A stretch of 64,000 bases of DNA, taken from NCBI RefSeq assembly GCF_900115715.1, contig NZ_FOXM01000003.1, forward strand, positions 1 to 64,000, written 5' to 3'. The DNA comes from Geopseudomonas sagittaria (GTDB taxonomy: Bacteria > Pseudomonadota > Gammaproteobacteria > Pseudomonadales > Pseudomonadaceae). Position numbers and translations under genes: made by a program. The notes under the pieces were generated by a model. It was not told the DNA's origin and made no database searches. It saw only the letters and a program-made list of their open reading frames with translations. Below are positions 1 to 64,000 of the stretch, piece after piece; positions within the stretch are counted from its first letter, which is position 1, and each line of letters begins with the position of its first letter.

Positions 1-1032
1 GTGCTGGCAGCCGGCGCGCCGCTGGCTGACCTGCTGGTACCGGAATGGGCCGCCGCCCAGGAAGAGTTTCTCGCCCTTGCGCGCAGTGGCGATGCCGAAC
101 TGCTGGCGGCAGCCCGCCAGCGCCTGCGCCTGGCCGGGATGCCGGCGACGTTGATCGCCCGGGTGGAGCGCAGCGGCAAGGCCCAGCCAACCCTGACCAT
201 CGCCAGCCCCATCAGCGGCGTGTTGCAGGAACTGGCGGTGCGCACGGGCATGAGCGTGGCGGCCGGCGCAACCCTGGCGCGGATCAACGGCCTGGACAGC
301 GTCTGGCTGGAGCTGGCGGTGCCGGAAGCCGAGGCCGGGGTGCTGGCCGCCGGCCAGACGGTCGAGGCGCGCCTGCCGGCCTTCGCCGGCGAGGTGCTGA
401 CGGGCCGGGTGGCCGCCATCCTGCCCGAGGCGAACGCCGATAGCCGTACCCTGCGCGTCCGCGTCGAACTGGCCAACCCCGACGGGCGCCTGCGACCGGG
501 GTTGACAGCGCAGGTACGCCTGAATCGGGCGAGCGAACAGGGCGTGTTGTGGGTGCCGAGCGAGGCCGTCATCCGCACCGGCCGGCGGGCGCTGGTCATG
601 CTCGCCGAAGACGCAGGGCGCTACCGGCCGGTCGAGGTGCGTCCAGGGCAGGAAAGCGACGGCCGGACGGTGGTGCTGAGCGGCCTGGAAGAAGGCCAGC
701 AGGTGGTCGTCTCCGGACAGTTCCTGCTCGACTCCGAGGCCAGTCTCAGGGGACTGGTTGTGGAGACGACGGCAACGCCGGAGCCTGCCGTCGATCTTCC
801 CGCCCTGCATGAAGCCGAGGGGACAGTCGTCGAGATCGGCGACCTGAGCGTGACCCTCGCCCATGGCCCGTTCCGCACGCTGGGGATGCCCGGCATGACC
901 ATGAGTTTCCCGCTGGCCGATCCGATCCTGCAGCAGGGGTTGAAGGTTGGCGATCGGGTGCGCTTCGCGGTGCGCGAGAGCGACGCAGGGCTGGTGGTCG
1001 AACGCCTGGAAAAGCAGGGAGACCAGCCATGA
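1..1032 (+). CDS. cusB: CusB-type periplasmic adaptor of a Cu/Ag efflux system, 5' end outside the window
   Basis: Membrane-fusion subunit that joins an inner-membrane HME-RND pump to an outer-membrane channel and hands over Cu(I)/Ag(I). The reading frame is open from base 1, so the true start lies upstream and the N-terminal signal and first hairpin are missing. Visible parts are the lipoyl/beta-barrel region (about residues 65-175 of the fragment), the membrane-proximal domain (about 180-255) and a C-terminal CusF-like domain (about 270-340). In that extra domain His288, Met299 and Met301 keep CusF metal-ligand spacing, but the tryptophan position is Met296. The stop overlaps the cusA start (ATGA). 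Family is certain; metal choice is inferred from the neighbours. Confidence 0.9.
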
Positions 1033-4000
1033 TCGCCGCGCTGATCCGCTGGTCGGTAGCCAACCGCTTCCTGGTCCTGCTGGCCACCCTGCTCGTCACC
1101 GCCTGGGGCGTCTGGTCGCTGCGCAGCATCCCACTCGACGCACTGCCGGACCTCTCCGACGTGCAGGTGATCGTGCGCACCCCCTATCCGGGGCAGGCGC
1201 CGCAGATCGTCGAGAACCAGGTCACCTATCCGCTGACCACCACCATGCTCTCGGTGCCGGGAGCGAAAACGGTACGTGGCTACTCGTTCTTCGGCGACAG
1301 CTACGTCTACGTGCTGTTCGAGGACGGCACCGACCTCTACTGGGCGCGCTCGCGGGTGCTGGAGTACTTGAGCCAGGTGCAGAGCCGCCTGCCGGTGGGC
1401 GCCCGGCCGGCGCTGGGGCCGGATGCCAGCGGGGTCGGCTGGATCTACCAGTACGCCCTGGTGGATCGCAGCGGCCGCCACGACCTGGCGCAGCTGCGCG
1501 CCCTGCAGGACTGGTTCCTCAAGTTCGAGCTGAAGACCGTCGCCAACGTCGCCGAAGTGGCCACCGTCGGCGGCATGGTCAGGCAGTACCAGGTGCTGCT
1601 CGATCCGCCCCGACTGGCCAGCCGGGGCATCACCCAGGCCGAGGTGATCGCGGCCATCGGCCAGGCCAACCGGGAAACCGGCGGCGCTGTGCTGGAAATG
1701 GCCGAAACCGAGTTCATGGTGCGCGCCTCCGGCTACCTGAAGACGCTCGACGACTTCCGTGCCATCCCGCTCAAGCTCGGTGCTGGCGGCGTGCCGGTGA
1801 CCCTCGGCGACGTCGCGAGTATCCAGCTGGGACCGGAGATGCGCCGCGGCATCGGCGAACTCGACGGCGAAGGCGAAGCGGTCGGCGGCGTGGTGATCCT
1901 GCGCAGCGGCAAGAACGCCCGCGATACCATCGCCGCGGTCAAGGCCAAACTCGACGAGCTGCAGGGCAGCCTGCCCGCCGGGGTGGAAATCGTCACCACC
2001 TACGACCGCAGCAAGCTGATCGACCGCGCGGTGGCCAACCTCGGCCACAAGCTGGTCGAGGAGTTCATCGTCGTCGCCCTGGTCTGTGCGCTGTTCCTCT
2101 GGCACCTGCGCTCCTCCCTGGTGGCCATCATCTCGCTGCCGATCGGCGTGCTCATCGCGTTCATCGTGATGCGCCACCAGGGGATCAACGCCAACCTCAT
2201 GTCCCTCGGTGGCATCGCCATCGCCATCGGCGCCATGGTGGATGCGGCGGTGGTGATGATCGAGAACGCGCACAAGAAAATCGAAGCCTGGCACGCGGCT
2301 CATCCCGGGGAGACACTGACCGGCGAGCGCCACTGGCAGGTGATGACCGACGCCGCCACCGAAGTCGGGCCGGCGCTGTTCTTCTGCCTGCTGATCATCA
2401 CCCTGTCGTTCATCCCGGTGTTCACCCTGGAGGCCCAGGAGGGCCGCCTGTTCGGCCCGCTGGCCTTCACCAAGACCTACGCCATGGCGGCCGCCGCCGG
2501 CCTGGCGGTGACCCTGGTGCCGGTACTCATGGGCTACTGGATTCGCGGACGGATCCCGCGGGAGGAGCGCAATCCGCTGAATCGCTGGCTGATCCGCCTG
2601 TACCGGCCGGCGCTGGACGCGGTGCTGCGCCGGCCCAGGACCACCCTGCTGGCGGCACTGCTGGTGTTTCTCAGCGCGCTGTGGCCGATTTCCCGCCTCG
2701 GCGGCGAATTCCTGCCGGCGATGGATGAGGGCGACCTGCTCTACATGCCTTCGGCGCTGCCCGGGCTGTCGGCGCAGAAGGCCGCGCAGCTGCTGCAGCA
2801 GACCGACCGCCTGATCAGGACGGTCCCGGAAGTCGAGCATGTGTTCGGCAAGGCCGGACGTGCCGAAACCGCCACCGACCCGGCGCCGCTGGAGATGTTC
2901 GAAACCACCATCCAGTTCAGGCCGCGCGCGCAGTGGCGACCCGGCATGACGCCGGAGCGGCTGGTGGAGGAGCTGGACCGGGTGGTCCAGGTGCCGGGAC
3001 TGACCAACATCTGGATTCCACCGATCCGCAACCGCATCGACATGCTCGCCACCGGGATCAAGAGCCCCATCGGGGTCAAGATCGCCGGTACCGATCTGGC
3101 GGCGATAGACGCAGCCACCCAGGCCGTGGAGCGTGTGGCCAGGGACGTGCCGGGGGTGAGCTCGGCGCTGGCCGAACGCCTGACCGGCGGGCGCTACGTC
3201 GACGTGGACATCGACCGCCGCGCGGCCGCCCGCTACGGGCTGAACATCGCCGACGTGCAGTCGATAGTGGCCAGCGCCATCGGCGGCGAAAACGTCGGCG
3301 AGACCGTCGAGGGGCTGGCCCGTTTCCCGATCAATGTGCGCTATCCCCGCGAGTGGCGCGACTCGCTCGGCGCGTTGCAGCAACTGCCGATCCATACGCC
3401 GCAAGGCAGCCAGATCACCCTGGGCACGGTGGCCAGGATCGCGGTCAGTGATGGCCCGCCGATGCTCAAGAGCGAGAACGCCCGCCCCTCGGGCTGGGTG
3501 TATATCGACGTGCGTGGGCGGGATATCGCCGCCGTGGTCGCCGACCTGCGCCACGCCGTCGATGCCCAGGTCCGTCTGCAGGCGGGAATGAGCCTGAGCT
3601 ATTCGGGGCAGTTCGAGTACCTCGAGCGGGCCAACGCCCGGCTGGCGCTGGTGGTGCCGGCGACCCTGGCGATCATATTCGTGCTGCTCTACCTGACCTT
3701 CGCCCGCTTCGACGAGGCCCTGCTGATCATGGCGACCTTGCCGTTCGCCCTCACCGGCGGGGTATGGTTCCTCTATCTGCTGGGCTACAACCTGTCGGTG
3801 GCCACTGGCGTCGGCTTCATCGCCCTGGCCGGAGTGGCCGCCGAGTTCGGCGTGATCATGCTGCTCTATCTGAAGAACGCTTGGGCCGCGTGCGAGGCGG
3901 CCGGCGAGCACAGCGAGCAGGCACTGCTGGAGGCGATTCGCCAGGGTGCCGTGCAGCGCGTGCGTCCCAAGGCAATGACCGTGGCGGTGATCGTCGCCGG

Positions 4001-4202
4001 CCTGCTGCCGATCTTCTGGGGCAGCGGCACTGGCAGCGAGATCATGAGCCGTATCGCCGCCCCGATGGTCGGTGGCATGCTCAGCGCACCCTTGCTATCC
4101 CTGCTCGTCATCCCGGCGGCCTATCGACTGATGCGCCGCTCGTCCCCCCACCAAGCGTCAGCTGAACGACCCTCCAACTCCACAGGAGCAACCCTGCGAT
4201 GA
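1029..4202 (+). CDS. cusA: CusA, heavy-metal RND pump for Cu(I)/Ag(I)
   Basis: Inner-membrane proton-driven RND transporter of 1057 residues, the usual HME-RND length, with two sets of six membrane segments flanking large periplasmic loops. The three methionines that form the copper/silver site in E. coli CusA fall at exactly the same numbers here: Met573 (in YMPSALPG), Met623 (in APLEMFET) and Met672 (in RIDMLATG). This argues for monovalent Cu/Ag rather than the Co/Zn/Cd substrates of CzcA. It overlaps cusB by four bases at the start and cusF at the stop, so the three genes are one transcript. Confidence 0.96.
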
Positions 4203-4558
4203 AATACGTCCTTGCCACCATCCTGACCACCACCCTCGTCCAGACCGCCGCAGCGGCGGATCTGCAGGACAAGCCCATGGACAGGATGCCAATGGGTCAG
4301 CCCATGCCGATGGAGCAGCCGGCCAGCGTGGCCCCCACCGCCAAGGCCAGCGGCACGATCAAGGCGATCGACGCCGGCAAAGGGACTGTCACGCTCGCGC
4401 ACGGCCCCGTTCCCAGCCTGCAATGGCCGCCAATGACCATGGGCTTTGCCGCAACGCCCGAGCAGCTGAAGGGGCTGAAGGTCGGCGACCAGGTGAATTT
4501 CGAATTCCAGAGCCAGGGCATGACCGCCAGGATCGTCTCCATTCGGAAAGCCGATTGA
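4199..4558 (+). CDS. cusF: CusF-like periplasmic copper/silver chaperone
   Basis: Small periplasmic metallochaperone of 119 residues that delivers Cu(I)/Ag(I) to the Cus pump. A signal peptide covers about residues 1-20 (ends AAAA-D), followed by a Met-rich linker (residues 27-38) and the CusF beta-barrel. The CusF ligand set is complete: His68, Trp76 (cation-pi partner), Met79 and Met81, in the motif WPPMTM. The start overlaps the cusA stop (ATGA), showing translational coupling. It is the second CusF domain of the operon, because cusB carries another at its C terminus. Confidence 0.93.
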
Positions 4559-4651
4559 GCCTGGCCCCTTGGCGCACGACGGAGCAATCCAGGCAAGGGC
4601 CATGTAGCGGATTTCAGATTGAAGGGGGCATGCCCATCAGCAATGCCCCCC

Positions 4652-4691
4652 AAAAAACCAACCCGGAGCCCGCCACTGGCGGACTCCGGGT
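4652..4691 (-). terminator. Rho-independent terminator of the EthD-like gene
   Basis: On the minus strand the arms at 4684-4691 and 4661-4668 (ACCCGGAG with CTCCGGGT, extended by CCGCC/GGCGG) form a GC-rich hairpin. A T-rich tail follows it (minus strand of 4652-4660). It lies 25 bases past the stop of the leftward gene at 4716. A second hairpin of GGGGGCAT/ATGCCCCC at 4624-4650 could serve cusF from the other side. Confidence 0.7.
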
Positions 4692-4715
4692 CCCGGTTGC
4701 CTACACGCGCCGCGG

Positions 4716-5435
4716 TCAGACGGCCGCAGGCTTGCTGATCAGGTACTGGCTGGTCGGCAGCACGTCGATCTTGTCGTAGTCGATGAAGCGGTTGCAGCTT
4801 TCCATCATCGCCGCCAGGTTACGGCGGAACTTCTCCTCGTCGCCGGGAGCGTCGAAGAAGCTCTGCGGGTCGGTCATCGCCGCCGGCGGGAAGCACTCCT
4901 CGACGATGGCCTCGATGGCCGGCGCGCCGCGGGTCAGCGCGCGCACCACCACGTTCTGCACGTACTGGAAGTTGTCCTGGGTGTCGATCGCCACCTGGGT
5001 ATGCCGGTTGTGCCAGATGTCCAGCCAGGCCTCGTGGGTGAGCCGCGGCGGGCGGCTGAGGAAGGCCAGCTGGGCGAAGCCGTAGGTGCGCTCGCCCAGA
5101 ACGGCCGGGAAACGGGTGTTGCGGATCGGCACCGACTCGGTGACCAGGTAGGCGGCCATGCGCTCCACTGCGGCGGCGATCACCTCATCGAACGGGCGGC
5201 GGAACTGCGCGATGGCGCTGTCGAGCCACAGCGACACCGTGCCGTCCATCAGCGGTTGCAGGTTGGCCTGGCGCAGGCCGGCGGCCGGCTCGACCGCGGC
5301 GTCGGCGACGTTCACCTGCAAACCGCGGGCGCCGAGGGCCAGCAACTGCTCGGCGACCTCGTTACGCAGGAGACGGGCGAATTCTTCGGGGTTGGTCTGG
5401 CGCTCGCGCCAGACGACGTAGACGACTTTTTCCAT
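4716..5435 (-). CDS. EthD-domain (dimeric alpha-beta barrel) protein, function unknown
   Basis: A 239-residue soluble protein resembling the EthD/dimeric ferredoxin-like family, with two related halves (about residues 1-110 and 115-235). The second half has the motif EAWLDIWHNRHTQVA, typical of EthD domains. No signal peptide. The start at 5435 has AGAGGCAG upstream. It is the last gene of a leftward run KstD-like, SDR, EthD (gaps of 84 and 65 bases) and a terminator follows, so it probably acts on a steroid intermediate or protects the enzymes. No catalytic role can be assigned from sequence. Confidence 0.75.
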   Translation of the reverse strand: MEKVVYVVWRERQTNPEEFARLLRNEVAEQLLALGARGLQVNVADAAVEPAAGLRQANLQPLMDGTVSLWLDSAIAQFRRPFDEVIAAAVERMAAYLVTESVPIRNTRFPAVLGERTYGFAQLAFLSRPPRLTHEAWLDIWHNRHTQVAIDTQDNFQYVQNVVVRALTRGAPAIEAIVEECFPPAAMTDPQSFFDAPGDEEKFRRNLAAMMESCNRFIDYDKIDVLPTSQYLISKPAAV

Positions 5436-5500
5436 GGATACGCTGCCTCTGAAGGGATGGAACGTGCCCGAACCAGGGCCCGGGCGCTTGGGAATGGTGG

Positions 5501-6379
5501 TCAGATCACCCGCGCCGGATGCGGCACACGCGGCTCGCCCAGCTGCTCGCGGTAGGACGGCGGCAGGCGGCCACCCTCCTCGCTGATGCCGTAACCCGGT
5601 GCCAGCTCGGCGGTCACCAGCGTCTGCCCGCTCAGCCCGGCCAGCGCCGGGTCATTGAGCAGGGCGTGGATCACCCGGCCGTTGAACTCGGGGGTTTCCG
5701 CCTGGGCGAGGAAGGCCTCGTACTGGTCGCGGCGCTGCTCGCCGGCAATCGCGGTGCGTTCGGTGCGCTGCGGGCCCAGCCACAGGGACACCGCGGCGAC
5801 GCCGGTGCCCTCCAGATCCACGGCCATGTCGGCGGCCAGCTTGTCGCAGCCGGCCTTCTGCGCCCCGTAGGCCGGGCCGTGCATGTAGCAGCTGGCCCCG
5901 TAGGAGGACACGAAGGTGATCAGGCCGTGGCCGCCGGCCACCAGCAGCGGCGCGGCGTAGTAGCTGGCGACGTAGGCCGAGCGCAGCCCGACATCGAGGA
6001 TGCCGACCAGCTCCAGCGGCTTCTCCCAGAACGGGCCGGGATCGATGAGGTTCTCGTGGAGGAAGGTGGCGTTGTTGACCAGCAGGTCGAGGCGCCCCTG
6101 CTCGCGACCGACCTGCTCGAACAGTGCCTTGACCTGTTCGTCGTCGCCGTGGTCGCAGGCCACGGCGATGCCCACCCCGCCGGCGCGGGTCACCGCCTCG
6201 GCGGTTGCCTGGATGGAGCCCGGCAGCACCTGGCCGCGCAGCTGCGAGCCGCTGGTCGCGGTCGAGCGGCCGGTGACGTAGACGACCATGCCGGCGTCGC
6301 CCAGCGCGAGGGCGACGCCCTTGCCGACGCCGCGGCTGGCGCCGGTGACCACGGCGACCTGGCGATTCTCTGAACTCAT
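5501..6379 (-). CDS. Short-chain dehydrogenase/reductase (DHRS1-like)
   Basis: NAD(P)-dependent oxidoreductase of 292 residues. Visible are the TGASRGVG cofactor motif near the N terminus, NNAT, the catalytic Ser in FVSSYGAS and the YGAQK Tyr/Lys pair. The ORF can be extended upstream, but the ATG at 6379 is preceded by AGAGGA and places the Rossmann motif correctly. It follows the KstD-like gene by 84 bases on the same strand. Substrate unknown; a hydroxysteroid or steroid-derived acyl-CoA is likely from context. Confidence 0.85.
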   Translation of the reverse strand: MSSENRQVAVVTGASRGVGKGVALALGDAGMVVYVTGRSTATSGSQLRGQVLPGSIQATAEAVTRAGGVGIAVACDHGDDEQVKALFEQVGREQGRLDLLVNNATFLHENLIDPGPFWEKPLELVGILDVGLRSAYVASYYAAPLLVAGGHGLITFVSSYGASCYMHGPAYGAQKAGCDKLAADMAVDLEGTGVAAVSLWLGPQRTERTAIAGEQRRDQYEAFLAQAETPEFNGRVIHALLNDPALAGLSGQTLVTAELAPGYGISEEGGRLPPSYREQLGEPRVPHPARVI

Positions 6380-6463
6380 GCTTGATCCTCTCGGTGATGG
6401 TGCTGAAGGGCGGAGCGGCACCGCGGAATCGGCCGGCCGCGGCCGTGCCGATCCCGCGGTGTT

Positions 6464-8212
6464 TCAGACCTCGAGCGGTTGCGCCTGCGATCCGGCGTTC
6501 GCTGCCGCGTCGCTGCGGTTGCCGATATGGTTGGCCGCCAGGTAGCCGAAGGTCATCGCCGGCCCGATGGTCGAGCCGGCGCCGGGATAGGTGGCGCCCA
6601 TCATCGAGGCGGCGGTGTTGCCGATGGCGTACAGGCCGTCGATCGGCTGACCGTTTTCGGCGAGCACGCGGGCCTGCGCGTCGGTCAGCAGGCCGCCCTT
6701 GGTGCCGATGTCGCCGGCGTCGATGCGCATCGCATAGAAGGGCGGGCGCCGGAGCGGCGCGAGGCAGGGGTTGGGCTGGACGCCGGGGTCGCCGTAGTAG
6801 CGGTCGAACACCGAGTCGCCCTTGCCGAAGTCACGGTCGATGCCCGCCTCGGCCATGGCGTTGAAGCGCGCGACGGTATCGACCAGCCCCTGGACATCGA
6901 CGCCGATGTCGCGCGCCAGCTCGGCCAGGTTGTCGGCCTTGTGGATGCCCCGGCGCACCTGCGCGCACAGTTGCCGGTCCGGCTGAGCGTAGCCGGGCAG
7001 CAGCGGGCCGCAGGGATACTTGTGGCGGTATTCGGCGTCGAACACCAGCCAGCACGGAATGCTGCTCTTCTGTTCGCTGTGGTTGGCGTACATGGCGTAG
7101 ACGATGTCGGTGTAAGGCGCGGCTTCGTTGACGAAGCGCGCGCCTGCCGAGTCGACCAGGATGCAGCCCGGCAGGGCGCGCTCGACGAACAGCGCACGCG
7201 GCTTTTCTTTGCCCTCGACGTGCACGGTCGGCGCCCACCAGCTGTGCTCCATCAGCGCGGTGGCGGCGCCGAGCGCCTGGCCGGCGCGGATCGCGTCGCC
7301 GGTGTTGTTGGGCGGCGTCGCGCTCCAGTTGGCCTGCGAAGGCTGCGGGTGATACTGGTTGCGCATGGCCTGGTTGCGCTCGAAGCCGCCGGCACCGAGG
7401 ATCACCCCGCGGCGCGCCCGGATACGCAGGCTGCGGCCGTCGCGCTGCACAGTCGCGCCGATGACCCGGCCGTTTTCCGCGATCAGCGCCTGTAGCGGGC
7501 TTTCCAGCCACAGCGGCACCCGGCGGTCGCGCAGCGAACAGCGCAGCGCGGCGACCAGCGAATTGCCGAGGGTGAGGTAACGGTCGCGCCGCGAGCGCAG
7601 GCGGCCGGGGATGTCGCTCCAGTAGCGCCACATCACCTTGAGGGTCGCGCGCATCCAGCCCGGAGCGCGGCAGATCATCACCCGCGCCTCCTTCATGGTC
7701 ATGCTCATCCGTCCCAGCATCAGGGTGTTGCCCGACGGCGCGCGCATCAGCTCGAAATCGTCGCCCAGGTCGCGGGCGTCGAAGGGCAGCGGGTCCATCG
7801 AGCGATAGCCGCTCTTGCCGCCCTCGACCTCCGGGTAGTAGTCGGCATACTCCGGCTGCGCCTCGAAGTGCACGCGGGTCTGCCGGTCGAGGTATTCGAC
7901 CATCTTGCGGGCGTTCGCGACGTAAGCCCCGATGCGTGCATCGTCCACCAGGCCGCGGGTCACCGTCTTGATGTAGTGGATGGCATCGTCAGGCGAGTCC
8001 TGTCCGCCCAGAGCGGCGATGCGATGGTTGTCGGGAATCCAGATGCCGCCCCCGGAAATGGCCGAGGTGCCGCCGTAGCGGTCGCTCTTCTCGACCAGCA
8101 AGACCTGCAGGCCGAGGTCGTGGGCGCGCAACGCCGCAGTCATCGCCCCGGCGCCGCTGCCGACCACCAGTACATCGCAACTGAGGTCCCAGACACCCTT
8201 CCCTTCGCTCAT
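6464..8212 (-). CDS. kstD: 3-ketosteroid delta-1-dehydrogenase (KstD type)
   Basis: FAD enzyme that puts the 1,2 double bond into the steroid A ring, one of the two steps that destabilise ring B. 582 residues. The N-terminal dinucleotide motif is VVGSGAGAM (about 16-24), followed by SGGGIWIP. A YADYYPE/GYRSMDPLPFD segment (about 122-145) resembles the Tyr-containing active-site stretch of KstDs. Near the C terminus are GTKGG and GATYPGAGSTIGPAMTFGY, which are characteristic of KstD. First gene of a leftward operon with the SDR and EthD-like genes. A steroid-type promoter lies at 8295-8338. It could act on a different ring position; the family is firm. Confidence 0.88.
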   Translation of the reverse strand: MSEGKGVWDLSCDVLVVGSGAGAMTAALRAHDLGLQVLLVEKSDRYGGTSAISGGGIWIPDNHRIAALGGQDSPDDAIHYIKTVTRGLVDDARIGAYVANARKMVEYLDRQTRVHFEAQPEYADYYPEVEGGKSGYRSMDPLPFDARDLGDDFELMRAPSGNTLMLGRMSMTMKEARVMICRAPGWMRATLKVMWRYWSDIPGRLRSRRDRYLTLGNSLVAALRCSLRDRRVPLWLESPLQALIAENGRVIGATVQRDGRSLRIRARRGVILGAGGFERNQAMRNQYHPQPSQANWSATPPNNTGDAIRAGQALGAATALMEHSWWAPTVHVEGKEKPRALFVERALPGCILVDSAGARFVNEAAPYTDIVYAMYANHSEQKSSIPCWLVFDAEYRHKYPCGPLLPGYAQPDRQLCAQVRRGIHKADNLAELARDIGVDVQGLVDTVARFNAMAEAGIDRDFGKGDSVFDRYYGDPGVQPNPCLAPLRRPPFYAMRIDAGDIGTKGGLLTDAQARVLAENGQPIDGLYAIGNTAASMMGATYPGAGSTIGPAMTFGYLAANHIGNRSDAAANAGSQAQPLEV

Positions 8213-8294
8213 CGCCTTGCTCCTGGAGTTCTTGTTCTGCGAGCCACGGGAAGCAGGCGCCTTGCGAGCCGGTTCCCGTCAAACGGTTGTCCGG

Positions 8295-8338
8295 ATTTTT
8301 GTCGGCGTGACCGTGCGTCACATCGTCCGATGGGACTA
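8295..8338 (-). promoter_or_regulatory. Steroid-type promoter upstream of kstD (operator plus -10)
   Basis: The operator reads CATCGTCC-GATG-GGACTA on the plus strand (8321-8338). On the gene strand GGACGATG is followed after exactly 20 bases by AAAAAT (8295-8300) as the -10. The 17-base core is repeated exactly, in inverted orientation, at 8386-8402. Confidence 0.75.
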
Positions 8339-8385
8339 ATCAAAAAAACACCGCAACTTCGGCAAACAAGTACCTATCCATCGCT

Positions 8386-8429
8386 TAGTCCCATCGGACG
8401 ATGCCCGGCCTCCGGACTCTTCACATAGT
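8386..8429 (+). promoter_or_regulatory. Steroid-type promoter reading rightward, apparently into a small RNA
   Basis: Operator TAGTCC-CATC-GGACGATG at 8386-8403, then 20 bases, then CATAGT (8424-8429) as the -10. It points away from kstD, and no gene begins before the terminator at 8552-8586. Confidence 0.7.
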
Positions 8430-8435
8430 GGTCAC

Positions 8436-8586
8436 CAGCATCAGCGCCTTCGGGCAATCGCAGTCCCGGGCATCCGGCAGATCGCCCGGGCAATGGGCGA
8501 AACAATGTCTCCACGGCGCGACAGGTTGAGTGAATCCGCTTGAGCGTCTTTGCGCGGCATCCTCGAAAGGGGTGCCGCGCTTTTTT
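8436..8586 (+). ncRNA. Candidate small RNA of about 150 nt with an intrinsic terminator
   Basis: The 620-base gap between kstD and the flavin oxidoreductase holds a complete rightward transcription unit without a convincing ORF. A steroid-type promoter (-10 at 8424-8429) would start RNA near 8436. A strong terminator ends it: arms GCGCGGCATCC (8552-8562) and GGGTGCCGCGC (8570-8580) followed by six T. The only ORF inside is 16 codons from 8493, with no ribosome site. It could instead be a leader attenuated before the downstream gene at 8834, but that gene has its own promoter at 8674-8716. Confidence 0.5.
8552..8586 (+). terminator. Rho-independent terminator
   Basis: Eleven-base-pair stem (one T:G pair) with an 8-base loop, followed by TTTTTT at 8581-8586. 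It lies between divergent genes and terminates a rightward transcript that carries no recognisable gene. Confidence 0.85.
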
Positions 8587-8673
8587 ATCCAGCACATGCC
8601 AGCAGCACACTGCCGGCGGGCAGATTGGCTCCGGCGACACGCCCCGTGCCGCCAGAGGATATTGGTCGGAAAT

Positions 8674-8716
8674 TAGTCTTTTCGGACGAGGTCGCCACTG
8701 CGCACGCTGCTATGGT
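8674..8716 (+). promoter_or_regulatory. Steroid-type promoter of the flavin oxidoreductase gene
   Basis: Operator TAGTCT-TTTC-GGACGAGG (8674-8691), 19 bases, then TATGGT (8711-8716) as the -10. The gene starts 118 bases further on at 8834. Confidence 0.7.
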
Positions 8717-8833
8717 GGGCACACAGCCACCGGACTCCTGTGTGGGCCCGCTACCGGAAGCAATGGGAACACCATTACCCTGACCCGGGCCGCGCCAGGC
8801 TTTCCACCTGCAGTCGAATCGCTGGGACTCAGC

Positions 8834-10075
8834 ATGCATAACAACAAGATCCTGCCCGCCTCGCCGTCGCCGTTCAGCCCGCTGAAGATCGGCCCGCTGA
8901 CGCTGAAAAACCGTTTCATCAAGTCCGCCACCAACGAAGGCATGGCCAGGGGCGGCACGCCCTCGAAGCAGCTGGTGCGCTTTCACGAGGCGATGGCTGC
9001 CGGCGGCACCGCGCTGTCCACCGTCGCCTACTGCGCGGTGAGCCGCGACGGCCGCACCTTCCCCGACCAGATCACCCTCGATCGCGACGCCGTCCCCCAC
9101 CTGCGGGTACTGACCGATGCCGTGCATCGCCACGGCGGCGCGGCTTCGGCGCAGATCACCCATGGCGGCTGCTTCACCTTCCTCGAGGAGCTGTCCACCC
9201 GCCGGCCGCTGTCGGCCAGCGGCGGCTTCAACAAGGTCGGCATCATGAGCGGCCGCTTCCTCAAGCAGGCGATGAACGAAGCCGACATGCACCGCATCGC
9301 CGACGAGTTCGCCAACGCCGCCCTGCTCGCTCGCGAGGCCGGCTTCGACGCCGTGGAGATCCACATGGGCCACGGCTACCTGCTCAGCCAGTTCATCTCG
9401 CCGCTGTACAACCAGCGCCGCGACGACTGGGGCGGCAGCCTCGACCGGCGCCTGCGCTTCCCCTCCCTGGTGCTGCGCCGCGTGCTGGATGCGGTGGGCC
9501 GCGACCTGGCGGTGATCTGCAAGTACAGCGTCACCGAGGGGGCGAAAGGCGGCCACACCGCCGAGGACGGCGCCGCGGTGGCGCGCATCCTCGAGCGCGA
9601 AGGCGCCCATCTGCTGGTGCTGAGCGCGGGAATGAACGTCGAGTCCACCACCACCCTGTTCGGCTCGTCCTTCCCCAAGGAAAACCGCGTCAGCGTCAGC
9701 AACCCCATCGTGCGCGCGGCGATGACCATCCAGAGTTTCACCGAGCCCAAGGTGGAGTTCCGCGAGCTGTACCTGCTCGAGCATGCGCGCAAGGTACGCG
9801 CGGCAGTCAGCATGCCGCTGGCCTATCTGGGCGGCGTGAAGACCCCGGCCAACGTCCACCAGGCACTCGGCGAAGGCTTCGAGGCGGTGGCCCTGGGCCG
9901 CGGGCTGATCTTCGATCCCGAGTTCGTCAACAAGCTGGCCGCGGGTGGCGACGGCGCCTCCGGCTGCACTTCCTGCAACCGCTGCGTCGCCATGATGTAC
10001 ACCCCCGGCGGCACCAGCTGCGTGCTGGGTACCCCCGGCGATCCGCAGCTCAACGCCCAGCCCGCCCGCTCCTGA
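8834..10075 (+). CDS. NADH:flavin oxidoreductase, Old Yellow Enzyme family
   Basis: FMN-dependent ene-reductase of 413 residues. A TIM barrel begins near residue 14 (FSPLKIGPLTLKNRF). The substrate-binding histidine region is VEIHMGHGYLLSQFISP, with the usual YNQRRDDWGGS after it. A C-terminal cysteine cluster (CTSCNRC...C) resembles the iron-sulfur-linked OYE subgroup, but the second flavin domain of 2,4-dienoyl-CoA reductase is absent. The start at 8834 was chosen because the barrel begins immediately after it; upstream sequence is promoter. The codons for HNNK at the start form an AANAANAA motif. In this setting it probably reduces a conjugated steroid enone, which is inferred only. Confidence 0.85.
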   Translation: MHNNKILPASPSPFSPLKIGPLTLKNRFIKSATNEGMARGGTPSKQLVRFHEAMAAGGTALSTVAYCAVSRDGRTFPDQITLDRDAVPHLRVLTDAVHRHGGAASAQITHGGCFTFLEELSTRRPLSASGGFNKVGIMSGRFLKQAMNEADMHRIADEFANAALLAREAGFDAVEIHMGHGYLLSQFISPLYNQRRDDWGGSLDRRLRFPSLVLRRVLDAVGRDLAVICKYSVTEGAKGGHTAEDGAAVARILEREGAHLLVLSAGMNVESTTTLFGSSFPKENRVSVSNPIVRAAMTIQSFTEPKVEFRELYLLEHARKVRAAVSMPLAYLGGVKTPANVHQALGEGFEAVALGRGLIFDPEFVNKLAAGGDGASGCTSCNRCVAMMYTPGGTSCVLGTPGDPQLNAQPARS

Positions 10076-10081
10076 CCAACC

Positions 10082-10140
10082 TGTAGGGGCGAATTCATTC
10101 GCCCCAAAATACCCCGCCAAGGCGAGTGAACTCGCCCTAC
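10082..10140. repeat. REP-like palindromic element, copy 1 (diverged)
   Basis: The left arm (10082-10103) is identical to the arms of the copies at 33336 and 63002. The right arm (10119-10140) carries substitutions. It lies between two co-directional genes and may act as a transcript stabiliser or terminator. Confidence 0.75.
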
Positions 10141-10203
10141 GGACCGGGCTTGCCCTGCCTCCGGCCACGCCCCGAACAACAACGACCCAAGGAGATGCCC
10201 GAC

Positions 10204-11952
10204 GTGACCCAGCGCGATGAACCCGGTAGCCCCCACTGGTATTCCCCCGTTCGCCAGCCGGAAAGGGTGGCCGACGCCGCGGCCGTGCCGTGGGACGATG
10301 CCGCCGACTTCGTGGTGGTCGGCTACGGCGGCGCCGGCATCGCCGCGGCGCTGGAGGCCGCCGAGCACGGGCTGGAGGTCTTGGCGATGGATGCCTTCGA
10401 CGGCGGCGGTTCGACGGCGATGAACGGCGGCGTGGTGTACGCCGGCGGCGGCACCGCGATCCAGCGCGAAGCGGGCGTCGAGGACTCGGTGGAGGACATG
10501 TTCCGCTACCTCAAGCTGGAGACCCAGAGCGTGGTCAAGGACAGCACCCTGCGCCGCTTCTGCGAGCAGAGCCCGCAGATGATCGACTGGCTGAGTCGCC
10601 ACGGCGTGCGCTTCGACAGCACCCTGTATGCGGGCAAGACCTCCTATCCGCCGCCGGGCTATCACCTGTACCACTCCGACAGCTCGCTGTCGCCGCGCGC
10701 TGCGGCCGTCGCTCGGCCGGCGGCGCGCGGCCACAAGGTCTACTCGCCGCCCACCTCCGCCCCCATCGGCTTCGGCGTGCGCATGACCGATCCGCTGCGC
10801 GAGCGGGCCAGTCGGCTGGGCGTGCGCTTCATGGCGCAGACCGAGGTCCGCCAGCTGATCGTCGACCACGACGACAACGTGGTGGGGGTCAAGGTCCTGC
10901 AGATTCCGCCCGGCGCGGCGGCAGCGGAATTCAGCCGGCTGATGCAGCAGGCTGCGCGCTTCCAGTTGATGCTGCCGGCCAGCTTTCCCGGCTCCGGCCT
11001 CACCGGGGCCATCGCCCTGCGCTACTGGCGCAAGGCCGAAGCACTGAAGAGCACGCATGCCGTCGAGCGGCGCATCCGTGCCCGCCACGGCGTGTGCCTG
11101 AGCAGCGGCGGCTTCATCCAGAACCGTGCGATGGCCAACCATTACGCGCCGGGCTACGCCGACAGCATGCCGCTGGGCTCGCTGGGCGACAACGGCAGCG
11201 GCATCCGTCTCGGCCAGAGCGTCGGTGGCGCCGCCGACCGGCTCGGGCGGATCAGCAGCTGGCGCTTCCTCAACCCGCCCAAGGCCTTCGCCGAGGCCAT
11301 GCTGGTCAACGGCCGCGGCGAGCGCTACTGCGACGAGATGCTCTACGGCGCCGCCATCGGCCAGGTGATGGGCGACGAGCAGAACGGCGCCGGCCTGCTG
11401 ATCCTCGACCGTGCCCTGTACCGCAAGGCATGGCGCCAAGTGCGCAAGGACGACATGCTGCCGTTCCAGCGCCAGCCGGCGATCCTCGCCCTGCTGTTCG
11501 CCTCGCGCAAGGCGCGCACCCTCGCGGAGCTGGCGCGCAAGTGCGGCCTCGATCCCCAGGTGCTCGGCAAGACGGTCGACGACTACAACCTGGCAGCGGC
11601 CGGCTGGCAGGCCGACCACTTCGGCAAGGACCAGAAGGACATCCACGCCATCGCCGAGGGACCGTTCTACGCCATCGACGTATCGATCCGCAGCCGCCTG
11701 TTCCCCCTGTCGGCGATGACCGTCGGCGGCCTGCGCATCGACGAGGACAGCGGCCAGGTGCTGCGCGCCGACGATACGCCGATCGGCGGGCTGTACGCCG
11801 CCGGCCGCACCGCCATCGGCCTGCCATCGCACCTGTACATCTCCGGACTGTCCGCCGCCGACTGCATCTTCTCCGGCCGCCGCGCCGGCGCGCATGTCGC
11901 CGGCCAGCGGGCGCTGCAGCAGCCGATGCAGGCACAGGCCCAGCACGCCTGA
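10204..11952 (+). CDS. FAD-dependent ketosteroid dehydrogenase-like protein (second KstD-family member)
   Basis: Fumarate-reductase/KstD-superfamily flavoprotein of 582 residues. The FAD motif is VVGYGGAGIAAALEA (about 38-52), followed by GGSTAMNGG, and the C-terminal FAD motif is GLYAAGRTAIGLPSHLYISGLS. It lacks the GTKGG/STIGPAMTFG signature of the KstD at 6464. It may therefore act at another bond, for example delta-4 (Kst4D-like) or as a reductase. The GTG at 10204 is chosen as start because AAGGAG ends nine bases before it; the ATG at 10195 directly abuts that ribosome site. It may be read from the promoter of the flavin oxidoreductase gene. Confidence 0.82.
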   Translation: MTQRDEPGSPHWYSPVRQPERVADAAAVPWDDAADFVVVGYGGAGIAAALEAAEHGLEVLAMDAFDGGGSTAMNGGVVYAGGGTAIQREAGVEDSVEDMFRYLKLETQSVVKDSTLRRFCEQSPQMIDWLSRHGVRFDSTLYAGKTSYPPPGYHLYHSDSSLSPRAAAVARPAARGHKVYSPPTSAPIGFGVRMTDPLRERASRLGVRFMAQTEVRQLIVDHDDNVVGVKVLQIPPGAAAAEFSRLMQQAARFQLMLPASFPGSGLTGAIALRYWRKAEALKSTHAVERRIRARHGVCLSSGGFIQNRAMANHYAPGYADSMPLGSLGDNGSGIRLGQSVGGAADRLGRISSWRFLNPPKAFAEAMLVNGRGERYCDEMLYGAAIGQVMGDEQNGAGLLILDRALYRKAWRQVRKDDMLPFQRQPAILALLFASRKARTLAELARKCGLDPQVLGKTVDDYNLAAAGWQADHFGKDQKDIHAIAEGPFYAIDVSIRSRLFPLSAMTVGGLRIDEDSGQVLRADDTPIGGLYAAGRTAIGLPSHLYISGLSAADCIFSGRRAGAHVAGQRALQQPMQAQAQHA

Positions 11953-12149
11953 GCCGATCTGGCGGGCGGCGCCTGCTCTCGTCGTCCGAGCAGCAGGCAT
12001 GGCCAGGCAATCGCATGAGGTGTGGCGCGAAATTATTCGCGGACGGTGGGGTGGTATCACGGGCGTCCGGTCGCCGCAGGTACCACTCCGCCGAACTCCC
12101 GGGTCGCCAGGTCGAGACGCTCGACAAACGCCTCGACCACTACGTTTGC

Positions 12150-12782
12150 CTAGCGCGCCGTCCCGTCACGGGGCCTATAAAAAAGAAAACTCCGGGTTTC
12201 GGCCGTCTTGATGTATTCCTTCGCCCAAGCCGGCTTCACCGTCCTGTCGTGAAAATACAGAGCGCCACGGGTTCGGTCCTTGAGCTGCTGGTTGAGCGCC
12301 TTGCGCGCGACTTCCTTGGCCAGGGCATAGCGGTCGTCTTCCTTGACCTGATCCGGACGCCCGTCGCACCACCACGAAAACTCGCAGGCATGCTGTTCGG
12401 AACCTTGCTTGACCACCGCGCATACCGTGTCTGGAAAGCCTTCATGGCCCAGCCGGTTCATGACCACGCTGGCGACGGCTTCCATCTCGACAGCCGCCCC
12501 GCCTTTGATTTCCCAGTAGATGCTGCGTGCAAGGCAGGTGATTGCATCGTCCAGAGGCGCTGCGCCTGCGGGATCGACCGCCTGCACTTCGGTGGGGGTG
12601 ATGGCCTCGGACTTGCGCACAGGTGTCTCGCTGCCCTCCTCTGCTGCTTTCTGTTCCAGAACCTGCGCCTTGTCTTCAGCGTCTTCAGCCGTTCCATTTT
12701 CTTGCTCCTGGCTAGTCATCAAGAACAGAAGCAAGAACAGAAGGATAATCGCGAAACAGGTAGCTACCCATTTGAATCGCAT
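12150..12782 (-). CDS. SleB-type cell-wall hydrolase, membrane anchored
   Basis: A 210-residue protein with one N-terminal membrane segment (about 6-22, rich in Leu/Ile/Phe), a charged linker (about 25-65) and a Hydrolase_2/SleB domain (about 80-205). The domain shows the family pattern: the ARSIYWEIKGG glutamate, VASVVMNRL, CEFSWWCDG and GALYFHD. It probably acts as a murein hydrolase in the periplasm. The start at 12782 has AGAAGGG upstream. It runs opposite to the flanking steroid genes and has no visible tie to them. Confidence 0.85.
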   Translation of the reverse strand: MRFKWVATCFAIILLFLLLFLMTSQEQENGTAEDAEDKAQVLEQKAAEEGSETPVRKSEAITPTEVQAVDPAGAAPLDDAITCLARSIYWEIKGGAAVEMEAVASVVMNRLGHEGFPDTVCAVVKQGSEQHACEFSWWCDGRPDQVKEDDRYALAKEVARKALNQQLKDRTRGALYFHDRTVKPAWAKEYIKTAETRSFLFYRPRDGTAR

Positions 12783-12985
12783 GGTCGACCCTTCTGCGAA
12801 AACTGGCTTGAGCGCTGAAACGGCAAAGTTGTAGCGCTGACTCGACTTGATTGTAGTCGCCAGACGTCCTGCCAGCCGGCCACCCGGAGTCGCCCCCATC
12901 GAGAGAAATCCGCAAGACCTCGACCTTGAAAAACGCCGAGGCCGCCGCTCCCGCGGGATTCGGCCGGCCCGCAGGGCGCGGCCGC

Positions 12986-13045
12986 TATCGTCCGACAGGA
13001 CTAGCCGGGACCGGTCATGTCCGCCCGCCGACAACTCCCTAGATT
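12986..13045 (+). promoter_or_regulatory. Steroid-type operator and -10 upstream of the Baeyer-Villiger gene
   Basis: TATCGTCC-GACA-GGACTAG at 12986-13004, in inverted orientation relative to the other sites. No -10 stands at the usual distance; TAGATT at 13040-13045 lies about 35 bases past the operator. This would suit activation from a more upstream position, or repression. Confidence 0.5.
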
Positions 13046-13074
13046 GGTCCCACGAACAACAAAAAGGTGTGACC

Positions 13075-14544
13075 ATGAACAACGCAACGGCAAGACCCGA
13101 TCTGCGGGTGGTGGTGATGGGCGCCGGCATGGCCGGCATTCTGAGCGGCATCAAGCTGCGCGAGGCGGGCTTCGCCGACGTGACCATCTACGAGAAGGCC
13201 TCGCGCATCGGCGGCACCTGGCGCGAGAACACCTACCCCGGCCTGACCTGCGACGTGCCCTCGCACGCCTACACCTACTCCTTCGAACCCAACCCCGACT
13301 GGAGCCGCTTCCTGCCGCCGGGCGCGGAAATCCAGGAGTATTTCGAGCGCACGGTGAAGAAGTACCGGGTCGACGAGATGATCCGCTTCAACGAGGAAAT
13401 CGTCCGCTGCGAATTCGTCGACGGCCGCTGGCAGCTGGAGATGAAGAGCGGCCTCACCGACAGCGCGGACATCGTCATCGCCGCCACCGGCGTGCTGCAC
13501 CACCCCAGCACCCCGAACCTGCGCGGCCTGGACAGCTTCCGGGGCGACCTGCTGCACAGCGCGCGCTGGGATCACAGCATCCCGCTGGACGGTCGGCGCA
13601 TCGGCATCGTCGGCAACGGCTCCACCGGCGTGCAGATCGTCTCGGCGCTGGCCGCCCGCGCCGGCAAGCTCAAGCACTTCCAGCGCACCGCACAGTGGAT
13701 CTTCCCGGTCGAGAACCCGTACTACAGCGAGGAGCAGAAGGCCGCCTTCCGCGCCGACCGCGCCCTGCTCAAGCGCATGCAGAACGAGGAAACCTACCTG
13801 GCCAACGTCGAGCGCTTCACCAACGCGGTGCTCGACGCCAACTCGCCGGGCATCCTCGAGATCGAGGCCATCGCCCGCGACAACCTGGAGAAGAGCGTCA
13901 GCGATCCGGTGCTGCGCGAAAAGCTGCGCCCCACCTACCGCGCCGCCTGCAAGCGGCTGATCTACTCGCCCGACTACTATCAGGCGATCCAGCATCCGAA
14001 CGCCGAGCTGGTCACCGACGGCATCGAATGCATCGAGGCCGGCGGCGTGCGCACCCGCGACGGCCAGCTGCACGAGCTGGACGTGCTGGTGCTGGCCACC
14101 GGCTACAAGCCCGACCAGTTCATGCGCCCGATGCTGATCACCGGCCGCGACGGCCACACCCTGGAGCAAGCTTGGGCCAAGGGGCCGACCGCCTACATGG
14201 CGATCTCGATTCCCGAGTTCCCCAACCTCTTCATGCTCAACGGTCCCACCGGGCCGGTCGGCAACTTCTCGCTGATCGACATCGCCGAGCTACAGTGGGG
14301 CTACATCGCCCAACTGATCGAGCTGGTGCGCAGCGGCCAGTGCCAGGAGGTGAGCGCCGCACAGCCCGCGCTGGATGCCTACGACGTAGCCCGCAAGGAC
14401 GCCGCACGCAAGACGGTGTTCGGCTCCGGCTGCAACAGCTGGTACCTGGACGCCGACGGCATCCCCAACACCTGGCCGTGGTCGCAGCAGCGCTTCAAGG
14501 ATGAGATGGCGGGGCCGAAGCTGGAGGCTTTTGTGCTGCGTTGA
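13075..14544 (+). CDS. Flavin-containing monooxygenase of Baeyer-Villiger type
   Basis: NADPH- and FAD-dependent monooxygenase of 489 residues that inserts oxygen next to a ketone. The N-terminal FAD motif is GAGMAG (16-21). The Baeyer-Villiger fingerprint FRGDLLHSARWD (155-166) fits FxGxxxHxxxWD exactly. The NADPH motif GNGSTGV lies at 180-186. The ATG at 13075 is preceded by AAGGTG and by AACAACAA (13055-13062), a Crc/Hfq-type A-rich motif. The operator at 12986 links it to the steroid regulon. A steroid D-ring or side-chain ketone is the likely substrate, but BVMO specificity cannot be read from sequence. Confidence 0.9.
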   Translation: MNNATARPDLRVVVMGAGMAGILSGIKLREAGFADVTIYEKASRIGGTWRENTYPGLTCDVPSHAYTYSFEPNPDWSRFLPPGAEIQEYFERTVKKYRVDEMIRFNEEIVRCEFVDGRWQLEMKSGLTDSADIVIAATGVLHHPSTPNLRGLDSFRGDLLHSARWDHSIPLDGRRIGIVGNGSTGVQIVSALAARAGKLKHFQRTAQWIFPVENPYYSEEQKAAFRADRALLKRMQNEETYLANVERFTNAVLDANSPGILEIEAIARDNLEKSVSDPVLREKLRPTYRAACKRLIYSPDYYQAIQHPNAELVTDGIECIEAGGVRTRDGQLHELDVLVLATGYKPDQFMRPMLITGRDGHTLEQAWAKGPTAYMAISIPEFPNLFMLNGPTGPVGNFSLIDIAELQWGYIAQLIELVRSGQCQEVSAAQPALDAYDVARKDAARKTVFGSGCNSWYLDADGIPNTWPWSQQRFKDEMAGPKLEAFVLR

Positions 14545-14689
14545 ACTGGAGATGGACGGGTGTCCCGCTGGATTGGCGGGGTGCCCGTTGTGATTTGGAC
14601 GATTGCCGACGGGCGACTACAGCACCCTGCCCGTCCGCTTATCGCAGCGGGCAGGCAGCTTCCTCCCGGCTCCTCGAAACGCCAATCCC

Positions 14690-15065
14690 GACAAACATGG
14701 CCAGTGCATCAGCGGGCTGGTGCTGTCTTGCTCTTCACCTGTCAGCCAATTTGTTTGGGCCTGGCCACGGATGGCGTTCGGGTTGACCAATGCCGCAGGC
14801 GCGACTGGCAGCAAGCGGCCAGGAGCAGTCATTCGATGCGTCTCCAGAAATGGGGGCGACGCCCCCTGAGCAGCGACACCCACGACCTCGTCAGCACCGC
14901 GCTGGCTGGGTTCGATCGAATCTACCTGCCGGGCTACCGCTACCAGAAGTTGGCGTCACTCTCATGAACTTGGTGGAACCGGGACGGGCCCAGACCGACC
15001 TCTTTGCGCCGGTGTCACGCAACAGTAGCCAGGAGCTGATGGATGGTTCCGACGGGCCGCGTGCC
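14690..15065 (+). pseudogene. Decayed 3' fragment of umuC/rulB (DNA polymerase V subunit)
   Basis: No intact gene lies between 14545 and 15124. From about 14870 the plus strand encodes a recognisable UmuC tail: SSDTHDLVSTALAGFDRIY then LPGYRYQK up to about 14949. After loss of one base the next frame continues with GVTLMNLVEPGRAQTDLFAP and a short SRNSSQELMD stretch. The finger/little-finger and palm domains are absent. The part before 14840 is only weakly alike (HGQCISGLVL). It is non-functional and marks an old insertion or deletion at this point. Confidence 0.65.
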
Positions 15066-15124
15066 TGAAACCAGGGCGCGTACCCATACTTGTGATCTTT
15101 CACTAAGCCTTGGGAGATGGCGAG

Positions 15125-15502
15125 ATGCTGCGCGGAGCTGAGAACAACGAGCTTTACCGGGAATACTACGAGATCCTGTGCACTCCAGAAGCTAAACACG
15201 CGTTCTTGTACATGGTTGGATGGGCCTCAACGCTGAAAGGCTATGACTTCTTCCCTGGCTCGCACGGGCACATCAAGGATTTTCGTTTCTTGCGTGGCAA
15301 CGACTGGGATTTTGCATTCATTCCGAACCAAAGATGGATGTTGTTCTATTTCAGGAAGCCATGCCTTCGGCTCCAAAAATATTCGCGCGAGGAAATCCTT
15401 GGTCGAATTCCCGGTGCAAAAGAAACTAACGCTGGAGAGCTTACTGTCAGACTTGAAAATGTGAGCGACGTAATACGTTTGGCTGGCTACATCGAAAGCT
15501 AG
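15125..15502 (+). CDS. Hypothetical protein, 125 residues
   Basis: I do not recognise this protein. It is soluble, rich in aromatic residues (FAFIPNQRWMLFYFRKP in the middle) and has no signal peptide or membrane segment. GGGAG stands eight bases before the ATG at 15125. A TTG at 15110 is possible but has no ribosome site. Base composition is more AT-rich than the steroid genes, and it is convergent with the PIN gene. It looks like part of the same acquired patch. Confidence 0.6.
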   Translation: MLRGAENNELYREYYEILCTPEAKHAFLYMVGWASTLKGYDFFPGSHGHIKDFRFLRGNDWDFAFIPNQRWMLFYFRKPCLRLQKYSREEILGRIPGAKETNAGELTVRLENVSDVIRLAGYIES

Positions 15503-15631
15503 ATCCAAAAGGGGACTGGACCACCCCCGCTCCGGTAGACATCCCCGACCTATGCAAAGGGTCGGAAGCGGCCCTTCGTGAGTGATCGCTTCTGGTCGAT
15601 AGATGTCTTTCTGCGCAGGTTCTCATTGTGG

Positions 15632-16639
15632 TCACGTATAGAGTTCGTCCCACTCTTCTCCCAATATCCATCGTAGGGCTGATAGCTTTCCGTTGATCAT
15701 TCCCCACTCAAAGTCATTCCACGGGCCAGTGTCCTCGTACTTATCTCTTACCTTTTGCGCTGATGCCAATGCTCCTTCGAGGATGTGATGATGTATAACA
15801 TCATTCCCGTAGCGCTCAGTACCCTCTGGCACGATCTCGATCTCACCACTCTCAATACCGTACATCCTGTTCATGTGCCTGTTGTACCAAACCTTATCTA
15901 CGAGTTCATCCATCGCTTCTAATATCTCTTGGAGTCCTCGTGTCTGGTCTTCCCAGAAGAACTCGTGCTCGTAGTGAAATTCTTCCATGTCGAGCAGGTC
16001 GTCAATAGCCGAGTTTATCGAATTGAAGTACATGGAGGTTTTGCCATCAAAGATCTCAGCGAAATCTGCGTGAGGCTCTCTGTGGTCAGTACCTGAAAAA
16101 TCGGTCACGTTATGCGTCACGAACCGAAAGCTATCGAAGCGGCCAGGGTGCTCTGCCCGATATTCTTGGAACGCTTCGGCTAGTACCGCATCAGCAATGC
16201 TATTCTTCTGTTTGTGAAAAGGAGCTCGCTTGGCTATTGCTCGCTCAGCAGCTTTTATTTTGGCTGAGCTTGAAATTTGGATTTGAATTGCAGACTCAAA
16301 TAGCTTAACTGCGCGATTAACGGATGCTTCATTTGCTTCGGATAGTATCGGCAGTCGATGATTCACATCATCTATAGTGGCTAGCGCAATCTGCTTTCCA
16401 TCGCCACCAAAGGATTCGATTATTCCTTTGACTAATTTGCACTCGGCAGACAGCCGTTTACGTGTCGCATCTATAACTCTCTCTTTGTTTCGATTGTACT
16501 CTGCAATTACCAAGTCTGGTACTAGGATCTTAATGGCCTCGATTTCAACTAGATGCTCTAGGGCGGCGAGCATCGGCAGATCTGCTTTTTTGGAAGAAAT
16601 ATCCAGCCAAACGCAGGTGTCGAGCAATATTAAATGCAT
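15632..16639 (-). CDS. PIN-domain protein (DUF4935-like), probable ribonuclease
   Basis: A 335-residue protein with an N-terminal PIN-like nuclease domain (about 1-185) and an acidic, Trp-rich C-terminal region (about 200-335) of unknown role. Candidate metal-binding acids of the PIN fold are Asp7 (LLDTCVWLD), Glu47 (LVIAEY), Asp150 (NSIADAV) and Asp180 (VTHNVTDF). GGAG stands six bases before the ATG. The coding region is clearly lower in GC than its surroundings and uses many A/T-ending codons, which suggests recent transfer. No antitoxin-sized gene is adjacent, so a VapBC pair is unlikely. A stress or defence role is possible but unproven. Confidence 0.75.
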   Translation of the reverse strand: MHLILLDTCVWLDISSKKADLPMLAALEHLVEIEAIKILVPDLVIAEYNRNKERVIDATRKRLSAECKLVKGIIESFGGDGKQIALATIDDVNHRLPILSEANEASVNRAVKLFESAIQIQISSSAKIKAAERAIAKRAPFHKQKNSIADAVLAEAFQEYRAEHPGRFDSFRFVTHNVTDFSGTDHREPHADFAEIFDGKTSMYFNSINSAIDDLLDMEEFHYEHEFFWEDQTRGLQEILEAMDELVDKVWYNRHMNRMYGIESGEIEIVPEGTERYGNDVIHHHILEGALASAQKVRDKYEDTGPWNDFEWGMINGKLSALRWILGEEWDELYT

Positions 16640-16949
16640 TGAAGCTCCATTTATCCATGTCTATTCGCTAAGCTTTTCTTTGGTCAGCACCTGATGCTGG
16701 CCTATTAACACTAAAAATTCTGAGTCGCCTCTAGGTGTTTCGTGGTTACGTCTGGACGCGATTCTTGGTCGACTGCACTCTATCACCAGCGGCCGCTTTT
16801 GGCCGACAGCTGCCGGTCACGACACCGAAGATCAGCTCATGCCCCGCGACGATGCCCCACCAAGGCCGGCAAGCGACCTGCCCTATCGCCGCCCCAGGCC
16901 AGCTACGCGGCTAGACTCCATGCCTCAGCCCCAATCGCGGAGAGCCAAG
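16640..16949. other. Intergenic stretch without recognised feature
   Basis: The 310 bases between the divergent PIN and PhnB-like genes change from AT-rich to GC-rich near 16740, the right edge of the foreign-looking patch. I see no operator, repeat or RNA gene in it. Confidence 0.5.
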
Positions 16950-17429
16950 ATGGTCAGCAAGAACACGATATGTCTCTGGTATGACGGCACTGCGTTGGAG
17001 GCTGCGACCTTCTACGCCGCGACCTTCCCGGACAGCGCGGTGGGTGCTGTCCTGCGTGCGCCTGGCGACTACCCGGCGGGCAAGCAGGGCGATGTCCTGA
17101 CCGTCGAGTTCACGGTGATGGGCATCCCTTGCCTCGGGCTCAACGGCGGGCCGGCGTTCAGGCACAGCGAGGCTTTCTCGTTCCAGGTGGCGACCGACGA
17201 CCAGGCCGAGACGGACCGTTTGTGGAACGCGATTGTCGGCAACGGTGGTCAGGAAAGCGAATGCGGCTGGTGCAAGGACAAGTGGGGGCTGTCGTGGCAG
17301 ATCACCCCCCGCGTATTGTCGGCCGCGATTGCCAGTCCGGATCGTGCAGAGGCCAAGCGCGCGTTCGACGCGATGATGACCATGCGCAAGATCGATATCG
17401 CGGCGATCGAAGCGGCGCTGAAGGGGTAA
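16950..17429 (+). CDS. PhnB-like VOC-superfamily protein
   Basis: A 159-residue protein of the PhnB / 3-demethylubiquinone-9 3-methyltransferase-like family within the glyoxalase/VOC fold. It has the typical opening TICLWYDGTALEAATFYAATFPDS, with LGLNGGPAFRHSEAFSFQV in the middle and CGWCKDKWGLSWQITP near the end. It is named for a methyltransferase, but these proteins have no demonstrated methylation activity. The ATG at 16950 places the fold at the N terminus; longer in-frame starts add unrelated sequence. No visible link to the neighbours. Confidence 0.82.
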   Translation: MVSKNTICLWYDGTALEAATFYAATFPDSAVGAVLRAPGDYPAGKQGDVLTVEFTVMGIPCLGLNGGPAFRHSEAFSFQVATDDQAETDRLWNAIVGNGGQESECGWCKDKWGLSWQITPRVLSAAIASPDRAEAKRAFDAMMTMRKIDIAAIEAALKG

Positions 17430-17519
17430 CCCGAGTTTGGCTGTGCAGTCCCTGGCAGTCATTGTGCATTCCTGAGCCCTCATCAGGAGAATGTGCCCAT
17501 TCGGGATGGCTGCTTTTTT

Positions 17520-17626
17520 GATCGCTCCCACGCTCTGCGTGGGAGTTCCTTACTGGACGCTCCGCATCCGCTCCTGTGACGCAGAGCGTCACTGGCTGCG
17601 TTCCCACGCGGAGCGTGGGAACGATC
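17520..17626. repeat. Imperfect palindromic intergenic repeat
   Basis: Two related arms, 17520-17545 and 17600-17626, each contain the inner hairpin core TCCCACGC...GCGTGGGA and together form a larger cruciform-like unit. Elements of this sort are common between pseudomonad genes. Unlike the other repeats of the window. Confidence 0.6.
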
Positions 17627-17641
17627 AATGGGCTCGAACGC

Positions 17642-17672
17642 AAAAAAGCCCTCCCCACATGGTGGGGAGGGC
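17642..17672 (-). terminator. Rho-independent terminator of the DUF1302-DUF1329 operon
   Basis: Perfect 11-bp stem GCCCTCCCCAC/GTGGGGAGGGC (17648-17658 and 17662-17672) with a 3-base loop. On the minus strand six T follow. It ends transcription 25 bases past the DUF1329 stop. Confidence 0.9.
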
Positions 17673-17697
17673 TCCGTTTCTACCGCTTGCTACCGGA

Positions 17698-19098
17698 TCA
17701 ACGACCCCAGCGAGCCGCCGCCTCGGCGCTGAACATGGCTGGCGTCCAGTTTTCCTTGGTTTCCAGGACTGGCGCGCCGGTCTCGTTGGCGATGTTGTCC
17801 ACCAGGTAGGCGCCGGAGATCAGGTCATGATGCGCGGCGATGCCCCAGTAGGGAGTCTGCGACTCGTAGGCCCACATCCAGTTGCCCAGCACGGTACGCC
17901 ACAGCTGGCCACGGCCGTCGTACTGGTCGGACAGCGCCGAGCCCCAGGTGTCCTCCTGGATGTAGAACACGCGCTTGGCGTATTGGTGGCGGAAGCCGGG
18001 CTTGAGGGTGGCCTCCAGTACCCAGACGCGCTGCAGCTCGAAGCGCATGGGGTCGGTGTTGACGTGGCCCTTGTGCTTGATCAGGTCGGCGATCTTCACG
18101 TCGGCCTGGTTGGTGCCGAAGGCGTTCCAGGGAATGTACATCTCGCGCTTGCCGACGATCTTCCAGTCATAACGCTCGGGCGAGCCGTTGAACATGTGGT
18201 GCTCGTCGACGGTGCGGAAACCACCGGCGCCCTGCGGCATGTCGAAGCCGAACGAGGGGGCCTGGCGCACGCGGCGGGTACCCGGGTTGTACAGGTAGAC
18301 ATCGCGCGGCAAAGTCTTGTAGTTGAAGGTTTCTCGCGTGGCGTAGACGGTGCCCTTGTCGCGCAGCGGCAGGTGGGTCTTCTGGATGGTCAGCGACTGG
18401 ATGCCGCCATATGGCGGAGTGAAGTCCGTGGTGTCGCGCATGGCCCCCGGTTCGGAACGCACGCCGAGGAACTTGTTCTCGGTCTTGCCCCAGGCCAGGT
18501 TGCCATCCGGGTAGACCACCACATCCTGGGTGGTCAGCTCGGTCTTGTGCGGCTGCGGGCCAGTGTTGTTGATGTTCCAGAGCAGCTCGAGGCCGGTTTT
18601 CGGAATCGGGAACGGGTGGGAGCCGGTCACCGCCTTCAGCCCGAGGCCGTCGTCGACCAGTTCGGCCGTGGTGGCGTTCTTCTTGAAGGCATCGCAGACC
18701 CAGTCGGGAAAGCGGAAGTCGCGGTGACTGGTATAGACCGGCATCTTGAAGGTGTCCGGGTACTTCTTGAACAGCGCCTTCAGCCCGTCGCTGAGCTTGT
18801 CGGCGTACTGATCCATGTTCTGCGCGGTGATGGTGAACAGCGGCTTTTCGCCGGCGTAGGGGTTTTCCCAGAACTTGCCGGTCCCCTCGTGCTTGATGTG
18901 GTCGGGTGCGCCCAGCCACTTGCCGGAAAACTCCGGAATGCTGCCGTCGGCGTTGCCGGCCTTCTCGGCGCCGGAGCAGGTCAGGTCCTTACCCAGGCGC
19001 GCGGCCTCTTCGGGGGATACCTTGGCCAAGGCGGACTGGCTGAAGGCGCAGAGGATGCCTGCACTCAGCAGGCTGGCTCGGAAAAGAGTCTTTTTCAT
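17698..19098 (-). CDS. DUF1329 (LolB-like) envelope protein
   Basis: A 466-residue exported protein with a signal peptide of about 25 residues (cleavage after SQSALA). The rest is a DUF1329 domain, thought to resemble the LolB/LolA lipid-binding fold. No transmembrane helix and no lipobox. It directly follows the DUF1302 gene (17-base gap), the common pairing of these families, and the terminator lies just downstream. The pair probably handles a hydrophobic ligand at the outer membrane. Together with the operator at 20856 a steroid ligand is the best guess. Biochemical function is not established. Confidence 0.85.
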   Translation of the reverse strand: MKKTLFRASLLSAGILCAFSQSALAKVSPEEAARLGKDLTCSGAEKAGNADGSIPEFSGKWLGAPDHIKHEGTGKFWENPYAGEKPLFTITAQNMDQYADKLSDGLKALFKKYPDTFKMPVYTSHRDFRFPDWVCDAFKKNATTAELVDDGLGLKAVTGSHPFPIPKTGLELLWNINNTGPQPHKTELTTQDVVVYPDGNLAWGKTENKFLGVRSEPGAMRDTTDFTPPYGGIQSLTIQKTHLPLRDKGTVYATRETFNYKTLPRDVYLYNPGTRRVRQAPSFGFDMPQGAGGFRTVDEHHMFNGSPERYDWKIVGKREMYIPWNAFGTNQADVKIADLIKHKGHVNTDPMRFELQRVWVLEATLKPGFRHQYAKRVFYIQEDTWGSALSDQYDGRGQLWRTVLGNWMWAYESQTPYWGIAAHHDLISGAYLVDNIANETGAPVLETKENWTPAMFSAEAAARWGR

Positions 19099-19115
19099 CG
19101 CTGTCTCTCCTGCTC

Positions 19116-20693
19116 TTACAGGTTGTACTTGAAGTTGATGGCCACGAAGTCCCGATCGGCCAACGGTCGCTCCAACTGGTCGGCCGAACCCAGGTAGGCG
19201 TTATAGGTGGCGCCTACTTCGAAGTTGTTCAGGTATTTGAACTTGGCGCCGAGGCTGGCGCGCGAGTCGCCATCGCCGCCGAAGCCGAAGGTGCTGACGG
19301 AGGATTGATTGAAGGAGTGGCCGTAGCTGAAGGGCACATCCAGGTCCCAGCCGTTGAACACGTTCGGGTAGGTCATGGTCACCATGAACTGGCCGAACTG
19401 GGCATTGCGGTCGTTGGCGAGGGCGTCGATGCCGCCATCGTCCACGTCGTTGATGTGCACCGCGCCGAATTCGCCGGCGAAGGAGGTCTGCGGAGCGATC
19501 CAACTGTCTCCCCAGGTCTTCAGCATCGAAACCTGCGCCTGAGTCGCCTGACCGCGCGACACGCCGGTCTTGGTCAGCAGCGACAGGCCATCCTTGTAGC
19601 TGACCTCGCCGGAAACCTGCCAGTCGCCGAGGCGAGTGGAGATGCTGGCACCGGTCAGGTCGACATCCTCGAAGTACTTGAGGGTGTAGGAAGTCGGGAA
19701 GAAGGTGACGGGGTCGATGTTGAGCAGCAGGCTCGGCGTGCGCTCGTGGTAGCGCAGGCGGTAGGCGCCCACCTCGGTGTAGGGGGTGAGCTTGTAGCGC
19801 GCACCGACGCCCCACTCGCCGCCGTCGCGGGCGTTTTCGGTCTCGGTACGGGTCAGCGCCGCACCGAAGCCAAGCAGGGTGGCCATGTCGCCCGGGGCGA
19901 AGCGGATGAACTGGCCGCCCGGGCCGATCATGTCGGCGTAGGAGAAGTACTCGCCCGCCGGCGACAGCTCATACGGGTGGTTCTTGAACTGGTAGTAACC
20001 GAGCAGGGTCAAGTCATTGATCGAGAAGCGCCCGGAAGCCTGCAGCTCGGGGAGGAGGATTTCCTTGATCTCGGTGCCGGGGATGTTGCTCTTGGTGGCA
20101 TCGACCGGCCCCTGCACCCCGGAAATACCGGAGATGAACAGGCTCTCGCCCCAGGCAACGACCTGGTTGCCGAGACGCATGTCGAGGAAACCGCTGTCAC
20201 CCACGGTGGTGCCGCCATACACATAGGTATCGAGCAGACGGGTACGGCTGCCTACGCGGTCCTCGGCTTCCGAGGTGAACTCGTCGTGAGCGCCGAGTTT
20301 GTTGACGGTATTCGGCGAGTCGTTGTCGTTACTGGTGTTGTAGGCGAAGTCGTAGAACGTGGAGCCGCGGATCATCAGACCATAATCGCCCTTGTGGATA
20401 TCCATTTCGGCGAGCAGGCTGACGCGATTGTTGAAGGCACTGCCGCGATCGAAGTTACGGTTGCCGTCGTCGCCGTTGATATTGCTCAACAGTTCGTCCG
20501 CCTGCTTTTCGGCACGAACATTGAGACCGTAGTTCAATGTGGTCAGGTAATCGACCTCGATACCATCGCCAAATTCGAAAGAGCCGGCATAGGCTGCGGG
20601 CATTACCAGAGCACTTACGGCACAGCCAAGCAGGCTGAGTTTGAAATGATGCGGCAAGCGGGATAGGCCGCGTTTCTTGTATTTGTAATTCAT
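19116..20693 (-). CDS. DUF1302 outer-membrane beta-barrel protein
   Basis: A 525-residue protein with a long signal peptide (cleavage near residue 36, AYA-G) and repeated amphipathic strands ending in an outer-membrane-type C terminus (FVAINFKYNL). The family is predicted to form a barrel and often accompanies DUF1329 and RND/YCF48 genes in clusters for hydrophobic substrates. First gene of a two-gene leftward operon. The steroid-type promoter at 20830-20875 lies 140-180 bases upstream. A role as a steroid-specific channel is inferred from regulation and context. Confidence 0.85.
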   Translation of the reverse strand: MNYKYKKRGLSRLPHHFKLSLLGCAVSALVMPAAYAGSFEFGDGIEVDYLTTLNYGLNVRAEKQADELLSNINGDDGNRNFDRGSAFNNRVSLLAEMDIHKGDYGLMIRGSTFYDFAYNTSNDNDSPNTVNKLGAHDEFTSEAEDRVGSRTRLLDTYVYGGTTVGDSGFLDMRLGNQVVAWGESLFISGISGVQGPVDATKSNIPGTEIKEILLPELQASGRFSINDLTLLGYYQFKNHPYELSPAGEYFSYADMIGPGGQFIRFAPGDMATLLGFGAALTRTETENARDGGEWGVGARYKLTPYTEVGAYRLRYHERTPSLLLNIDPVTFFPTSYTLKYFEDVDLTGASISTRLGDWQVSGEVSYKDGLSLLTKTGVSRGQATQAQVSMLKTWGDSWIAPQTSFAGEFGAVHINDVDDGGIDALANDRNAQFGQFMVTMTYPNVFNGWDLDVPFSYGHSFNQSSVSTFGFGGDGDSRASLGAKFKYLNNFEVGATYNAYLGSADQLERPLADRDFVAINFKYNL

Positions 20694-21010
20694 CAGTTCA
20701 GCTCCTCTTGGAGGACCTTGGTTATTGTTTTCCTGATACGCCCTTGAATCTCGGCAGACTCGCCATTTGCAAGGCGCACACTAGTTGGCTCCTGTCTCGA
20801 CAACCGCACGCTGATCGCCGAGTGATTTCATGATTACCTGCCCGAAAGTCGCTCACATACTTGGTTCGGACTAGGCGGATCGGCGTCTTTCTGGCTATCG
20901 GGGAACACTTTTCGCAGGCACGAAAGTCCCCCTGCGCGTCGTACAGGCGCGCATTCGAAGTCACTGGAATTGCCGGGGGCTGACCTGTCGCTGACAGCCC
21001 CCGGAGTAGA
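20694..21010. other. Intergenic region between RND permease and DUF1302 gene
   Basis: These 317 bases hold the DUF1302 promoter and, 7 bases past the RND stop, a strong hairpin (CCGGGGGCTG at 20973-20982 with CAGCCCCCGG at 20995-21004). The hairpin has no T-tract and may terminate or protect the upstream transcript. No ORF of note. Confidence 0.6.
20830..20875 (-). promoter_or_regulatory. Steroid-type promoter of the DUF1302-DUF1329 operon
   Basis: On the gene strand CCTAGTCC-GAAC-CAAGTATG (20856-20875, one half well conserved) is followed after 20 bases by AATCAT (20830-20835). Confidence 0.6.
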
Positions 21011-23419
21011 TCAGGCGGACGGAGCCACAGCGGGCTGCTTGCTGGCGCTGCGCTCGCCACCGACGTTCAGCCAACAGGCCAGGGCCGGCAGCAGCAGCAC
21101 CGCGCCGAACACGTTGACCAGGAACATGAAGGCCAGCAGGATGCCCATGTCCGCCTGGAACTTCAGCGGCGAGAACGCCCAGGTGGCGACGCCAACCGCC
21201 ATGGTCACCGCGGTGAAGATCGCCGCGGTGCCGCGCTGGCGCATGGCCTCGTAGAAGGCCGTGCGCAGGTCCTGCCCCTCATGCTCGATCTGGTGCTTGA
21301 CCCGCTCGAACAGGTAGATGCCGTAGTCGACGCCCACCCCGACCCCCAGGGCCACCACCGGCAGGGTCGCCACCTTCAGACCGATGCCCAGCACCGCCAT
21401 CAGGGCGTTGCACAGCACCGACACCACCGCCAGCGGCGCGATGATGCACAGCACGGCCTTCCAGGAGCGGAAGGTCAGGAAGCACATCAAGGTGATGGCA
21501 CCGAAGATCGCCGCCAGCATCTCCACCTCGGCCTGCTCCACGGCCTCGTTGGTCGCCGCCATGACCCCCGCGTTGCCGCCGGCCAGGCGGAATGCCTCGT
21601 CCACGCGGAACTCGACGGGGAGGCCGGCCTCATCGGCCTTCGGCTGCTCGGCGATGAAGCGCTGGATCTCCTCGATCAGGTGATGCAGGGTCGCCCCTTC
21701 GTGGTCCTTGGTGTAGATCAGCACCTGCATCGCGGTGCAGCCCTGGGTGTTCATGCCCAGATCCGGGTTGTAGGCCTCGGCGCCCTGCTGCAGGGCCTGG
21801 CTGCTGCGCGGCAGCGCGGACCAGCGCGGGTTGCCTTCGTTGTTGGCGGTGATCCCCACCTTGGCCATGTCCGGGACGCTGACCACCGACTGCACGCCAT
21901 GCACGCCGCGCATGAAGGTGGCGAAACGATCGACCGCATTCATCACCGAGTAGTGCAGGCAGGCGTCGCCCTCGAAGCCCTTGGCCTCGACCACGACACT
22001 GAGCACGTCCACGCCGATCGCGTAGTTGCCGACGATGCTGGCGTTGTCCCGGTTGTAGCGCGAGTCCTCGCGGAACTCGGGTGCGCCGCTGCCGATATCG
22101 CCGACCACCAGCTTGCGCGACTCGGCGATCCCCAGGCCGAGTAGGCCCAGGCAGACGACGGCCACCAGCAGGGCCGTGGCGGGATTGGTCACCGCCGACA
22201 GCTTCCACCAGAACGGATGACGCTGGCCGCCGGCGGTTCTGCTGCGGCGCGCGGAATCCTCCAGGCGCATGCCGGAAAGCAGGATCGGCAGCATCATCTT
22301 GTTGGTGATGATCATCAGCAGCACACCGAGGCAGGCGGTGATGCCCAGTTCGCGCACGCTGTCGATCTCGATGCGCATGATCACCGCAAAGCCCAGCGCG
22401 TTGGCCAGCAGGGCCAGGGCGCCCGGCACGAAGATATGGCGGAACGAGCTGTGCGCCGCGGCCAGCGAACTTGCCCCGCCCAGCACCTCCAGCTTCCAGG
22501 CGTTGGTCATCTGCACCGCATGGGACACGCCGATGGAGAAGATCAGGAACGGCACCAGGATCGACATCGGATCGATGCCGTAGCCCAGCAGCGGCAGCAG
22601 GCCGAGCAACCAGATCACCGGCAGCAGGGCCACCACCAGGGCCAGCAGGGTCATGCGCAGCGAACGGCAGTAGGCGAACAGCAGCAGCGCGGTGATGCCG
22701 AAGGCCAGCAGGAAGAACACGAACACCCCGGACAGGCCACTGATGATGTCGCCGATCAGCACCGGGAAGCCGATGATGTCGACCTCGATCTGCTCGCTGG
22801 CGTACTTGGCGCGCACCGCATCGAGCGCCTTGGCGATTTCGACGTAGTCGACCTTCGCGCCGGTCTCCGGATTGATTTCCTGCAGGTCGGCGCGGATCAG
22901 CGCGCCGCGCAGGTCGCTCTGCACCAGGCGGCCGATGACGCCGGCGCGCGCCACGTTGCGGCGCACTATCGCCAGGTCCTCTGCCGAGCCGCCGAACTTC
23001 GCCGGCACCACCACGTCGCCGTAAAAGCCCTGCTCGGTGACCTCGATGTAGCGGGTGTCGGGGGTGAACAGCGAGGACACCCGGGTGCGATCGACGCCGG
23101 GAATGAAGAAGACCTCGTCGGTCGCCTCGCGCAGGGCCTTGAGGAACTGCACGTTGTAGATGTCGCCCTCGCCCTTCCAGCGCAGGTTCACCAGCACGCG
23201 GTTGGCCCCCGGGAACGCCTTCTGGTACTCGGTGAAGGTCTGCATGTACGGGTGCTGCAGCGGGATCATCTTGTAGAAGCCGGGATCCAGCTTGATCCGG
23301 GTGGCCGTCGCGGCAAACACCACGGTCAGCAGGATGAACAGGAGCAGCAGCCAGCGGCGGTGGGCCATGAGCAGGTCGGCGCAGCGGTCGACCCACTGGG
23401 TATTCTTGTTGTTGTCCAT
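21011..23419 (-). CDS. MMPL/HpnN-type RND-superfamily permease 1
   Basis: An 802-residue inner-membrane protein with one membrane segment at about 22-40, a periplasmic loop, a cluster of five or more helices (about 225-420), a second loop and a final helix cluster (about 640-790). This is the duplicated plan of MMPL, HpnN and NPC1-like permeases, which move lipids and sterols. The motif DPMSILVPFLIFSIGVSHAV and the late GVGVGVDYGIYLFER are typical. The ATG at 23419 begins the conserved region, and codons 2-6 (DNNKN) form an AANAANAA motif. It follows the YCF48 gene by 17 bases. Transport direction cannot be told from sequence. Confidence 0.87.
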   Translation of the reverse strand: MDNNKNTQWVDRCADLLMAHRRWLLLLFILLTVVFAATATRIKLDPGFYKMIPLQHPYMQTFTEYQKAFPGANRVLVNLRWKGEGDIYNVQFLKALREATDEVFFIPGVDRTRVSSLFTPDTRYIEVTEQGFYGDVVVPAKFGGSAEDLAIVRRNVARAGVIGRLVQSDLRGALIRADLQEINPETGAKVDYVEIAKALDAVRAKYASEQIEVDIIGFPVLIGDIISGLSGVFVFFLLAFGITALLLFAYCRSLRMTLLALVVALLPVIWLLGLLPLLGYGIDPMSILVPFLIFSIGVSHAVQMTNAWKLEVLGGASSLAAAHSSFRHIFVPGALALLANALGFAVIMRIEIDSVRELGITACLGVLLMIITNKMMLPILLSGMRLEDSARRSRTAGGQRHPFWWKLSAVTNPATALLVAVVCLGLLGLGIAESRKLVVGDIGSGAPEFREDSRYNRDNASIVGNYAIGVDVLSVVVEAKGFEGDACLHYSVMNAVDRFATFMRGVHGVQSVVSVPDMAKVGITANNEGNPRWSALPRSSQALQQGAEAYNPDLGMNTQGCTAMQVLIYTKDHEGATLHHLIEEIQRFIAEQPKADEAGLPVEFRVDEAFRLAGGNAGVMAATNEAVEQAEVEMLAAIFGAITLMCFLTFRSWKAVLCIIAPLAVVSVLCNALMAVLGIGLKVATLPVVALGVGVGVDYGIYLFERVKHQIEHEGQDLRTAFYEAMRQRGTAAIFTAVTMAVGVATWAFSPLKFQADMGILLAFMFLVNVFGAVLLLPALACWLNVGGERSASKQPAVAPSA

Positions 23420-23436
23420 GAGAGAGTCCGCTCGTG

Positions 23437-24495
23437 TCAGGGGATCGGAGATTCGGCCGGTGCGCCGGCCACGCTGATGCCGGACTGCCCGGTGAAGATC
23501 AGCCGGCCATCGGCCAGCTCGGCGACGCTGGACAGGCTGCCGGCGCCCCCGTCGTTCAGGCGCTTGAAGGTCCGGCCGCCATCGCCGGACTGGGTGACCA
23601 CGCCGCCCTCGCCGACCAGCACGACCCGGCCATCGCGGGTGCGGGTGCCGCCATACAGCGACAGGCCGGTATCGGCGTCGACCTCCTGCCAGGACTCGCC
23701 GAAATCGCCGCTGCGGAACACCTTGCCGCGCATGCCGTAGACCAGCCAGTCGCTGGCCGACAGGGCGATCAGGCCGAAGAAGCTGCCGTTGTAGAAGTCC
23801 GGCAGGCGTTGCCAGCTCTGCCCGCCATCGGCCGAGCGCGCGACCAGGCCGGTCTCGCCGACCAGCATCAGGCGCTGCTGGCCGGCGCCGGCGATGCCAT
23901 AGAAATGGCGGTCGCCGAGGCCGGTGTCGCGGGGCTGCCAGGTCTTGCCGCGATCGTCCGACACCAGGAAGCGCCCGAAGCTGCCGGTGGCGAACAGCGC
24001 CCCTTGCGCAGTGCCCCACACGCTCATCAGCGCCTCGGCGGCTTCGGCGTCGAAATGGGCCTCCTGCCAGCTCTGCCCGGCGTCCTCGCTGCGCAGGATC
24101 CAGTTGTCATGGCCGACCGCCAGCCCCAGCGACGGGTCGGCGAAGAACACCTGGGTCAGGGTCGAACCGCGCTGGGGAACCACGGCGGCCGGGCTCCATG
24201 GCTGGCCGACGTCCTGGCTGTAGAACAGATGACCCAGTTCGCCGGCGGCGACCAGGTGCTTGCCATCGGCTTGTGCCGCGCCATTGATCAGCATGAGGTG
24301 CGGTTGGCCGCTGCTGGCCGGAAACACCGGGCTGGGGCGGGGCAGGAAAGACGCGACCGTACCCGCGGCCACCAGGCCGACGATGCCTAGTCCGACCCAG
24401 ATGCGCGAACGGCTGGGTGGCCTCCGGGTGCCGACCGCCGCAGGCGGTACCGTGCGCAAGGCCGATTCATTGTTGATTGTTGTGGCTGGCTGCAT
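23437..24495 (-). CDS. YCF48-type beta-propeller protein 1, membrane anchored
   Basis: A 352-residue protein with one membrane segment (about 32-50) followed by a periplasmic propeller. Five or more sialidase/BNR-like Asp-box repeats are visible (SEDAGQSW, SDDRGKTW, SADGGQSW, SGDFGESW, SGDGGRTF). The ATG at 24495 has GAGGAGGAG just upstream. Its RND partner follows after 17 bases. Related pairs recur next to DUF1302/DUF1329 genes. It is probably an accessory or assembly subunit of the permease; it shares only the fold with photosystem assembly factor YCF48. Confidence 0.85.
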   Translation of the reverse strand: MQPATTINNESALRTVPPAAVGTRRPPSRSRIWVGLGIVGLVAAGTVASFLPRPSPVFPASSGQPHLMLINGAAQADGKHLVAAGELGHLFYSQDVGQPWSPAAVVPQRGSTLTQVFFADPSLGLAVGHDNWILRSEDAGQSWQEAHFDAEAAEALMSVWGTAQGALFATGSFGRFLVSDDRGKTWQPRDTGLGDRHFYGIAGAGQQRLMLVGETGLVARSADGGQSWQRLPDFYNGSFFGLIALSASDWLVYGMRGKVFRSGDFGESWQEVDADTGLSLYGGTRTRDGRVVLVGEGGVVTQSGDGGRTFKRLNDGGAGSLSSVAELADGRLIFTGQSGISVAGAPAESPIP

Positions 24496-24560
24496 AACTC
24501 CTCCTCGTCGACCCAGACCTGACCGTCCCAAAGCAGACTGCGGTACTGGGGGATAGCCAG

Positions 24561-24606
24561 ACTGTGGCGGCGCGAAGGGGCACGCACATCGTCCGATCAG
24601 ACAAGG
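24561..24606 (-). promoter_or_regulatory. Steroid-type promoter of the YCF48-1/RND-1 operon
   Basis: On the gene strand CCTTGTCT-GATC-GGACGATG is followed after 20 bases by CACAGT (24561-24566). The gene starts 66 bases further on. Confidence 0.65.
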
Positions 24607-24617
24607 GGGGGCATCCC

Positions 24618-24635
24618 TCCCTCATTCGGACGATG
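24618..24635 (+). promoter_or_regulatory. Half-site of the steroid operator
   Basis: CGGACGATG (24627-24635) is intact, but the left half (TCCCTC) is degenerate and no -10 stands 20 bases on. It may be an auxiliary site in the divergent region that also holds full sites at 24587 and 24733. Confidence 0.35.
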
Positions 24636-24732
24636 CTTTCGGCATGGGACCGGGGGAGGCTCTCGGCTGGTCTGTAGACCGTCGAGGCGACAGCCATGTG
24701 CCTGCGGCCGTGGAGAAACCGCTCGTCGCATC

Positions 24733-24776
24733 TAGTCCGTTCGGACTAGGACAAAAGTACACTCGCTTCCTATGGT
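24733..24776 (+). promoter_or_regulatory. Steroid-type promoter of the small secreted peptide gene
   Basis: Symmetrical operator CTAGTCC-GTTC-GGACTAG (24732-24749), then TATGGT at 24771-24776, 20 bases past the usual end of the site. It drives transcription rightward, away from the YCF48-1 gene. Confidence 0.7.
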
Positions 24777-24841
24777 GGCCTTGAGACGCGACGGCAAGCC
24801 GTCGGCTCGCTGCCTGCAGTTCGATAGCGAGAACAAAAACA

Positions 24842-25012
24842 ATGAAAACAAGAAAGCTGATCTACCTGACCCTTTTCTCTGCCTGCACCACCCTTTCCCC
24901 CGCCCTGCTGCCCGTTGGCCAGCCCGCGCTGCTCGCCCAGGCGGACAGCTGCCAGCGCTGCTCGGCACAGTTCGTCGCGCCCTCCATTTCGCTCGGCCAG
25001 CTGTTCCAATAG
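24842..25012 (+). CDS. Small secreted peptide, 56 residues, with a CQRC motif
   Basis: Unrecognised small gene. It encodes MKTRKLIYLTLFSACTTLSP and onward: a basic start, a hydrophobic stretch (about 6-32) and likely signal cleavage near LLAQA-D. The mature tail is about 22 residues with DSCQRCS. Evidence that it is real: its own steroid-type promoter (-10 at 24771-24776), codons with high GC3, an A-rich AACAAAAA motif directly before the ATG, and a terminator 90 bases past the stop. No good ribosome site is visible. A role in envelope steroid handling or redox is only a guess. Confidence 0.55.
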   Translation: MKTRKLIYLTLFSACTTLSPALLPVGQPALLAQADSCQRCSAQFVAPSISLGQLFQ

Positions 25013-25099
25013 CGCCGCCCGACTGCGCAGATCCCGGCTCCGAGCCCCGTGCCCGGCCCAGCCCAGCCCGGAGTCGGTGCTCGCCTGAGATCGAAACGA

Positions 25100-25125
25100 A
25101 ACCGCCCGGCGAATGCCGGGCGGTT
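25100..25125. terminator. Bidirectional Rho-independent terminator
   Basis: Perfect stem AACCGCCCGGC/GCCGGGCGGTT with a GAAT loop, between the rightward small peptide gene and the leftward kshA. Short T-rich tails on both sides. Confidence 0.8.
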
Positions 25126-25142
25126 TGTATGTGGCAGGTGGA

Positions 25143-26183
25143 TCAGCGCTTGTCGACGGTGACGATCTCGCGGCGCTCGTTCATCGCTGCCGGCACCTCG
25201 GCCTCGTCGGTGTAGAACTGCTGGTACCACTCGCGCAGCTGGTAGACCGGGCCGTCGCCCGCGGCGAGCACCGGGTTGTTGATGCACACCTTGTGCTTCC
25301 AGATATCCACGTCCTGGTAGAAGGAGGTGCGGTTCTGCTGCACGTACTCCTTGGCCAGCGCCTCGTTCTGCTCCTCGCTCCAGCCCGGCATCTTCTTCAC
25401 CAGGCAACCGAAACGCAGCTCGAAGCTGTTGGTGGTAATCGGCACATGGCAGTTGAGCAGGATCGAGTGCACTTCCAGCCCCTCGAACACCGCGCGCATG
25501 CGGGTGAAGTGGGTGGCCGGGCCGAAGTAGGCGGACTCGGCAACAAGGTCGCCGCCCAGGCGAATCGAGTCGCCGTGGAAGATCTGGTGGGCGATGTGGC
25601 CCTCGAACACGTTGGCGAAGTACTTGGTCGGCGTGCCGTGCACCGGGCCGAAGTGCTGGGCGTCGGCGAGGTTGTCGACCAGTTCGCGCGGGTGGGTTTC
25701 GATGATCAGGGTGTCGAGGTGCCAATCGTGCGACCACTCGTCGCTGTCGATTTCCGGCAGGTGCGGAATCACCACGCCCTCGGCCGGCGCCTTGCCTTCC
25801 GGGTTGTTCCAGACGAACAGCAGGCCGTTCTCCTCGCAGGTCAGCCAGGTGCGGGTCTTGGCCTTGGGCGGGATGCGCTCGCAGTAGGGAATCTCGACGC
25901 AGCGGCCGCTGCCCTCGAACTTCCAGTGGTGGAACGGGCAGACCACGCGGTTACCCTCCAGGGTGCCCTGCGACAGGTCGGCGCCCATGTGCGGGCAGTG
26001 GGCGTCGAGGACGCTGATCTTGCTGCTTTCGTCGGCGAACGCCAGCAGGCGGCTGCCGAAGATGTTCAGGGTATGCAGCTTGCCGTCGCGATAGTCGTCG
26101 GCGATACCCAGGCAGTGCCAGCCACGGGCGTAGCGGGCAGGCAGGGCATTGTTGGAATTGTGATTGTCTGCCGGAAAGGTCAT
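25143..26183 (-). CDS. kshA: 3-ketosteroid 9-alpha-hydroxylase oxygenase component (KshA-like)
   Basis: Rieske non-heme iron monooxygenase of 346 residues that hydroxylates C9 of 3-ketosteroids; together with delta-1 dehydrogenation this opens ring B. Rieske ligands are Cys63, His65, Cys82 and His85. The mononuclear iron motif NLADAQHFGPVH supplies Asp174, His177 and His182. The C-terminal half carries the KshA-like helix-grip region. The same frame stays open far upstream, but the ATG at 26183 starts the conserved protein and has a steroid-type promoter upstream. No ferredoxin reductase (KshB) gene is nearby. Confidence 0.9.
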   Translation of the reverse strand: MTFPADNHNSNNALPARYARGWHCLGIADDYRDGKLHTLNIFGSRLLAFADESSKISVLDAHCPHMGADLSQGTLEGNRVVCPFHHWKFEGSGRCVEIPYCERIPPKAKTRTWLTCEENGLLFVWNNPEGKAPAEGVVIPHLPEIDSDEWSHDWHLDTLIIETHPRELVDNLADAQHFGPVHGTPTKYFANVFEGHIAHQIFHGDSIRLGGDLVAESAYFGPATHFTRMRAVFEGLEVHSILLNCHVPITTNSFELRFGCLVKKMPGWSEEQNEALAKEYVQQNRTSFYQDVDIWKHKVCINNPVLAAGDGPVYQLREWYQQFYTDEAEVPAAMNERREIVTVDKR

Positions 26184-26264
26184 CTGGCTTTCTCCGTTGA
26201 GCACACGCAAGGCGGGACACCGGCTGGCCGCGTCTCGAGGCGGGCCAGCCGGCAGCGTCCTACG

Positions 26265-26310
26265 ATCTTCACCGACAGACGCGGCGCGCTCATCATCCGC
26301 TTGGACTAGA
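26265..26310 (-). promoter_or_regulatory. Steroid-type promoter of kshA
   Basis: On the gene strand CTAGTCC-AAGC-GGATGATG (operator 26291-26309), 20 bases, then GAAGAT (26265-26270). kshA starts about 80 bases further on. Confidence 0.7.
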
Positions 26311-26320
26311 TAACGCGATT

Positions 26321-27169
26321 TCAGGCGCCGACCGGCACGCGCCAGTCGGCGATGATGCCCTGCTCCAGGGCGAACGGCTGGGCGGCGATGGTGCGCTTCT
26401 GGAACCGCTCGGCCTCGGGGGCGGTGGCCAGCCAGAGCATGACCCGCGCCGGTACCTCGGGCGGCGCCACGCCGCCGCGCAGGGCGATGACGCCCTTGTC
26501 GCCGATGGTGGCCTTGAGCGCCTCGGTGGTGACCACACCGGGGTTGACGGTATAGGCGCGGATACCGCGCTCGCCCAGCTCGGTGCTCAACACCCCGGAC
26601 AGGCGCGACACCGTGGCCTTGCCGGCGCCGTAGGCGTAGCCCCAGCCGCCACGGCCGGCCGCCACCGGCGGATCGCTCTCGCCGGCGCCGGAGGTAACGT
26701 TGATGATCACCCCGTCGCCGCGCTCGAGCATCTGCGGCAGCACCGCGCGGGAGGCGAGGAACGGCGCCAGCAGGTAGCCCTGGTAGACGCGCAGCAGGGT
26801 GTCCGCCTCGAGTTCGAGGAACGGCAGGTTGAGGTCGCCGCCCTGGTAGATGGCGTTGTTGACCAGCACGTCGATGCGCCCGAAGTGCTCGAGCACCGCG
26901 GCGCAGGCCGCGCACACCGAGTCCGCGTCGAGCAGATCCATGCGCACCACGAAGGCTTCCCGGCCCGACTCGCGGATGGCCGCGGCGGTCGAGGCCAGAC
27001 TGCCGGGCAGCGGCGTGCCGTCCGGGTTGCGCAGCGCGTGCTGGTGGGCCTCGCCCTCCTCCAGCGTGCGCGCGCTGATCGCCACGTCGAAGCCGGCGCG
27101 AGCGAAGGCCAGCGCCGTCTCGCGGCCGATGCCCCGGCTGGCGCCGGTGATGAATGCCACCTTGTTCAT
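26321..27169 (-). CDS. Short-chain dehydrogenase/reductase
   Basis: NAD(P)-dependent oxidoreductase of 282 residues. The cofactor motif TGASRGIG lies at 8-15, NNAIYQGG follows mid-protein, the catalytic Ser is in INVTSGAGE and the Tyr/Lys pair in YAYGAGK. The ATG at 27169 opens directly into the Rossmann fold. It sits between hsdA and kshA on the same strand, but a repeat and a hairpin separate it from hsdA and I see no operator of its own. A hydroxysteroid or steroid acyl-CoA dehydrogenase role is plausible. Confidence 0.83.
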   Translation of the reverse strand: MNKVAFITGASRGIGRETALAFARAGFDVAISARTLEEGEAHQHALRNPDGTPLPGSLASTAAAIRESGREAFVVRMDLLDADSVCAACAAVLEHFGRIDVLVNNAIYQGGDLNLPFLELEADTLLRVYQGYLLAPFLASRAVLPQMLERGDGVIINVTSGAGESDPPVAAGRGGWGYAYGAGKATVSRLSGVLSTELGERGIRAYTVNPGVVTTEALKATIGDKGVIALRGGVAPPEVPARVMLWLATAPEAERFQKRTIAAQPFALEQGIIADWRVPVGA

Positions 27170-27222
27170 TGCAGACTCCTTGAGTGAAATCCTCGGCCCG
27201 GTCAGGGCAATCGCACAATCCG

Positions 27223-27283
27223 CTGCAGGGGCGAATTCATTCGCCTGACGCGGCCACGCTGGCGAATGAATTCGCCCCTGCAG
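27223..27283. repeat. REP-like palindromic element, copy 2
   Basis: Perfect 23-bp arms at 27223-27245 and 27261-27283 with a 15-base loop. Outer ends are CTGCAGG rather than the TGTAGG of the other copies. Confidence 0.85.
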
Positions 27284-27340
27284 GCGGCTCAGTCTTGGCG
27301 CCGGACATGCCGCCCGGCATCGTCAATACGGACCAGAAAC

Positions 27341-27368
27341 GACGAGGCCACCCGCGGGTGGCCTCGTC
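27341..27368 (-). terminator. Hairpin terminator after hsdA
   Basis: A perfect 28-bp palindrome with 12-bp GC-rich arms (GACGAGGCCACC) begins 17 bases past the hsdA stop. The T-tract is weak (GTTTC), so termination is likely but may be partial. Confidence 0.6.
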
Positions 27369-27384
27369 TGGACGGCTGCAGCAA

Positions 27385-28152
27385 TCAGAAAAGCGCCGGA
27401 CGCACCATGGCATCCATGCCGCCATCGACGAACACCACGCTGCCGTGCACGAAGCTCGCCTGCGGCGACTGCAGGAAGGCCACCAGCGCGGCGATCTCCG
27501 CCGGCTGGCCGGCACGCCCCAGCGGAGCGACGAAGTCGCGCACCGCCTGGCCGAAGCGCGGATCGTCCTTGGAGGATTGGAGCAGCGGGGTCTCCACCGC
27601 GCCGGGCGCCACCACGTTGAGGCGCAGGCCGCGGCCGCCCCACTCCACCGCCTTCAACCGGGCGTAGCGGGTCACCGCATACTTGGAGGTGGCGTAGGCG
27701 ATGTGCGCCTGGTTCAGCTCGTTGGCCAGGGCGACGGCGCGCGCCTCGTCGCCGGCCAACATGGCCTCGGTCATCGGCTGGCTGTCGGCGCCCGGCTGGG
27801 TCGCGGCCACCGAGCCGATCACCAGCGCCGCGCCGTGCTCACCGCGGACCAGTGCATCGGCCAGGCCCTCGAGCAGCGCGCTGACGCCAAAGTGGTTGAC
27901 CGCGACGATCAGGCCGCTGGACGGCGCGGTGACGCCGAGGCCGGCGCAGCACACCAGGCCGTCGAGCACGCCGTCGCAACGGTCGAGCACGGCCTCGACC
28001 GCCGCCTGGCGGCCCTCGGGGGTGGACAGGTCGGCGATCACCTCGGCGTTGGCGCGGTCGATGCCGATGATCTGGTGGCCGGCGGCGCGCAGGGCGGCGC
28101 ACACGGCGGCGCCGATGCCCGACGCGGAACCGCTGACAGCTGTGACTGGCAT
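27385..28152 (-). CDS. hsdA: 3-alpha-hydroxysteroid dehydrogenase/carbonyl reductase (HsdA)
   Basis: SDR enzyme of 255 residues that interconverts 3-alpha-hydroxy- and 3-ketosteroids with NAD(H). It resembles Comamonas testosteroni HsdA along its whole length, as I recall that sequence: the shortened cofactor loop SGSASGIG (7-14), GHQIIGID followed by AEVIADLST, and the C-terminal VDGGMDAVMRP-like end. The catalytic set is Ser114, Tyr153 and Lys157. The ATG at 28152 has GAGGAGAG upstream. Its promoter carries the most symmetrical operator in the window, and the LuxR regulator gene lies immediately upstream. Confidence 0.92.
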   Translation of the reverse strand: MPVTAVSGSASGIGAAVCAALRAAGHQIIGIDRANAEVIADLSTPEGRQAAVEAVLDRCDGVLDGLVCCAGLGVTAPSSGLIVAVNHFGVSALLEGLADALVRGEHGAALVIGSVAATQPGADSQPMTEAMLAGDEARAVALANELNQAHIAYATSKYAVTRYARLKAVEWGGRGLRLNVVAPGAVETPLLQSSKDDPRFGQAVRDFVAPLGRAGQPAEIAALVAFLQSPQASFVHGSVVFVDGGMDAMVRPALF

Positions 28153-28183
28153 GGAAACTCTCCTCGATGGCTGGATCTGCCCC

Positions 28184-28232
28184 ACTCTAGGGGCGGCGCG
28201 AAGCGGGACGAATCGTCCAAGCGGACGATTCG
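28184..28232 (-). promoter_or_regulatory. Steroid-type promoter of hsdA with a perfect-arm operator
   Basis: CGAATCGTCC (28209-28218) and GGACGATTCG (28223-28232) form perfect 10-bp arms around a 4-base centre. TAGAGT (28184-28189) follows 21 bases from the operator on the gene strand. The site also lies just past the regulator gene stop. Confidence 0.75.
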
Positions 28233-28245
28233 CGCAGGCGGGGCT

Positions 28246-29439
28246 TCAGCCGCCGCGCAGCCGCTGGGTAGGGATCTCGGCCTGGCCCACCGCCATCACG
28301 CTGTTGAGCATGATGCGCACCAGTTCGGTCTGCCGGCGCACGCCGGTCTTGGAGAAGATCGCGCGCAGATGGGCGCGCGCCGTGTTGCGGCGGATGTTCA
28401 GCACCTCGGCGGCCTCCTCCAGCGACAGGCCGTTGGCCAGCTCGAGGCAGAGCGCCGTCTCCGCCGGCGTCAGGTTGAACAGCTGCTTGGTCACCGCGGT
28501 GCTGGCCAGCGACTTGCCGACGGCATCGCGGATGTACACCACCACCGCCGGCTGGCCCTTGCTTTCCGCCCATTCCAGCGAGGGCACCGACTCCACCACC
28601 ACCACCAGGCTGACCTGGCCGGAAGGCCGGGCGATCGACACCGCCTCGGCGATAGGCGGACTCTCCTTGCCCTGGCGGGCGAAGGCGCTGCGCACCAGGC
28701 GCTGCAGTTCGCGATTGTCGCTGGGGTAGGAGGCTTCCAGACGTCCGCCGACCAGCTTGAGACCGTCGGCGCCGGCGAGGATCTCCTGGGCGATGACGTT
28801 CTGCTGCAGGACGCGGCCGCTCTCGTCGAGCACGATGGTCGCCACCGACAGGCGGCCGATCGCCTGGGAATACAGAGCGCCCATCGACTGGCTGCGGTCC
28901 AGCTGGTTGTGCATGTTGAGGGCGCGACGCAGGTGCGGCAGGATCAGCTCGCACAGGGCGCGGTCGCGCACCGAGAACTTCGGCGCGGACTCCGGACGGG
29001 TGATGCGGAAGCGCAGCTTGCCGGAATCCGGGGTGGCGATGTCCACGCCCATCACGTGGTAGACGCCCTTCGGCCCGCACCAGTGCTGGTAGTAGGAGGA
29101 CTCGCGCCAGTCCTTCTCGCTCATCAGGTCGTCGACGGTGAACACCTTGTCGACCGGCTGGTTGATGAACGGGGTGCTGGAGTGCGGATAGGTCAGGTAG
29201 GTGACCTTGCCCTCGCCTTCGACGTTGCCGGCGACGATCATCAGGCCGGCATCCGACTGGTCGGGGACACGCAGGATCAGGGTCACGTAGTTGGCGACGA
29301 ACAGGTCGCGCAGCTGCTCCATGGGGATGTGCCACAGCCGGCTGTCCATCGCCGCGTCGTACAGGGCCGCGACCAGGCGATCGTATTCGGCCAGATCCAG
29401 GCCCGCCAGGGCATGGAGGTCTGCAGTTGTCTTTTCCAC
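28246..29439 (-). CDS. LuxR-family transcriptional activator, TeiR-like
   Basis: A 397-residue regulator with an N-terminal and central sensory region (about 1-320, including a PAS-like stretch beginning ATIVLDESGRVLQQN) and a C-terminal LuxR helix-turn-helix (about 330-392: LTPAETALCLELANGLSLEE, then RRNTARAHLRAIFSKTGV). Size and layout match TeiR, the testosterone-inducible activator of C. testosteroni, whose targets include hsdA. The GTG at 29439 is preceded by AGAGGTGAT; an in-frame ATG at 29496 lacks a ribosome site. An A-rich Crc-type motif (AATAACAA) lies in the leader near 29480. No copy of the operator precedes its own gene. Best candidate to bind the CTAGTCC-N4-GGACGATG sites. Confidence 0.85.
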   Translation of the reverse strand: MEKTTADLHALAGLDLAEYDRLVAALYDAAMDSRLWHIPMEQLRDLFVANYVTLILRVPDQSDAGLMIVAGNVEGEGKVTYLTYPHSSTPFINQPVDKVFTVDDLMSEKDWRESSYYQHWCGPKGVYHVMGVDIATPDSGKLRFRITRPESAPKFSVRDRALCELILPHLRRALNMHNQLDRSQSMGALYSQAIGRLSVATIVLDESGRVLQQNVIAQEILAGADGLKLVGGRLEASYPSDNRELQRLVRSAFARQGKESPPIAEAVSIARPSGQVSLVVVVESVPSLEWAESKGQPAVVVYIRDAVGKSLASTAVTKQLFNLTPAETALCLELANGLSLEEAAEVLNIRRNTARAHLRAIFSKTGVRRQTELVRIMLNSVMAVGQAEIPTQRLRGG

Positions 29440-29716
29440 CCTATCACCTCTTGCGGAAGCCGGCTCGTTGGCCGGCCCCTTGTTATTTTTGTCCATTCGA
29501 CAGGTCGCACCGGAAAACCGGGTACCGGCAGACTCCACCTGCCCGGCAATTACCCTCCTCCGGTGCTGCGCACACAAAACCTTGCACAACGGTTCCCGGC
29601 TGCCTCTCTTCCGGAAAACCTCGTGCCAGACAGCTTCCAGCAAACCCGGGGGCGCTACAACCGCAATTGGTCGAATACCCCGACGCCAGTCGCCGACCCG
29701 GCACGGGTCCTGCGCC

Positions 29717-32146
29717 CTACACCCCGACCGGGGCGTCGCGGCGACTGTCGAGCGCGGCGGCCGATCCGTCGTTGGCGTCCGCTGCAGCCGCCGTGCGGGC
29801 CACCACCAGCGGCCGACCCTGGTTGAACCAGGCGGCCATCGCCGGCAGCAGGAAGATCGCGCCGAACACGTTGACCAGGAACATGAAGGCCAGCAGCACG
29901 CCCATGTCGGCCTGGAACTTGAGGGTGGCGAAGGCCCAGGTGCACACGCCGATGGACATGGTCAGCGCGGTGAACACCGCCGCCGTGCCGCGCTGGCGCA
30001 TGGCCTCGTAGAAGGCATGGCGCAGGTCGCGGCCCGCCTCCATCTCGTGCTGGATGCGCTCGTAGAGGTAGATGCCGTAGTCGACCCCCACGCCCACCCC
30101 CAGCGCCACCACCGGCAGGGTGGCGACCTTGAGGCCGATGCCGAGCAGCGCCATCAGCGCGTTGCAGAGGATCGCCACGATGGCCAGCGGCACCAGGATG
30201 CACAGCACCGCGCGCAGGGAGCGGAAGGTCAGCCAGCAGAACAGCGCCACCGAACCGAACAGCGCGGCCAGCATCATCACCTCGGCGCGGTCCACCGCCT
30301 CGTTGGAGGCCGCCATGATGCCGGCGTTGCCGCCGGCCAGGCGGAAGCTCACCCCGGGGGTGACGTCGGCGGCGATGATGCGCTTGACCTCCTTGATCAC
30401 GTGGGCGACGGTCGCCCCCTCGTGGTCGGTGAGGAACATCAGGATCTGCATCTGCTGGCAGCCGTCGGTGACCATGCCCAGCTCCGACGAATAGGCGCGC
30501 GAGCCCTGCTGCAGCCCGCGTTCGGAGTTGGGGATCGCCGACCAGCGCGGGTTGCCCTCGTTGTTGCCGGAGATCACCACCTTGCCGGCGGCGGTGACGC
30601 TGGACACCGACTGCACCCCGGCGACGTGGCGCACGGCGAAGTCGAAGCGGTCCACCGCGCGCATCACCTGCGGGGTCAGACAGGCTTCCGGGTGGTCCTT
30701 GACCTCGACGAACACCGTCAGCACGTCGAGGCCGATGGCGTAGCTGCCGACGATCCGCGCGTTGTCGCGGTTGTAGCGCGAGTCGCTGCGCAGTTCCGGC
30801 GCGCCGGCGCCGATGTCGCCGGTCTGCAGCTCGCGGGCCTTCATGGTGCCGACGGCGAGCAGGGCCAGGCTGAGGGCGAATACCACCAGCGCCGGGCCGG
30901 GCTTGGCCAGGCCGGACACCCGCCACCACAGGGCGTGCTTGCGCTGCGGGTCCGGCTTGTTGCGGCACTGCGCCGAACGCTCCAGGCGCAGGTGGGAGAT
31001 GATGATCGGCAGCATCATCTTGTTGGTGACAATCATCAGCATCACGCCCAGGCAGGCGGTCACGCCCAGCTCGTGGACGATGGGGATGTCGATCAGCATG
31101 ATCACCGCGAAGCCCACGGCGTTCATCAGCAGCGCCAGCGAACCGGGGATGAAGATCTTGCAGAAGGCCGCGTGGGCCGCGGTCTGCGCGTCGGCGCCGG
31201 CCAGCACGTCCTGCTTCCAGGCGTTGGTCATCTGCACCGCGTGGGACACGCCAATGGAGAAGATCAGGAACGGCACCAGGATCGACATCGGGTCGATGCC
31301 CAGGCCCAGCAGCGGCAGCAGGCCGAGCAGCCAGACCACCGGCAGTAGCGCCACCACCAGCGCCACCACGGTCAGCTTGAGCGAGCGCGAATAGCCCCAC
31401 AGCAGCGCCGCGGTGATCAGGAAGGCCACCACGAAGAAGCCCATCACCGCGCCCAGGCCTTCGACCACGTCGCCGACCAGCTTGGCGAAGCCGACCACGT
31501 TGATCTCGATCTGCTCGTTGTTGTAGCGCGCGCGGATCTCCTCCAGACGCTTGGCCACCTCGGTGTAGGACACCTTCTCGCCGGTCTTCGGGTCGACGTC
31601 CTGCAGGTCGGCGCGCACCATCGCCGCCTTCAGATCGTTGGCCACCAGGCGGCCGACCTGCCCGGAACGGGCGGTGTTGTTGCGCACCTGCTCGAGGTCC
31701 TCGAGGGTCCCGGCGAAGCGCGGCGGCACCACCACGTCGCCGAAGAAGCCGTCCTCGGTCACCTCGACGTACTGCACGTTGGGGGTGAACAGCGAGGTCA
31801 CGCTGGAACGGCTGACCCCGGAGGTGAAGAACACGTCGTCGGTGACCTTGCGCAGGGTATCGAGGAACACCGGGTTGTAGATGTCGCCCTCGCCCTTCCA
31901 GCGCACGCTGACCAGGAAGCGGTTGGCGCCGCTGAATATCTTGCTGTATTCGAGGAAGTTCACCATGTAATCGTGACGCAGCGGGATCAGCTTGTTGAAG
32001 CCGGGATCCAGTCGGGTCTGCAGGGCGCTGGCGCCCAGGCCGACGGTGATGGCGACGAACAGCGCCATCAGCGCGCGACGGCGGGCCATCAGCAGGTCGG
32101 CACAGGCCTCGACCCAGCGATCCACCCGGGAGGTTTGCTCTTTCAT
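29717..32146 (-). CDS. MMPL/HpnN-type RND-superfamily permease 2
   Basis: An 809-residue inner-membrane permease closely similar to the one at 21011: the same DPMSILVPFLIFSIGVSHAV and GVGVGVDYGIYLYER motifs, and the same two helix clusters with two periplasmic loops. The ATG at 32146 has GAGGGTGA upstream; the ORF opens further up without support. It follows the YCF48-2 gene by 10 bases. The two RND/YCF48 pairs are evidently ancient duplicates and both carry steroid-type promoters. Unlike pair 1, pair 2 has no DUF1302/DUF1329 genes beside it. Confidence 0.87.
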   Translation of the reverse strand: MKEQTSRVDRWVEACADLLMARRRALMALFVAITVGLGASALQTRLDPGFNKLIPLRHDYMVNFLEYSKIFSGANRFLVSVRWKGEGDIYNPVFLDTLRKVTDDVFFTSGVSRSSVTSLFTPNVQYVEVTEDGFFGDVVVPPRFAGTLEDLEQVRNNTARSGQVGRLVANDLKAAMVRADLQDVDPKTGEKVSYTEVAKRLEEIRARYNNEQIEINVVGFAKLVGDVVEGLGAVMGFFVVAFLITAALLWGYSRSLKLTVVALVVALLPVVWLLGLLPLLGLGIDPMSILVPFLIFSIGVSHAVQMTNAWKQDVLAGADAQTAAHAAFCKIFIPGSLALLMNAVGFAVIMLIDIPIVHELGVTACLGVMLMIVTNKMMLPIIISHLRLERSAQCRNKPDPQRKHALWWRVSGLAKPGPALVVFALSLALLAVGTMKARELQTGDIGAGAPELRSDSRYNRDNARIVGSYAIGLDVLTVFVEVKDHPEACLTPQVMRAVDRFDFAVRHVAGVQSVSSVTAAGKVVISGNNEGNPRWSAIPNSERGLQQGSRAYSSELGMVTDGCQQMQILMFLTDHEGATVAHVIKEVKRIIAADVTPGVSFRLAGGNAGIMAASNEAVDRAEVMMLAALFGSVALFCWLTFRSLRAVLCILVPLAIVAILCNALMALLGIGLKVATLPVVALGVGVGVDYGIYLYERIQHEMEAGRDLRHAFYEAMRQRGTAAVFTALTMSIGVCTWAFATLKFQADMGVLLAFMFLVNVFGAIFLLPAMAAWFNQGRPLVVARTAAAADANDGSAAALDSRRDAPVGV

Positions 32147-32156
32147 CTGGTCACCC

Positions 32157-33131
32157 TCAGTCCTGCACGGCGGCGACGCCGCCGCGGAAACTCTTGAACA
32201 CGCCATGTTCGCCGCCGACCACCAGCACCCGTTCGTCCAGCGCCGATACCGAGGTCAGCGTGCCCAGGCCCTCGAGGCGCAGGCTGTCGAGCAGCATGCC
32301 CTCGCGATCGAAGCGGGTAACCACGCCGCCGCCGCCAACCACCAGCACGCCGCTCTGGCCGGGCAGCCGGGCGTGACCGTAGAGCGGCGCGGTATGGCCG
32401 AGCGGCACCTGGGTCCAGCTCTTGCCGAAGTCTGCGGTCACGAACACGTGGCCGCGCATGCCGTAGGCCAGCCAGCGCTGCGCCGACAGGCGTACCACGC
32501 CGAACAGCGAGCCCTTGTAGAAGGCCGGCAGCGCTTCCCAGTTCTGCCCGCCGTCGGCCGAACGCAGCACCGTGCCCTGCTCGCCGACCAGCATCAGGCT
32601 GCCGTCGGCGCCGCCGGCCATGCCGTTGAGGTGATAGCCGTCCACCGGCAGCTCGCGGGCCTGCCAACTGCGCCCGCCATCGCTGGAGACGAAGTACTTG
32701 CCGTAGCTGCCGTAGGCCACCACGGTGTTCTCGCCGCCGGCCCACACGCCGAGCAGCGGCTCGGCCAGCTCGGCGTCGATCAGCACTTCCTGCCAGTTCT
32801 TGCCGCCGTCCTCGGAGCGCAGGATCCAGCCGTCGTGACCGACCGCCACCAGGCGCTCGGCGGAGAGTGCCGCCACGCCGGTCAGCGCGCTGCCGCGCTT
32901 GGGCTCGACGCTGGCCTGCTGCCAGCTGTCGCCGAGGTCGTCGCTGGTGAGGATGATGCCCTGCTCGCCGACGGCGACCACCCGGCGGCCGTCGACGGCC
33001 ATATCGTTGATCAGCAGGCGGTCGGTGCGCAGCTGGGTGGCCGGCAGGGGGGGCGGCGTGCGGTGCGAGAAGGCGTACACGGCGGTCGCCGCCACCACGG
33101 CCGACATGGCGTAGGCGATCAGCTGGCGCAT
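32157..33131 (-). CDS. YCF48-type beta-propeller protein 2, membrane anchored
   Basis: A 324-residue protein with an N-terminal membrane anchor or uncleaved signal (about 3-20) and a propeller with Asp-box-like repeats (SDDLGDSW, SEDGGKNW, SSDGGRSW, SADGGQNW, TADFGKSW). Paralogue of the gene at 23437. The ATG at 33131 is preceded by GGAGGT, which lies inside a 14-codon upstream ORF that overlaps the start. It forms an operon with RND permease 2. Confidence 0.85.
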   Translation of the reverse strand: MRQLIAYAMSAVVAATAVYAFSHRTPPPLPATQLRTDRLLINDMAVDGRRVVAVGEQGIILTSDDLGDSWQQASVEPKRGSALTGVAALSAERLVAVGHDGWILRSEDGGKNWQEVLIDAELAEPLLGVWAGGENTVVAYGSYGKYFVSSDGGRSWQARELPVDGYHLNGMAGGADGSLMLVGEQGTVLRSADGGQNWEALPAFYKGSLFGVVRLSAQRWLAYGMRGHVFVTADFGKSWTQVPLGHTAPLYGHARLPGQSGVLVVGGGGVVTRFDREGMLLDSLRLEGLGTLTSVSALDERVLVVGGEHGVFKSFRGGVAAVQD

Positions 33132-33163
33132 GGCGACCTCCACAGGTGATTGAGTGCTTTCAT
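33119..33163 (-). CDS. Possible 14-residue leader peptide overlapping the YCF48-2 start
   Basis: An ATG at 33163 with AAGGGA upstream encodes MKALNHLWRSPCAS and stops 12 bases inside the YCF48-2 gene in another frame. The ribosome site of YCF48-2 lies within it. AACAAGAA (near 33180), an A-rich Crc-type motif, precedes it. It may couple or gate translation of the transporter operon. It may equally be chance. Confidence 0.3.
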   Translation of the reverse strand: MKALNHLWRSPCAS

Positions 33164-33237
33164 GCTGTCTTTCCCTTGTTCTTGTTGTGGGCGACCGCGA
33201 CGCGGCGGCCGCGCGACGCAGGCGTTGATACGGCCCG

Positions 33238-33284
33238 ATAGTCCGCAAGACAGAGCTGTGCCGGCATCGTCCATAAGGAGTACG
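33238..33284 (-). promoter_or_regulatory. Steroid-type promoter of the YCF48-2/RND-2 operon
   Basis: On the gene strand CTCC-TTAT-GGACGATG is followed after 21 bases by GACTAT (33238-33243). The left half is degenerate. Ten-base arms CTGTGCCGGC/GCCGGCACAG also enclose the operator. Confidence 0.5.
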
Positions 33285-33335
33285 CCGGCACAGAGGGGGG
33301 GAATGGGGATGGGCTGGGCTATCGGATGAGCCCGC

Positions 33336-33394
33336 TGTAGGGGCGAATTCATTCGCCTTTGCGAGGCGTTTTGGCGAATGAATGCGCCCCTATA
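33336..33394. repeat. REP-like palindromic element, copy 3
   Basis: Arms at 33336-33357 and 33373-33394, with two mismatches in the right arm. It lies between the thiolase stop and the YCF48-2 promoter. Confidence 0.8.
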
Positions 33395-33450
33395 CACGCC
33401 ATGGCCGAGTGGCATGGCGTCATGCGATTGCCCTGGGGGATGGGCGTAAC

Positions 33451-34665
33451 TCAGGCGATCTCGAACAGGCCGGCGGCACCCATGCCGCCACCGATGCACA
33501 TGGCCACCACCACGTAGCGCACGCCGCGGCGACGGCCTTCCAGCAGGGCATGGCCGACCATGCGCGCGCCGGACATGCCGAACGGATGGCCGATGGCGAT
33601 GGCGCCGCCGTTGACGTTGAGCCGGTCGTTGGGGATGCCCAGCACGTCGCGGCAGTGGATCACCTGGCAGGCGAAGGCCTCGTTGATCTCCCACAGGCCG
33701 ATGTCGGCCACGGTCAGGCCGAAGCGATTGAGCAGCTTGGGCACGGCGAACACCGGGCCGATGCCCATCTCCTCCGGCGCGCAGCCGGCCACGGCGATGC
33801 CGCGGTACACGCCGAGCGGCGCCAGGCCGCGGCGGGTGGCCTCGGCGCGGCTCATCAACAGGGTCGCCGCGGCGCCGTCGGAGAACTGCGAGGCGTTGCC
33901 GGCGGTGATGAACTCGCCCTGCGGCACCCACTTGCCGTCCTTCCACACCGGCTTCAGCGCGGCCAGATCCTCCAGCTTGGTCGACGGGCGGTTGCACTCG
34001 TCGCGGTCGGCGAGCACCTCCTCATGGCCGGTCGGGTTGCCCTCCTTGTCGAAGCACAGCTTGCGCGCGGCCAGCGGCACGATCTCGTCGGCGAACAGCC
34101 CGGCGGCCTGCGCCGCGGCGGTGCGCTGCTGGCTCTGCAGGGAATACTCGTCCTGGGCGGCGCGCGCGATGCCGTAGCGGCGCGAGACGATCTCGGCGGT
34201 CTCCAGCATCGGGATGTAGGCCGCCGGCACCACTTCCTGTACCGCCAGCGACTGCGCGCGGTAGCTGTTCTTGTGCTTGGTCTGGGTTAGCGACAGCGAC
34301 TCGACGCCGCCGGCCACCGCCACCTGCATCTCGCCGGCGATGATGCCCTTGGCGGCGACGCCGATGGTCATCAGGCCGGAGGCGCACATGCGGTCCAGCG
34401 CCATGCCCGGCACGGTGTCCGGCAGGCCGCCGGTGTAGGCGCACAGGCGGCCGATGTTGTAGGCCTGGGTGCCCTGTTGCACCGCCGCGCCCATGATCAC
34501 GTCCTCCACCGCGCCCGGCTCGATGCCGGCGCGCTCGACCACCGCGCGCACCACGTGGCCGCCGAGCACCGGCGCCTCGGTGTCGTTGAAGGAGCCGCGG
34601 AAGGACTTGGTCAGCGCGGTGCGCGCGGTGGATACGATCACCGCATCGTTCGGATTGGCTTGCAT
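33451..34665 (-). CDS. Acetyl-CoA acetyltransferase-family thiolase
   Basis: Thiolase of 404 residues that cleaves a 3-ketoacyl-CoA. Nucleophile Cys94 (DRMCASGL), the NEAFA motif, His360 (GHPFGMSG) and Cys390 (CIGGGMG) are all present. The ATG at 34665 lies 13 bases past the MaoC gene stop; longer starts have no support. Third gene of the ipdF-maoC-thiolase operon. It differs from the FadA6-like thiolase at 45881 and probably handles a different steroid-derived acyl-CoA, such as a side-chain or ring C/D intermediate. Confidence 0.88.
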
Positions 34666-34678
34666 GGGAATCTCTCGC

Positions 34679-35137
34679 TCAGTTGAAGGTGTAGCGGCTG
34701 ATGGTGTCGACCACGCAGCCCGGGCGGTCGCCGCCCTCGATCTCGACGCTGACCCGCACGGTGGCCTGCACCGCTGCGCCGATCGCCTCGACGCGGACAA
34801 TCTCGGCGCGGCCGCGCACCCGCGCGCCGACCTTGACCGCCGCCGGGAAGCGCACGCGGTCGCAGCCGTAGTTGACGCCCATGCGCAGGTTGTCGACCTC
34901 GATCAGCTGCGGCAGGAACAGGTTGACCAGGGACAGGGTCAGGTAGCCGTGGGCGATGCAGCCGCCGAACGGGCCGCTGGCGGCGCGCTCGGGGTCGACG
35001 TGGATCCACTGGTGGTCGCCGGTGGCCTCGGCGAACAGGTTGACCCGCGCCTGGTCGATCTGCAGCCAGTCGGTGGCACCCAGGTCCTGGCCCTCGGCGG
35101 CGAGCAGCTCGGCAGCACTGGAAAAGATGGTGGTCAT
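34679..35137 (-). CDS. MaoC-type (R)-hydratase
   Basis: Hot-dog-fold enoyl-CoA hydratase of 152 residues. The hydratase motif is [18 protein letters not shown], with Asp41 and His46 as the catalytic pair, followed by [22 protein letters not shown] precedes the ATG at 35137. It lies 10 bases after ipdF and 13 before the thiolase, so the three genes give a hydratase, dehydrogenase and thiolase set for one beta-oxidation turn. Confidence 0.88.
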
Positions 35138-35147
35138 GGCGCGCTCC

Positions 35148-35933
35148 TCAGGCCTGCTGGGAACTGACCGACAGCACTTCGCCGGTCATGTAGGAGGCGT
35201 AGTCGCTGGCCAGGAAGACCATCACGTTGGCCACTTCCCAGACCTCGGCGGCGCGGCCGAAGGCCTCGCGGCTGGCCAGACTGGCGAGCAGCTCCTCGCT
35301 GGAGGCCTTCTTGAGGAAGTCGTGCAGGGCGATGGACGGCGACACGGCATTGATGCGCACGCCGAACTCGGCGGCTTCCAGCGCGCTGCAGCGGGTCAGC
35401 GCCATCACCCCGGCCTTGGCCGCGGCGTAGTGGGCCTGCTCCTTCTGCGCGCGCCAGCCGAGCACCGAGGCGTTGTTGACGATCACCCCGCGGCCGCGCT
35501 GCTGCATGTGCGGCAGCATGGCGCGGGTCATGCGGAAGGTGCCGGTGAGGGTGATGTCGAGTACCCGCGACCACTCCTCGTCGCTCATCTCGACGACGAG
35601 CTTCTGCCCGCCGAGGCCGGCGTTGTTGATCAGCACGTCGACGCCGCCCAGAGCCTGCTCGGCGGCGGCCACCAGCGCCTGCACCTCGCTCTCCACGGCG
35701 ACGTTGCACAGCTGGCCGTAGACGGCGGCGAGGCCGGTCTCGGCCTTGAGGCGCTCGACCGCCTCCTCGAGGCGGCGCGGGTGGATGTCGGAGATCATCA
35801 GCGCCCGGCAGCCCTCCTCCGCGCAGCGCTTGGCGGCGGCGAAGCCGATGCCGGCGCCGGCGGCGGCGGTGATCAGGACGGACTTGCCGGCCAGCAGCTG
35901 GTGGCCGGGCACGTAGGGGGGAGCTTGTCGCAT
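35148..35933 (-). CDS. ipdF: IpdF-like 3-hydroxyacyl-CoA dehydrogenase (SDR)
   Basis: SDR of 261 residues that resembles Mycobacterium tuberculosis IpdF (Rv3559c), which oxidises the 5-hydroxy group of 5-OH-HIP-CoA in ring C/D degradation. Shared marks, as I recall them: TAAAGAGIGFAAAKRCAEEG, SDEEWSRVLDITLTGTFR, NNASVLGWRAQ, HYAAAKAGVMALTRCSALEA, REAFGRAAEVWEVAN and the end TGEVLSVSSQ. The ATG at 35933 has GAGGTTT upstream. First gene of its operon, with a steroid-type promoter at 35967. Confidence 0.85.
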   Translation of the reverse strand: MRQAPPYVPGHQLLAGKSVLITAAAGAGIGFAAAKRCAEEGCRALMISDIHPRRLEEAVERLKAETGLAAVYGQLCNVAVESEVQALVAAAEQALGGVDVLINNAGLGGQKLVVEMSDEEWSRVLDITLTGTFRMTRAMLPHMQQRGRGVIVNNASVLGWRAQKEQAHYAAAKAGVMALTRCSALEAAEFGVRINAVSPSIALHDFLKKASSEELLASLASREAFGRAAEVWEVANVMVFLASDYASYMTGEVLSVSSQQA

Positions 35934-35966
35934 GGCAGAAACCTCATCGGTAAAGGGTCTGCCACA

Positions 35967-36010
35967 GGTATACGGGGCGATCGGGGGCGTCACATCGTCA
36001 AAACGGACGG
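35967..36010 (-). promoter_or_regulatory. Steroid-type promoter of the ipdF operon
   Basis: On the gene strand CCGTCC-GTTT-TGACGATG is followed after exactly 20 bases by TATACC (35967-35972). ipdF starts 34 bases after the -10. Confidence 0.7.
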
Positions 36011-36041
36011 GGGATGGCGTTCGGCAGCAGGCCTGTCCAGG

Positions 36042-38384
36042 CTATGAATCACCCCCGGCACTGCGGCTTCTGGCCTTTTGCAACAGCGCCATGGCTTTGG
36101 GCGAACCGGGACTGACCACCAGCAGCCGCTCGGCATAGGCCGCAGCTGCGGCTGGTCGCCCCTGCTCCAGGCTGTAGACGCCGGCAAGCCAGAGCAGATC
36201 GGACTCATGCGGGTGTTCGCGCAATACCTGCTCGACCACCGCGAGCGCCCGCTCCGGCGAGCTTGGCCGCAAGGCCAGGGCCAGCGCATAGGCGAAGCGC
36301 GGATCTTCGGGGGCCAGTTGCCGGGCCTGCTCGAAGCGCTCGAGCGCCTCGCCGCTGCGCCGCTGACGCACCAGAGCAAGCCCGAGCGCGTAGTGCAGCA
36401 GCGCCGCCTGCGGCCGCTGTGCCAGCCCATGGCGCAGCACCGCCTCGGCCTGGGACTCGCCCCCGGCGCTGCGCTGCAGCTCGGCGAGTTCCAGATAGGC
36501 CGGCTGATACAGAGGATCCAGGCGCAGCGCCGCCTGAAGCTGCGTCTCGGCCTCCGCCGCACGCCCCTGACGACTGCGCAAGCGGGCCAGGGCGGTGCGC
36601 CCGTCGGCACGGTCGGCATCCAACTGCAACGCGGCCTCGTATTCACCCAGCGCACGCGCGTAGTCGGCTTGCCGGGATTCCGGCAAGGGCACGTCGGCGA
36701 GCAGGCGCGCCGCTTCGCTGCGCACGCCAAGGACGGGGTCGCTCAACAGTGGCGCCAGCCACTCGCCGCGCTGGCTCGCCGGCAGCGACTCGAAGGCTCC
36801 CAGCGCCGCCTGGCGCACCAGCGGGCTCGGATCGTCCAGCGCCTTGCGCAGCGCCGGCCAAGCCACCCTTTCCGAATGCCCGTGCAAGCGGCTGGCCGCG
36901 CTGGCGCGCACCAGCGGCGGCTGCGCCGGGTCATCCAGCAGCTTGGCCAGCGCCGTGGACGCACCGGGCAGGTTGCGCTCGTCGGCCGCCCAGGCGTCGG
37001 CGAAGCGCTGGTAGCCCTCGAGCGGCTGCGGGTGGTGCTCGCGGATCGCCTGCGCCGCCCATTCGGCCGACTGCTCCGTGTGGCAGGCGTTGCAGGCATT
37101 GGGCGTGCCCAGTCGGGCGCTCAGATCGGGGCGCGGAATGCGCAGGCTGTGGTCACGCCGCGGATCTATGACCATGTAGGTGGACTCCGGCATGTGGCAG
37201 CTCACGCACTGGGCCCCGGGCGATCCCGCCGGGTGGAAATGATGCCTGGGGCTGTCGAAGTGGCTGGGCAGGTGGCATTGGCCGCACAGCGCATTGCCCT
37301 CCGCGCGCAGCTTTTGGCCATGCGGTTCATGACAATCGCTGCAGGTCACCCCCGCCGCGTGCATCCGGCTCTGCTCGAAGGACGCGGAGACGAACACTTC
37401 CTCCCGCTGCTGGCCGTCCAGATGGTAGAGGCCGGGCTGCAGCAGCGCCGGACGGTAGTGATCGAGGAAGGGCTTGCCTGCGTGGTAGCCCTCGGCGATC
37501 TGGCTGCGCCGCGAGTGGCATTGCGCGCAGACATCCTGCTCCTTGCGCCCCTGCAGCGGCGTCGCGCGGTGCGCCGTGACCTGCTCGATGGCCCGGCGCC
37601 AGCCGCTGCCACGGCGTTCATCGAGAAGCAACGTCAGGCCCTTGCCAGGATCGCCGCCCCCCTCGCGCGCCCAGCTCAGATGCTTCGAGGCCGGGCCATG
37701 GCAGGCCTCGCAGCCGACGTTGATCTCCGCCCAGCGCGTGGCAAAGGTATCGGTGGCGGCGTCGTAGCCCTTGCGCAGATCGGTCGAGTGACAGTCCGCA
37801 CACATGTAGTTCCAGTTCTGCGAAGGCCGGGTCCAGTGCAACTCGTCGCGGTGCCCGACCTGTTCATCGGGGTACAGGTGGAACCAGCGCTGCCCGCCCG
37901 CACTGGCCGGGCGAGTGTCCCAGGCGATGGACAAGGCCTGCAGACGTCCGTCCGCAAACTCCACCAGATATTGTTGCAGCGGCTCGACGCCGAAGGTGTA
38001 GCGGACCTCGAACTCGGCAAGCTGCCCGTCGGCACCGTCGGTGCGCACGAAGAAACGCCCGTCGCGACGGTAGAAGCGCGACTCGATCCCCGCATAGGTG
38101 AAGGTCGCGTCGGCGAAATCACCGAGCACCGTGCCGGGCCTGGCATGTTGCATGGATTTCGCGTGCTGCGAGCCCTGCCAGGCCTGGAATTGCGGGGCGT
38201 GGCAGCCCGCACAGGTCTGGCTGCCGACGAACTCGGGCCCGCGGCCGCCCTTCTCATTGGCGACACCCAAGCGGTGCCAGCAGGTCAGTCCGACAAGCAA
38301 CGACAGGCCGGCGGCCAGCAGGATCATGCTCAGGCTGCGTCGGCTGGCGAAAGGTGAGCGGGGAGCGTTCGACATGGCGTTCAT
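36042..38384 (-). CDS. Octaheme c-type cytochrome with HEAT and TPR repeats
   Basis: A 780-residue exported protein: signal or anchor segment (about 18-35), then eight CXXCH heme motifs (CAGCH, CADCH, CEACH, CAQCH, CSDCH, CGQCH, CVSCH, CNACH) in about residues 55-440. HEAT-like repeats follow (about 470-580) and four to five TPR units to the end. The first half resembles cytochrome c554/DmsE-like multiheme proteins; the second looks like a scaffold. The ATG at 38384 or 38375 fits the signal sequence; neither has a strong ribosome site. Divergent from the porin-sulfatase pair across a 22-bp palindrome. It probably moves electrons in the periplasm; partner unknown. Confidence 0.8.
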   Translation of the reverse strand: MNAMSNAPRSPFASRRSLSMILLAAGLSLLVGLTCWHRLGVANEKGGRGPEFVGSQTCAGCHAPQFQAWQGSQHAKSMQHARPGTVLGDFADATFTYAGIESRFYRRDGRFFVRTDGADGQLAEFEVRYTFGVEPLQQYLVEFADGRLQALSIAWDTRPASAGGQRWFHLYPDEQVGHRDELHWTRPSQNWNYMCADCHSTDLRKGYDAATDTFATRWAEINVGCEACHGPASKHLSWAREGGGDPGKGLTLLLDERRGSGWRRAIEQVTAHRATPLQGRKEQDVCAQCHSRRSQIAEGYHAGKPFLDHYRPALLQPGLYHLDGQQREEVFVSASFEQSRMHAAGVTCSDCHEPHGQKLRAEGNALCGQCHLPSHFDSPRHHFHPAGSPGAQCVSCHMPESTYMVIDPRRDHSLRIPRPDLSARLGTPNACNACHTEQSAEWAAQAIREHHPQPLEGYQRFADAWAADERNLPGASTALAKLLDDPAQPPLVRASAASRLHGHSERVAWPALRKALDDPSPLVRQAALGAFESLPASQRGEWLAPLLSDPVLGVRSEAARLLADVPLPESRQADYARALGEYEAALQLDADRADGRTALARLRSRQGRAAEAETQLQAALRLDPLYQPAYLELAELQRSAGGESQAEAVLRHGLAQRPQAALLHYALGLALVRQRRSGEALERFEQARQLAPEDPRFAYALALALRPSSPERALAVVEQVLREHPHESDLLWLAGVYSLEQGRPAAAAAYAERLLVVSPGSPKAMALLQKARSRSAGGDS

Positions 38385-38482
38385 CCCAGGACAGGCATGC
38401 TCGGGGCACAAGCAGCAGCCCCATGCTGCCCGCAGGCCTGATCGGCGAAAAGCCCTCACGGCGAATAGCTGCGCTTTGACGA

Positions 38483-38504
38483 TATCCGTTGCGCGCAGCG
38501 GATA
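38483..38504. promoter_or_regulatory. 22-bp palindrome between the cytochrome and porin genes
   Basis: TATCCG-TTGCGCGCAG-CGGATA is nearly perfectly symmetrical and central to the 190-base divergent gap. It is a candidate operator for a dimeric regulator, perhaps the AraC protein downstream, though AraC sites are usually direct repeats. It differs from the steroid operator. Confidence 0.45.
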
Positions 38505-38573
38505 ACGCTACGGAATCAGGCTTGGAAATACTGGCTCGGCAAAACAACAACAAAAATGCTTGCGGAGCTTTCC

Positions 38574-39920
38574 ATGACACCGACTGTCACGACCTCACTC
38601 GCTTCCACTCGACCCGGCGATCCGAGCGCTGCTGGCCAGATCAGGCGCTGCGAACCAGCGCGCCAGATCAGTCTGGCAAGTACCTGCATCTCGGTCGCCA
38701 GCCTGCTCGGCATGCTCTGCCCGCTGGCGGCCCACGCCGACTTCGCCAAGGACAGCCAGCTCAACCTGGGCCTGCGCAACTTCTATCTGGATCGCGACTT
38801 CCGCGGCGACGCCGCGCCGATCTCCCGGGTGGGCAGCTGGAGCCAGGGCTTCGACCTGCGCTTCCAGTCCGGCTACACCGAAGGGCCCCTGCAGTTCGGC
38901 CTGGATGCCTCGGCGCAATACGCCTACCGCCTGGACGGCGGTGGCGGGCGCGGACCGGATACCGTGCTGCCCTACGACGACAGCAAGGGCGAGCAGGTGC
39001 AGGACTACGGCCGCTCGGCGCTGACCGCCAAGGTGCGCTACTCGAAAACGGAACTGACGGTCGGCGAACACCGCCCGCGCCTGCCGGTCGCCTACTTCGA
39101 CGACTCCCGCCAGTTGGCCAGCACCTTCCACGGCTTCCAGGTCGCTTCGCAGGAAATCGACGGACTGAGCCTCACCGCCGGCCGCTTCAACGAGATCAGC
39201 ACCCGCGAATCCTCCGATCACGAGAAGCTGTACCTGTTCACCCGCCCCAACGGTCCGCGCCGCCCCAGCGACGGGCTCAATTTCGCCGGCGGCACCTACG
39301 CCTTCACCCCGGGCCTGTCGGCCACCTACTTCTACGGCCAGCTGGAAGACATCTACCAGCAGCACTACCTGGGCCTGGCCCACAACGTCTCCCTCGGCGA
39401 TGGCTACTCGCTGAAGACCGATCTGCGCTACTACGACAACCGCGAGGATGGCGAGGCGCTGTACGGCGACATCGACAATCGCTCCTACGGCCTGCTGGGC
39501 GCCCTGACAAAAGGCGGCCACACCTTCAGCCTGGGCTACCAGCGCATGCTCGGCGACAGCGCCTTCCCCACCCTGAACGGCTTCACCCCGCAACCCTTCC
39601 TGGTGAACTGGTCGGCCGTGGCCTTCATCCGGCCGAACGAGAGCTCCTGGCAGGCACGCTACGACTACGACTTTGCCGCGCTGGGCGTGCCGGGGCTGCG
39701 ACTGATGACCCGCTACCTCCGCGGCACCGGCATCGACCGTGGCGGCAACCTCAGCGATTCGAGCGAGAGCGAGCGCGACCTGTTGCTGAACTACGTGGTG
39801 CAGAGCGGCCCGCTCAAGGGCGTCGGCCTCGCCTGGATGAACATCGACAGCAAGTTCGAGCACGGCAGCGATTACGACGAGAACCGGCTGATCGCCACCT
39901 ACACCTGGAAGCTCTGGTAG
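38574..39920 (+). CDS. OprD-family outer-membrane porin
   Basis: A 448-residue barrel protein with an unusually long export sequence (about 45 residues, cleavage near AAHA-D). OprD-like sequence follows from DSQLNLGLRNFYLDRDF and ends YTWKLW with an aromatic C terminus. The ATG at 38574 has GCGGAGC upstream; an ATG at 38556 is possible but directly follows an AACAACAACAA run that looks like a Crc/Hfq site. OprD-type porins take up small anionic or aromatic solutes. Next to the sulfatase it may admit sulfate esters or export products of their hydrolysis. Confidence 0.85.
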   Translation: MTPTVTTSLASTRPGDPSAAGQIRRCEPARQISLASTCISVASLLGMLCPLAAHADFAKDSQLNLGLRNFYLDRDFRGDAAPISRVGSWSQGFDLRFQSGYTEGPLQFGLDASAQYAYRLDGGGGRGPDTVLPYDDSKGEQVQDYGRSALTAKVRYSKTELTVGEHRPRLPVAYFDDSRQLASTFHGFQVASQEIDGLSLTAGRFNEISTRESSDHEKLYLFTRPNGPRRPSDGLNFAGGTYAFTPGLSATYFYGQLEDIYQQHYLGLAHNVSLGDGYSLKTDLRYYDNREDGEALYGDIDNRSYGLLGALTKGGHTFSLGYQRMLGDSAFPTLNGFTPQPFLVNWSAVAFIRPNESSWQARYDYDFAALGVPGLRLMTRYLRGTGIDRGGNLSDSSESERDLLLNYVVQSGPLKGVGLAWMNIDSKFEHGSDYDENRLIATYTWKLW

Positions 39921-40004
39921 ATCGACTGCCGCGCCAAACACACCGCGAGTGCGATCCGGCCAGCCATGGCCACCACCAACAACAAGAAAAAGAAGGACTC
40001 CACC

Positions 40005-41684
40005 ATGAACCTGAGGCACCTGAGCGTGGCGCTCTGCATCACCGGTCTTGTCAGTCTGAGCTGTCAGGCCGCCGAGAAGCCCAACTTCCTCATCATCATC
40101 GCCGACGATATGGGCTACAGCGACCTGGGCAGCTTCGGCGGCGAGATCGAGACACCCAACCTCGACGCCCTGGCCAGCGAGGGAGTGCGCCTGACCAACT
40201 TCCAGGCCGCGCCGACCTGCTCGCCGACCCGCTCGATGCTGCTCAGCGGCACCGACAGCCACCAGGCCGGCCTCGGCAACATGGGCGAGCTGCTGCAGGA
40301 GAACCAGAAAGGCAAGCCGGGCTACGAGGGCTATCTGAACCAGCGGGTCGCCAACCTCGCGGAGGTCATGCAGGACGCCGGCTACAACACCTACACCACC
40401 GGCAAGTGGCACCTGGGCCGCACCGAGGAGCTGAGCCCCAAGGCGCGCGGCTTCGACCGCTCGTTCATCCTGGTGCAGGGCGGCGCCAGCCACTTCGACG
40501 ACCAGAAGGCGATCATCAGCGTCGATCCCAAGGCCATCTACCGCGAAGACGGCAAGCAGGTCGAGGTGCCCAAGGGCTTCTTCTCCAGCGAGTTCTACAC
40601 CGATCGCCTGATCGACTACATCGAGAGCGACAAGGCCGAAAAGAAACCATTCCTGGCCGTGCTCTCCTACACCGCGCCGCACTGGCCGCTGCATGCGCCG
40701 GATCAGTGGATCGACAAGTACCAGGGCCGCTACGCCGAAGGCTACGAAGCCCTGCGCCAGCAGCGCCTGAAGCGCATGCAGGAGCTGGGCATCGTGCCCA
40801 AGGGGGTCAGCGCCAACACGCCGATGGAGGGAGGACTGCCGACCTGGGAGCAGCTCACCGAGGAACAGCGCCAGCGTGAGGCACGCAGCATGGAGGTGTA
40901 CGCCGCGATGGTCGACAACATGGACCATCACATCGGCCGCATGCTCGACTACCTGCGCCAGAGCGGCGAGCTGGACAACACCTTCGTGCTGTTCATGTCC
41001 GACAACGGCGCCGACGGCAACAGCCCCATCGACCTGCCGGGCAACCGCGAATGGATGGCCAAGGAGTTCGACAACAGCCTGGAGAACATGGGCCGCAAGG
41101 GCTCCTACATCGACTACGGCGCGCAGTGGGCGCAGGTGGGCGCCACCCCGTTCCCGTTCTTCAAGGGCTTCACCAGCCAGGGCGGCACCACGGTGCCGGT
41201 GATCCTCAGCCACTCCAGCCTGAAGGCGCAGGCCGGCCAGCTGAACGGCCAGTTCTTCCACGTGATGGACGTCATGCCGACCATCCTCGAACTGGCCGGC
41301 GTCGAGCATCCCGGCACGCAGTTCCGCGGCCGCGAGGTGCAGCCCATGCAGGGCGTGTCCATGCTGCCCGGCCTGCACGGCCAGGCGATGCCCGAGCGCG
41401 CCGTCGGCTGGGAGCTGTTCGGCCGCCGCGCCCTGCGCAAGGGTGACTGGAAGATGACCTGGATGACCGCGCCCTACGGCTCCGCGCAGTGGCAGCTGTA
41501 CAACCTGGCCAAGGACCCGGTCGAGGCCCACGACCTGGCCAAGCAGGAGCCGGCCAAGCTGGCCGAGCTGACCCAGGAGTGGGATGCCTATGTGCAGCGC
41601 AACAACGTGCTGCTCGGCCCGGTAAAGATCAAGTACGGCTTCGAAACCTGCCTGTACGATCACTGTTTCCAACAAGGCCAATGA
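40005..41684 (+). CDS. Secreted type I sulfatase (arylsulfatase family)
   Basis: A 559-residue exported hydrolase with a signal peptide of about 22 residues and the sulfatase domain starting KPNFLIIIADDMGYSDLG. Cys72 in CSPTR is the residue changed to formylglycine by an FGE-type enzyme. Asp34/Asp35 and the later MSDNGADG supply calcium ligands, and TGKWHLG carries the active-site Lys/His. A-rich AACAACAAGAAAAAG at 39979-39993 precedes the ATG. Downstream of the porin by 84 bases. A steroid or aryl sulfate substrate would fit the neighbourhood but is not shown by the sequence. Confidence 0.92.
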   Translation: MNLRHLSVALCITGLVSLSCQAAEKPNFLIIIADDMGYSDLGSFGGEIETPNLDALASEGVRLTNFQAAPTCSPTRSMLLSGTDSHQAGLGNMGELLQENQKGKPGYEGYLNQRVANLAEVMQDAGYNTYTTGKWHLGRTEELSPKARGFDRSFILVQGGASHFDDQKAIISVDPKAIYREDGKQVEVPKGFFSSEFYTDRLIDYIESDKAEKKPFLAVLSYTAPHWPLHAPDQWIDKYQGRYAEGYEALRQQRLKRMQELGIVPKGVSANTPMEGGLPTWEQLTEEQRQREARSMEVYAAMVDNMDHHIGRMLDYLRQSGELDNTFVLFMSDNGADGNSPIDLPGNREWMAKEFDNSLENMGRKGSYIDYGAQWAQVGATPFPFFKGFTSQGGTTVPVILSHSSLKAQAGQLNGQFFHVMDVMPTILELAGVEHPGTQFRGREVQPMQGVSMLPGLHGQAMPERAVGWELFGRRALRKGDWKMTWMTAPYGSAQWQLYNLAKDPVEAHDLAKQEPAKLAELTQEWDAYVQRNNVLLGPVKIKYGFETCLYDHCFQQGQ

Positions 41685-41690
41685 CCGAAA

Positions 41691-41762
41691 GCCCCGGCGG
41701 GAACGCCGGGGCTGCCGAGAAGCTCACCCGACACCCTGCCCGGCTTGCTCGCTGGCAGGGTG
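41691..41762 (+). terminator. Two hairpins after the sulfatase gene
   Basis: GCCCCGGCG/CGCCGGGGC (41691-41699 with 41704-41712) is followed by ACACCCTGCC/GGCAGGGTGT (41731-41740 with 41753-41762) and TTC. Neither has a full T-tract. Together they likely separate this transcript from the convergent AraC gene. Confidence 0.55.
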
Positions 41763-41865
41763 TTTCACTTCCTGAAGCCATCGCCATGTAACCGTGCGGC
41801 CAAGACATCGACCGGATGCACCGGCAAGGCAGCCAGGCGCACAGGGATCTGCATCCGCCTGCCAC

Positions 41866-42864
41866 TCAAGGAAGCCGAGACAAAGTCTGCGACGGCAGTT
41901 CCCCGAAGGCCTGCTTGTAGGCCGTGGTGAAATGACTGGGCTGGGCGAAGCCCCAACGGAAAGCCAGCTCGGACAACTGCAACTCACCCGGCTGGTGGCG
42001 CAGCAACAGTTCGCGGATAGCCTTCAACCTGCAGCTCTGTATATAGCGCTGCGGGCTGGTGCCCAGGCTCTGTCGGAAGGCCTGTTCCAGGCTGCGTCGG
42101 CTGGCGCCACTGACGGCGACCAACTGGCTGATGCACAGCGGCTGGTCAAGATGGGCATGGATGAAGTCCACCACCCGCTTCACGGTACCGGGCAGCAGGC
42201 TGCGCTGCGGCAGGGTGCTCAGGGAAGGGATGAGATGCAGCAGGTTCTCGCAGAACAGCTGCTGCAGGTGTTGCTGGCCTATCGGGGTCGCCAACAGCCC
42301 CGAGGGACGGCCCGCTTCGCTGTCCACCAGACTGAGAAGGTTGCCGAGGCTGACCAGGGCCGGGTGCTGACGCCCGATCAGTTGGGCCTGGGCAGGCAAC
42401 TGCGCCACCTCGCGCTGATGGTGGCGCATCACATGATCGGACAAGCATGACGCATCCAGCGCGATCACCACCGCCTGCGTCCCCTCGTGCCAGACCACGT
42501 CCACCTCGTGGCCGGGGGTGAACACCAGCTGCTCCCCGGCCGCGGCGCACTGCCCGTCCGGAAGGCTGCTCACCGCGCCCTGCAAGGGCAGGATGCCATG
42601 CCAGCTGGCCAGTGGCATCGAGCGGACCCCGATTTCGAGTCCCCATTCGGCACCGAACAGCTTCAGCTGCGGCATGACCTGCATGTTGAAATGGATATCG
42701 GCCTGGCCGCGTCGACAGGGCTGCAGGCTGCGTTCCTCGACCTGACTGCTGAGCAGCGTCGCGACCTCCTCCAGATCGCGGGAAGCCAACCAGGGCCGCC
42801 CGGCGAAGGGCAAGCTGCCGCTCGCCGGGCGAGTCGCAAGGGAATGGGCGTGACTGTCCATCAC
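41866..42864 (-). CDS. AraC-family transcriptional regulator
   Basis: A 332-residue regulator with an N-terminal ligand/dimerisation region (about 30-200) and a C-terminal double helix-turn-helix (about 228-328: DQPLCISQLVAVSGASRRSL, then LQLSELAFRWGFAQPSHFTTAYKQAFGE). The DNA-binding end is complete. The ATG at 42864 is followed at once by a second ATG. A-rich AATAACAA lies about 65 bases upstream. It is convergent with the sulfatase gene, which together with the porin is the probable target. Confidence 0.87.
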   Translation of the reverse strand: MMDSHAHSLATRPASGSLPFAGRPWLASRDLEEVATLLSSQVEERSLQPCRRGQADIHFNMQVMPQLKLFGAEWGLEIGVRSMPLASWHGILPLQGAVSSLPDGQCAAAGEQLVFTPGHEVDVVWHEGTQAVVIALDASCLSDHVMRHHQREVAQLPAQAQLIGRQHPALVSLGNLLSLVDSEAGRPSGLLATPIGQQHLQQLFCENLLHLIPSLSTLPQRSLLPGTVKRVVDFIHAHLDQPLCISQLVAVSGASRRSLEQAFRQSLGTSPQRYIQSCRLKAIRELLLRHQPGELQLSELAFRWGFAQPSHFTTAYKQAFGELPSQTLSRLP

Positions 42865-43105
42865 GAGAGCCTCTCATGCGCCCCGGCTGCCGATACCCTC
42901 TGAGCGGTTCGGGCGGGGCTTCTGTTGTTATTTTCGGGCTGGCGTTCAAACGCGGGACAGTCTACTGCCATTCGCCAGCGAAAATCACAACTACATGACT
43001 CACGAGAGAATCCTGTTCCGGCGAGCACCGGTCAGCTTATCGACCAGATGATCAATGCTGCCGCCGGCAGCCGGCGAGCCCTTCCCGGCGCTCGTCGGCT
43101 GCCGC

Positions 43106-44788
43106 TCAGAAGGTCTCCCAGGCCCCGTCCCTGACGCCGCACGCCCTGGCAGCCACTGCCGGCGCCACGACTTCGCGCTTGGGAAGCTCGCGCGGCGGCA
43201 ACGCATCCGGCTGCTGCGGTTCGTCGCCCAGCCGGAATACTGCAACCGCCTCCTGCAGCGTCTGCGCCTGGTCGGCCAGCGAGAGCGACGCGGTGGACGC
43301 CTCCTGCACCAGTGCGGCGTTCTGCTGGGTCACCTGTTCCATCTGCGCGACGGCGGCGTTGACCTGGGCGATGCCTTGGCTCTGCTCCTGGGAGGCCGCC
43401 GAGATCTCGTCGATGATGTCGGCCACCCGGCGCACGGCGCCGACCACGTCGGCCATGGTCCTGCCGGCCTGCTCGACCAGTTGCGAGCCATCCTCGACCC
43501 GGCGCGTAGACTCCTCGATCAGTGCCTTGATGTCGTTCGCCGCGGAGGCCGAGCGGCTGGCCAGGTTGCGCACCTCGCCGGCCACCACCGCGAAACCGCG
43601 GCCTTCCTCGCCGGCGCGCGCCGCCTCCACTGAGGCGTTCAGGGCGAGGATGTTGGTCTGGAAGGCGATCGAGTCGATCACGTTGATGATGCTGGCGATG
43701 CGCTGCGAGCTGTCGGTGATGCCCTGCATGGTCTCGACCACCCCGTGCACCACTTCGCGGCCGTGCTCCGCAGTGCTCGAGGCATCGTTGGCCAGCGCAC
43801 GGGCATGGCGGGCGTTGTCGGCATTCTGCTGCACCGTGGCGGTCAGCTCCTCCATGCTGGCCGCCGTCTGCGCCAGGGAGGCCGCCTGCTGCTCGGTACG
43901 CGCCGACAGGTCGACGTTGCCTCTGGCGATCTGCGCCGAGCCGCTGGCGATGCTCTCGCTGCTAGCGCGTACCGAACCGACCAGCTGGGTCAGCGAACCC
44001 TGCATCCGCTGCATCGCGTGGGTCACGCTGCCCGGCAACGCCCGCGACATGTCGATGCGCGCGGTGAGATCGCCATTGGCGATGCTGGTCGCCAGATCGG
44101 CCACCGCGGCCGGCTCGCCGCCCAGCTGGCGGGTCAGGCCGCGGGTCAGGAGCACGCCGATCAGCACACCGGCCAGCAGACCAGCGACGGTCAGGCCGAT
44201 CATCAGCAGACGGATGTCGGCGTAGATCTCGTCGGTCTGATGGCTGAGTTCGGCGGCGTTGCCCATCTTGCTCTCGACCAGCTGAGTCATCATCTCGGTA
44301 GCCTGGTCGGCAACCGGCCGAATGGAGGTGAGCAGGTATTCGGTCGAGGAGCGCGGATAGGGCACATCTTCGCCGTCGAGGCGGCGGACCACATCCTTGA
44401 TGTTCTGCTCGAATTCCGCCTGCACCTCCAGCAGATAGCCGAGCCGCGTCTTGTCATCCTCGCTGACGAAGGTTTCCCCGGCCCTGGCCATCTCGCTGCG
44501 TATCAGCTCCAGGTGTTCATCCAGCTCGTTCAGATACTCCTGCCGCTCCTCGATCGACGCCGTCAGGATCGCGCTGCGAATGGCCGAGGCCGCGGCCAAG
44601 AACTGGCTGTTCGCTTCGCTGGCATGACGCAGGCCGGTGGCCTCGCGCTCGTACATGAGGGACGCCAGCTCCTTCAGCTGCGCGGCCTTCATAATGCCCT
44701 GCAGACCGACGAAGGCGCCGATCAGCGATACCAGAAAAAATCCACAGACCAACTTGGTGCCCACTGTCTGTCGTCTCAACCAATCCAT
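43106..44788 (-). CDS. Methyl-accepting chemotaxis protein with a Tar/Tsr-type C-terminal pentapeptide
   Basis: A 560-residue transducer with a membrane segment (about 9-30), a four-helix-bundle periplasmic sensor (about 31-190), a second membrane segment (about 192-212), HAMP (to about 266) and a signalling domain whose hairpin tip contains [20 protein letters not shown]. It ends AWETF, close to the NWETF CheR-docking pentapeptide of E. coli Tar and Tsr. The ATG at 44788 has GGAGAG upstream. It lies 71 bases after the C/D-ring operon on the same strand and may be co-transcribed, which suggests a steroid or degradation product as attractant. Confidence 0.9.
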
Positions 44789-44859
44789 GCATGCTCTCCA
44801 GGCCAAAATGAACGACGCCCCGGCCACCAGGCCGAGGCGTCGCGACATTCACCGCTCCC

Positions 44860-45738
44860 TCAGGTCCCCCACACCTTCTGCGCCTTGGGCGCTTCGGCGA
44901 GGATCGCGTCGACCGCGGCACCGATCTCCTCCGGCAGCCAGCGCGCGCCCTTGTCGCGGGTCACCCCGGTGCGCCAGCCGTCGCCCAGGGAGATGCGCCC
45001 GCCCTGGCTCTCGAACACCTGGCCGGTGACGTGGCGCGACTGCGCGCTGCCCAGCCAGACCACCAGCGGCGCGACGTTCTCCGCCGCCCACAGGTCGAAG
45101 CTGCCATCCTCGGGCTTCTTCACCACCTCGGCCATGGCGCTCTCGGTCATCGAGGTGCGCGCCGCCGGGGCCAGGGCGTTGGCGGTGATGCCGTAGCGGG
45201 CCAGTTCCGCGGCCTGCACCAGGGTCAGCGCGGCGACGCCGCCCTTGGCTGCGGAGTAGTTGGACTGCCCCACCGAGCCCTGCAGGCCGGCGCCAGAGCT
45301 GGTGTTGATGATCCGCGCGTCGACCGGCTGGCCGGCCTTGGCCTGGTCGCGCCAGCGGCGGGCGAGGATGTTGGCCAGGCAGAAGTGGCCCTTGAGGTGC
45401 ACCTGCATGACCAGGTCCCAGTCCTCTTCGCTGAGGCTGAGGAACATGCGGTCGCGCAGGATGCCGGCGTTGTTGACCAGCACGTGCACCTCGCCGAAGG
45501 CCGCCAGCGCGGCGTCGACGATACGCTGGGCGCTTTCCAGGCGAGTGATGTCGTCGGCGTTGGCGATGGCCTGCCCACCGGCGGCGCGGATCTCGCCGGC
45601 GACGTCGTCGGCGGCGGCTTGGCGGATGTCGTTGACCACCACGTTGGCGCCCTCGGCGGCGAAGGCCAGCGCATAGGCGCGGCCCAGCCCGCCGCCGGCG
45701 CCGGTGATGATCACGGTTCTTCCTGCACAGATAGCCAT
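44860..45738 (-). CDS. SDR of the 17-beta-HSD4/Rv3548c type
   Basis: A 292-residue NAD(P)-dependent dehydrogenase: TGAGGGLGRAYALAFAAEGA at the cofactor site, NNAGILRDRMF, Ser in NTSSGAG and NYSAAKGG for Tyr/Lys. The long C-terminal extension (about 230-292) is as in the dehydrogenase half of multifunctional enzyme 2. AAGGA precedes the ATG at 45738. It is the last enzyme of the C/D-ring cluster, separated from fadA6 by a repeat. Homologues sit with ipd genes in actinobacteria (Rv3548c, as I recall). A hydroxyacyl-CoA dehydrogenase role is likely. Confidence 0.85.
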   Translation of the reverse strand: MAICAGRTVIITGAGGGLGRAYALAFAAEGANVVVNDIRQAAADDVAGEIRAAGGQAIANADDITRLESAQRIVDAALAAFGEVHVLVNNAGILRDRMFLSLSEEDWDLVMQVHLKGHFCLANILARRWRDQAKAGQPVDARIINTSSGAGLQGSVGQSNYSAAKGGVAALTLVQAAELARYGITANALAPAARTSMTESAMAEVVKKPEDGSFDLWAAENVAPLVVWLGSAQSRHVTGQVFESQGGRISLGDGWRTGVTRDKGARWLPEEIGAAVDAILAEAPKAQKVWGT

Positions 45739-45762
45739 GGTTTTTTCCTTATCCGGTAGAAC

Positions 45763-45869
45763 GTAGGGTGGGTTAGGCCGCAGGCCGTAACCCACCATCC
45801 GGGACGAGGCCCGGCGTATTGGTCGGTCGCACCGGTGGGTTACGCCGCTGCGCGGCTAACCCACCCTAC
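45763..45869. repeat. Palindromic intergenic repeat with TAACCCACC arms
   Basis: Four related GGGTGGGTT/AACCCACC segments form nested hairpins across about 107 bases between fadA6 and the SDR gene. This type of element is common in pseudomonads and is distinct from the GCGAATTCATTCGC family here. It may tune expression of the last gene. Confidence 0.7.
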
Positions 45870-45880
45870 GGGGCGTGGTC

Positions 45881-47032
45881 TCACAGCCTTTCGATGATGG
45901 TCACGTTGGCCTGGCCGCCGCCCTCGCACATGGTCTGCAGGCCGTAGCGGCCGCCCGTGCGCTCCAGTTCGTGCAGCAGCGTGGTCATCAGCCGCGCGCC
46001 GGTGGCGCCCAGCGGGTGGCCGAGGGCGATGGCGCCGCCGTTGGCGTTGGTGCGCGCCGGGTCGTAGTCCAGCTCCTTGGCCCAGGCCATCACCACCGAG
46101 GCGAAGGCCTCGTTGATCTCCACCCGGTCGATGTCGTTCATCGTCATGCCGGCCTTCTTCAGGGCATGGCGGGTCGCCTCGATGGGCGCGGTGAGGTGCC
46201 AGATCGGGTCGTCGCCGCGCACGCTGATATGGTGGATACGCGCCCGCGGAGTCAGGCCGTAGCGCTCGAGCGCCGCCTCGGAGACCACCAGCAGCGCCGC
46301 CGAGGCGTCGCAGGTCTGGCTGGATACCGCCGCGGTGATCGCCGGGTACTCCGCGCCCACCGGCTCCAGGCTGGCCATCTTCTCCAGGGTGGTTTCGCGC
46401 GGCGTCTCGTCGTACCAGACGCCTTCCAGCGGCACGATCTCGCGGGTGAAGCGGCCACCGGCGATGGCGGCCAGCGCGCGGCAGTGGCTCTCCAGGGCGA
46501 AGGCCTCCATCTGCGCGCGGCTGAGCTGCCAGTGATCGGCGATGCGCTGGGCGGCGTAGAACTGGTTGACTGGCTGGTCACCGAAGCGCGCCTGCCAGCC
46601 CTTGCTGCCGGAGAACGGGTCGGCGAAGCCGAGCGGCTGGCCCGCTAGCATCGCCGAGGAGATCGGGATCTGCGTCATGGTCTGCACGCCGCCGACCGCG
46701 ACCACGTCCTGGGTGCCGCTCATCACCGCCTGCGCGGCGAAGTGCAGCGCCTGCTGCGACGAACCGCACTGGCGATCCACGGTGGTGCCCGGCACGTTGA
46801 GCGGCAGGCCGGCGGCCAGCCAGCTGGTGCGAGCGATGTCGCCGGCCTGCGAACCGATGGTGTCGACGCAACCGAAGATCACGTCGTCGTACTCGTGGGC
46901 CGGGATCGGGTTGCGCTGGACCAGCGCCTTGAGAACGTGGGCGCCGAGGTCGATGGCGTGCACGTGGGACAGACCGCCCTTGCGCTTGCCGGTCGGGCTG
47001 CGCAGGGCATCGACAATATAGGCTTCAGCCAT
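45881..47032 (-). CDS. fadA6: FadA6-like steroid thiolase
   Basis: Thiolase of 383 residues, strongly reminiscent of mycobacterial FadA6, which acts in HIP (C/D-ring) catabolism: [50 protein letters not shown] and the end [20 protein letters not shown]. Active-site residues are Cys89, His339 and Cys369. Start and upstream fadE stop are three bases apart. It removes a two-carbon unit after the IpdAB, FadE and hydratase steps. Confidence 0.88.
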
Positions 47033-47035
47033 GGG

Positions 47036-48094
47036 TTACTCCTCGAAGGTGTTGCCCGGCCCCAGCGGGGCGCCGTCGGCCAGCACGAAACCGGCCACCC
47101 GGGACTTGTGGAAAGCGCGGTCGCCCCAGGAGGCGTCGAGCGCCCAGGCCCGCTTCATGAACATCTGCAGGTCGACCTCCCAGGTGTACCCCATGGCGCC
47201 GTGCACCTGGATGCCGTGACGGGCCGCCAGCCAGGCCGCCTCGCCGCACACCAGCTTGGCGTGGGAGACATGCACCGCGGCGTCGCGCGCACCCTGCGCC
47301 AGGGCGTGGGCGGCGCGATACAGCACCGGCTTGGCGAACTCGATCCGGGTGGCGACGTCGGCCAGGTGGTGCTTGACCGCCTGGAAGCTGCCGATCGGCT
47401 TGCCGAACTGCTTGCGCTGGGCCACGTAGTCGACCGACAGGTCGAGCATGCGCTGGGCCAGGCCCAGCGACTGCCCGGCCACCGCCAGGGCGCCGCGGTC
47501 CAGGGTCTGCGCCCACAGCGCGCGACCACTCTCGCCGGCGGCGACGCGGGTCGCCGAACTCGGCTCCCACACCACCTGGCTGAGACGGCGCGAGGCGTCG
47601 ATGCTCGGATTGGCGATCACGTCGGCCAGCGGGCGCGGCACGGCATGCACCTCGTCGCCGTGGGCGAGCAGCAGCAGGTCGGCCAGGTGCGCGTCGGCCA
47701 CCAGCGGGTTGACCGGATGGCCGACGGCGATGCGGATGCTGCCCTCGGCGACCTGCGCCAGCCAGTCGGCGCGCCCGCTCACGCCATCGCCGAGCCCGGC
47801 GAGCAGGCCGCTGGCGACGTAGGCGGTATCGGCCAGCGAGTCGGGGATCGCGTAGTAGCCCAGCTCCTGGGTCATCAGCGCCCAGGCCACGTCGTCCATG
47901 CCCAGGCCGCCGCAGTCCTCGGGTACCGACAGGCCGGTGAGACCCTGCTCGGCGATCTTGTTGCGCAGTTCGGGAGAGCGGCCGGCATCGGTTTCCCAGA
48001 CGTCGCGGAGCATCTCGGGGGCCGCTTCGGTCATCAGGAAGCGGCTGACCGCCTCGCGGAAGGCGAGCTGGTCGTCGGTAAAGGTAAAGTCCAT
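47036..48094 (-). CDS. Acyl-CoA dehydrogenase, FadE32/33-like subunit
   Basis: A 352-residue flavoprotein subunit with the ACAD N-terminal helices (MDFTFTDDQLAFREAVSRFL), a shortened and poorly conserved middle domain, and a C-terminal helix bundle with YVAQRKQFGKPIGSFQAVKHHLADV and IQVHGAMGYTWEVDLQMFMKRA. Steroid ACADs form alpha2-beta2 heterotetramers in which one subunit lacks part of the flavin site. With the adjacent 387-residue gene this is such a pair. Start 10 bases after the partner gene. Confidence 0.85.
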   Translation of the reverse strand: MDFTFTDDQLAFREAVSRFLMTEAAPEMLRDVWETDAGRSPELRNKIAEQGLTGLSVPEDCGGLGMDDVAWALMTQELGYYAIPDSLADTAYVASGLLAGLGDGVSGRADWLAQVAEGSIRIAVGHPVNPLVADAHLADLLLLAHGDEVHAVPRPLADVIANPSIDASRRLSQVVWEPSSATRVAAGESGRALWAQTLDRGALAVAGQSLGLAQRMLDLSVDYVAQRKQFGKPIGSFQAVKHHLADVATRIEFAKPVLYRAAHALAQGARDAAVHVSHAKLVCGEAAWLAARHGIQVHGAMGYTWEVDLQMFMKRAWALDASWGDRAFHKSRVAGFVLADGAPLGPGNTFEE

Positions 48095-48104
48095 GATCCG
48101 CCCC

Positions 48105-49268
48105 TTACTTCGGCAGGCCGAGCATGCGCTCGGCGATGATGTTGCGCTGGATCTCGTTGGTCCCGGCGTAGATCGGCCCGGCCTGGGCGAACAGGAAGCC
48201 TTCCAGCCAGCCGTGGTCGTCGCCGCTCTCGGGGGCCCCGGCGAGCAGCTCGCCGCGGGCGCCGAGGATGCGCATGGCGGTCTCGTGCATGCGCAAGTCC
48301 AGCTCGGACCAGAAAATCTTGTTGGTGCTCGACTCGGCGCCGATGCGCGCGCCGCGGGCCAGGCGGCCGACCGTGTGGTAGGCGGACAGCGCGTAGGCCT
48401 CGGCGGCCATCCACGCCTCGCAGACCGCCTCGCGGATGCTCGGGTCGCGGTCGGCGCTGGCCTGGTTGGCGCGGTACAGCTCGACCAGCTTGCGCGCGGT
48501 GTACTGGAAGCGCGCCGGCGAGCGCAGCAGCAGGCCGCGCTCGAAGCCGGCGGTGGCCATCGCCACGTGCCAGCCCTGCCCTTCGGCGCCGATGCGGTTG
48601 TCCACCGGCACGCGCACGTCGTCGAAGAACACTTCGGCGAAGGCGTCCTTGCCGTTGAGCGCCTTGATCGGGCGGATGGTCACGCCCGGCGCATCCAGCG
48701 GCACCAGCAGGAAGGACAGGCCGTGGTGGCGGCTGGAGCCTGGATCGCTGCGGAACAGGCCGAACAGCCAGTCGGCGAAGATCGCGCGGGTCGACCAGGT
48801 CTTCTGGCCGTTGAGCACGTAGTGGTCGCCGTCGCGGATCGCCTTGCTGGTGATCGCCGCCATGTCCGAGCCGGCATTCGGCTCCGACCAGCCCTGCGCC
48901 CACATGTCGGCGCTGGCGGCCATGCGCGGCAGGAAGCGCTTCTTCTGCTCCTCGGTGCCGAACTCCATCAGGGTCGGGCCGAGCAGCAGCTGACCGTTCT
49001 GGTTGACGCGCATCGGTGCGCCGGCGCCGTAGTACTCCTCCTCGAAGATAAGCCATTCGGTGAGGTCGCAGCCGCGCCCGCCCAGCTCGGCCGGCCACAT
49101 CACCATGGACAGGCGGGCGTCGAACAGGCGGCTTTCCCATTCGCGGTGTTGTTCGAAGCCTTCGCGGGTGTCGTAGCTGGCCAGCGGCTCACGCGGCAGG
49201 TTGTCCGCCAGCCAGGCCCGCACCTCGGCGCGGAAGGCCTGTTGTTTCGGGGTATAGGCAAGGTCCAT
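48105..49268 (-). CDS. Acyl-CoA dehydrogenase, FadE31-like subunit
   Basis: A 387-residue ACAD with the full set of motifs: WAQGWSEPNAGSDMAAI, INGQKTW-like LNGQKTWST, GLLLRSPARFQY, and the C-terminal GPIYAGTNEIQRNIIAERMLGLP that binds FAD. Partner of the preceding shorter FadE gene (10-base gap). Dehydrogenates a C/D-ring-derived acyl-CoA, by analogy with FadE31/32/33 of the mycobacterial HIP regulon. Exact step is inferred. Confidence 0.85.
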   Translation of the reverse strand: MDLAYTPKQQAFRAEVRAWLADNLPREPLASYDTREGFEQHREWESRLFDARLSMVMWPAELGGRGCDLTEWLIFEEEYYGAGAPMRVNQNGQLLLGPTLMEFGTEEQKKRFLPRMAASADMWAQGWSEPNAGSDMAAITSKAIRDGDHYVLNGQKTWSTRAIFADWLFGLFRSDPGSSRHHGLSFLLVPLDAPGVTIRPIKALNGKDAFAEVFFDDVRVPVDNRIGAEGQGWHVAMATAGFERGLLLRSPARFQYTARKLVELYRANQASADRDPSIREAVCEAWMAAEAYALSAYHTVGRLARGARIGAESSTNKIFWSELDLRMHETAMRILGARGELLAGAPESGDDHGWLEGFLFAQAGPIYAGTNEIQRNIIAERMLGLPK

Positions 49269-49277
49269 GGTGCGTCC

Positions 49278-50030
49278 TCAGAACTTGGCGTCGCGCTTTT
49301 CGACGAAGGCCCGGCGGGTCTCCGCCGAGTCCGGACTGGTGTAGGCCTGCAGGGTGAAGCCCTGCTCCCAGCGATACTTGTCTTCGAGGTTGCCGTCCTC
49401 GATGCCGTTGAGCGCCTCCTTGGCGATGCGGATCATCTCCGGGCTCTTGGCGGCGATCTTCGCGGCGATCTCCAGCGCGGTCTCGCGCAGCTGCTCCTTG
49501 GGCACCACGCGCTCGATGAAGCCGTACTGGGCTGCCTCGCGAGCACCGATCTTGTCGCCGGTGAAGAACAGGTAGCGCACCTTCTGCACCGGGAACAGGC
49601 GCTGCAGGTGGGCGCCGCCGCCCATGGCGCCGCGGTCCACTTCCGGCAGGGCGAAGGTGGCGCACTCGGCGGCGACCACGATGTCGGCCGCGCCGGTGAT
49701 GCCGATGCCGCCGCCGAGGACGAAGCCGTGCACCGCGACGATGACCGGCACCGGGCAACGGTGCACGGCGCGGAAGGTCTCGTAGTTGCCCTTGTTCACG
49801 GCGACGATGCGCTCGGGATGGGCGTCGAGTTCCTTGATGTCGACCCCGGCGCAGAAGCCGCGGCCCTCGGCGCGGATGACGATGACGCGCACCTCGGGGT
49901 TGGCGCCCAGCTCGTCGATCGAGCGCGCCAGTCCCAGCCATTCCTGGCTGTCCAGCGCATTGACCGGCGGCTTGGCGATCGTCAGTTCGGCGATGCCCGC
50001 GTCGATCCGGGTGATGAATGCCTGATTCAT
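49278..50030 (-). CDS. echA20: EchA20-like crotonase, ring D hydrolase
   Basis: A 250-residue crotonase-fold enzyme resembling EchA20, which hydrolyses ring D of the HIC-CoA intermediate. The oxyanion-hole segments are EGRGFCAGVDIKELD and FVLGGGIGI, with ALPEVDRGAMGGGAHLQRL and the later KEALNGIEDGNLEDKYRWEQGFT. The start at 50030 has GAGGAGA, then AACAACA directly before ATG, a Crc/Hfq-type motif. Sits between the fadE31-like gene and ipdC in the operon. Confidence 0.85.
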   Translation of the reverse strand: MNQAFITRIDAGIAELTIAKPPVNALDSQEWLGLARSIDELGANPEVRVIVIRAEGRGFCAGVDIKELDAHPERIVAVNKGNYETFRAVHRCPVPVIVAVHGFVLGGGIGITGAADIVVAAECATFALPEVDRGAMGGGAHLQRLFPVQKVRYLFFTGDKIGAREAAQYGFIERVVPKEQLRETALEIAAKIAAKSPEMIRIAKEALNGIEDGNLEDKYRWEQGFTLQAYTSPDSAETRRAFVEKRDAKF

Positions 50031-50062
50031 TGTTGTTGTCTCCTCAATCGGCAGGGGCAGGT

Positions 50063-51169
50063 TCAATTCGTGGTGGTGCACGCCGGCGCGGCATCGGCCG
50101 CGGCCTGGCGGGCACAGAGCGCGGCCAGGCAGCGTTCGGCCTCGGCGGCCATCTCGTCGATCAGTTGCTGGCAGCTCTGCAGCTCGCCGATGGCGGCGGC
50201 CACCTGGCCGCTGGGCAGGATGCCCTCGTCGGGGAAGCCGTCGACCATCGAGCGCTGCAGCAGCACCGGCTGGTTGGCGGCCATCACCGTCTGCGACACC
50301 GCGCCCGGGTCTTCCTTGAGCGCCTGGCGCAGCACGCCGAGCATGTGGCCGAAGCTCATGCCGGTCTGCTGCTTCCACTGCCAGGCGCTGCCCAGGGCGA
50401 TGCGCAGGCGGCCGAGCGGCCCGGCGCCTTCCAGGCGGTTGATGAACGGGTTGTCGATCATCCGGTGGCGCATGCCGTCCACCGCCAGGGTGACGCGGAT
50501 GCGCTGCGGGTCGTTGACCGCCAGGTAGCGCTGCAGGGTCGCCTTGGGAGTGGGCGAATCGCTGGTCATCAGGAAACGCGTGCCCATGGCGATGCCGGCG
50601 GCGCCGGCGGCCAGCGCCGAAGCCAGGCCGCGGCCGGTGGAGTAGCCACCGGCGGCAATCACCGGCACCTTCACCGCATCCAGCACCTGCGGCAGCAGGA
50701 TGGTGGTCGGCACGCCGCCGGTGTGGCCGCCGCCCTCGCCGCCCTGGATGGTGATCATGTCTGCGCCCAGCTCAACGGCCTTCTGCGCGTGCTTGAGCGC
50801 GCCGACGGTGGGAATGCACAGCACGCCGGCGGCCTTGAAGCGGGCGATGGTCTGCTTGTCCGGGCCGCGGCCGTAGCTGACCGCGCGCAGGCGGTGCTTG
50901 ATCGCCAGGTCCACGCACTGCGCGGCGTTTTCCTGGAACATGTGGAAGTTGAGACCGAAGTTGCTGCCGCCAGTGGCCGCGATCACCTTGCGGATCTCGC
51001 CTTCCAGCTCGGCGGCCGGGATGGTCGCCCCGGCGAGGAAGCCGAAGCCGCCCGCGCGGGTGGTGGCGATCACCAGGTTGGCGTCGGCCACCCAGCCCAT
51101 CGCGGTCTGCACGATCGGATAGCGGCAGCCGAGCGCCTCGGTCAGCGGCGTCTGCAGCAGGGCACTCAT
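50063..51169 (-). CDS. ipdC: IpdC-like flavin enzyme of the nitronate monooxygenase family
   Basis: A 368-residue FMN-dependent TIM-barrel protein annotated by fold as nitronate monooxygenase. In steroid degraders the orthologue IpdC reduces 5-OH-HIP-CoA to an unsaturated product for ring C opening. Visible: YPIVQTAMGWVADANLVIAT, GLNFHMFQENA, the flavin loop TIQGGEGGGHTGG, and IAAGGYSTGRGLASALAAGA with GTRFLMTSDSP. The start overlaps the stop of the upstream hydratase gene (ATGA). Confidence 0.87.
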   Translation of the reverse strand: MSALLQTPLTEALGCRYPIVQTAMGWVADANLVIATTRAGGFGFLAGATIPAAELEGEIRKVIAATGGSNFGLNFHMFQENAAQCVDLAIKHRLRAVSYGRGPDKQTIARFKAAGVLCIPTVGALKHAQKAVELGADMITIQGGEGGGHTGGVPTTILLPQVLDAVKVPVIAAGGYSTGRGLASALAAGAAGIAMGTRFLMTSDSPTPKATLQRYLAVNDPQRIRVTLAVDGMRHRMIDNPFINRLEGAGPLGRLRIALGSAWQWKQQTGMSFGHMLGVLRQALKEDPGAVSQTVMAANQPVLLQRSMVDGFPDEGILPSGQVAAAIGELQSCQQLIDEMAAEAERCLAALCARQAAADAAPACTTTN

Positions 51170-52089
51170 GCGCTTTCCCCTTCGCTGGCCGCGGCCTGCT
51201 TGTTGGCCTTGGCCATGGCCTTGGCGTCGTAGCCGCCCAGCTTGTCGCCGGACAGCAGCTCGTTGTGCACGTGGGCGAAGTGGTGCCAGGCGAACACCGC
51301 GTCCATCGCGGTGCGCTTGCCGGCCAGATCCTCGACGTGGTTGATCGCCTGCTTGGTCAGCGCCAGACCCATGCGCGGCTGGGCGGCGACCTTCGCCGCC
51401 AGCGCATAGGTGGTCGCCTGCAGCTCGTCACGCGGCACCACGCGGTTGACCATGCCCACCTCGTAGGCGCGGCTGGCCGGCATGCGGTCGCCGCACATGA
51501 GAAATTCCTTGGCGATGCGCGGGTTCATCTCGTAGGGGTGGGCGAAGTACTCCACCCCCGGAATGCCCATGCGCACCACCGGGTCCTGGAAGAAGGCATC
51601 GTCGCTGGCGACGATCAGGTCGCAGACCCAGGCCAGCATCAGACCGCCGGCGATGCAGGCGCCGTGGATCATGGCGATGGTCGGCTTGGGCAGCTCGCGC
51701 CAGCGCCGGCACATGCCGAGGTAGACCTCCTGCTCGCGGGCGTACAGGTACTCGCCGCCCGGCTTGTTGGTGTGGTCCCACCACAGGTGGGCGCGCTCGA
51801 ACGGCTTGTTGATGTCGCGTCCCGGCGTGCCGATGTCGTGGCCGGCGGAGAAGTGCTTGCCGGCGCCGCACAGCACGATGACCTTGACCGCGTCGTCGTC
51901 CACCGCGCGGCGCAGGGCCGCGTCGAGGGCGTAGGTCATCTGCGAGTTCTGCGCGTTGTTGAACCCCGGACGGTTCAGGGTCAGGGTGGCGATGCCGTCG
52001 GCCACCGCATAGAGCACCGGCGTGTCGGTCTCGTAGACCGAGGCGTCGGCACGGGTGACGAATTCGCTGTCGCTGCTCGGGACGCTCAT
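51166..52089 (-). CDS. Enoyl-CoA hydratase/isomerase family protein
   Basis: A 307-residue crotonase with oxyanion-hole motifs GKHFSAGHDIGTPG and HGACIAGGLMLAWVCDLIVA, a mid-protein insert (KPFERAHLWWDHTNKPGGEY), and the acidic ligand region DDAFFQDPVVRMGIPGVEY. The ATG at 52089 has GAGGAG upstream. It lies between ipdB and ipdC with a 10-base gap and a 4-base overlap. It probably hydrates the enoyl-CoA made by one of the FadE pairs in ring C/D degradation. Confidence 0.85.
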   Translation of the reverse strand: MSVPSSDSEFVTRADASVYETDTPVLYAVADGIATLTLNRPGFNNAQNSQMTYALDAALRRAVDDDAVKVIVLCGAGKHFSAGHDIGTPGRDINKPFERAHLWWDHTNKPGGEYLYAREQEVYLGMCRRWRELPKPTIAMIHGACIAGGLMLAWVCDLIVASDDAFFQDPVVRMGIPGVEYFAHPYEMNPRIAKEFLMCGDRMPASRAYEVGMVNRVVPRDELQATTYALAAKVAAQPRMGLALTKQAINHVEDLAGKRTAMDAVFAWHHFAHVHNELLSGDKLGGYDAKAMAKANKQAAASEGESA

Positions 52090-52099
52090 GGCGGACTCC

Positions 52100-52912
52100 T
52101 CAGGCCTGGGCCACGGTGGCGGCACGGATGCCGGGCGGATTGCCCTTGAGGGCGGAGGCGCGCAGGTCGTGCGGGTCGAGGCGACGGATGATCGCCAGCT
52201 GCTCGGCGGTCGGATGCGCGGTCTCGCCCAGGCCGTCGGCCTTGAGCAGCGGGAAGCCGGTGGCTTCCTGCACTTCCTCGAAGCTCACCCCCGGGTGCAG
52301 CGAGCGCACGCGCACCGCGCGGTCCGGCCCCTCGAAGTCCATCACGCAGAGGTCGCTGACCACCCGGCGGATGTCCATCAGGTCGCGGCGCATGCCCTCG
52401 GCCCAGCGCTCGGGCTTGAAGCCGACGCCGGAAACCATGTCCACCTCGCCGGCGACGAACACCCGCTTGTTGTGGCTGGGCACGAAGAACGAGTTGATGT
52501 GGTTGATGCTGTTGCCCGGCAGGCCGCGCACGCCGAGCATGGCGATCTTCGGCTGGCGGTAGTCGCCGACCGCCGAAAGGTTGGTCTGGCCCCAGCGGTC
52601 GATCTGGGTCGGGCCGATCATCGCGTGGCGGCGGCCGCCCCACACGCACTCGAACACCCGCTCGAAGCTCATGCCGCCGGAGTACTTGGGCACGTAGTCG
52701 CCGCGCGGGCCGAGCGGGATCGGCTCCTCGACCAGGAACGCCTCGCTGTCGGTCATCAGCAGTTCCGGGCTATGAGTGAGCTTGGCCAGGCTGGCGCCCA
52801 GGCGCGGGATCACGCCCAGGCCCGAAGCCAGCACCTCGCCGTTGCCGCGCCAGGCTTCCGAGGCGGCGACGATCAGCAGTTCGGCCAGGGTGAAATCACA
52901 GGTATCGGTCAT
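52100..52912 (-). CDS. ipdB: IpdB, beta subunit of the ring C hydrolase
   Basis: A 270-residue protein of the CoA-transferase family I beta type. With IpdA it hydrolytically opens ring C of COCHEA-CoA instead of moving CoA. Visible marks: LAELLIVAASEAWRGNGEVL, GGRRHAMIGPTQIDRWGQTN and the conserved HPGVSFEEVQEATGF at about residues 225-240. Follows ipdA after 12 bases. Confidence 0.9.
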   Translation of the reverse strand: MTDTCDFTLAELLIVAASEAWRGNGEVLASGLGVIPRLGASLAKLTHSPELLMTDSEAFLVEEPIPLGPRGDYVPKYSGGMSFERVFECVWGGRRHAMIGPTQIDRWGQTNLSAVGDYRQPKIAMLGVRGLPGNSINHINSFFVPSHNKRVFVAGEVDMVSGVGFKPERWAEGMRRDLMDIRRVVSDLCVMDFEGPDRAVRVRSLHPGVSFEEVQEATGFPLLKADGLGETAHPTAEQLAIIRRLDPHDLRASALKGNPPGIRAATVAQA

Positions 52913-52924
52913 CGCGCATCCTCC

Positions 52925-53803
52925 TCAGAATACCGGCAGGGGCAGTTTGCCCAGGCGCTCGGCGCCGCCGTTCTTGTCCTGGTAAGCCAGCTCGCCGGCA
53001 GTCACGAACTCGTCGACGTAGGCCTGCCAGCCGCCCTCTTCCGCCGCACTGGCGACGTAGCGTTTGAAGTGGCTCATGTCCCAGCCGTAGTCGGACGGGC
53101 AGGAAGTCGGGTGGGCGCCGTAGGGTGCGTGCACCACGCCGGTCACCAGGTAGCGCTCGAAGGTGTTGAAGCGCGCCTGTGCGGCGGTCAGCTCGAAGCG
53201 CTCGTGCAGGCGCTCGCAGGACACGAAGCACTGCTGGGCGGCGCGGGCGAACAGATGGTCGAAGTACGGGTCCGGACCGGTCACCAGGGTGTTGCCCAGG
53301 CGGTCGGCGTCGTTGACGTGCAGGAAGGCCACATCGAGGTTGAGCGCCGGCATGGCCAGCAGCACCTCGCCGTCGGCGTAGGGCGACTGCACGGTCTTCA
53401 GCTCGGGGTTGTGGGTGAGCACGTCGGTGGCCAGGCCGCAGCGGGTCGGCAGGAACGGCAGGCGCATGCCGGCGGCGCGCAGGCCCCACTCGAACATGCC
53501 CTCGTCCAGTTCCATCAGCTCGGTGAGCTGGCCGGCCTCGCGGCACTTGCGGTACCACGGCTCCAGCGGGATGGCGTCGAGGGTGGCGAAGCCGAAGATC
53601 AGCTTCTTCACCTTGCCGGCCGCGCAGAGCATGCCGACCTCGGGGCCGCCGTAGGCGACCACGGTGAGGTCCTTGACGTCCGAGCGGAGGATCTCGCGGA
53701 CGATGGCCATCGGCTTGCGCCGCGGGCCCCAGCCGCCGAAGCCGACGGTCATGCCGTCGCGCAGTTGGGCGACCGCATCGGCCGCCGTCAGTTGCTTGTT
53801 CAT
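52925..53803 (-). CDS. ipdA: IpdA, alpha subunit of the ring C hydrolase
   Basis: A 292-residue CoA-transferase-fold subunit with the glycine-rich GFGGWGPRRKPM (21-32). Glu105 (DEGMFEW) sits at the number I recall as the key glutamate of rhodococcal/mycobacterial IpdA. Typical CoA transferases have a longer alpha subunit with an oxyanion loop; the pairing with ipdB, ipdC and echA20 makes the IpdAB assignment strong. Second gene of the operon, 11 bases after hsaC. Confidence 0.92.
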   Translation of the reverse strand: MNKQLTAADAVAQLRDGMTVGFGGWGPRRKPMAIVREILRSDVKDLTVVAYGGPEVGMLCAAGKVKKLIFGFATLDAIPLEPWYRKCREAGQLTELMELDEGMFEWGLRAAGMRLPFLPTRCGLATDVLTHNPELKTVQSPYADGEVLLAMPALNLDVAFLHVNDADRLGNTLVTGPDPYFDHLFARAAQQCFVSCERLHERFELTAAQARFNTFERYLVTGVVHAPYGAHPTSCPSDYGWDMSHFKRYVASAAEEGGWQAYVDEFVTAGELAYQDKNGGAERLGKLPLPVF

Positions 53804-53814
53804 CGCTGTACTCC

Positions 53815-54705
53815 TTATTCGCGGCCGGCGGAGAAGTCGTGGCCCCAGATGCTCACGCGGGTGAACTCGAAGGCGCTGTGTTCGGCCCAGTCGACTTGCA
53901 GGCCGCCGTAGCCGTATTCCAGATCGAAGCCCGAGGGGGTCTTCATGTAGAAACTGGTCATGCGGTCGTTGAGGTGCTGACCGAGGGTCGCCGACAGCGG
54001 CACGCCGTGGGCCTGCATGCGGTCGTGGGCGCGGCCCACCTCGGTCATCGAGTCGACCTCGACCATCACGTGCACGCAGCCGCTCGGCACCGGGTACTCG
54101 GCCAGCGCCAGGCTGTGGTGGCGCGCGTTGGCGCAGTGCAGGAAGTGGATGCGGGTCGCCGGGGCGCTCGGGTCCGGACGGAAGTTGAAGATGTCGGAGA
54201 CCTCGAAACCGAGCACCTCGGTGACGAAGGCCAGGGTGGCGTCGAAGTTCGGCGCCGGCAGCACGGTGTGGCCGAGGCCCATGTCGCCGGTGAGGAAGCG
54301 CGGCACGCCCTGCGGCGAGACGAACGGCAGGCAGTCGGAGCGATGACCCCAGCTCAATTCATGCCGGTTGCCCGCCGGATCGACGACGATGGCCAGTGCC
54401 TGCACGCCGCGCTGCTCGATCTCCTCGGCGCTGCCCGGCTGCCAGGCGATGCCCTTGGCCTCGAACACCGCGATGGCCTGGCGGAAGGCCTTCTCGCCGG
54501 CCAGCTCCCAGCCGGAAGCCAGGTAGCGCGGCGAGTCGCCCTCGACCACCAGCATGCGGAACGGCCGCTCGTCCATCTTCACGTACAGGCCGCCGCCCGG
54601 CGCGGGGCTGGTCGGCATGCCCAGCACGTCCTCGGCGTAGCACTGCCAGTCGCCGAGATTGCCGACCTGGGCAACGAAGTAACTCAGTCCACGGATGTCG
54701 ATCAT
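53815..54705 (-). CDS. hsaC: HsaC-like extradiol dioxygenase
   Basis: Type I extradiol dioxygenase of 296 residues that cleaves the catecholic A ring of 3,4-DHSA. Two VOC halves. Iron ligands are His146 (GLGHTVL), His212 (CVHVMVEV) and Glu263 (DLEYGYGG). His197, His244 and Tyr253 correspond to the acid-base residues of BphC-type enzymes. The ATG at 54705 has AGGAG upstream. First gene of the long leftward operon, under the promoter at 54745. A biphenyl-type substrate is excluded only by context. Confidence 0.9.
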   Translation of the reverse strand: MIDIRGLSYFVAQVGNLGDWQCYAEDVLGMPTSPAPGGGLYVKMDERPFRMLVVEGDSPRYLASGWELAGEKAFRQAIAVFEAKGIAWQPGSAEEIEQRGVQALAIVVDPAGNRHELSWGHRSDCLPFVSPQGVPRFLTGDMGLGHTVLPAPNFDATLAFVTEVLGFEVSDIFNFRPDPSAPATRIHFLHCANARHHSLALAEYPVPSGCVHVMVEVDSMTEVGRAHDRMQAHGVPLSATLGQHLNDRMTSFYMKTPSGFDLEYGYGGLQVDWAEHSAFEFTRVSIWGHDFSAGRE

Positions 54706-54744
54706 GCCCCTGCTCCTGAAATGGTCGTTTCATGACTGGAGCCG

Positions 54745-54790
54745 ATTGTGGGCAGGCCGCGCCAGCGCCTCATCGTCCGTTGAGACTAAG
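54745..54790 (-). promoter_or_regulatory. Steroid-type promoter of the hsaC-ipdAB operon
   Basis: On the gene strand CTTAGTCT-CAAC-GGACGATG is followed after exactly 20 bases by CACAAT (54745-54750); hsaC starts 40 bases on. The rest of the 363-base gap to the divergent channel gene (54791-55068) shows no further site or ORF. Confidence 0.72.
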
Positions 54791-55068
54791 CAAGGGAAGG
54801 GGCAGCAGGCCTGGAGGTGGCGGGGAACTGCAGGGGGCGGCGTGGCCTGCATCGCCGGTTTTGGCTAGAGCATGTGTATCTTGGTGGTCAGGCCACCAAC
54901 GCATGGTCTACCGGTTATTCTGGCCCCCATCCCCAGCGCCAGAAGAGGCTCGGATTGCTCGCCCCGCTGGGGACCGGCGTTTCGCCGGGTCCCTCCAGGC
55001 GATCCTGAGCGGGTCGGGGGACTCTTCGGCTCGCCTTAATTCGGAAGAAAATCATGCAGGAGAGCTTC

Positions 55069-56496
55069 ATGCTCACAGCGATTCACAACCACCCCATGAT
55101 CTTCGCCGTCAGCCTCCTGCTTGCGGACCTCGCCTGCTGGCGTCTGCTGCCGGTGGATCGCAAGGTCTGGCGGGTGCTCCTGCGGCTGGTGTTCTTCACC
55201 GTCTACAGTGTGGTGATCTTCGAGGCCGGCATGAGCCCGATGCAGCCGCCGCCCTGGACGGAAGCCTCCTTGAGCATGATGGGTACCGTGCTTGGCATCG
55301 CCTGGTGGCTACTCTGCGCCCGAACCCTCACCGTGGTGCTGGGTCTGCTGTTGATACCCCGCAGCGGGCATGCCGGCCGTTTGCTGAAGGATGTCCTGGG
55401 CGCAGCGATATTCCTCGCCGCCGTAGTCGCTGCGGCAGCCTACGTCATGCAGCTGCCGGTCAAAGGCCTGCTCGCGACCTCGGGGGTGGTCGCCATCGTC
55501 GTCGGTCTTGCGCTGCAGAACACCTTGAGCGACGTGTTCTCCGGCATCGTGCTCAACACGACTAAACCGTATCGCCTGGATGACTGGGTTTCCATCGATG
55601 GCACCGAGGGCAAGGTCGTCGAGATCGACTGGCGCGCCACCCATCTGCTGACCAGCCAGGGCGGCACCCTGGTGATTCCCAACTCGGTAGCGGCCAAAGC
55701 CAAGATTCTCAACCTCAACCGCTCTGCCAATATCAGTAATATCGCCATCAGTGTGACCGTGCCCGCCCAGGTCCGGCCACGCCTGGTGCTGGATGCGCTG
55801 CACAAGACCCTTCAGGGGGTCAGTGCGCTGCTGCCGACGCCCAAGGCCAAGGTTTCGATCAAAAGCTCCGACCTCACCTCGGTGGAGTACGAGGCCAGTG
55901 GTTTTGTCAGCACCGAAACCGACAAGGTCGAAACCCGCAACCTGATGTTCGACCTGGCCTACCGCCACCTCAGGGCGGCCGGCGTTCCGACCGGCGAACA
56001 CCAGCTTGAGGTGCCGACCAGCCGGCCACGCCGATTGCTGGATGACGTGAAAATATTCCGCTCGCTGGACGCCGAAGAGAAGGACCGCCTCAGCCAGCAG
56101 CTGGTCCCGCAGCAGTTCAGCGCCGGCCAGGTTGTATTGGAGTTCGGCGAAGCCACCGACCAGCTGCTGGTGATCGGCACGGGTGTGGTATCCGCCTCGA
56201 TACCGGATGGAGATAGATTCGTCGAGGCTGGGCGCATGGGGCCGGGGGAAGTCATGGGGGAAGAAGGCGTCACGCTCGGTGCGCCATCCCAGGCCCGGTT
56301 CACGGCGCTGACTTCCAGCGTGATCTATCGCATCGACCAGGACATGATCCAGGCGTGCCTCAAGGAGCGCACGGAGGTTGGTAGCGCGCTATCGAAGCTG
56401 CAGAAATTCCGTCAGCAAGCCAGCGCCTCGCTGCTACTGCACAAGCCGGTAGCGATCAAGAAAGGCGGCTTCCTCAGCTGGCTGCGGCATTCCTGA
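55069..56496 (+). CDS. MscS-family mechanosensitive channel with a cyclic-nucleotide-binding domain
   Basis: A 475-residue inner-membrane protein with about five membrane segments (to about residue 165), an MscS pore helix and beta domain (GVVAIVVGLALQNTLSDVFS, then DDWVSIDGTEGKVVEIDWRAT), and a C-terminal cNMP-binding fold (about 335-450: FSAGQVVLEFGE, MGPGEVMGEEGVTLG). Homologues are ligand-gated small-conductance channels. The ATG at 55069 has AGGAGA six bases before; an ATG at 55054 would add five residues. Separate from the steroid operons in direction and promoter. Confidence 0.88.
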   Translation: MLTAIHNHPMIFAVSLLLADLACWRLLPVDRKVWRVLLRLVFFTVYSVVIFEAGMSPMQPPPWTEASLSMMGTVLGIAWWLLCARTLTVVLGLLLIPRSGHAGRLLKDVLGAAIFLAAVVAAAAYVMQLPVKGLLATSGVVAIVVGLALQNTLSDVFSGIVLNTTKPYRLDDWVSIDGTEGKVVEIDWRATHLLTSQGGTLVIPNSVAAKAKILNLNRSANISNIAISVTVPAQVRPRLVLDALHKTLQGVSALLPTPKAKVSIKSSDLTSVEYEASGFVSTETDKVETRNLMFDLAYRHLRAAGVPTGEHQLEVPTSRPRRLLDDVKIFRSLDAEEKDRLSQQLVPQQFSAGQVVLEFGEATDQLLVIGTGVVSASIPDGDRFVEAGRMGPGEVMGEEGVTLGAPSQARFTALTSSVIYRIDQDMIQACLKERTEVGSALSKLQKFRQQASASLLLHKPVAIKKGGFLSWLRHS

Positions 56497-56504
56497 TGCC
56501 GGTT

Positions 56505-56525
56505 GCGCCCCGTATGCGGGGGCGC
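56505..56525. terminator. Hairpin between convergent channel and osmC genes
   Basis: GCGCCCC (56505-56511) pairs with GGGGCGC (56519-56525), 8 bases past the channel stop. No T-tract, so this is a weak call. Confidence 0.4.
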
Positions 56526-56621
56526 GCCGCCGTGCCGAGGAAACACCAGGCCCCGCTCATCCGCCGCCAGCGACTGGGCAATGCCGGCGACCCTGCAGGC
56601 CAACGCCAGGATGGGCGGTTT

Positions 56622-57032
56622 TCAGATCCCGAGGTCGGTGTGGATACGAATCTCGCCGCTCAGCAACTTGTGCATGGGACAGGCATTGGCGATTTTCAGC
56701 AGTTGCTCGCGCTGCTCGTCGCTCAAGTCGCCCTGGACCGTGATCTGGCGGACGATGTCGTTGCCGGACTCGGGCTTGCCGCTGGGATTCAGCTGCAACT
56801 CGACCTGGACGCCCGTCAGGGGCAGCTGACGGCGCGCAGCGACCATTTTCAGGGTGATCGCGGTACAGGCGCCGAGGCTGGCCAGAATGAGTCGCTCTGG
56901 CGTCGGCGCCGTGTTGCCGCCGCCAACCTCGGTCGGCTCGTCGGCACTCCAGGCATGACCGAGATCGTCAGTGAAGGAAACGAGATAGGGGGTTTCCTGC
57001 AGCACTGCTTTGACAGTCGGGATAGCGGGCAT
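56622..57032 (-). CDS. OsmC-family peroxidase-like protein
   Basis: A 136-residue OsmC/Ohr fold protein. The redox cysteines are Cys55 (LASLGACTAIT) and Cys117 (NACPMHKLL). The family reduces organic hydroperoxides with thiols. Fourth gene of a leftward run pirin, isochorismatase-like, azoreductase, OsmC, which looks like an oxidative/electrophile stress set. Confidence 0.85.
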   Translation of the reverse strand: MPAIPTVKAVLQETPYLVSFTDDLGHAWSADEPTEVGGGNTAPTPERLILASLGACTAITLKMVAARRQLPLTGVQVELQLNPSGKPESGNDIVRQITVQGDLSDEQREQLLKIANACPMHKLLSGEIRIHTDLGI

Positions 57033-57068
57033 GGCAGCTCCTTTTCGCGGGATTGGTGAAGACGATGC

Positions 57069-57671
57069 TCAGGCGGTGATCCGCGCCAGCTCGTCATGGG
57101 CGGCGTTCAGGCCGGCGGCGCGGCTCTCGTCGCCCATGTTCAGCCCCTCGGCGTAGACGAACTCGACGTCGGCGATGCCGATGAAACCGAGGAAGTTACG
57201 CACGTAGTCGGTCTGCGTGTCGAACGCCGTGCCGGCATAGCGGCCGCCACGCGTCGCCAGGATGTAGGCCTTCTTGCCGGCGAGCAGCCCCTGCGGCCCG
57301 GTTTCGGTATAGCGGAAGGTAATGCCGGCGCGGGCGATGTGGTCGAAGTAGGACTTCAGCATCGAGGGTACGCCGAGGTTGTACATCGGCAGACCGATCA
57401 CCAGCATGTCGGCCGCTTTCAGCTCCTCGATCAGCGCATCGGAATAGGCGACCTTGGCCTGCTGCTCGGGGGTGCGCTGCTCCGGCTGGGTGAGGAAGGC
57501 CTGGAAGCCGGCGCCATCGAGATGCGGCACCGGATCGACGGCAAAGTCGCGGGTCACGATCTCGGCATCGGGATGGCTGACTTGCCAGGCGGCGATGAAG
57601 GCATCGGCAAGCTGGCTGGAGTGGCCCTGATTGGCGAACAGGCTGGTCTTGATCTGCAGAAGTTTGCTCAC
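57069..57671 (-). CDS. azoR: FMN-dependent NADH-azoreductase
   Basis: A 200-residue flavodoxin-fold quinone/azo reductase: LLQIKTSLFANQGHSSQLAD at the start, the FMN loop LPMYNLGVPSMLKSYFDHI and ATRGGRYAGT. The GTG at 57671 gives the standard 200-residue length; GAGAGA lies upstream. It reduces quinones by two electrons and so avoids radicals. 55 bases after the isochorismatase-like gene. Confidence 0.9.
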   Translation of the reverse strand: MSKLLQIKTSLFANQGHSSQLADAFIAAWQVSHPDAEIVTRDFAVDPVPHLDGAGFQAFLTQPEQRTPEQQAKVAYSDALIEELKAADMLVIGLPMYNLGVPSMLKSYFDHIARAGITFRYTETGPQGLLAGKKAYILATRGGRYAGTAFDTQTDYVRNFLGFIGIADVEFVYAEGLNMGDESRAAGLNAAHDELARITA

Positions 57672-57726
57672 GTGGATTCTCTCTCGATGGGGGCGGCGCC
57701 CCGAACCGCTCGGGGCGCCGGACATT

Positions 57727-58353
57727 TCACTTGCTGTTCTGGACGGTGGTGTAGCTGTTGATCAGGTTGTGATAGTCGGGGATATGGTTGGCGAACAGCG
57801 TGCCCAGCCCCTCGACATCGTTGCGCCAGTCGCGATGCAGCTCGCAGGCGACGCCGAACCAGGTCATCAGTTGCGCCCCGGCCGCCGACATGCGGTCCCA
57901 GGCCGAATGACGGGTGAGCTCGTTGAAGGTGCCGGAGGCGTCGGTGACGACGAAGACCTCGTAGCCTTCTTCGAGCGCCGACAGCGCCGGGAAGGCTACG
58001 CAGACCTCGGTGACGATGCCGGCGATGATCAGTTGCTTCTTGCCGGTCGCCTTGACGGCCTTGACGAAGTCCTCGTTGTCCCAGGCGTTGATCTGCCCCG
58101 GCCGGGCGATGTACGGCGCATCCGGGAAGGTTTCCTTGAGTTCGGTCATCAAGGGGCCGTTGGGACCGTTCTCGAAGCTGGTGGTCAGGATGGTCGGCAG
58201 CTGGAAGTACTTGGCCAGGTCGGCCAGCGCCAGGACGTTGTTGCGGAACCGATCCGGATCGATGTCGCGCACCAGCGATGACAGGCCGGCCTGGTGATCG
58301 ACCAGCAGGACCGCGGCGTTGTTCTTGTCGAGACGAACGTATTGCTTGCTCAT
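57727..58353 (-). CDS. Isochorismatase-family hydrolase (YcaC-like)
   Basis: A 208-residue cysteine hydrolase with Asp19 (LLVDHQAG), the catalytic Lys region (GQINAWDNEDFVKAVKATGKK) and Cys118 (GIVTEVCVAF). It resembles YcaC-type octameric proteins of unknown substrate. Second gene of the pirin operon. The long pseudomonad YcaC length and lack of a lid insertion argue against true isochorismatase. Confidence 0.87.
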   Translation of the reverse strand: MSKQYVRLDKNNAAVLLVDHQAGLSSLVRDIDPDRFRNNVLALADLAKYFQLPTILTTSFENGPNGPLMTELKETFPDAPYIARPGQINAWDNEDFVKAVKATGKKQLIIAGIVTEVCVAFPALSALEEGYEVFVVTDASGTFNELTRHSAWDRMSAAGAQLMTWFGVACELHRDWRNDVEGLGTLFANHIPDYHNLINSYTTVQNSK

Positions 58354-58438
58354 GGTGAGTCACCTCTCGGGGGGTTAACGCTGGGAATCCAGCGCTTGGT
58401 TGTTTTTCACGACTGCCTGCGCGTTTGGACGGCCGGGC

Positions 58439-59305
58439 TCAGTGGCGGATCTGTCCGAACCGACCACTGCTGAAGTCGTCGATCGCCTGCACGATTTCCT
58501 CGTGCGTATTCATCACGAAGGGGCCATGTCCGACGATCGGCTCGTCGAGCGGCTTGCCGTTGAGCAGCAACACTGTGGCGTCCTCGCTCACCGCGAAGGC
58601 GAGCCGGCGGCCTTCGCGTTCCATCACGGCCAGCTCTGCGGCGAGCACCGTGTGGCTGTCGTCGATGCGGATGGTGCCGCGCAGTACGAAGAGCGCCGTG
58701 GTATGCCCCTCCGGCAGGTCGAACGCCAAGTGGTGGCCGGCCTTCAGGCGCAGGTCCCAGACGTTCATCGGCGTGAAGGTGCGCGCCGGACCGGCGGTGT
58801 CGGCGTGCTTGCCGGCGATGATGCGCGCCGTGCCGGCCTTGCCGGGCAATTCGACCTCGGGGATCTGCTCGGCGGTAATGCCCTGGTAGCCGGGGGGCGA
58901 CATCTTGTCCTTGGCCGGCAGGTTGACCCACAACTGGACCATCTCGAAGGCGCCGCCTTTCCGGGCGTACTCCGGGCTGTGGTATTCCTCGTGGATCAGG
59001 CCGGCGGCGGCCGTCATCCATTGCACGTCACCGGGGCCGATGGTGCCGCCGCCGCCCGACGAGTCGCGGTGCGAGACGCCCCCCTCGTACACGATGGTCA
59101 CGGTCTCGAAGCCGCGATGCGGGTGCTGAACGACGCCGAGCTTGCGCGAGGTCGGCGGGAAATCGGCCGGACCGGCATAGTCCATCAGCAGGAAGGGGGA
59201 CATTTCCTCGGCGATGTCCTGGTAGGAAAAGATGCTTTTCACCGGAAAGCCGTCGCCGACCCAGTGGCGGCCATTGCTGCGCTTGATGAATGCCAGTTTT
59301 TTCAT
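58439..59305 (-). CDS. Pirin family protein
   Basis: A 288-residue bicupin. The N-terminal cupin carries the pirin metal motif HPHRGFETVTIVYEG and a further HEEYHS; the C-terminal domain starts near FTPMNVWDLRLKAG. Some pirins are quercetin dioxygenases, others redox-dependent regulators. The ATG at 59305 with GGAGAG upstream gives the usual start (KLAFIKRS). First gene of its operon, divergent from the LysR gene by 95 bases. Confidence 0.9.
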   Translation of the reverse strand: MKKLAFIKRSNGRHWVGDGFPVKSIFSYQDIAEEMSPFLLMDYAGPADFPPTSRKLGVVQHPHRGFETVTIVYEGGVSHRDSSGGGGTIGPGDVQWMTAAAGLIHEEYHSPEYARKGGAFEMVQLWVNLPAKDKMSPPGYQGITAEQIPEVELPGKAGTARIIAGKHADTAGPARTFTPMNVWDLRLKAGHHLAFDLPEGHTTALFVLRGTIRIDDSHTVLAAELAVMEREGRRLAFAVSEDATVLLLNGKPLDEPIVGHGPFVMNTHEEIVQAIDDFSSGRFGQIRH

Positions 59306-59400
59306 GACTGCTCTCCGTGAGTGGATGAGCACAATGTAGAGGGCAGACGTTTATTCGACTATCTGGTTAAATTCCAAAACTCTTTTCAATGAGATGAACA

Positions 59401-60297
59401 ATGGATCTCAACGAAGCCGCCGTGTTCGTCAAGGTCGTGCAGGCCGGGGGCTTCAGCGCCGCTGCCCGGCTGCTGGGCTTGCCGGTCTCGACGGTCAGCA
59501 CGCGCGTGGCACGCCTGGAGCAACGGCTCGGCGTGACGCTATTGCAACGGACCACGCGGCGCCTGCATCTGACCGATGCCGGGGAACTGTATTTCCAGCA
59601 TGCCGCGACCGGGCTGGCGCACATGCTCGATGCGGAGGCGGCGGTGACCGAATCGGCCGGCGAGCCGAAAGGCTTGCTGCGCGTGACCGCCCCCTCGGAC
59701 CTCGGCGATCGCATCCTGGCCGAGATCGTCACGCGCATGCGCCGCCATTACCCCCTGGTCAGCATCGAGATGGTGCTGGTGGACCGCTATGTCGATCTCG
59801 TCGCCGAGGGCGTGGATGTTGCCATCCGCACGGGCGAGCTGAAGGATTCGACGCTGATCGCCAAGAGTGTCGGCACCGCCCACTGGGCCCTGTTCGCCAG
59901 CCCGACCTACCTCGCTGCGGCGCCGCCGCTGGATTCGCCACAGGAACTGCGCCGCCATTGCTGCCTGCAGTTCACCCCGCTGGGCAAGGACGCCTGGACG
60001 CTCGGCAACCGGGACGGCAGCGTCACCATTCCGCTGTCCAGGCAGGTGACGATCAACGATATCGGCGTGATCCGTTCGATGGCCCTGGCTGGCGAGGGCG
60101 TGGCCCTGCTACCGATCTATCTCTGCCGACAGGCCTGTAGCGAAGGCGCGCTGGTACAGGTGCTGCCGCAGTGGCATGCCAAGGCAGACCCGATCCATGT
60201 CGTCTATCCACGCCAGCGCTTCACGCCACCGAAGCTGCGCGCGTTCGTCGATCTGGCCGCCCAGGAGCTGCGCAAAGCGCTGGAGGAGCCGCGCTGA
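59401..60297 (+). CDS. LysR-family transcriptional regulator
   Basis: A 298-residue regulator: winged helix-turn-helix (residues 1-60: LNEAAVFVKVVQAGGFSAAA, then STVSTRVARLEQRLG) and a type 2 periplasmic-binding-like effector domain (about 90-295). The divergent position close to the pirin operon is the classic arrangement for LysR control of that operon. AT-rich sequence at 59340-59400 likely holds both promoters. Confidence 0.9.
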   Translation: MDLNEAAVFVKVVQAGGFSAAARLLGLPVSTVSTRVARLEQRLGVTLLQRTTRRLHLTDAGELYFQHAATGLAHMLDAEAAVTESAGEPKGLLRVTAPSDLGDRILAEIVTRMRRHYPLVSIEMVLVDRYVDLVAEGVDVAIRTGELKDSTLIAKSVGTAHWALFASPTYLAAAPPLDSPQELRRHCCLQFTPLGKDAWTLGNRDGSVTIPLSRQVTINDIGVIRSMALAGEGVALLPIYLCRQACSEGALVQVLPQWHAKADPIHVVYPRQRFTPPKLRAFVDLAAQELRKALEEPR

Positions 60298-60327
60298 GCG
60301 GCCCTGCGCAAGCCTGCTTTCAACAGA

Positions 60328-60480
60328 TCAAGCCAACGGCTTGCCGCTACTGCCCCAGACGGCCTGGCCGAGCAGCTCCTGCGGCGCACACACGACGATC
60401 CCGGCGAAATCCCGCCCTGGGGCGGGTGGCAGCGTGGTGTAGGCGAAGCGGCCGAGCACGTTTTTCACGGGGCTGTGCAT
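60328..60480 (-). pseudogene. Remnant of a zinc-type alcohol dehydrogenase/quinone oxidoreductase (MDR)
   Basis: A 50-codon open stretch on the minus strand encodes VKNVLGRFAYTTLPPAPGRD followed by FAGIVVCAPQELLGQAVWG, the N-terminal catalytic-domain signature of medium-chain dehydrogenases (PGRDFAG). A stop follows; the first part and the whole nucleotide-binding domain are missing. Non-functional leftover. Confidence 0.6.
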
Positions 60481-60557
60481 CAGCGGTCTCGGTCAATCCG
60501 CAACAGCCAAATATCGGGCTGGTCATTGGCTCCGTGCCCAGGGCGAAAACCTCTCCA

Positions 60558-60601
60558 TAGTCCGTTTCGGGGATTCCCGCCCTCTGCTCCCCTCGCACAC
60601 T
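60558..60601 (+). promoter_or_regulatory. Degenerate steroid-type promoter of the FadE30 pair
   Basis: TAGTCC-GTTT-CGGGGATT (60558-60575) is followed after exactly 20 bases by CACACT (60596-60601), close to the CACAAT and CACAGT of two other sites. The gene begins 33 bases later. Confidence 0.5.
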
Positions 60602-60633
60602 CCACTCCTGCTAATGGGCCAGAGGAGCCGGTA

Positions 60634-61794
60634 ATGGACTTCGCGCTGAGTGACGAACAATTGATGATCCAGGAGAGCGCGGCGGGCTTTCTCGCCGCGG
60701 CCTCCGATTCGGCGGCGGTGCGCGCCGCCATGGCCAGCCCGCAGGGCTTCGACGCACAGCTGTGGCGGCAGATCGCCGAGGAGCTGTGCTGGCCGGGGCT
60801 GATGATTCCCGAGCAGTACGGCGGCGTCGGCCTGGGCTTCGTCGAGCAGGCCATCCTGCTCGAACAGATGGGCCACCACCTGCTCTGCTCGCCGTTCTTC
60901 GCCAGCGCCTGCCTGGCCACCCCGGCGCTGCTGCTGGGCGACAACGAGGCGCTGCGCGCGCGCTGGCTGCCCGAACTGGCCGCCGGCAGCCTGACCGCCA
61001 CCCTCGCCTACCGCGAGAACCGCGACGGCTGGCACGCCGCCGAGCAGCCGCGCGCCACGCGTGACGGCGACGGCTGGCACCTCGACGGTATATATGAAGC
61101 AGTGCTCGACGGCGCCAGCGCCGAGCTGCTGATCGTCGCCACCCGCGACGACGCCGGCGCGCTGCGCCTTTTCGCCGTGCCCGCCGAACAGGCCGGCATC
61201 CGCCGCCAGGCGCGGCCGACCCTCGACCAGACCCGCCGCCGCGCGCGCATCGAGCTGGACGGCGTGGCGGTAAGCGCCGAGCAGTGCCTGCATAGCGACG
61301 GCCTCGGCGAAGCCCTGCTCGACAAGGTCCTGCAGATCGCCGCCATCGCCCTGGCCTGCGAGCAGACCGGCGCCGCGCAGCGCACCCTCGACCTGACCCT
61401 CGCCTACATCGGCGAGCGCAAGCAGTTCGGCCGCACCATCGCCAGCTTCCAGGCCATCAAGCACCGCTGCGCCGACCTGATGCTGGCCATCGAGTGCGCC
61501 CGCTCGGCCAGCTACTACGCCGCCTGCGTGGCCCGCGAGGCGCTGGTCGAGGACGGCGACGCGCAGCTGGCCGGCCAGCTGGCCGAGGCCTGCGCCATCG
61601 CCCAGAGCCAGGCCAGCGAGACCTTCATGCACTGCGCGGCGGAGTCGATCCAGCTGCACGGCGGCGTCGGCTTCACCTGGGAGTACGACCCGCACCTCTA
61701 CTTCAAGCGCGCCCGCGCCAGCGAGCAGCTGCTCGGCACCCCGAGCTGGCACCGCGAGCGCCTGGCCACCCTGATTCTGGAGACCCGCCCATGA
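60634..61794 (+). CDS. Acyl-CoA dehydrogenase, partner of the FadE30-like gene
   Basis: A 386-residue ACAD: MDFALSDEQLMIQESAAGFL, weakly conserved middle domain, and C-terminal YIGERKQFGRTIASFQAIKH with ESIQLHGGVGFTWEYDPHLYFKRA. It resembles the shorter or non-catalytic partner type of steroid ACAD heterotetramers. AGAGGAG stands six bases before the ATG at 60634; longer in-frame starts only add promoter sequence. Stop overlaps the next ATG. Confidence 0.86.
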   Translation: MDFALSDEQLMIQESAAGFLAAASDSAAVRAAMASPQGFDAQLWRQIAEELCWPGLMIPEQYGGVGLGFVEQAILLEQMGHHLLCSPFFASACLATPALLLGDNEALRARWLPELAAGSLTATLAYRENRDGWHAAEQPRATRDGDGWHLDGIYEAVLDGASAELLIVATRDDAGALRLFAVPAEQAGIRRQARPTLDQTRRRARIELDGVAVSAEQCLHSDGLGEALLDKVLQIAAIALACEQTGAAQRTLDLTLAYIGERKQFGRTIASFQAIKHRCADLMLAIECARSASYYAACVAREALVEDGDAQLAGQLAEACAIAQSQASETFMHCAAESIQLHGGVGFTWEYDPHLYFKRARASEQLLGTPSWHRERLATLILETRP

Positions 61795-62969
61795 AAATCG
61801 GATTCGGCATCGAGGACGAAGCCTTCCGCCAGGAAGTCGCCCACTGGCTGGAGCAGCACCTGCAAGGCGAGTTCGAGCAGCTGCGCTTTCGCGGCGGCCC
61901 CGGCGACGAACACATGTTCCCCGAGGAGCGCAAGGCGTGGGAGCGCGAGATGGCCAGGGGCGGCTGGATAGGTCTGGGCTGGCCGCGCGAATGCGGCGGG
62001 CGCGGCCTGTCGATCAGCCAGCAGGTGATCTTCCACGAGGAATACGCCCGCGCCGGCGGCCCGGGACGCATGGGCCACATCGGCGAAGGCCTGGCCGGGC
62101 CAACCATCGCCGCCTTCGGCACGGAGGAGCAGAAACGCCGCTTCCTGCCCGGCATCCTCGAAGGCCGCGAATTCTGGTGCCAGGGCTACTCCGAGCCGGG
62201 TGCCGGCTCCGATCTGGCCGGGGTGAAGACCCGCGCCCGCCTGGAGGGTGACCGCTGGCTGATCAACGGCCAGAAGGTGTGGACCTCGCTGGCCCACGAG
62301 TCGGACTGGTGCTTCGTGATCGCCCGCACCGAGCCGGGCAGCGTCGGCCACAAGGGCCTGTCCTTCTTCCTGGTGCCGATGCACCAGGCGAACATCCGCG
62401 TGCAACCGATCCAGCAGATCACCGGCACCAGCGAGTTCAACGAGGTGTTCTTCGACGACGCCGAAACTGCCGCCGACAACATCGTCGGCGCACCCGGCGA
62501 GGGCTGGAAGATCGCCATGGCCCTGCTCGGCTTCGAGCGCGGCGTCTCCACCCTCGGCCAGCAGATGCTGTTCCAGAACGAGCTGGACGAGATCGTGCGC
62601 ATCGCCAGAACCAACGGCGCCGCCGCCGACCCCATGCTGCGCCAGCGCCTGGCCCGTGCCTGGGCCGGCCTGCGCACCCTGCGCTACAACTCGCTGCGCA
62701 TGCTCTCCGGCCCGCAGAACGGTAGCCTGCGCCCCGAGGCGATGAGCTACAAGCTGGCCTGGTCCACCTGGCACGTCGAACTGGGCAAGCTGGCGATGGA
62801 CGTGCTCGGCCCGCAGGCGGAGATCCTCGACGGCGAGCCCTACGAGCTGTCGCGCCTGCAGTCGCTGTTCCTGTTCACCCGCTCGGACACCATCTACGGC
62901 GGCAGCAACGAGATCCAGCGCAACATCATCGCCGAACGGGCCCTGGGGATGCCGCGCGAGCCGCGCTGA
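61791..62969 (+). CDS. fadE30: FadE30-like acyl-CoA dehydrogenase
   Basis: A 392-residue ACAD that resembles mycobacterial FadE30, the enzyme that dehydrogenates the propionyl side chain of HIP-CoA. Matching marks, as I recall them: WCQGYSEPGAGSDLAGVKT, INGQKVWTSLAH, QITGTSEFNEVFFDDA, ERGVSTLGQQ and DTIYGGSNEIQRNIIAERAL. Translationally coupled to the preceding ACAD (ATGA). FadD3, which makes HIP-CoA, is not in the window. Confidence 0.88.
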   Translation: MKIGFGIEDEAFRQEVAHWLEQHLQGEFEQLRFRGGPGDEHMFPEERKAWEREMARGGWIGLGWPRECGGRGLSISQQVIFHEEYARAGGPGRMGHIGEGLAGPTIAAFGTEEQKRRFLPGILEGREFWCQGYSEPGAGSDLAGVKTRARLEGDRWLINGQKVWTSLAHESDWCFVIARTEPGSVGHKGLSFFLVPMHQANIRVQPIQQITGTSEFNEVFFDDAETAADNIVGAPGEGWKIAMALLGFERGVSTLGQQMLFQNELDEIVRIARTNGAAADPMLRQRLARAWAGLRTLRYNSLRMLSGPQNGSLRPEAMSYKLAWSTWHVELGKLAMDVLGPQAEILDGEPYELSRLQSLFLFTRSDTIYGGSNEIQRNIIAERALGMPREPR

Positions 62970-63001
62970 GCGTGACGGGCGACCGAGGCATCTCCAAACC
63001 T

Positions 63002-63060
63002 TGTAGGGGCGAATTCATTCGCCAACACGCTCCGCCAAGGCGAATGAATTCGCCCCTACA
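63002..63060. repeat. REP-like palindromic element, copy 4
   Basis: Perfect 22-bp arms at 63002-63023 and 63039-63060 with a 15-base loop, 32 bases past the FadE30 stop. The left arm equals those at 10082 and 33336. Confidence 0.85.
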
Positions 63061-63081
63061 GACCGCCACCGGGAGGCCACC

Positions 63082-64000
63082 ATCAACACCGATTCCCGCT
63101 ACATCGTCTGGCTGCTCGACTTCCTCGCCGGCCAGGGCATCGACAGTACGCAGCTGGCACGCCGCCACCGGCTGGACCCCGCGCGCCTGCTGGACGCCGA
63201 TGCCGTGGTCAGCACCGAGCAGCACCGCGCGCTGCTGCTCGATGCGCTGCAGCTGAGCGGCAACGGCGGCCTCGGCCTGCAACTGGGCATCCAGCGCTCG
63301 CTGGCCACCCTCGACCAGCTCGGCTACCTGATGATGAGCAGCCGCACGCTGCGCGAGGCGAGCCACGCCGGCCTGCGCTACCAGAACTACCCGGGACGCT
63401 TTTCCGGGCGCTCGCTGGTCACCTCGTTCAGCGAAATCGAGGGCCAGGGCTGCTACCAGGTCCAGGTCCGGGACGATCTAGGCCCGCTGCGCCTGCTCGC
63501 CGTGGAGGACGTGCTCGGCAGCATAGTCGCCAGCTGCCGCTGGGTGCTCGGCCGGCCCCTGCCGGTCACCCGCCTGCGCTGCGACTTCCCCGCACCGCCC
63601 CATGCCGAGCAGTACCGCACGGTGTTCGCCTGCCCGATCCAGTTCGACGCCCCGGCCACCCAGCTGTTCTTCGACGCCGCCATCCTCGACCAGCCGCTGC
63701 CCCACGCCAGCCCGCAGAGCGCCGCGCTGTACGCCAGTCTGTGCGAGCGGCGCAGCATCGAACTCAGCCGGGGCGACGTGGCCGCGCGGGTTTCGCAGTT
63801 GATCGTCGAGCATATCGCCGAGCCACCGGATCTGGCCGCCGCAGCCAATGCCCTGCACTGCAGCCCGCGCACCCTGAGCCGCAAGCTGCTCGCCCAGGGC
63901 TGGCAGTACCAGCAACTGGTCGACCAGGTGCGCGAGATCCATGCCCGCCGGGCGCTCAGCGACCCGAACCAGAGCATCACCCGCATCGCCCAGCAGCTCG
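63082..64000 (+). CDS. AraC-family regulator (OruR/ArgR-like N-terminal domain), 3' end outside the window, apparent ATC start
   Basis: An open frame of at least 306 codons to the window end. The N-terminal AraC ligand-binding domain of the Arabinose_bd type covers about residues 15-200 (LDQLGYLMMSSRTLREASHA near 76-95). The first helix-turn-helix is visible at the end (AANALHCSPRTLSRKLLAQG) and the second is cut off. GGGAGG (63071-63076) sits at ideal distance from an ATC codon at 63082. There is no in-frame ATG, GTG or TTG between the upstream stop (63004) and that point, and the next GTG (about 63205) would remove over 40 residues. Either a rare ATC start, a start-destroying change, or a base error. 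Confidence 0.82.
   Translation, partial: MNTDSRYIVWLLDFLAGQGIDSTQLARRHRLDPARLLDADAVVSTEQHRALLLDALQLSGNGGLGLQLGIQRSLATLDQLGYLMMSSRTLREASHAGLRYQNYPGRFSGRSLVTSFSEIEGQGCYQVQVRDDLGPLRLLAVEDVLGSIVASCRWVLGRPLPVTRLRCDFPAPPHAEQYRTVFACPIQFDAPATQLFFDAAILDQPLPHASPQSAALYASLCERRSIELSRGDVAARVSQLIVEHIAEPPDLAAAANALHCSPRTLSRKLLAQGWQYQQLVDQVREIHARRALSDPNQSITRIAQQL

Follow-up and report, generated by a model that had tools for sequence, protein, structure and literature searches.

Class II promoters of the LuxR/lux box type carry a 20-bp inverted repeat, the lux box, which is centred near -42.5 and overlaps the -35; such promoters have no good -35 of their own, and their layout is unlike that of LysR or AraC proteins. 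A second parallel is offered by the KstR/KstR2 sterol regulons of actinobacteria, in which one conserved operator stands before many steroid-regulon operons. The KstR/KstR2 operators differ in sequence from the operator described below, and both proteins are described as TetR repressors (PMC6678751). The closest described regulator is TesR (TeiR) of Comamonas testosteroni, a LuxR-type activator of the tes genes. It is referred to as a positive regulator in PMC6895838, which also cites a report that tesR-like genes are confined to C. testosteroni strains, and deletion of a TeiR-like gene delayed the breakdown of cholate by P. stutzeri Chol1 (unpublished, as cited in PMC8399759). Other accounts make TeiR a polar membrane kinase, and a LuxR-type C. 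testosteroni protein a repressor (PMC8399759, PMC6678751, PMC8700777). According to one review, regulation in bile-acid-degrading Proteobacteria is still largely unknown (PMC8399759). TesR/TeiR is already known as an activator in Comamonas; no published operator or promoter layout for it was found in the literature searched, where the matches listed for the motif strings were just plain 8-mers in unrelated work.

The window analysed here is a stretch of 64,000 nucleotides of Geopseudomonas sagittaria. It contains a recurrent 20-bp inverted repeat, N(C/T)TAGTCC-N4-GGACGATG, with a NANNNT -10 hexamer placed 20-21 bp downstream, so that the centre of the repeat falls near -42.5. This motif is most probably the operator of a steroid-catabolism regulon, at class II activator promoters that would be read by TesR/TeiR-type LuxR regulators. 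Allowing up to 3 mismatches, CTAGTCC-N4-GGACGATG matches the window 16 times (some places being counted on both strands), compared with a mean of 1.8 in 100 shuffles (sd 1.2, largest 5). In the intergenic parts of the fetched contigs, a dyad count made without a prior motif yielded 13 copies of GTCC-N4-GGAC versus 0.25. A first iterative matrix, which had no intergenic restriction, drifted to coding patterns and was replaced by an intergenic-restricted one. The latter was both trained on and scanned against the same 203,963 bp (the window, the remainder of the cluster and contig C36; 34,016 bp intergenic), where all 31 sites scoring 16 bits or more and 34 of the 36 scoring 14 bits or more are intergenic. 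When a matrix built from 13 window sites was applied outside the window, the intergenic fractions were 17/17, 22/23 and 22/25 at thresholds of 16, 14 and 12 bits, respectively. Rfam gave no match in the window over gathering scores. The sites of the window are listed in Table 1.

Table 1. Predicted operators and associated genes in the window, with matrix scores and candidate -10 elements.
Feature	Position	Strand	Bits	-10 element	Remarks
Operator	8321..8340	-	24.4	AAAAAT 8295-8300, gap 20	For 4716-8212 group (KstD-like, SDR, EthD)
Operator	8384..8403	+	25.3	CATAGT 8424-8429, gap 20	Towards 8834-11952; unchanged in relative G085
Second operator	8672..8691	+	21.8	TATGGT 8711-8716, gap 19	Before 8834-11952 (OYE-type reductase, FAD-binding protein)
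Operator-like site	12986..13005	+	18.9	none at gap 19-21	Before FMO-type gene 13075-14544
Degenerate operator	20856..20875	-	15.2	AATCAT 20830-20835	Good distal half; for DUF1329/DUF1302 genes 17698-20693
Operator	24587..24606	-	21.4	CACAGT 24561-24566	For YCF48-like/MMPL genes 21011-24294
Degenerate site	24616		11.8		
Operator	24731..24750	+	24.2	TATGGT 24771-24776	For small ORF 24842-25012
56-aa ORF	24842..25012	+			Hydrophobic N-terminus, CxxC motif; start codon region conserved in four relatives
Operator	26291..26310	-	19.7	GAAGAT 26265-26270	For KshA gene 25143-26183
Operator	27318..27337	-	18.2	AAGACT 27291-27296, gap 21	For SDR 26321-27169; absent from the sequence-only reading
Perfect 20-bp palindrome	28211..28230	-	23.6	TAGAGT 28184-28189, gap 21	For SDR 27385-28152
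TesR/TeiR-like LuxR regulator	28246..29439	-			Candidate activator; GerE HTH at C-terminus
Operator	33265..33284	-	19.4	GACTAT 33238-33243, gap 21	For YCF48-like/MMPL genes 29717-33131
Operator	35993..36012	-	17.8	TATACC (-10-like) 35967-35972, gap 20	For SDR/thiolase genes 33451-35933
Operator	54771..54790	-	23.7	CACAAT 54745-54750	For nine genes 45881-54705
Half-site operator	60556..60575	+	11.1	CACACT 60596-60601, gap 20	For acyl-CoA dehydrogenase genes 60634-62969

All sites that had been picked out in the sequence-only reading exist, within 1-3 bases of where it placed them, and three of them (20856, 24616 and 60556) are degenerate by the matrix. Its twelve -10 hexamers were likewise recovered, at gap 19 (8672), 20 or 21; eleven fit NANNNT and the twelfth is that of 35993. 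Conservation follows the outline of the predicted promoter. When 14 sites were compared with five same-genus genomes, 50 alignments spanned both operator and -10 (the remaining combinations were unaligned or unfetched), and identity in these copies was 98-100% for GGACGATG, 96% for the operator and 95% for the -10 zone, versus 77% for the spacer. For example, all four aligned relatives retain site 20856 and its -10 without change, and site 26291 is present in five relatives with a one-base change in one of them. Site 60556 has lost one base in the single relative aligned, and site 12986, where no -10 occurs at gap 19-21 on the side of its gene and none was seen on the other side, is altered in three of four aligned relatives.

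The spacing was examined over 47 site-gene rows, defined by sites of at least 11 bits and gene starts, from our own gene caller, 20-260 bp from the site centre; sites 8384 (+) and 24587 (-) lie beyond 260 bp and outside these rows. Twelve rows did not enter the -10 test: five score below 15 bits, and in seven another site lies closer to the gene in question. NANNNT specifies just two bases, and it occurs at gap 19-21 in 31 of the remaining 35 pairs, where 3.2 would be expected and 11 was the largest number in 2000 rounds of base-shuffling of the downstream sequence. Four pairs lack it: near forms stand at gap 20 at 35993 and at C36:13765 (TTAAAT), C36:29333 is without it in its second orientation only, and 12986 has nothing. 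A -35 is weak or absent in the 31 promoters, of which two match TTGACA at four of six bases (2.3 expected by shuffling), 17 at three (8.9 expected) and 12 at fewer. These promoters have the weak -35, the 20-bp inverted-repeat operator and the fixed phase to the -10 of class II LuxR-type promoters, with a centre near -42 as reckoned from predicted -10 elements rather than mapped starts. At least two operators that are symmetric, C30:121177 and 145672, are flanked on either side by a correctly spaced NANNNT and could drive divergent operons.

A concentration of genome-wide hits before steroid genes had been predicted from the first reading, and it is found at high stringency: 12 of the 13 places in 4.6 Mb with at most one mismatch to WAGTCYNNNCGGACGATG lie inside the steroid region (C30:1-152k plus contig C36, ~4% of the genome). 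At up to two mismatches the whole genome has 65 places, not above the backwards control (80), and such loose matches are therefore uninformative. A matrix model with E up to 10 retrieved 11 places, all in the steroid region (150 of 706 candidates scored). Spacing, half-site orientation and the stringent scan together support the promoter class originally proposed, in which the operator of a class II activator would lie over the -35 of steroid genes.

The putative binder is a LuxR-type protein. A GerE search gave five weak hits, every one inside the steroid region, and the five LuxR paralogues encoded in the steroid gene cluster (384-399 aa, ~390 aa) each have GerE over the Pfam cut-off, with a helix core, RNT(A/V)R(A/S)HLR, common to four of the five GerE proteins. 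One of the paralogues is encoded at C36:16285-17484. Pfam listed no kinase domain in any of the five at E up to 0.001. No autoinducer-binding domain was listed at that level either, in contrast to AHL quorum-sensing LuxR proteins; a PAS match barely exceeds the cut-off in one. The system differs from LuxR/lux box promoters in lacking an autoinducer domain in Pfam, in operator sequence and in having orientation-specific half-sites. The paralogues are set beside TesR by GerE HTH, size and cluster context, and in contrast to the Comamonas system, one operator seems to be common to several of them within each genome.

A TesR/TeiR-type LuxR protein is the activator suggested by co-occurrence; the sequence-only reading had left the activator unnamed. 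Since an Infernal sequence model (R1; best E 0.39) was too short for strong E-values, co-occurrence was followed through pattern counts, in which one palindromic place can score twice, and a backwards control, which gave at most two hits per family genome. Among 119 genomes of the family, all 29 with a TesR-like hit (E<1e-80) have 6-14 pattern hits, and of the remaining 90, 89 have 0-4 and one incomplete genome has 7. KshA_C exceeds the cut-off in 36 of the 119, in 28 of these at E<1e-60 (referred to as strong), and among the 110 genomes with completeness of 90% or more and contamination of 5% or less, a TesR-like hit and a strong KshA_C hit pick out the same 27. In a sample of 300 genomes from the order of Cupriavidus, four gave a regulator hit (E up to 1e-60), one of them the centre genome of the sample. 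In a count over 17 genomes, these four had 5, 9, 6 and 3 pattern hits, seven further carriers had 3-12 and six non-carriers 0-3, a trend in the same direction but not a clean one because two carriers have only 3 hits, matching one non-carrier. Near more distant relatives of the regulator this promoter is found again, with 107 distinct sites in 48 of 76 loci scanned. Half-site orientation and spacing in these sites are consistent with those of the source genome: NANNNT occurs 74 times at gap 20, versus 5.6 (sd 3.3) per gap outside 19-21, and 99 of the 107 carry it at gap 19-21 in one orientation or both, versus 15-24 in four control windows.

Repression would be a different way to use a site that overlaps the -35 region. 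A TetR or LuxR-type repressor could block the -35 until released by a steroid intermediate, as with KstR/KstR2 in actinobacteria, where TetR repressors run the sterol regulons (PMC6678751); in C. testosteroni, a LuxR-type protein is reported to repress a steroid dehydrogenase gene (PMC8700777), and a TetR-type gene is present at C30:85452. For a repressor, however, there is no need of a constant 20-21 bp spacing or of the missing -35 described above, the sites track the LuxR family, and KstR homologues are given as absent from Proteobacteria in PMC8399759, all of which makes repression unlikely. TetR as the binder was set aside, with one of ten TetR hits in the genome lying in the steroid region, at C30:85452, and none in the window or C36.

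It is also quite unlikely that the motif is bound by another regulator of the region, recognised or not, with the LuxR family merely co-travelling. Genes of AraC type (41866-42861) and LysR type (59401-60297) do occur in the window, and passengers cannot be told apart by co-occurrence with steroid genes alone, but a 20-bp inverted repeat near -42.5 fits the lux box rather than the layout of LysR or AraC proteins. Moreover, in 77 of 79 related loci sites of at least 15 bits are found no more than ~10 kb from the luxR gene, and in 45 of 79 a site of at least 13 bits within 450 bp upstream of it, in a set picked by luxR in which many loci are close Burkholderia or Paraburkholderia relatives. The KshA_C search, which covered the genomes of 29 of the 79 loci, gave nothing over the cut-off in Pandoraea pneumonica, where regulator and sites persist. 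That the motif is a promoter element of an alternative sigma factor is barely conceivable: the fixed distance to the -10 would suit it, but the element is a 20-bp inverted repeat that stops ~20 bp short of a sigma-70-like -10 and can point in either direction.

Under the favoured reading, a dimeric TesR/TeiR-type LuxR regulator would bind CTAGTCC-N4-GGACGATG centred near -42.5 and, acting as a class II (ambidextrous) activator, bring RNA polymerase to promoters that have a NANNNT -10 but lack a good -35. In the operator, the promoter-proximal ATG occupies the TTG position of a -35 (17-18 bp spacer), which would explain why the proximal half is fixed as GGACGATG and the distal half relaxed to (C/T)TAGTC. 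More tentatively, a single operator code near TesR-type genes may extend from Pseudomonas to Burkholderia, Thauera and Endozoicomonas. Several TesR-type paralogues of one cell would read it, each promoter thereby integrating signals from different steroid intermediates, and the operator would be composite, with a proximal half that doubles as the remnant -35. Such a design would be unlike the two-regulator KstR/KstR2 system, and TesR would then be a DNA-binding, steroid-responsive activator and not only a membrane kinase.

The analysis supplies a precisely defined operator, a candidate activator family and, for 31 site-gene pairs, a predicted -10 element, and within one bacterial family the pattern singles out genomes with strong KshA hits. 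The way in which such bacteria switch on steroid breakdown is now directly testable, for example in P. stutzeri Chol1. The operator also flags unannotated members of the regulon and could yield parts for steroid biosensors.

The initial statement that every identified steroid operon has a site was too strong. In the operon map, for example, no site heads 43106-45714 of the window or C30:106956-109461, 122966-124672, 124685-128901 and 129079-129981 (only some genes of these groups being annotated), and no operator was found at the head of the window's luxR gene. As the same reading had it, the sulfatase/porin and pirin groups are without a site, as are the genes at 1-4558, putatively its cus genes, and the channel gene at 55054 has just 54771 nearby, 273 bp off and facing the other operon. 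The lead gene of that operon encodes an extradiol dioxygenase of HsaC/BphC type, under both NCBIfam cut-offs. For the 21011-24294 genes, a longer reading frame extends to 24531.

Every site that the sequence-only reading had listed in the window for its steroid-regulon promoter class is there; the predicted operator is a 20-bp inverted repeat. With up to three mismatches to the consensus, 16 matches occur in the window versus 1.8 by chance. A count of inverted tetramers in intergenic DNA, made with no prior motif, gave GTCC-N4-GGAC 13 times against 0.25 expected; enrichment was also seen for a REP-like repeat and for several further dyads. From 32 intergenic sites a symmetric matrix was derived. 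Trained on the same DNA that it then scanned (203,963 bp, 34,016 bp of it intergenic), it placed 31 of 31 hits of at least 16 bits and 34 of 36 of at least 14 bits in intergenic DNA. Because of this overlap between training and scanning, the test was repeated with a matrix from just 13 window sites. Of its hits outside the window, 17/17 at 16 bits, 22/23 at 14 and 22/25 at 12 were intergenic, against an intergenic share of 16.9% of the sequence there.

Promoter geometry was assessed in 35 site-gene pairs whose sites score 15 bits or more. A NANNNT hexamer begins 19–21 bases past the operator in 31 of them (gap 20 in 18 pairs, 21 in 12 and 19 in one) and is missing there in four. Base-shuffled controls gave 3.2 such pairs (SD 1.7, largest 11, 2000 rounds), and other four-base gap windows, except those including gaps 20–21, gave 0–6 of 35. 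The proposed motif and -10 spacing are upheld. If the hexamer is taken as -12 to -7, the operator centre lies at -42.5 or -43.5. The 31 promoters were searched for a good -35 and none was found, with four matches to TTGACA in two of them versus 2.3 expected. Three matches occur in 17, more often than the 8.9 expected. Centre position and missing -35 together agree with the earlier proposal of a class II activator, as a prediction. Given a 17–18 bp spacer, the proximal ATG of the operator sits on the TTG position of a -35, and may serve twice, as operator half and as -35 position.

The half-sites differ. On the gene-ward strand, the seventh base outward from the centre is A (20/31) or C (10/31) in the distal half, and G (27/31) or T (4/31) in the proximal half; in a symmetric site, distal C would be matched by proximal G. 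This asymmetry (distal A 63/92, proximal G 85/92) and the same operator-to--10 spacing recur in more distant relatives. Of the 76 loci scanned there, 48 yielded the 107 sites used, each distinct 20-mer being counted once since many loci are near-identical. Among 50 site copies from five same-genus genomes, counted only when BLAST-aligned across the whole promoter, identity was 96% in the operator, 98-100% in GGACGATG, 77% in the spacer and 95% in the -10 zone. The degenerate site at 20856 is unchanged in all four aligned relatives; the 12986 site, which lacks a -10, differs in three of four.

A scan of the genome (4.6 Mb, 44 contigs), suggested by the sequence-only reading, located 12 of 13 places with at most one mismatch to WAGTCYNNNCGGACGATG on the window contig (C30:1-152,000) or on another contig, C36. 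With up to two mismatches, 65 matches versus 80 in a backwards control make loose matches uninformative. C36 and the window contig open with the same 611 bases, in inverse orientation, so C36 is probably the left-hand neighbour of the window. With a relative (G085) carrying five regulator matches and the region's pattern hits on one 213-kb contig, the C30 part and C36 are probably a single steroid region of ~190 kb. It contains 10 of the 12 genomic matches to the TMGTCYNNNNRGACGATG pattern. Annotated genes include KshA, KstD-like, extradiol dioxygenase, acyl-CoA dehydrogenase, thiolase, SDR, DUF1302/DUF1329 and MMPL proteins.

Features observed in the window and elsewhere in the region (L031, a locus on C30; L036, a further locus)
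Feature	Position	Strand	Remarks
56-aa ORF	window 24842-25012	+	Hydrophobic N-terminus, CxxC motif; start region kept in four relatives; leader has a largely conserved GACGGC-AA-GCCGTC-like inverted repeat
Operator preceding 56-aa ORF	window 24731		Strong, conserved; with TATGGT
REP-like intergenic palindromes GGGGCGAATTCATTCGCC	window 10091, 27233, 27264, 33345, 63011, 63042		Often inverted pairs ~30 bp apart
F420 cofactor biosynthesis operon	C30:75365-80693 (L031:11365-16693)		NpdG-like, CofE, CofC/CofG/CofH fusion; beyond window
Weak operators upstream of F420 operon	C30:75130, C30:75168		15.6 and 12.3 bits
CysD and CysN/CysC sulfate-activation group	L036:5340-10035
Operators between Cys group and divergent group	C36:10118, C36:10190

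The mechanism is most likely activation by TesR/TeiR-type LuxR proteins through this lux-box-like predicted operator. GerE searches gave 18 LuxR-type HTHs in the genome, and the five weakest matches all lie inside the steroid region. Four of the five have RNT(A/V)R(A/S)HLR as a common helix core and are 34-40% identical in the pairs compared; the fifth shows 24% identity and a different helix. Background on steroid regulation was drawn from passages of PMC6895838, PMC8399759, PMC12239570, PMC8700777, PMC13101464, PMC4810484 and PMC6678751. There, TesR/TeiR of C. testosteroni is a LuxR-type activator (PMC6895838), and it has also been described as a membrane kinase. Two TeiR-like genes occur in P. 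stutzeri Chol1, where deleting one delayed cholate use (cited as unpublished), and the way bile-acid degraders regulate their pathways is described as largely unknown (PMC8399759). No operator for TesR/TeiR was found among the literature matches listed, though one may have been published earlier. If they are true TesR relatives, the proteins found here would contradict a report, repeated in a passage of PMC6895838, that tesR-like genes are confined to C. testosteroni strains.

The best 79 loci with relatives of these regulators, among the matches listed in genome collections, come from Pseudomonas, Burkholderia, Cupriavidus, Paraburkholderia, Thauera, Aromatoleum, Endozoicomonas and others. 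Their 1.55 Mb hold 218 sites scoring 15 bits or more, versus 0 in surrogates (one first-order surrogate per locus), with at least one site in 77 loci. Among 119 family genomes, pattern hits number 6-14 (mean 10.1) in the 29 with a TesR-like match below E 1e-80; the other 90 average 1.2, with 0-4 in all except G103 (7 hits, 83% complete), which has KshA_C and a weaker regulator match.

KshA_C was over the cut-off in 28 of the 29 genomes searched, which represent 29 of the best 79 loci, and was not found over it in the other, Pandoraea pneumonica. Regulator and operator are therefore not strictly tied to KshA, as this genome carries eight pattern hits, spread over seven places in 50 kb. Its operators and TesR-like gene surround a thiolase/acyl-CoA dehydrogenase/CoA-ligase cluster, and here this family of regulators may control a different pathway.
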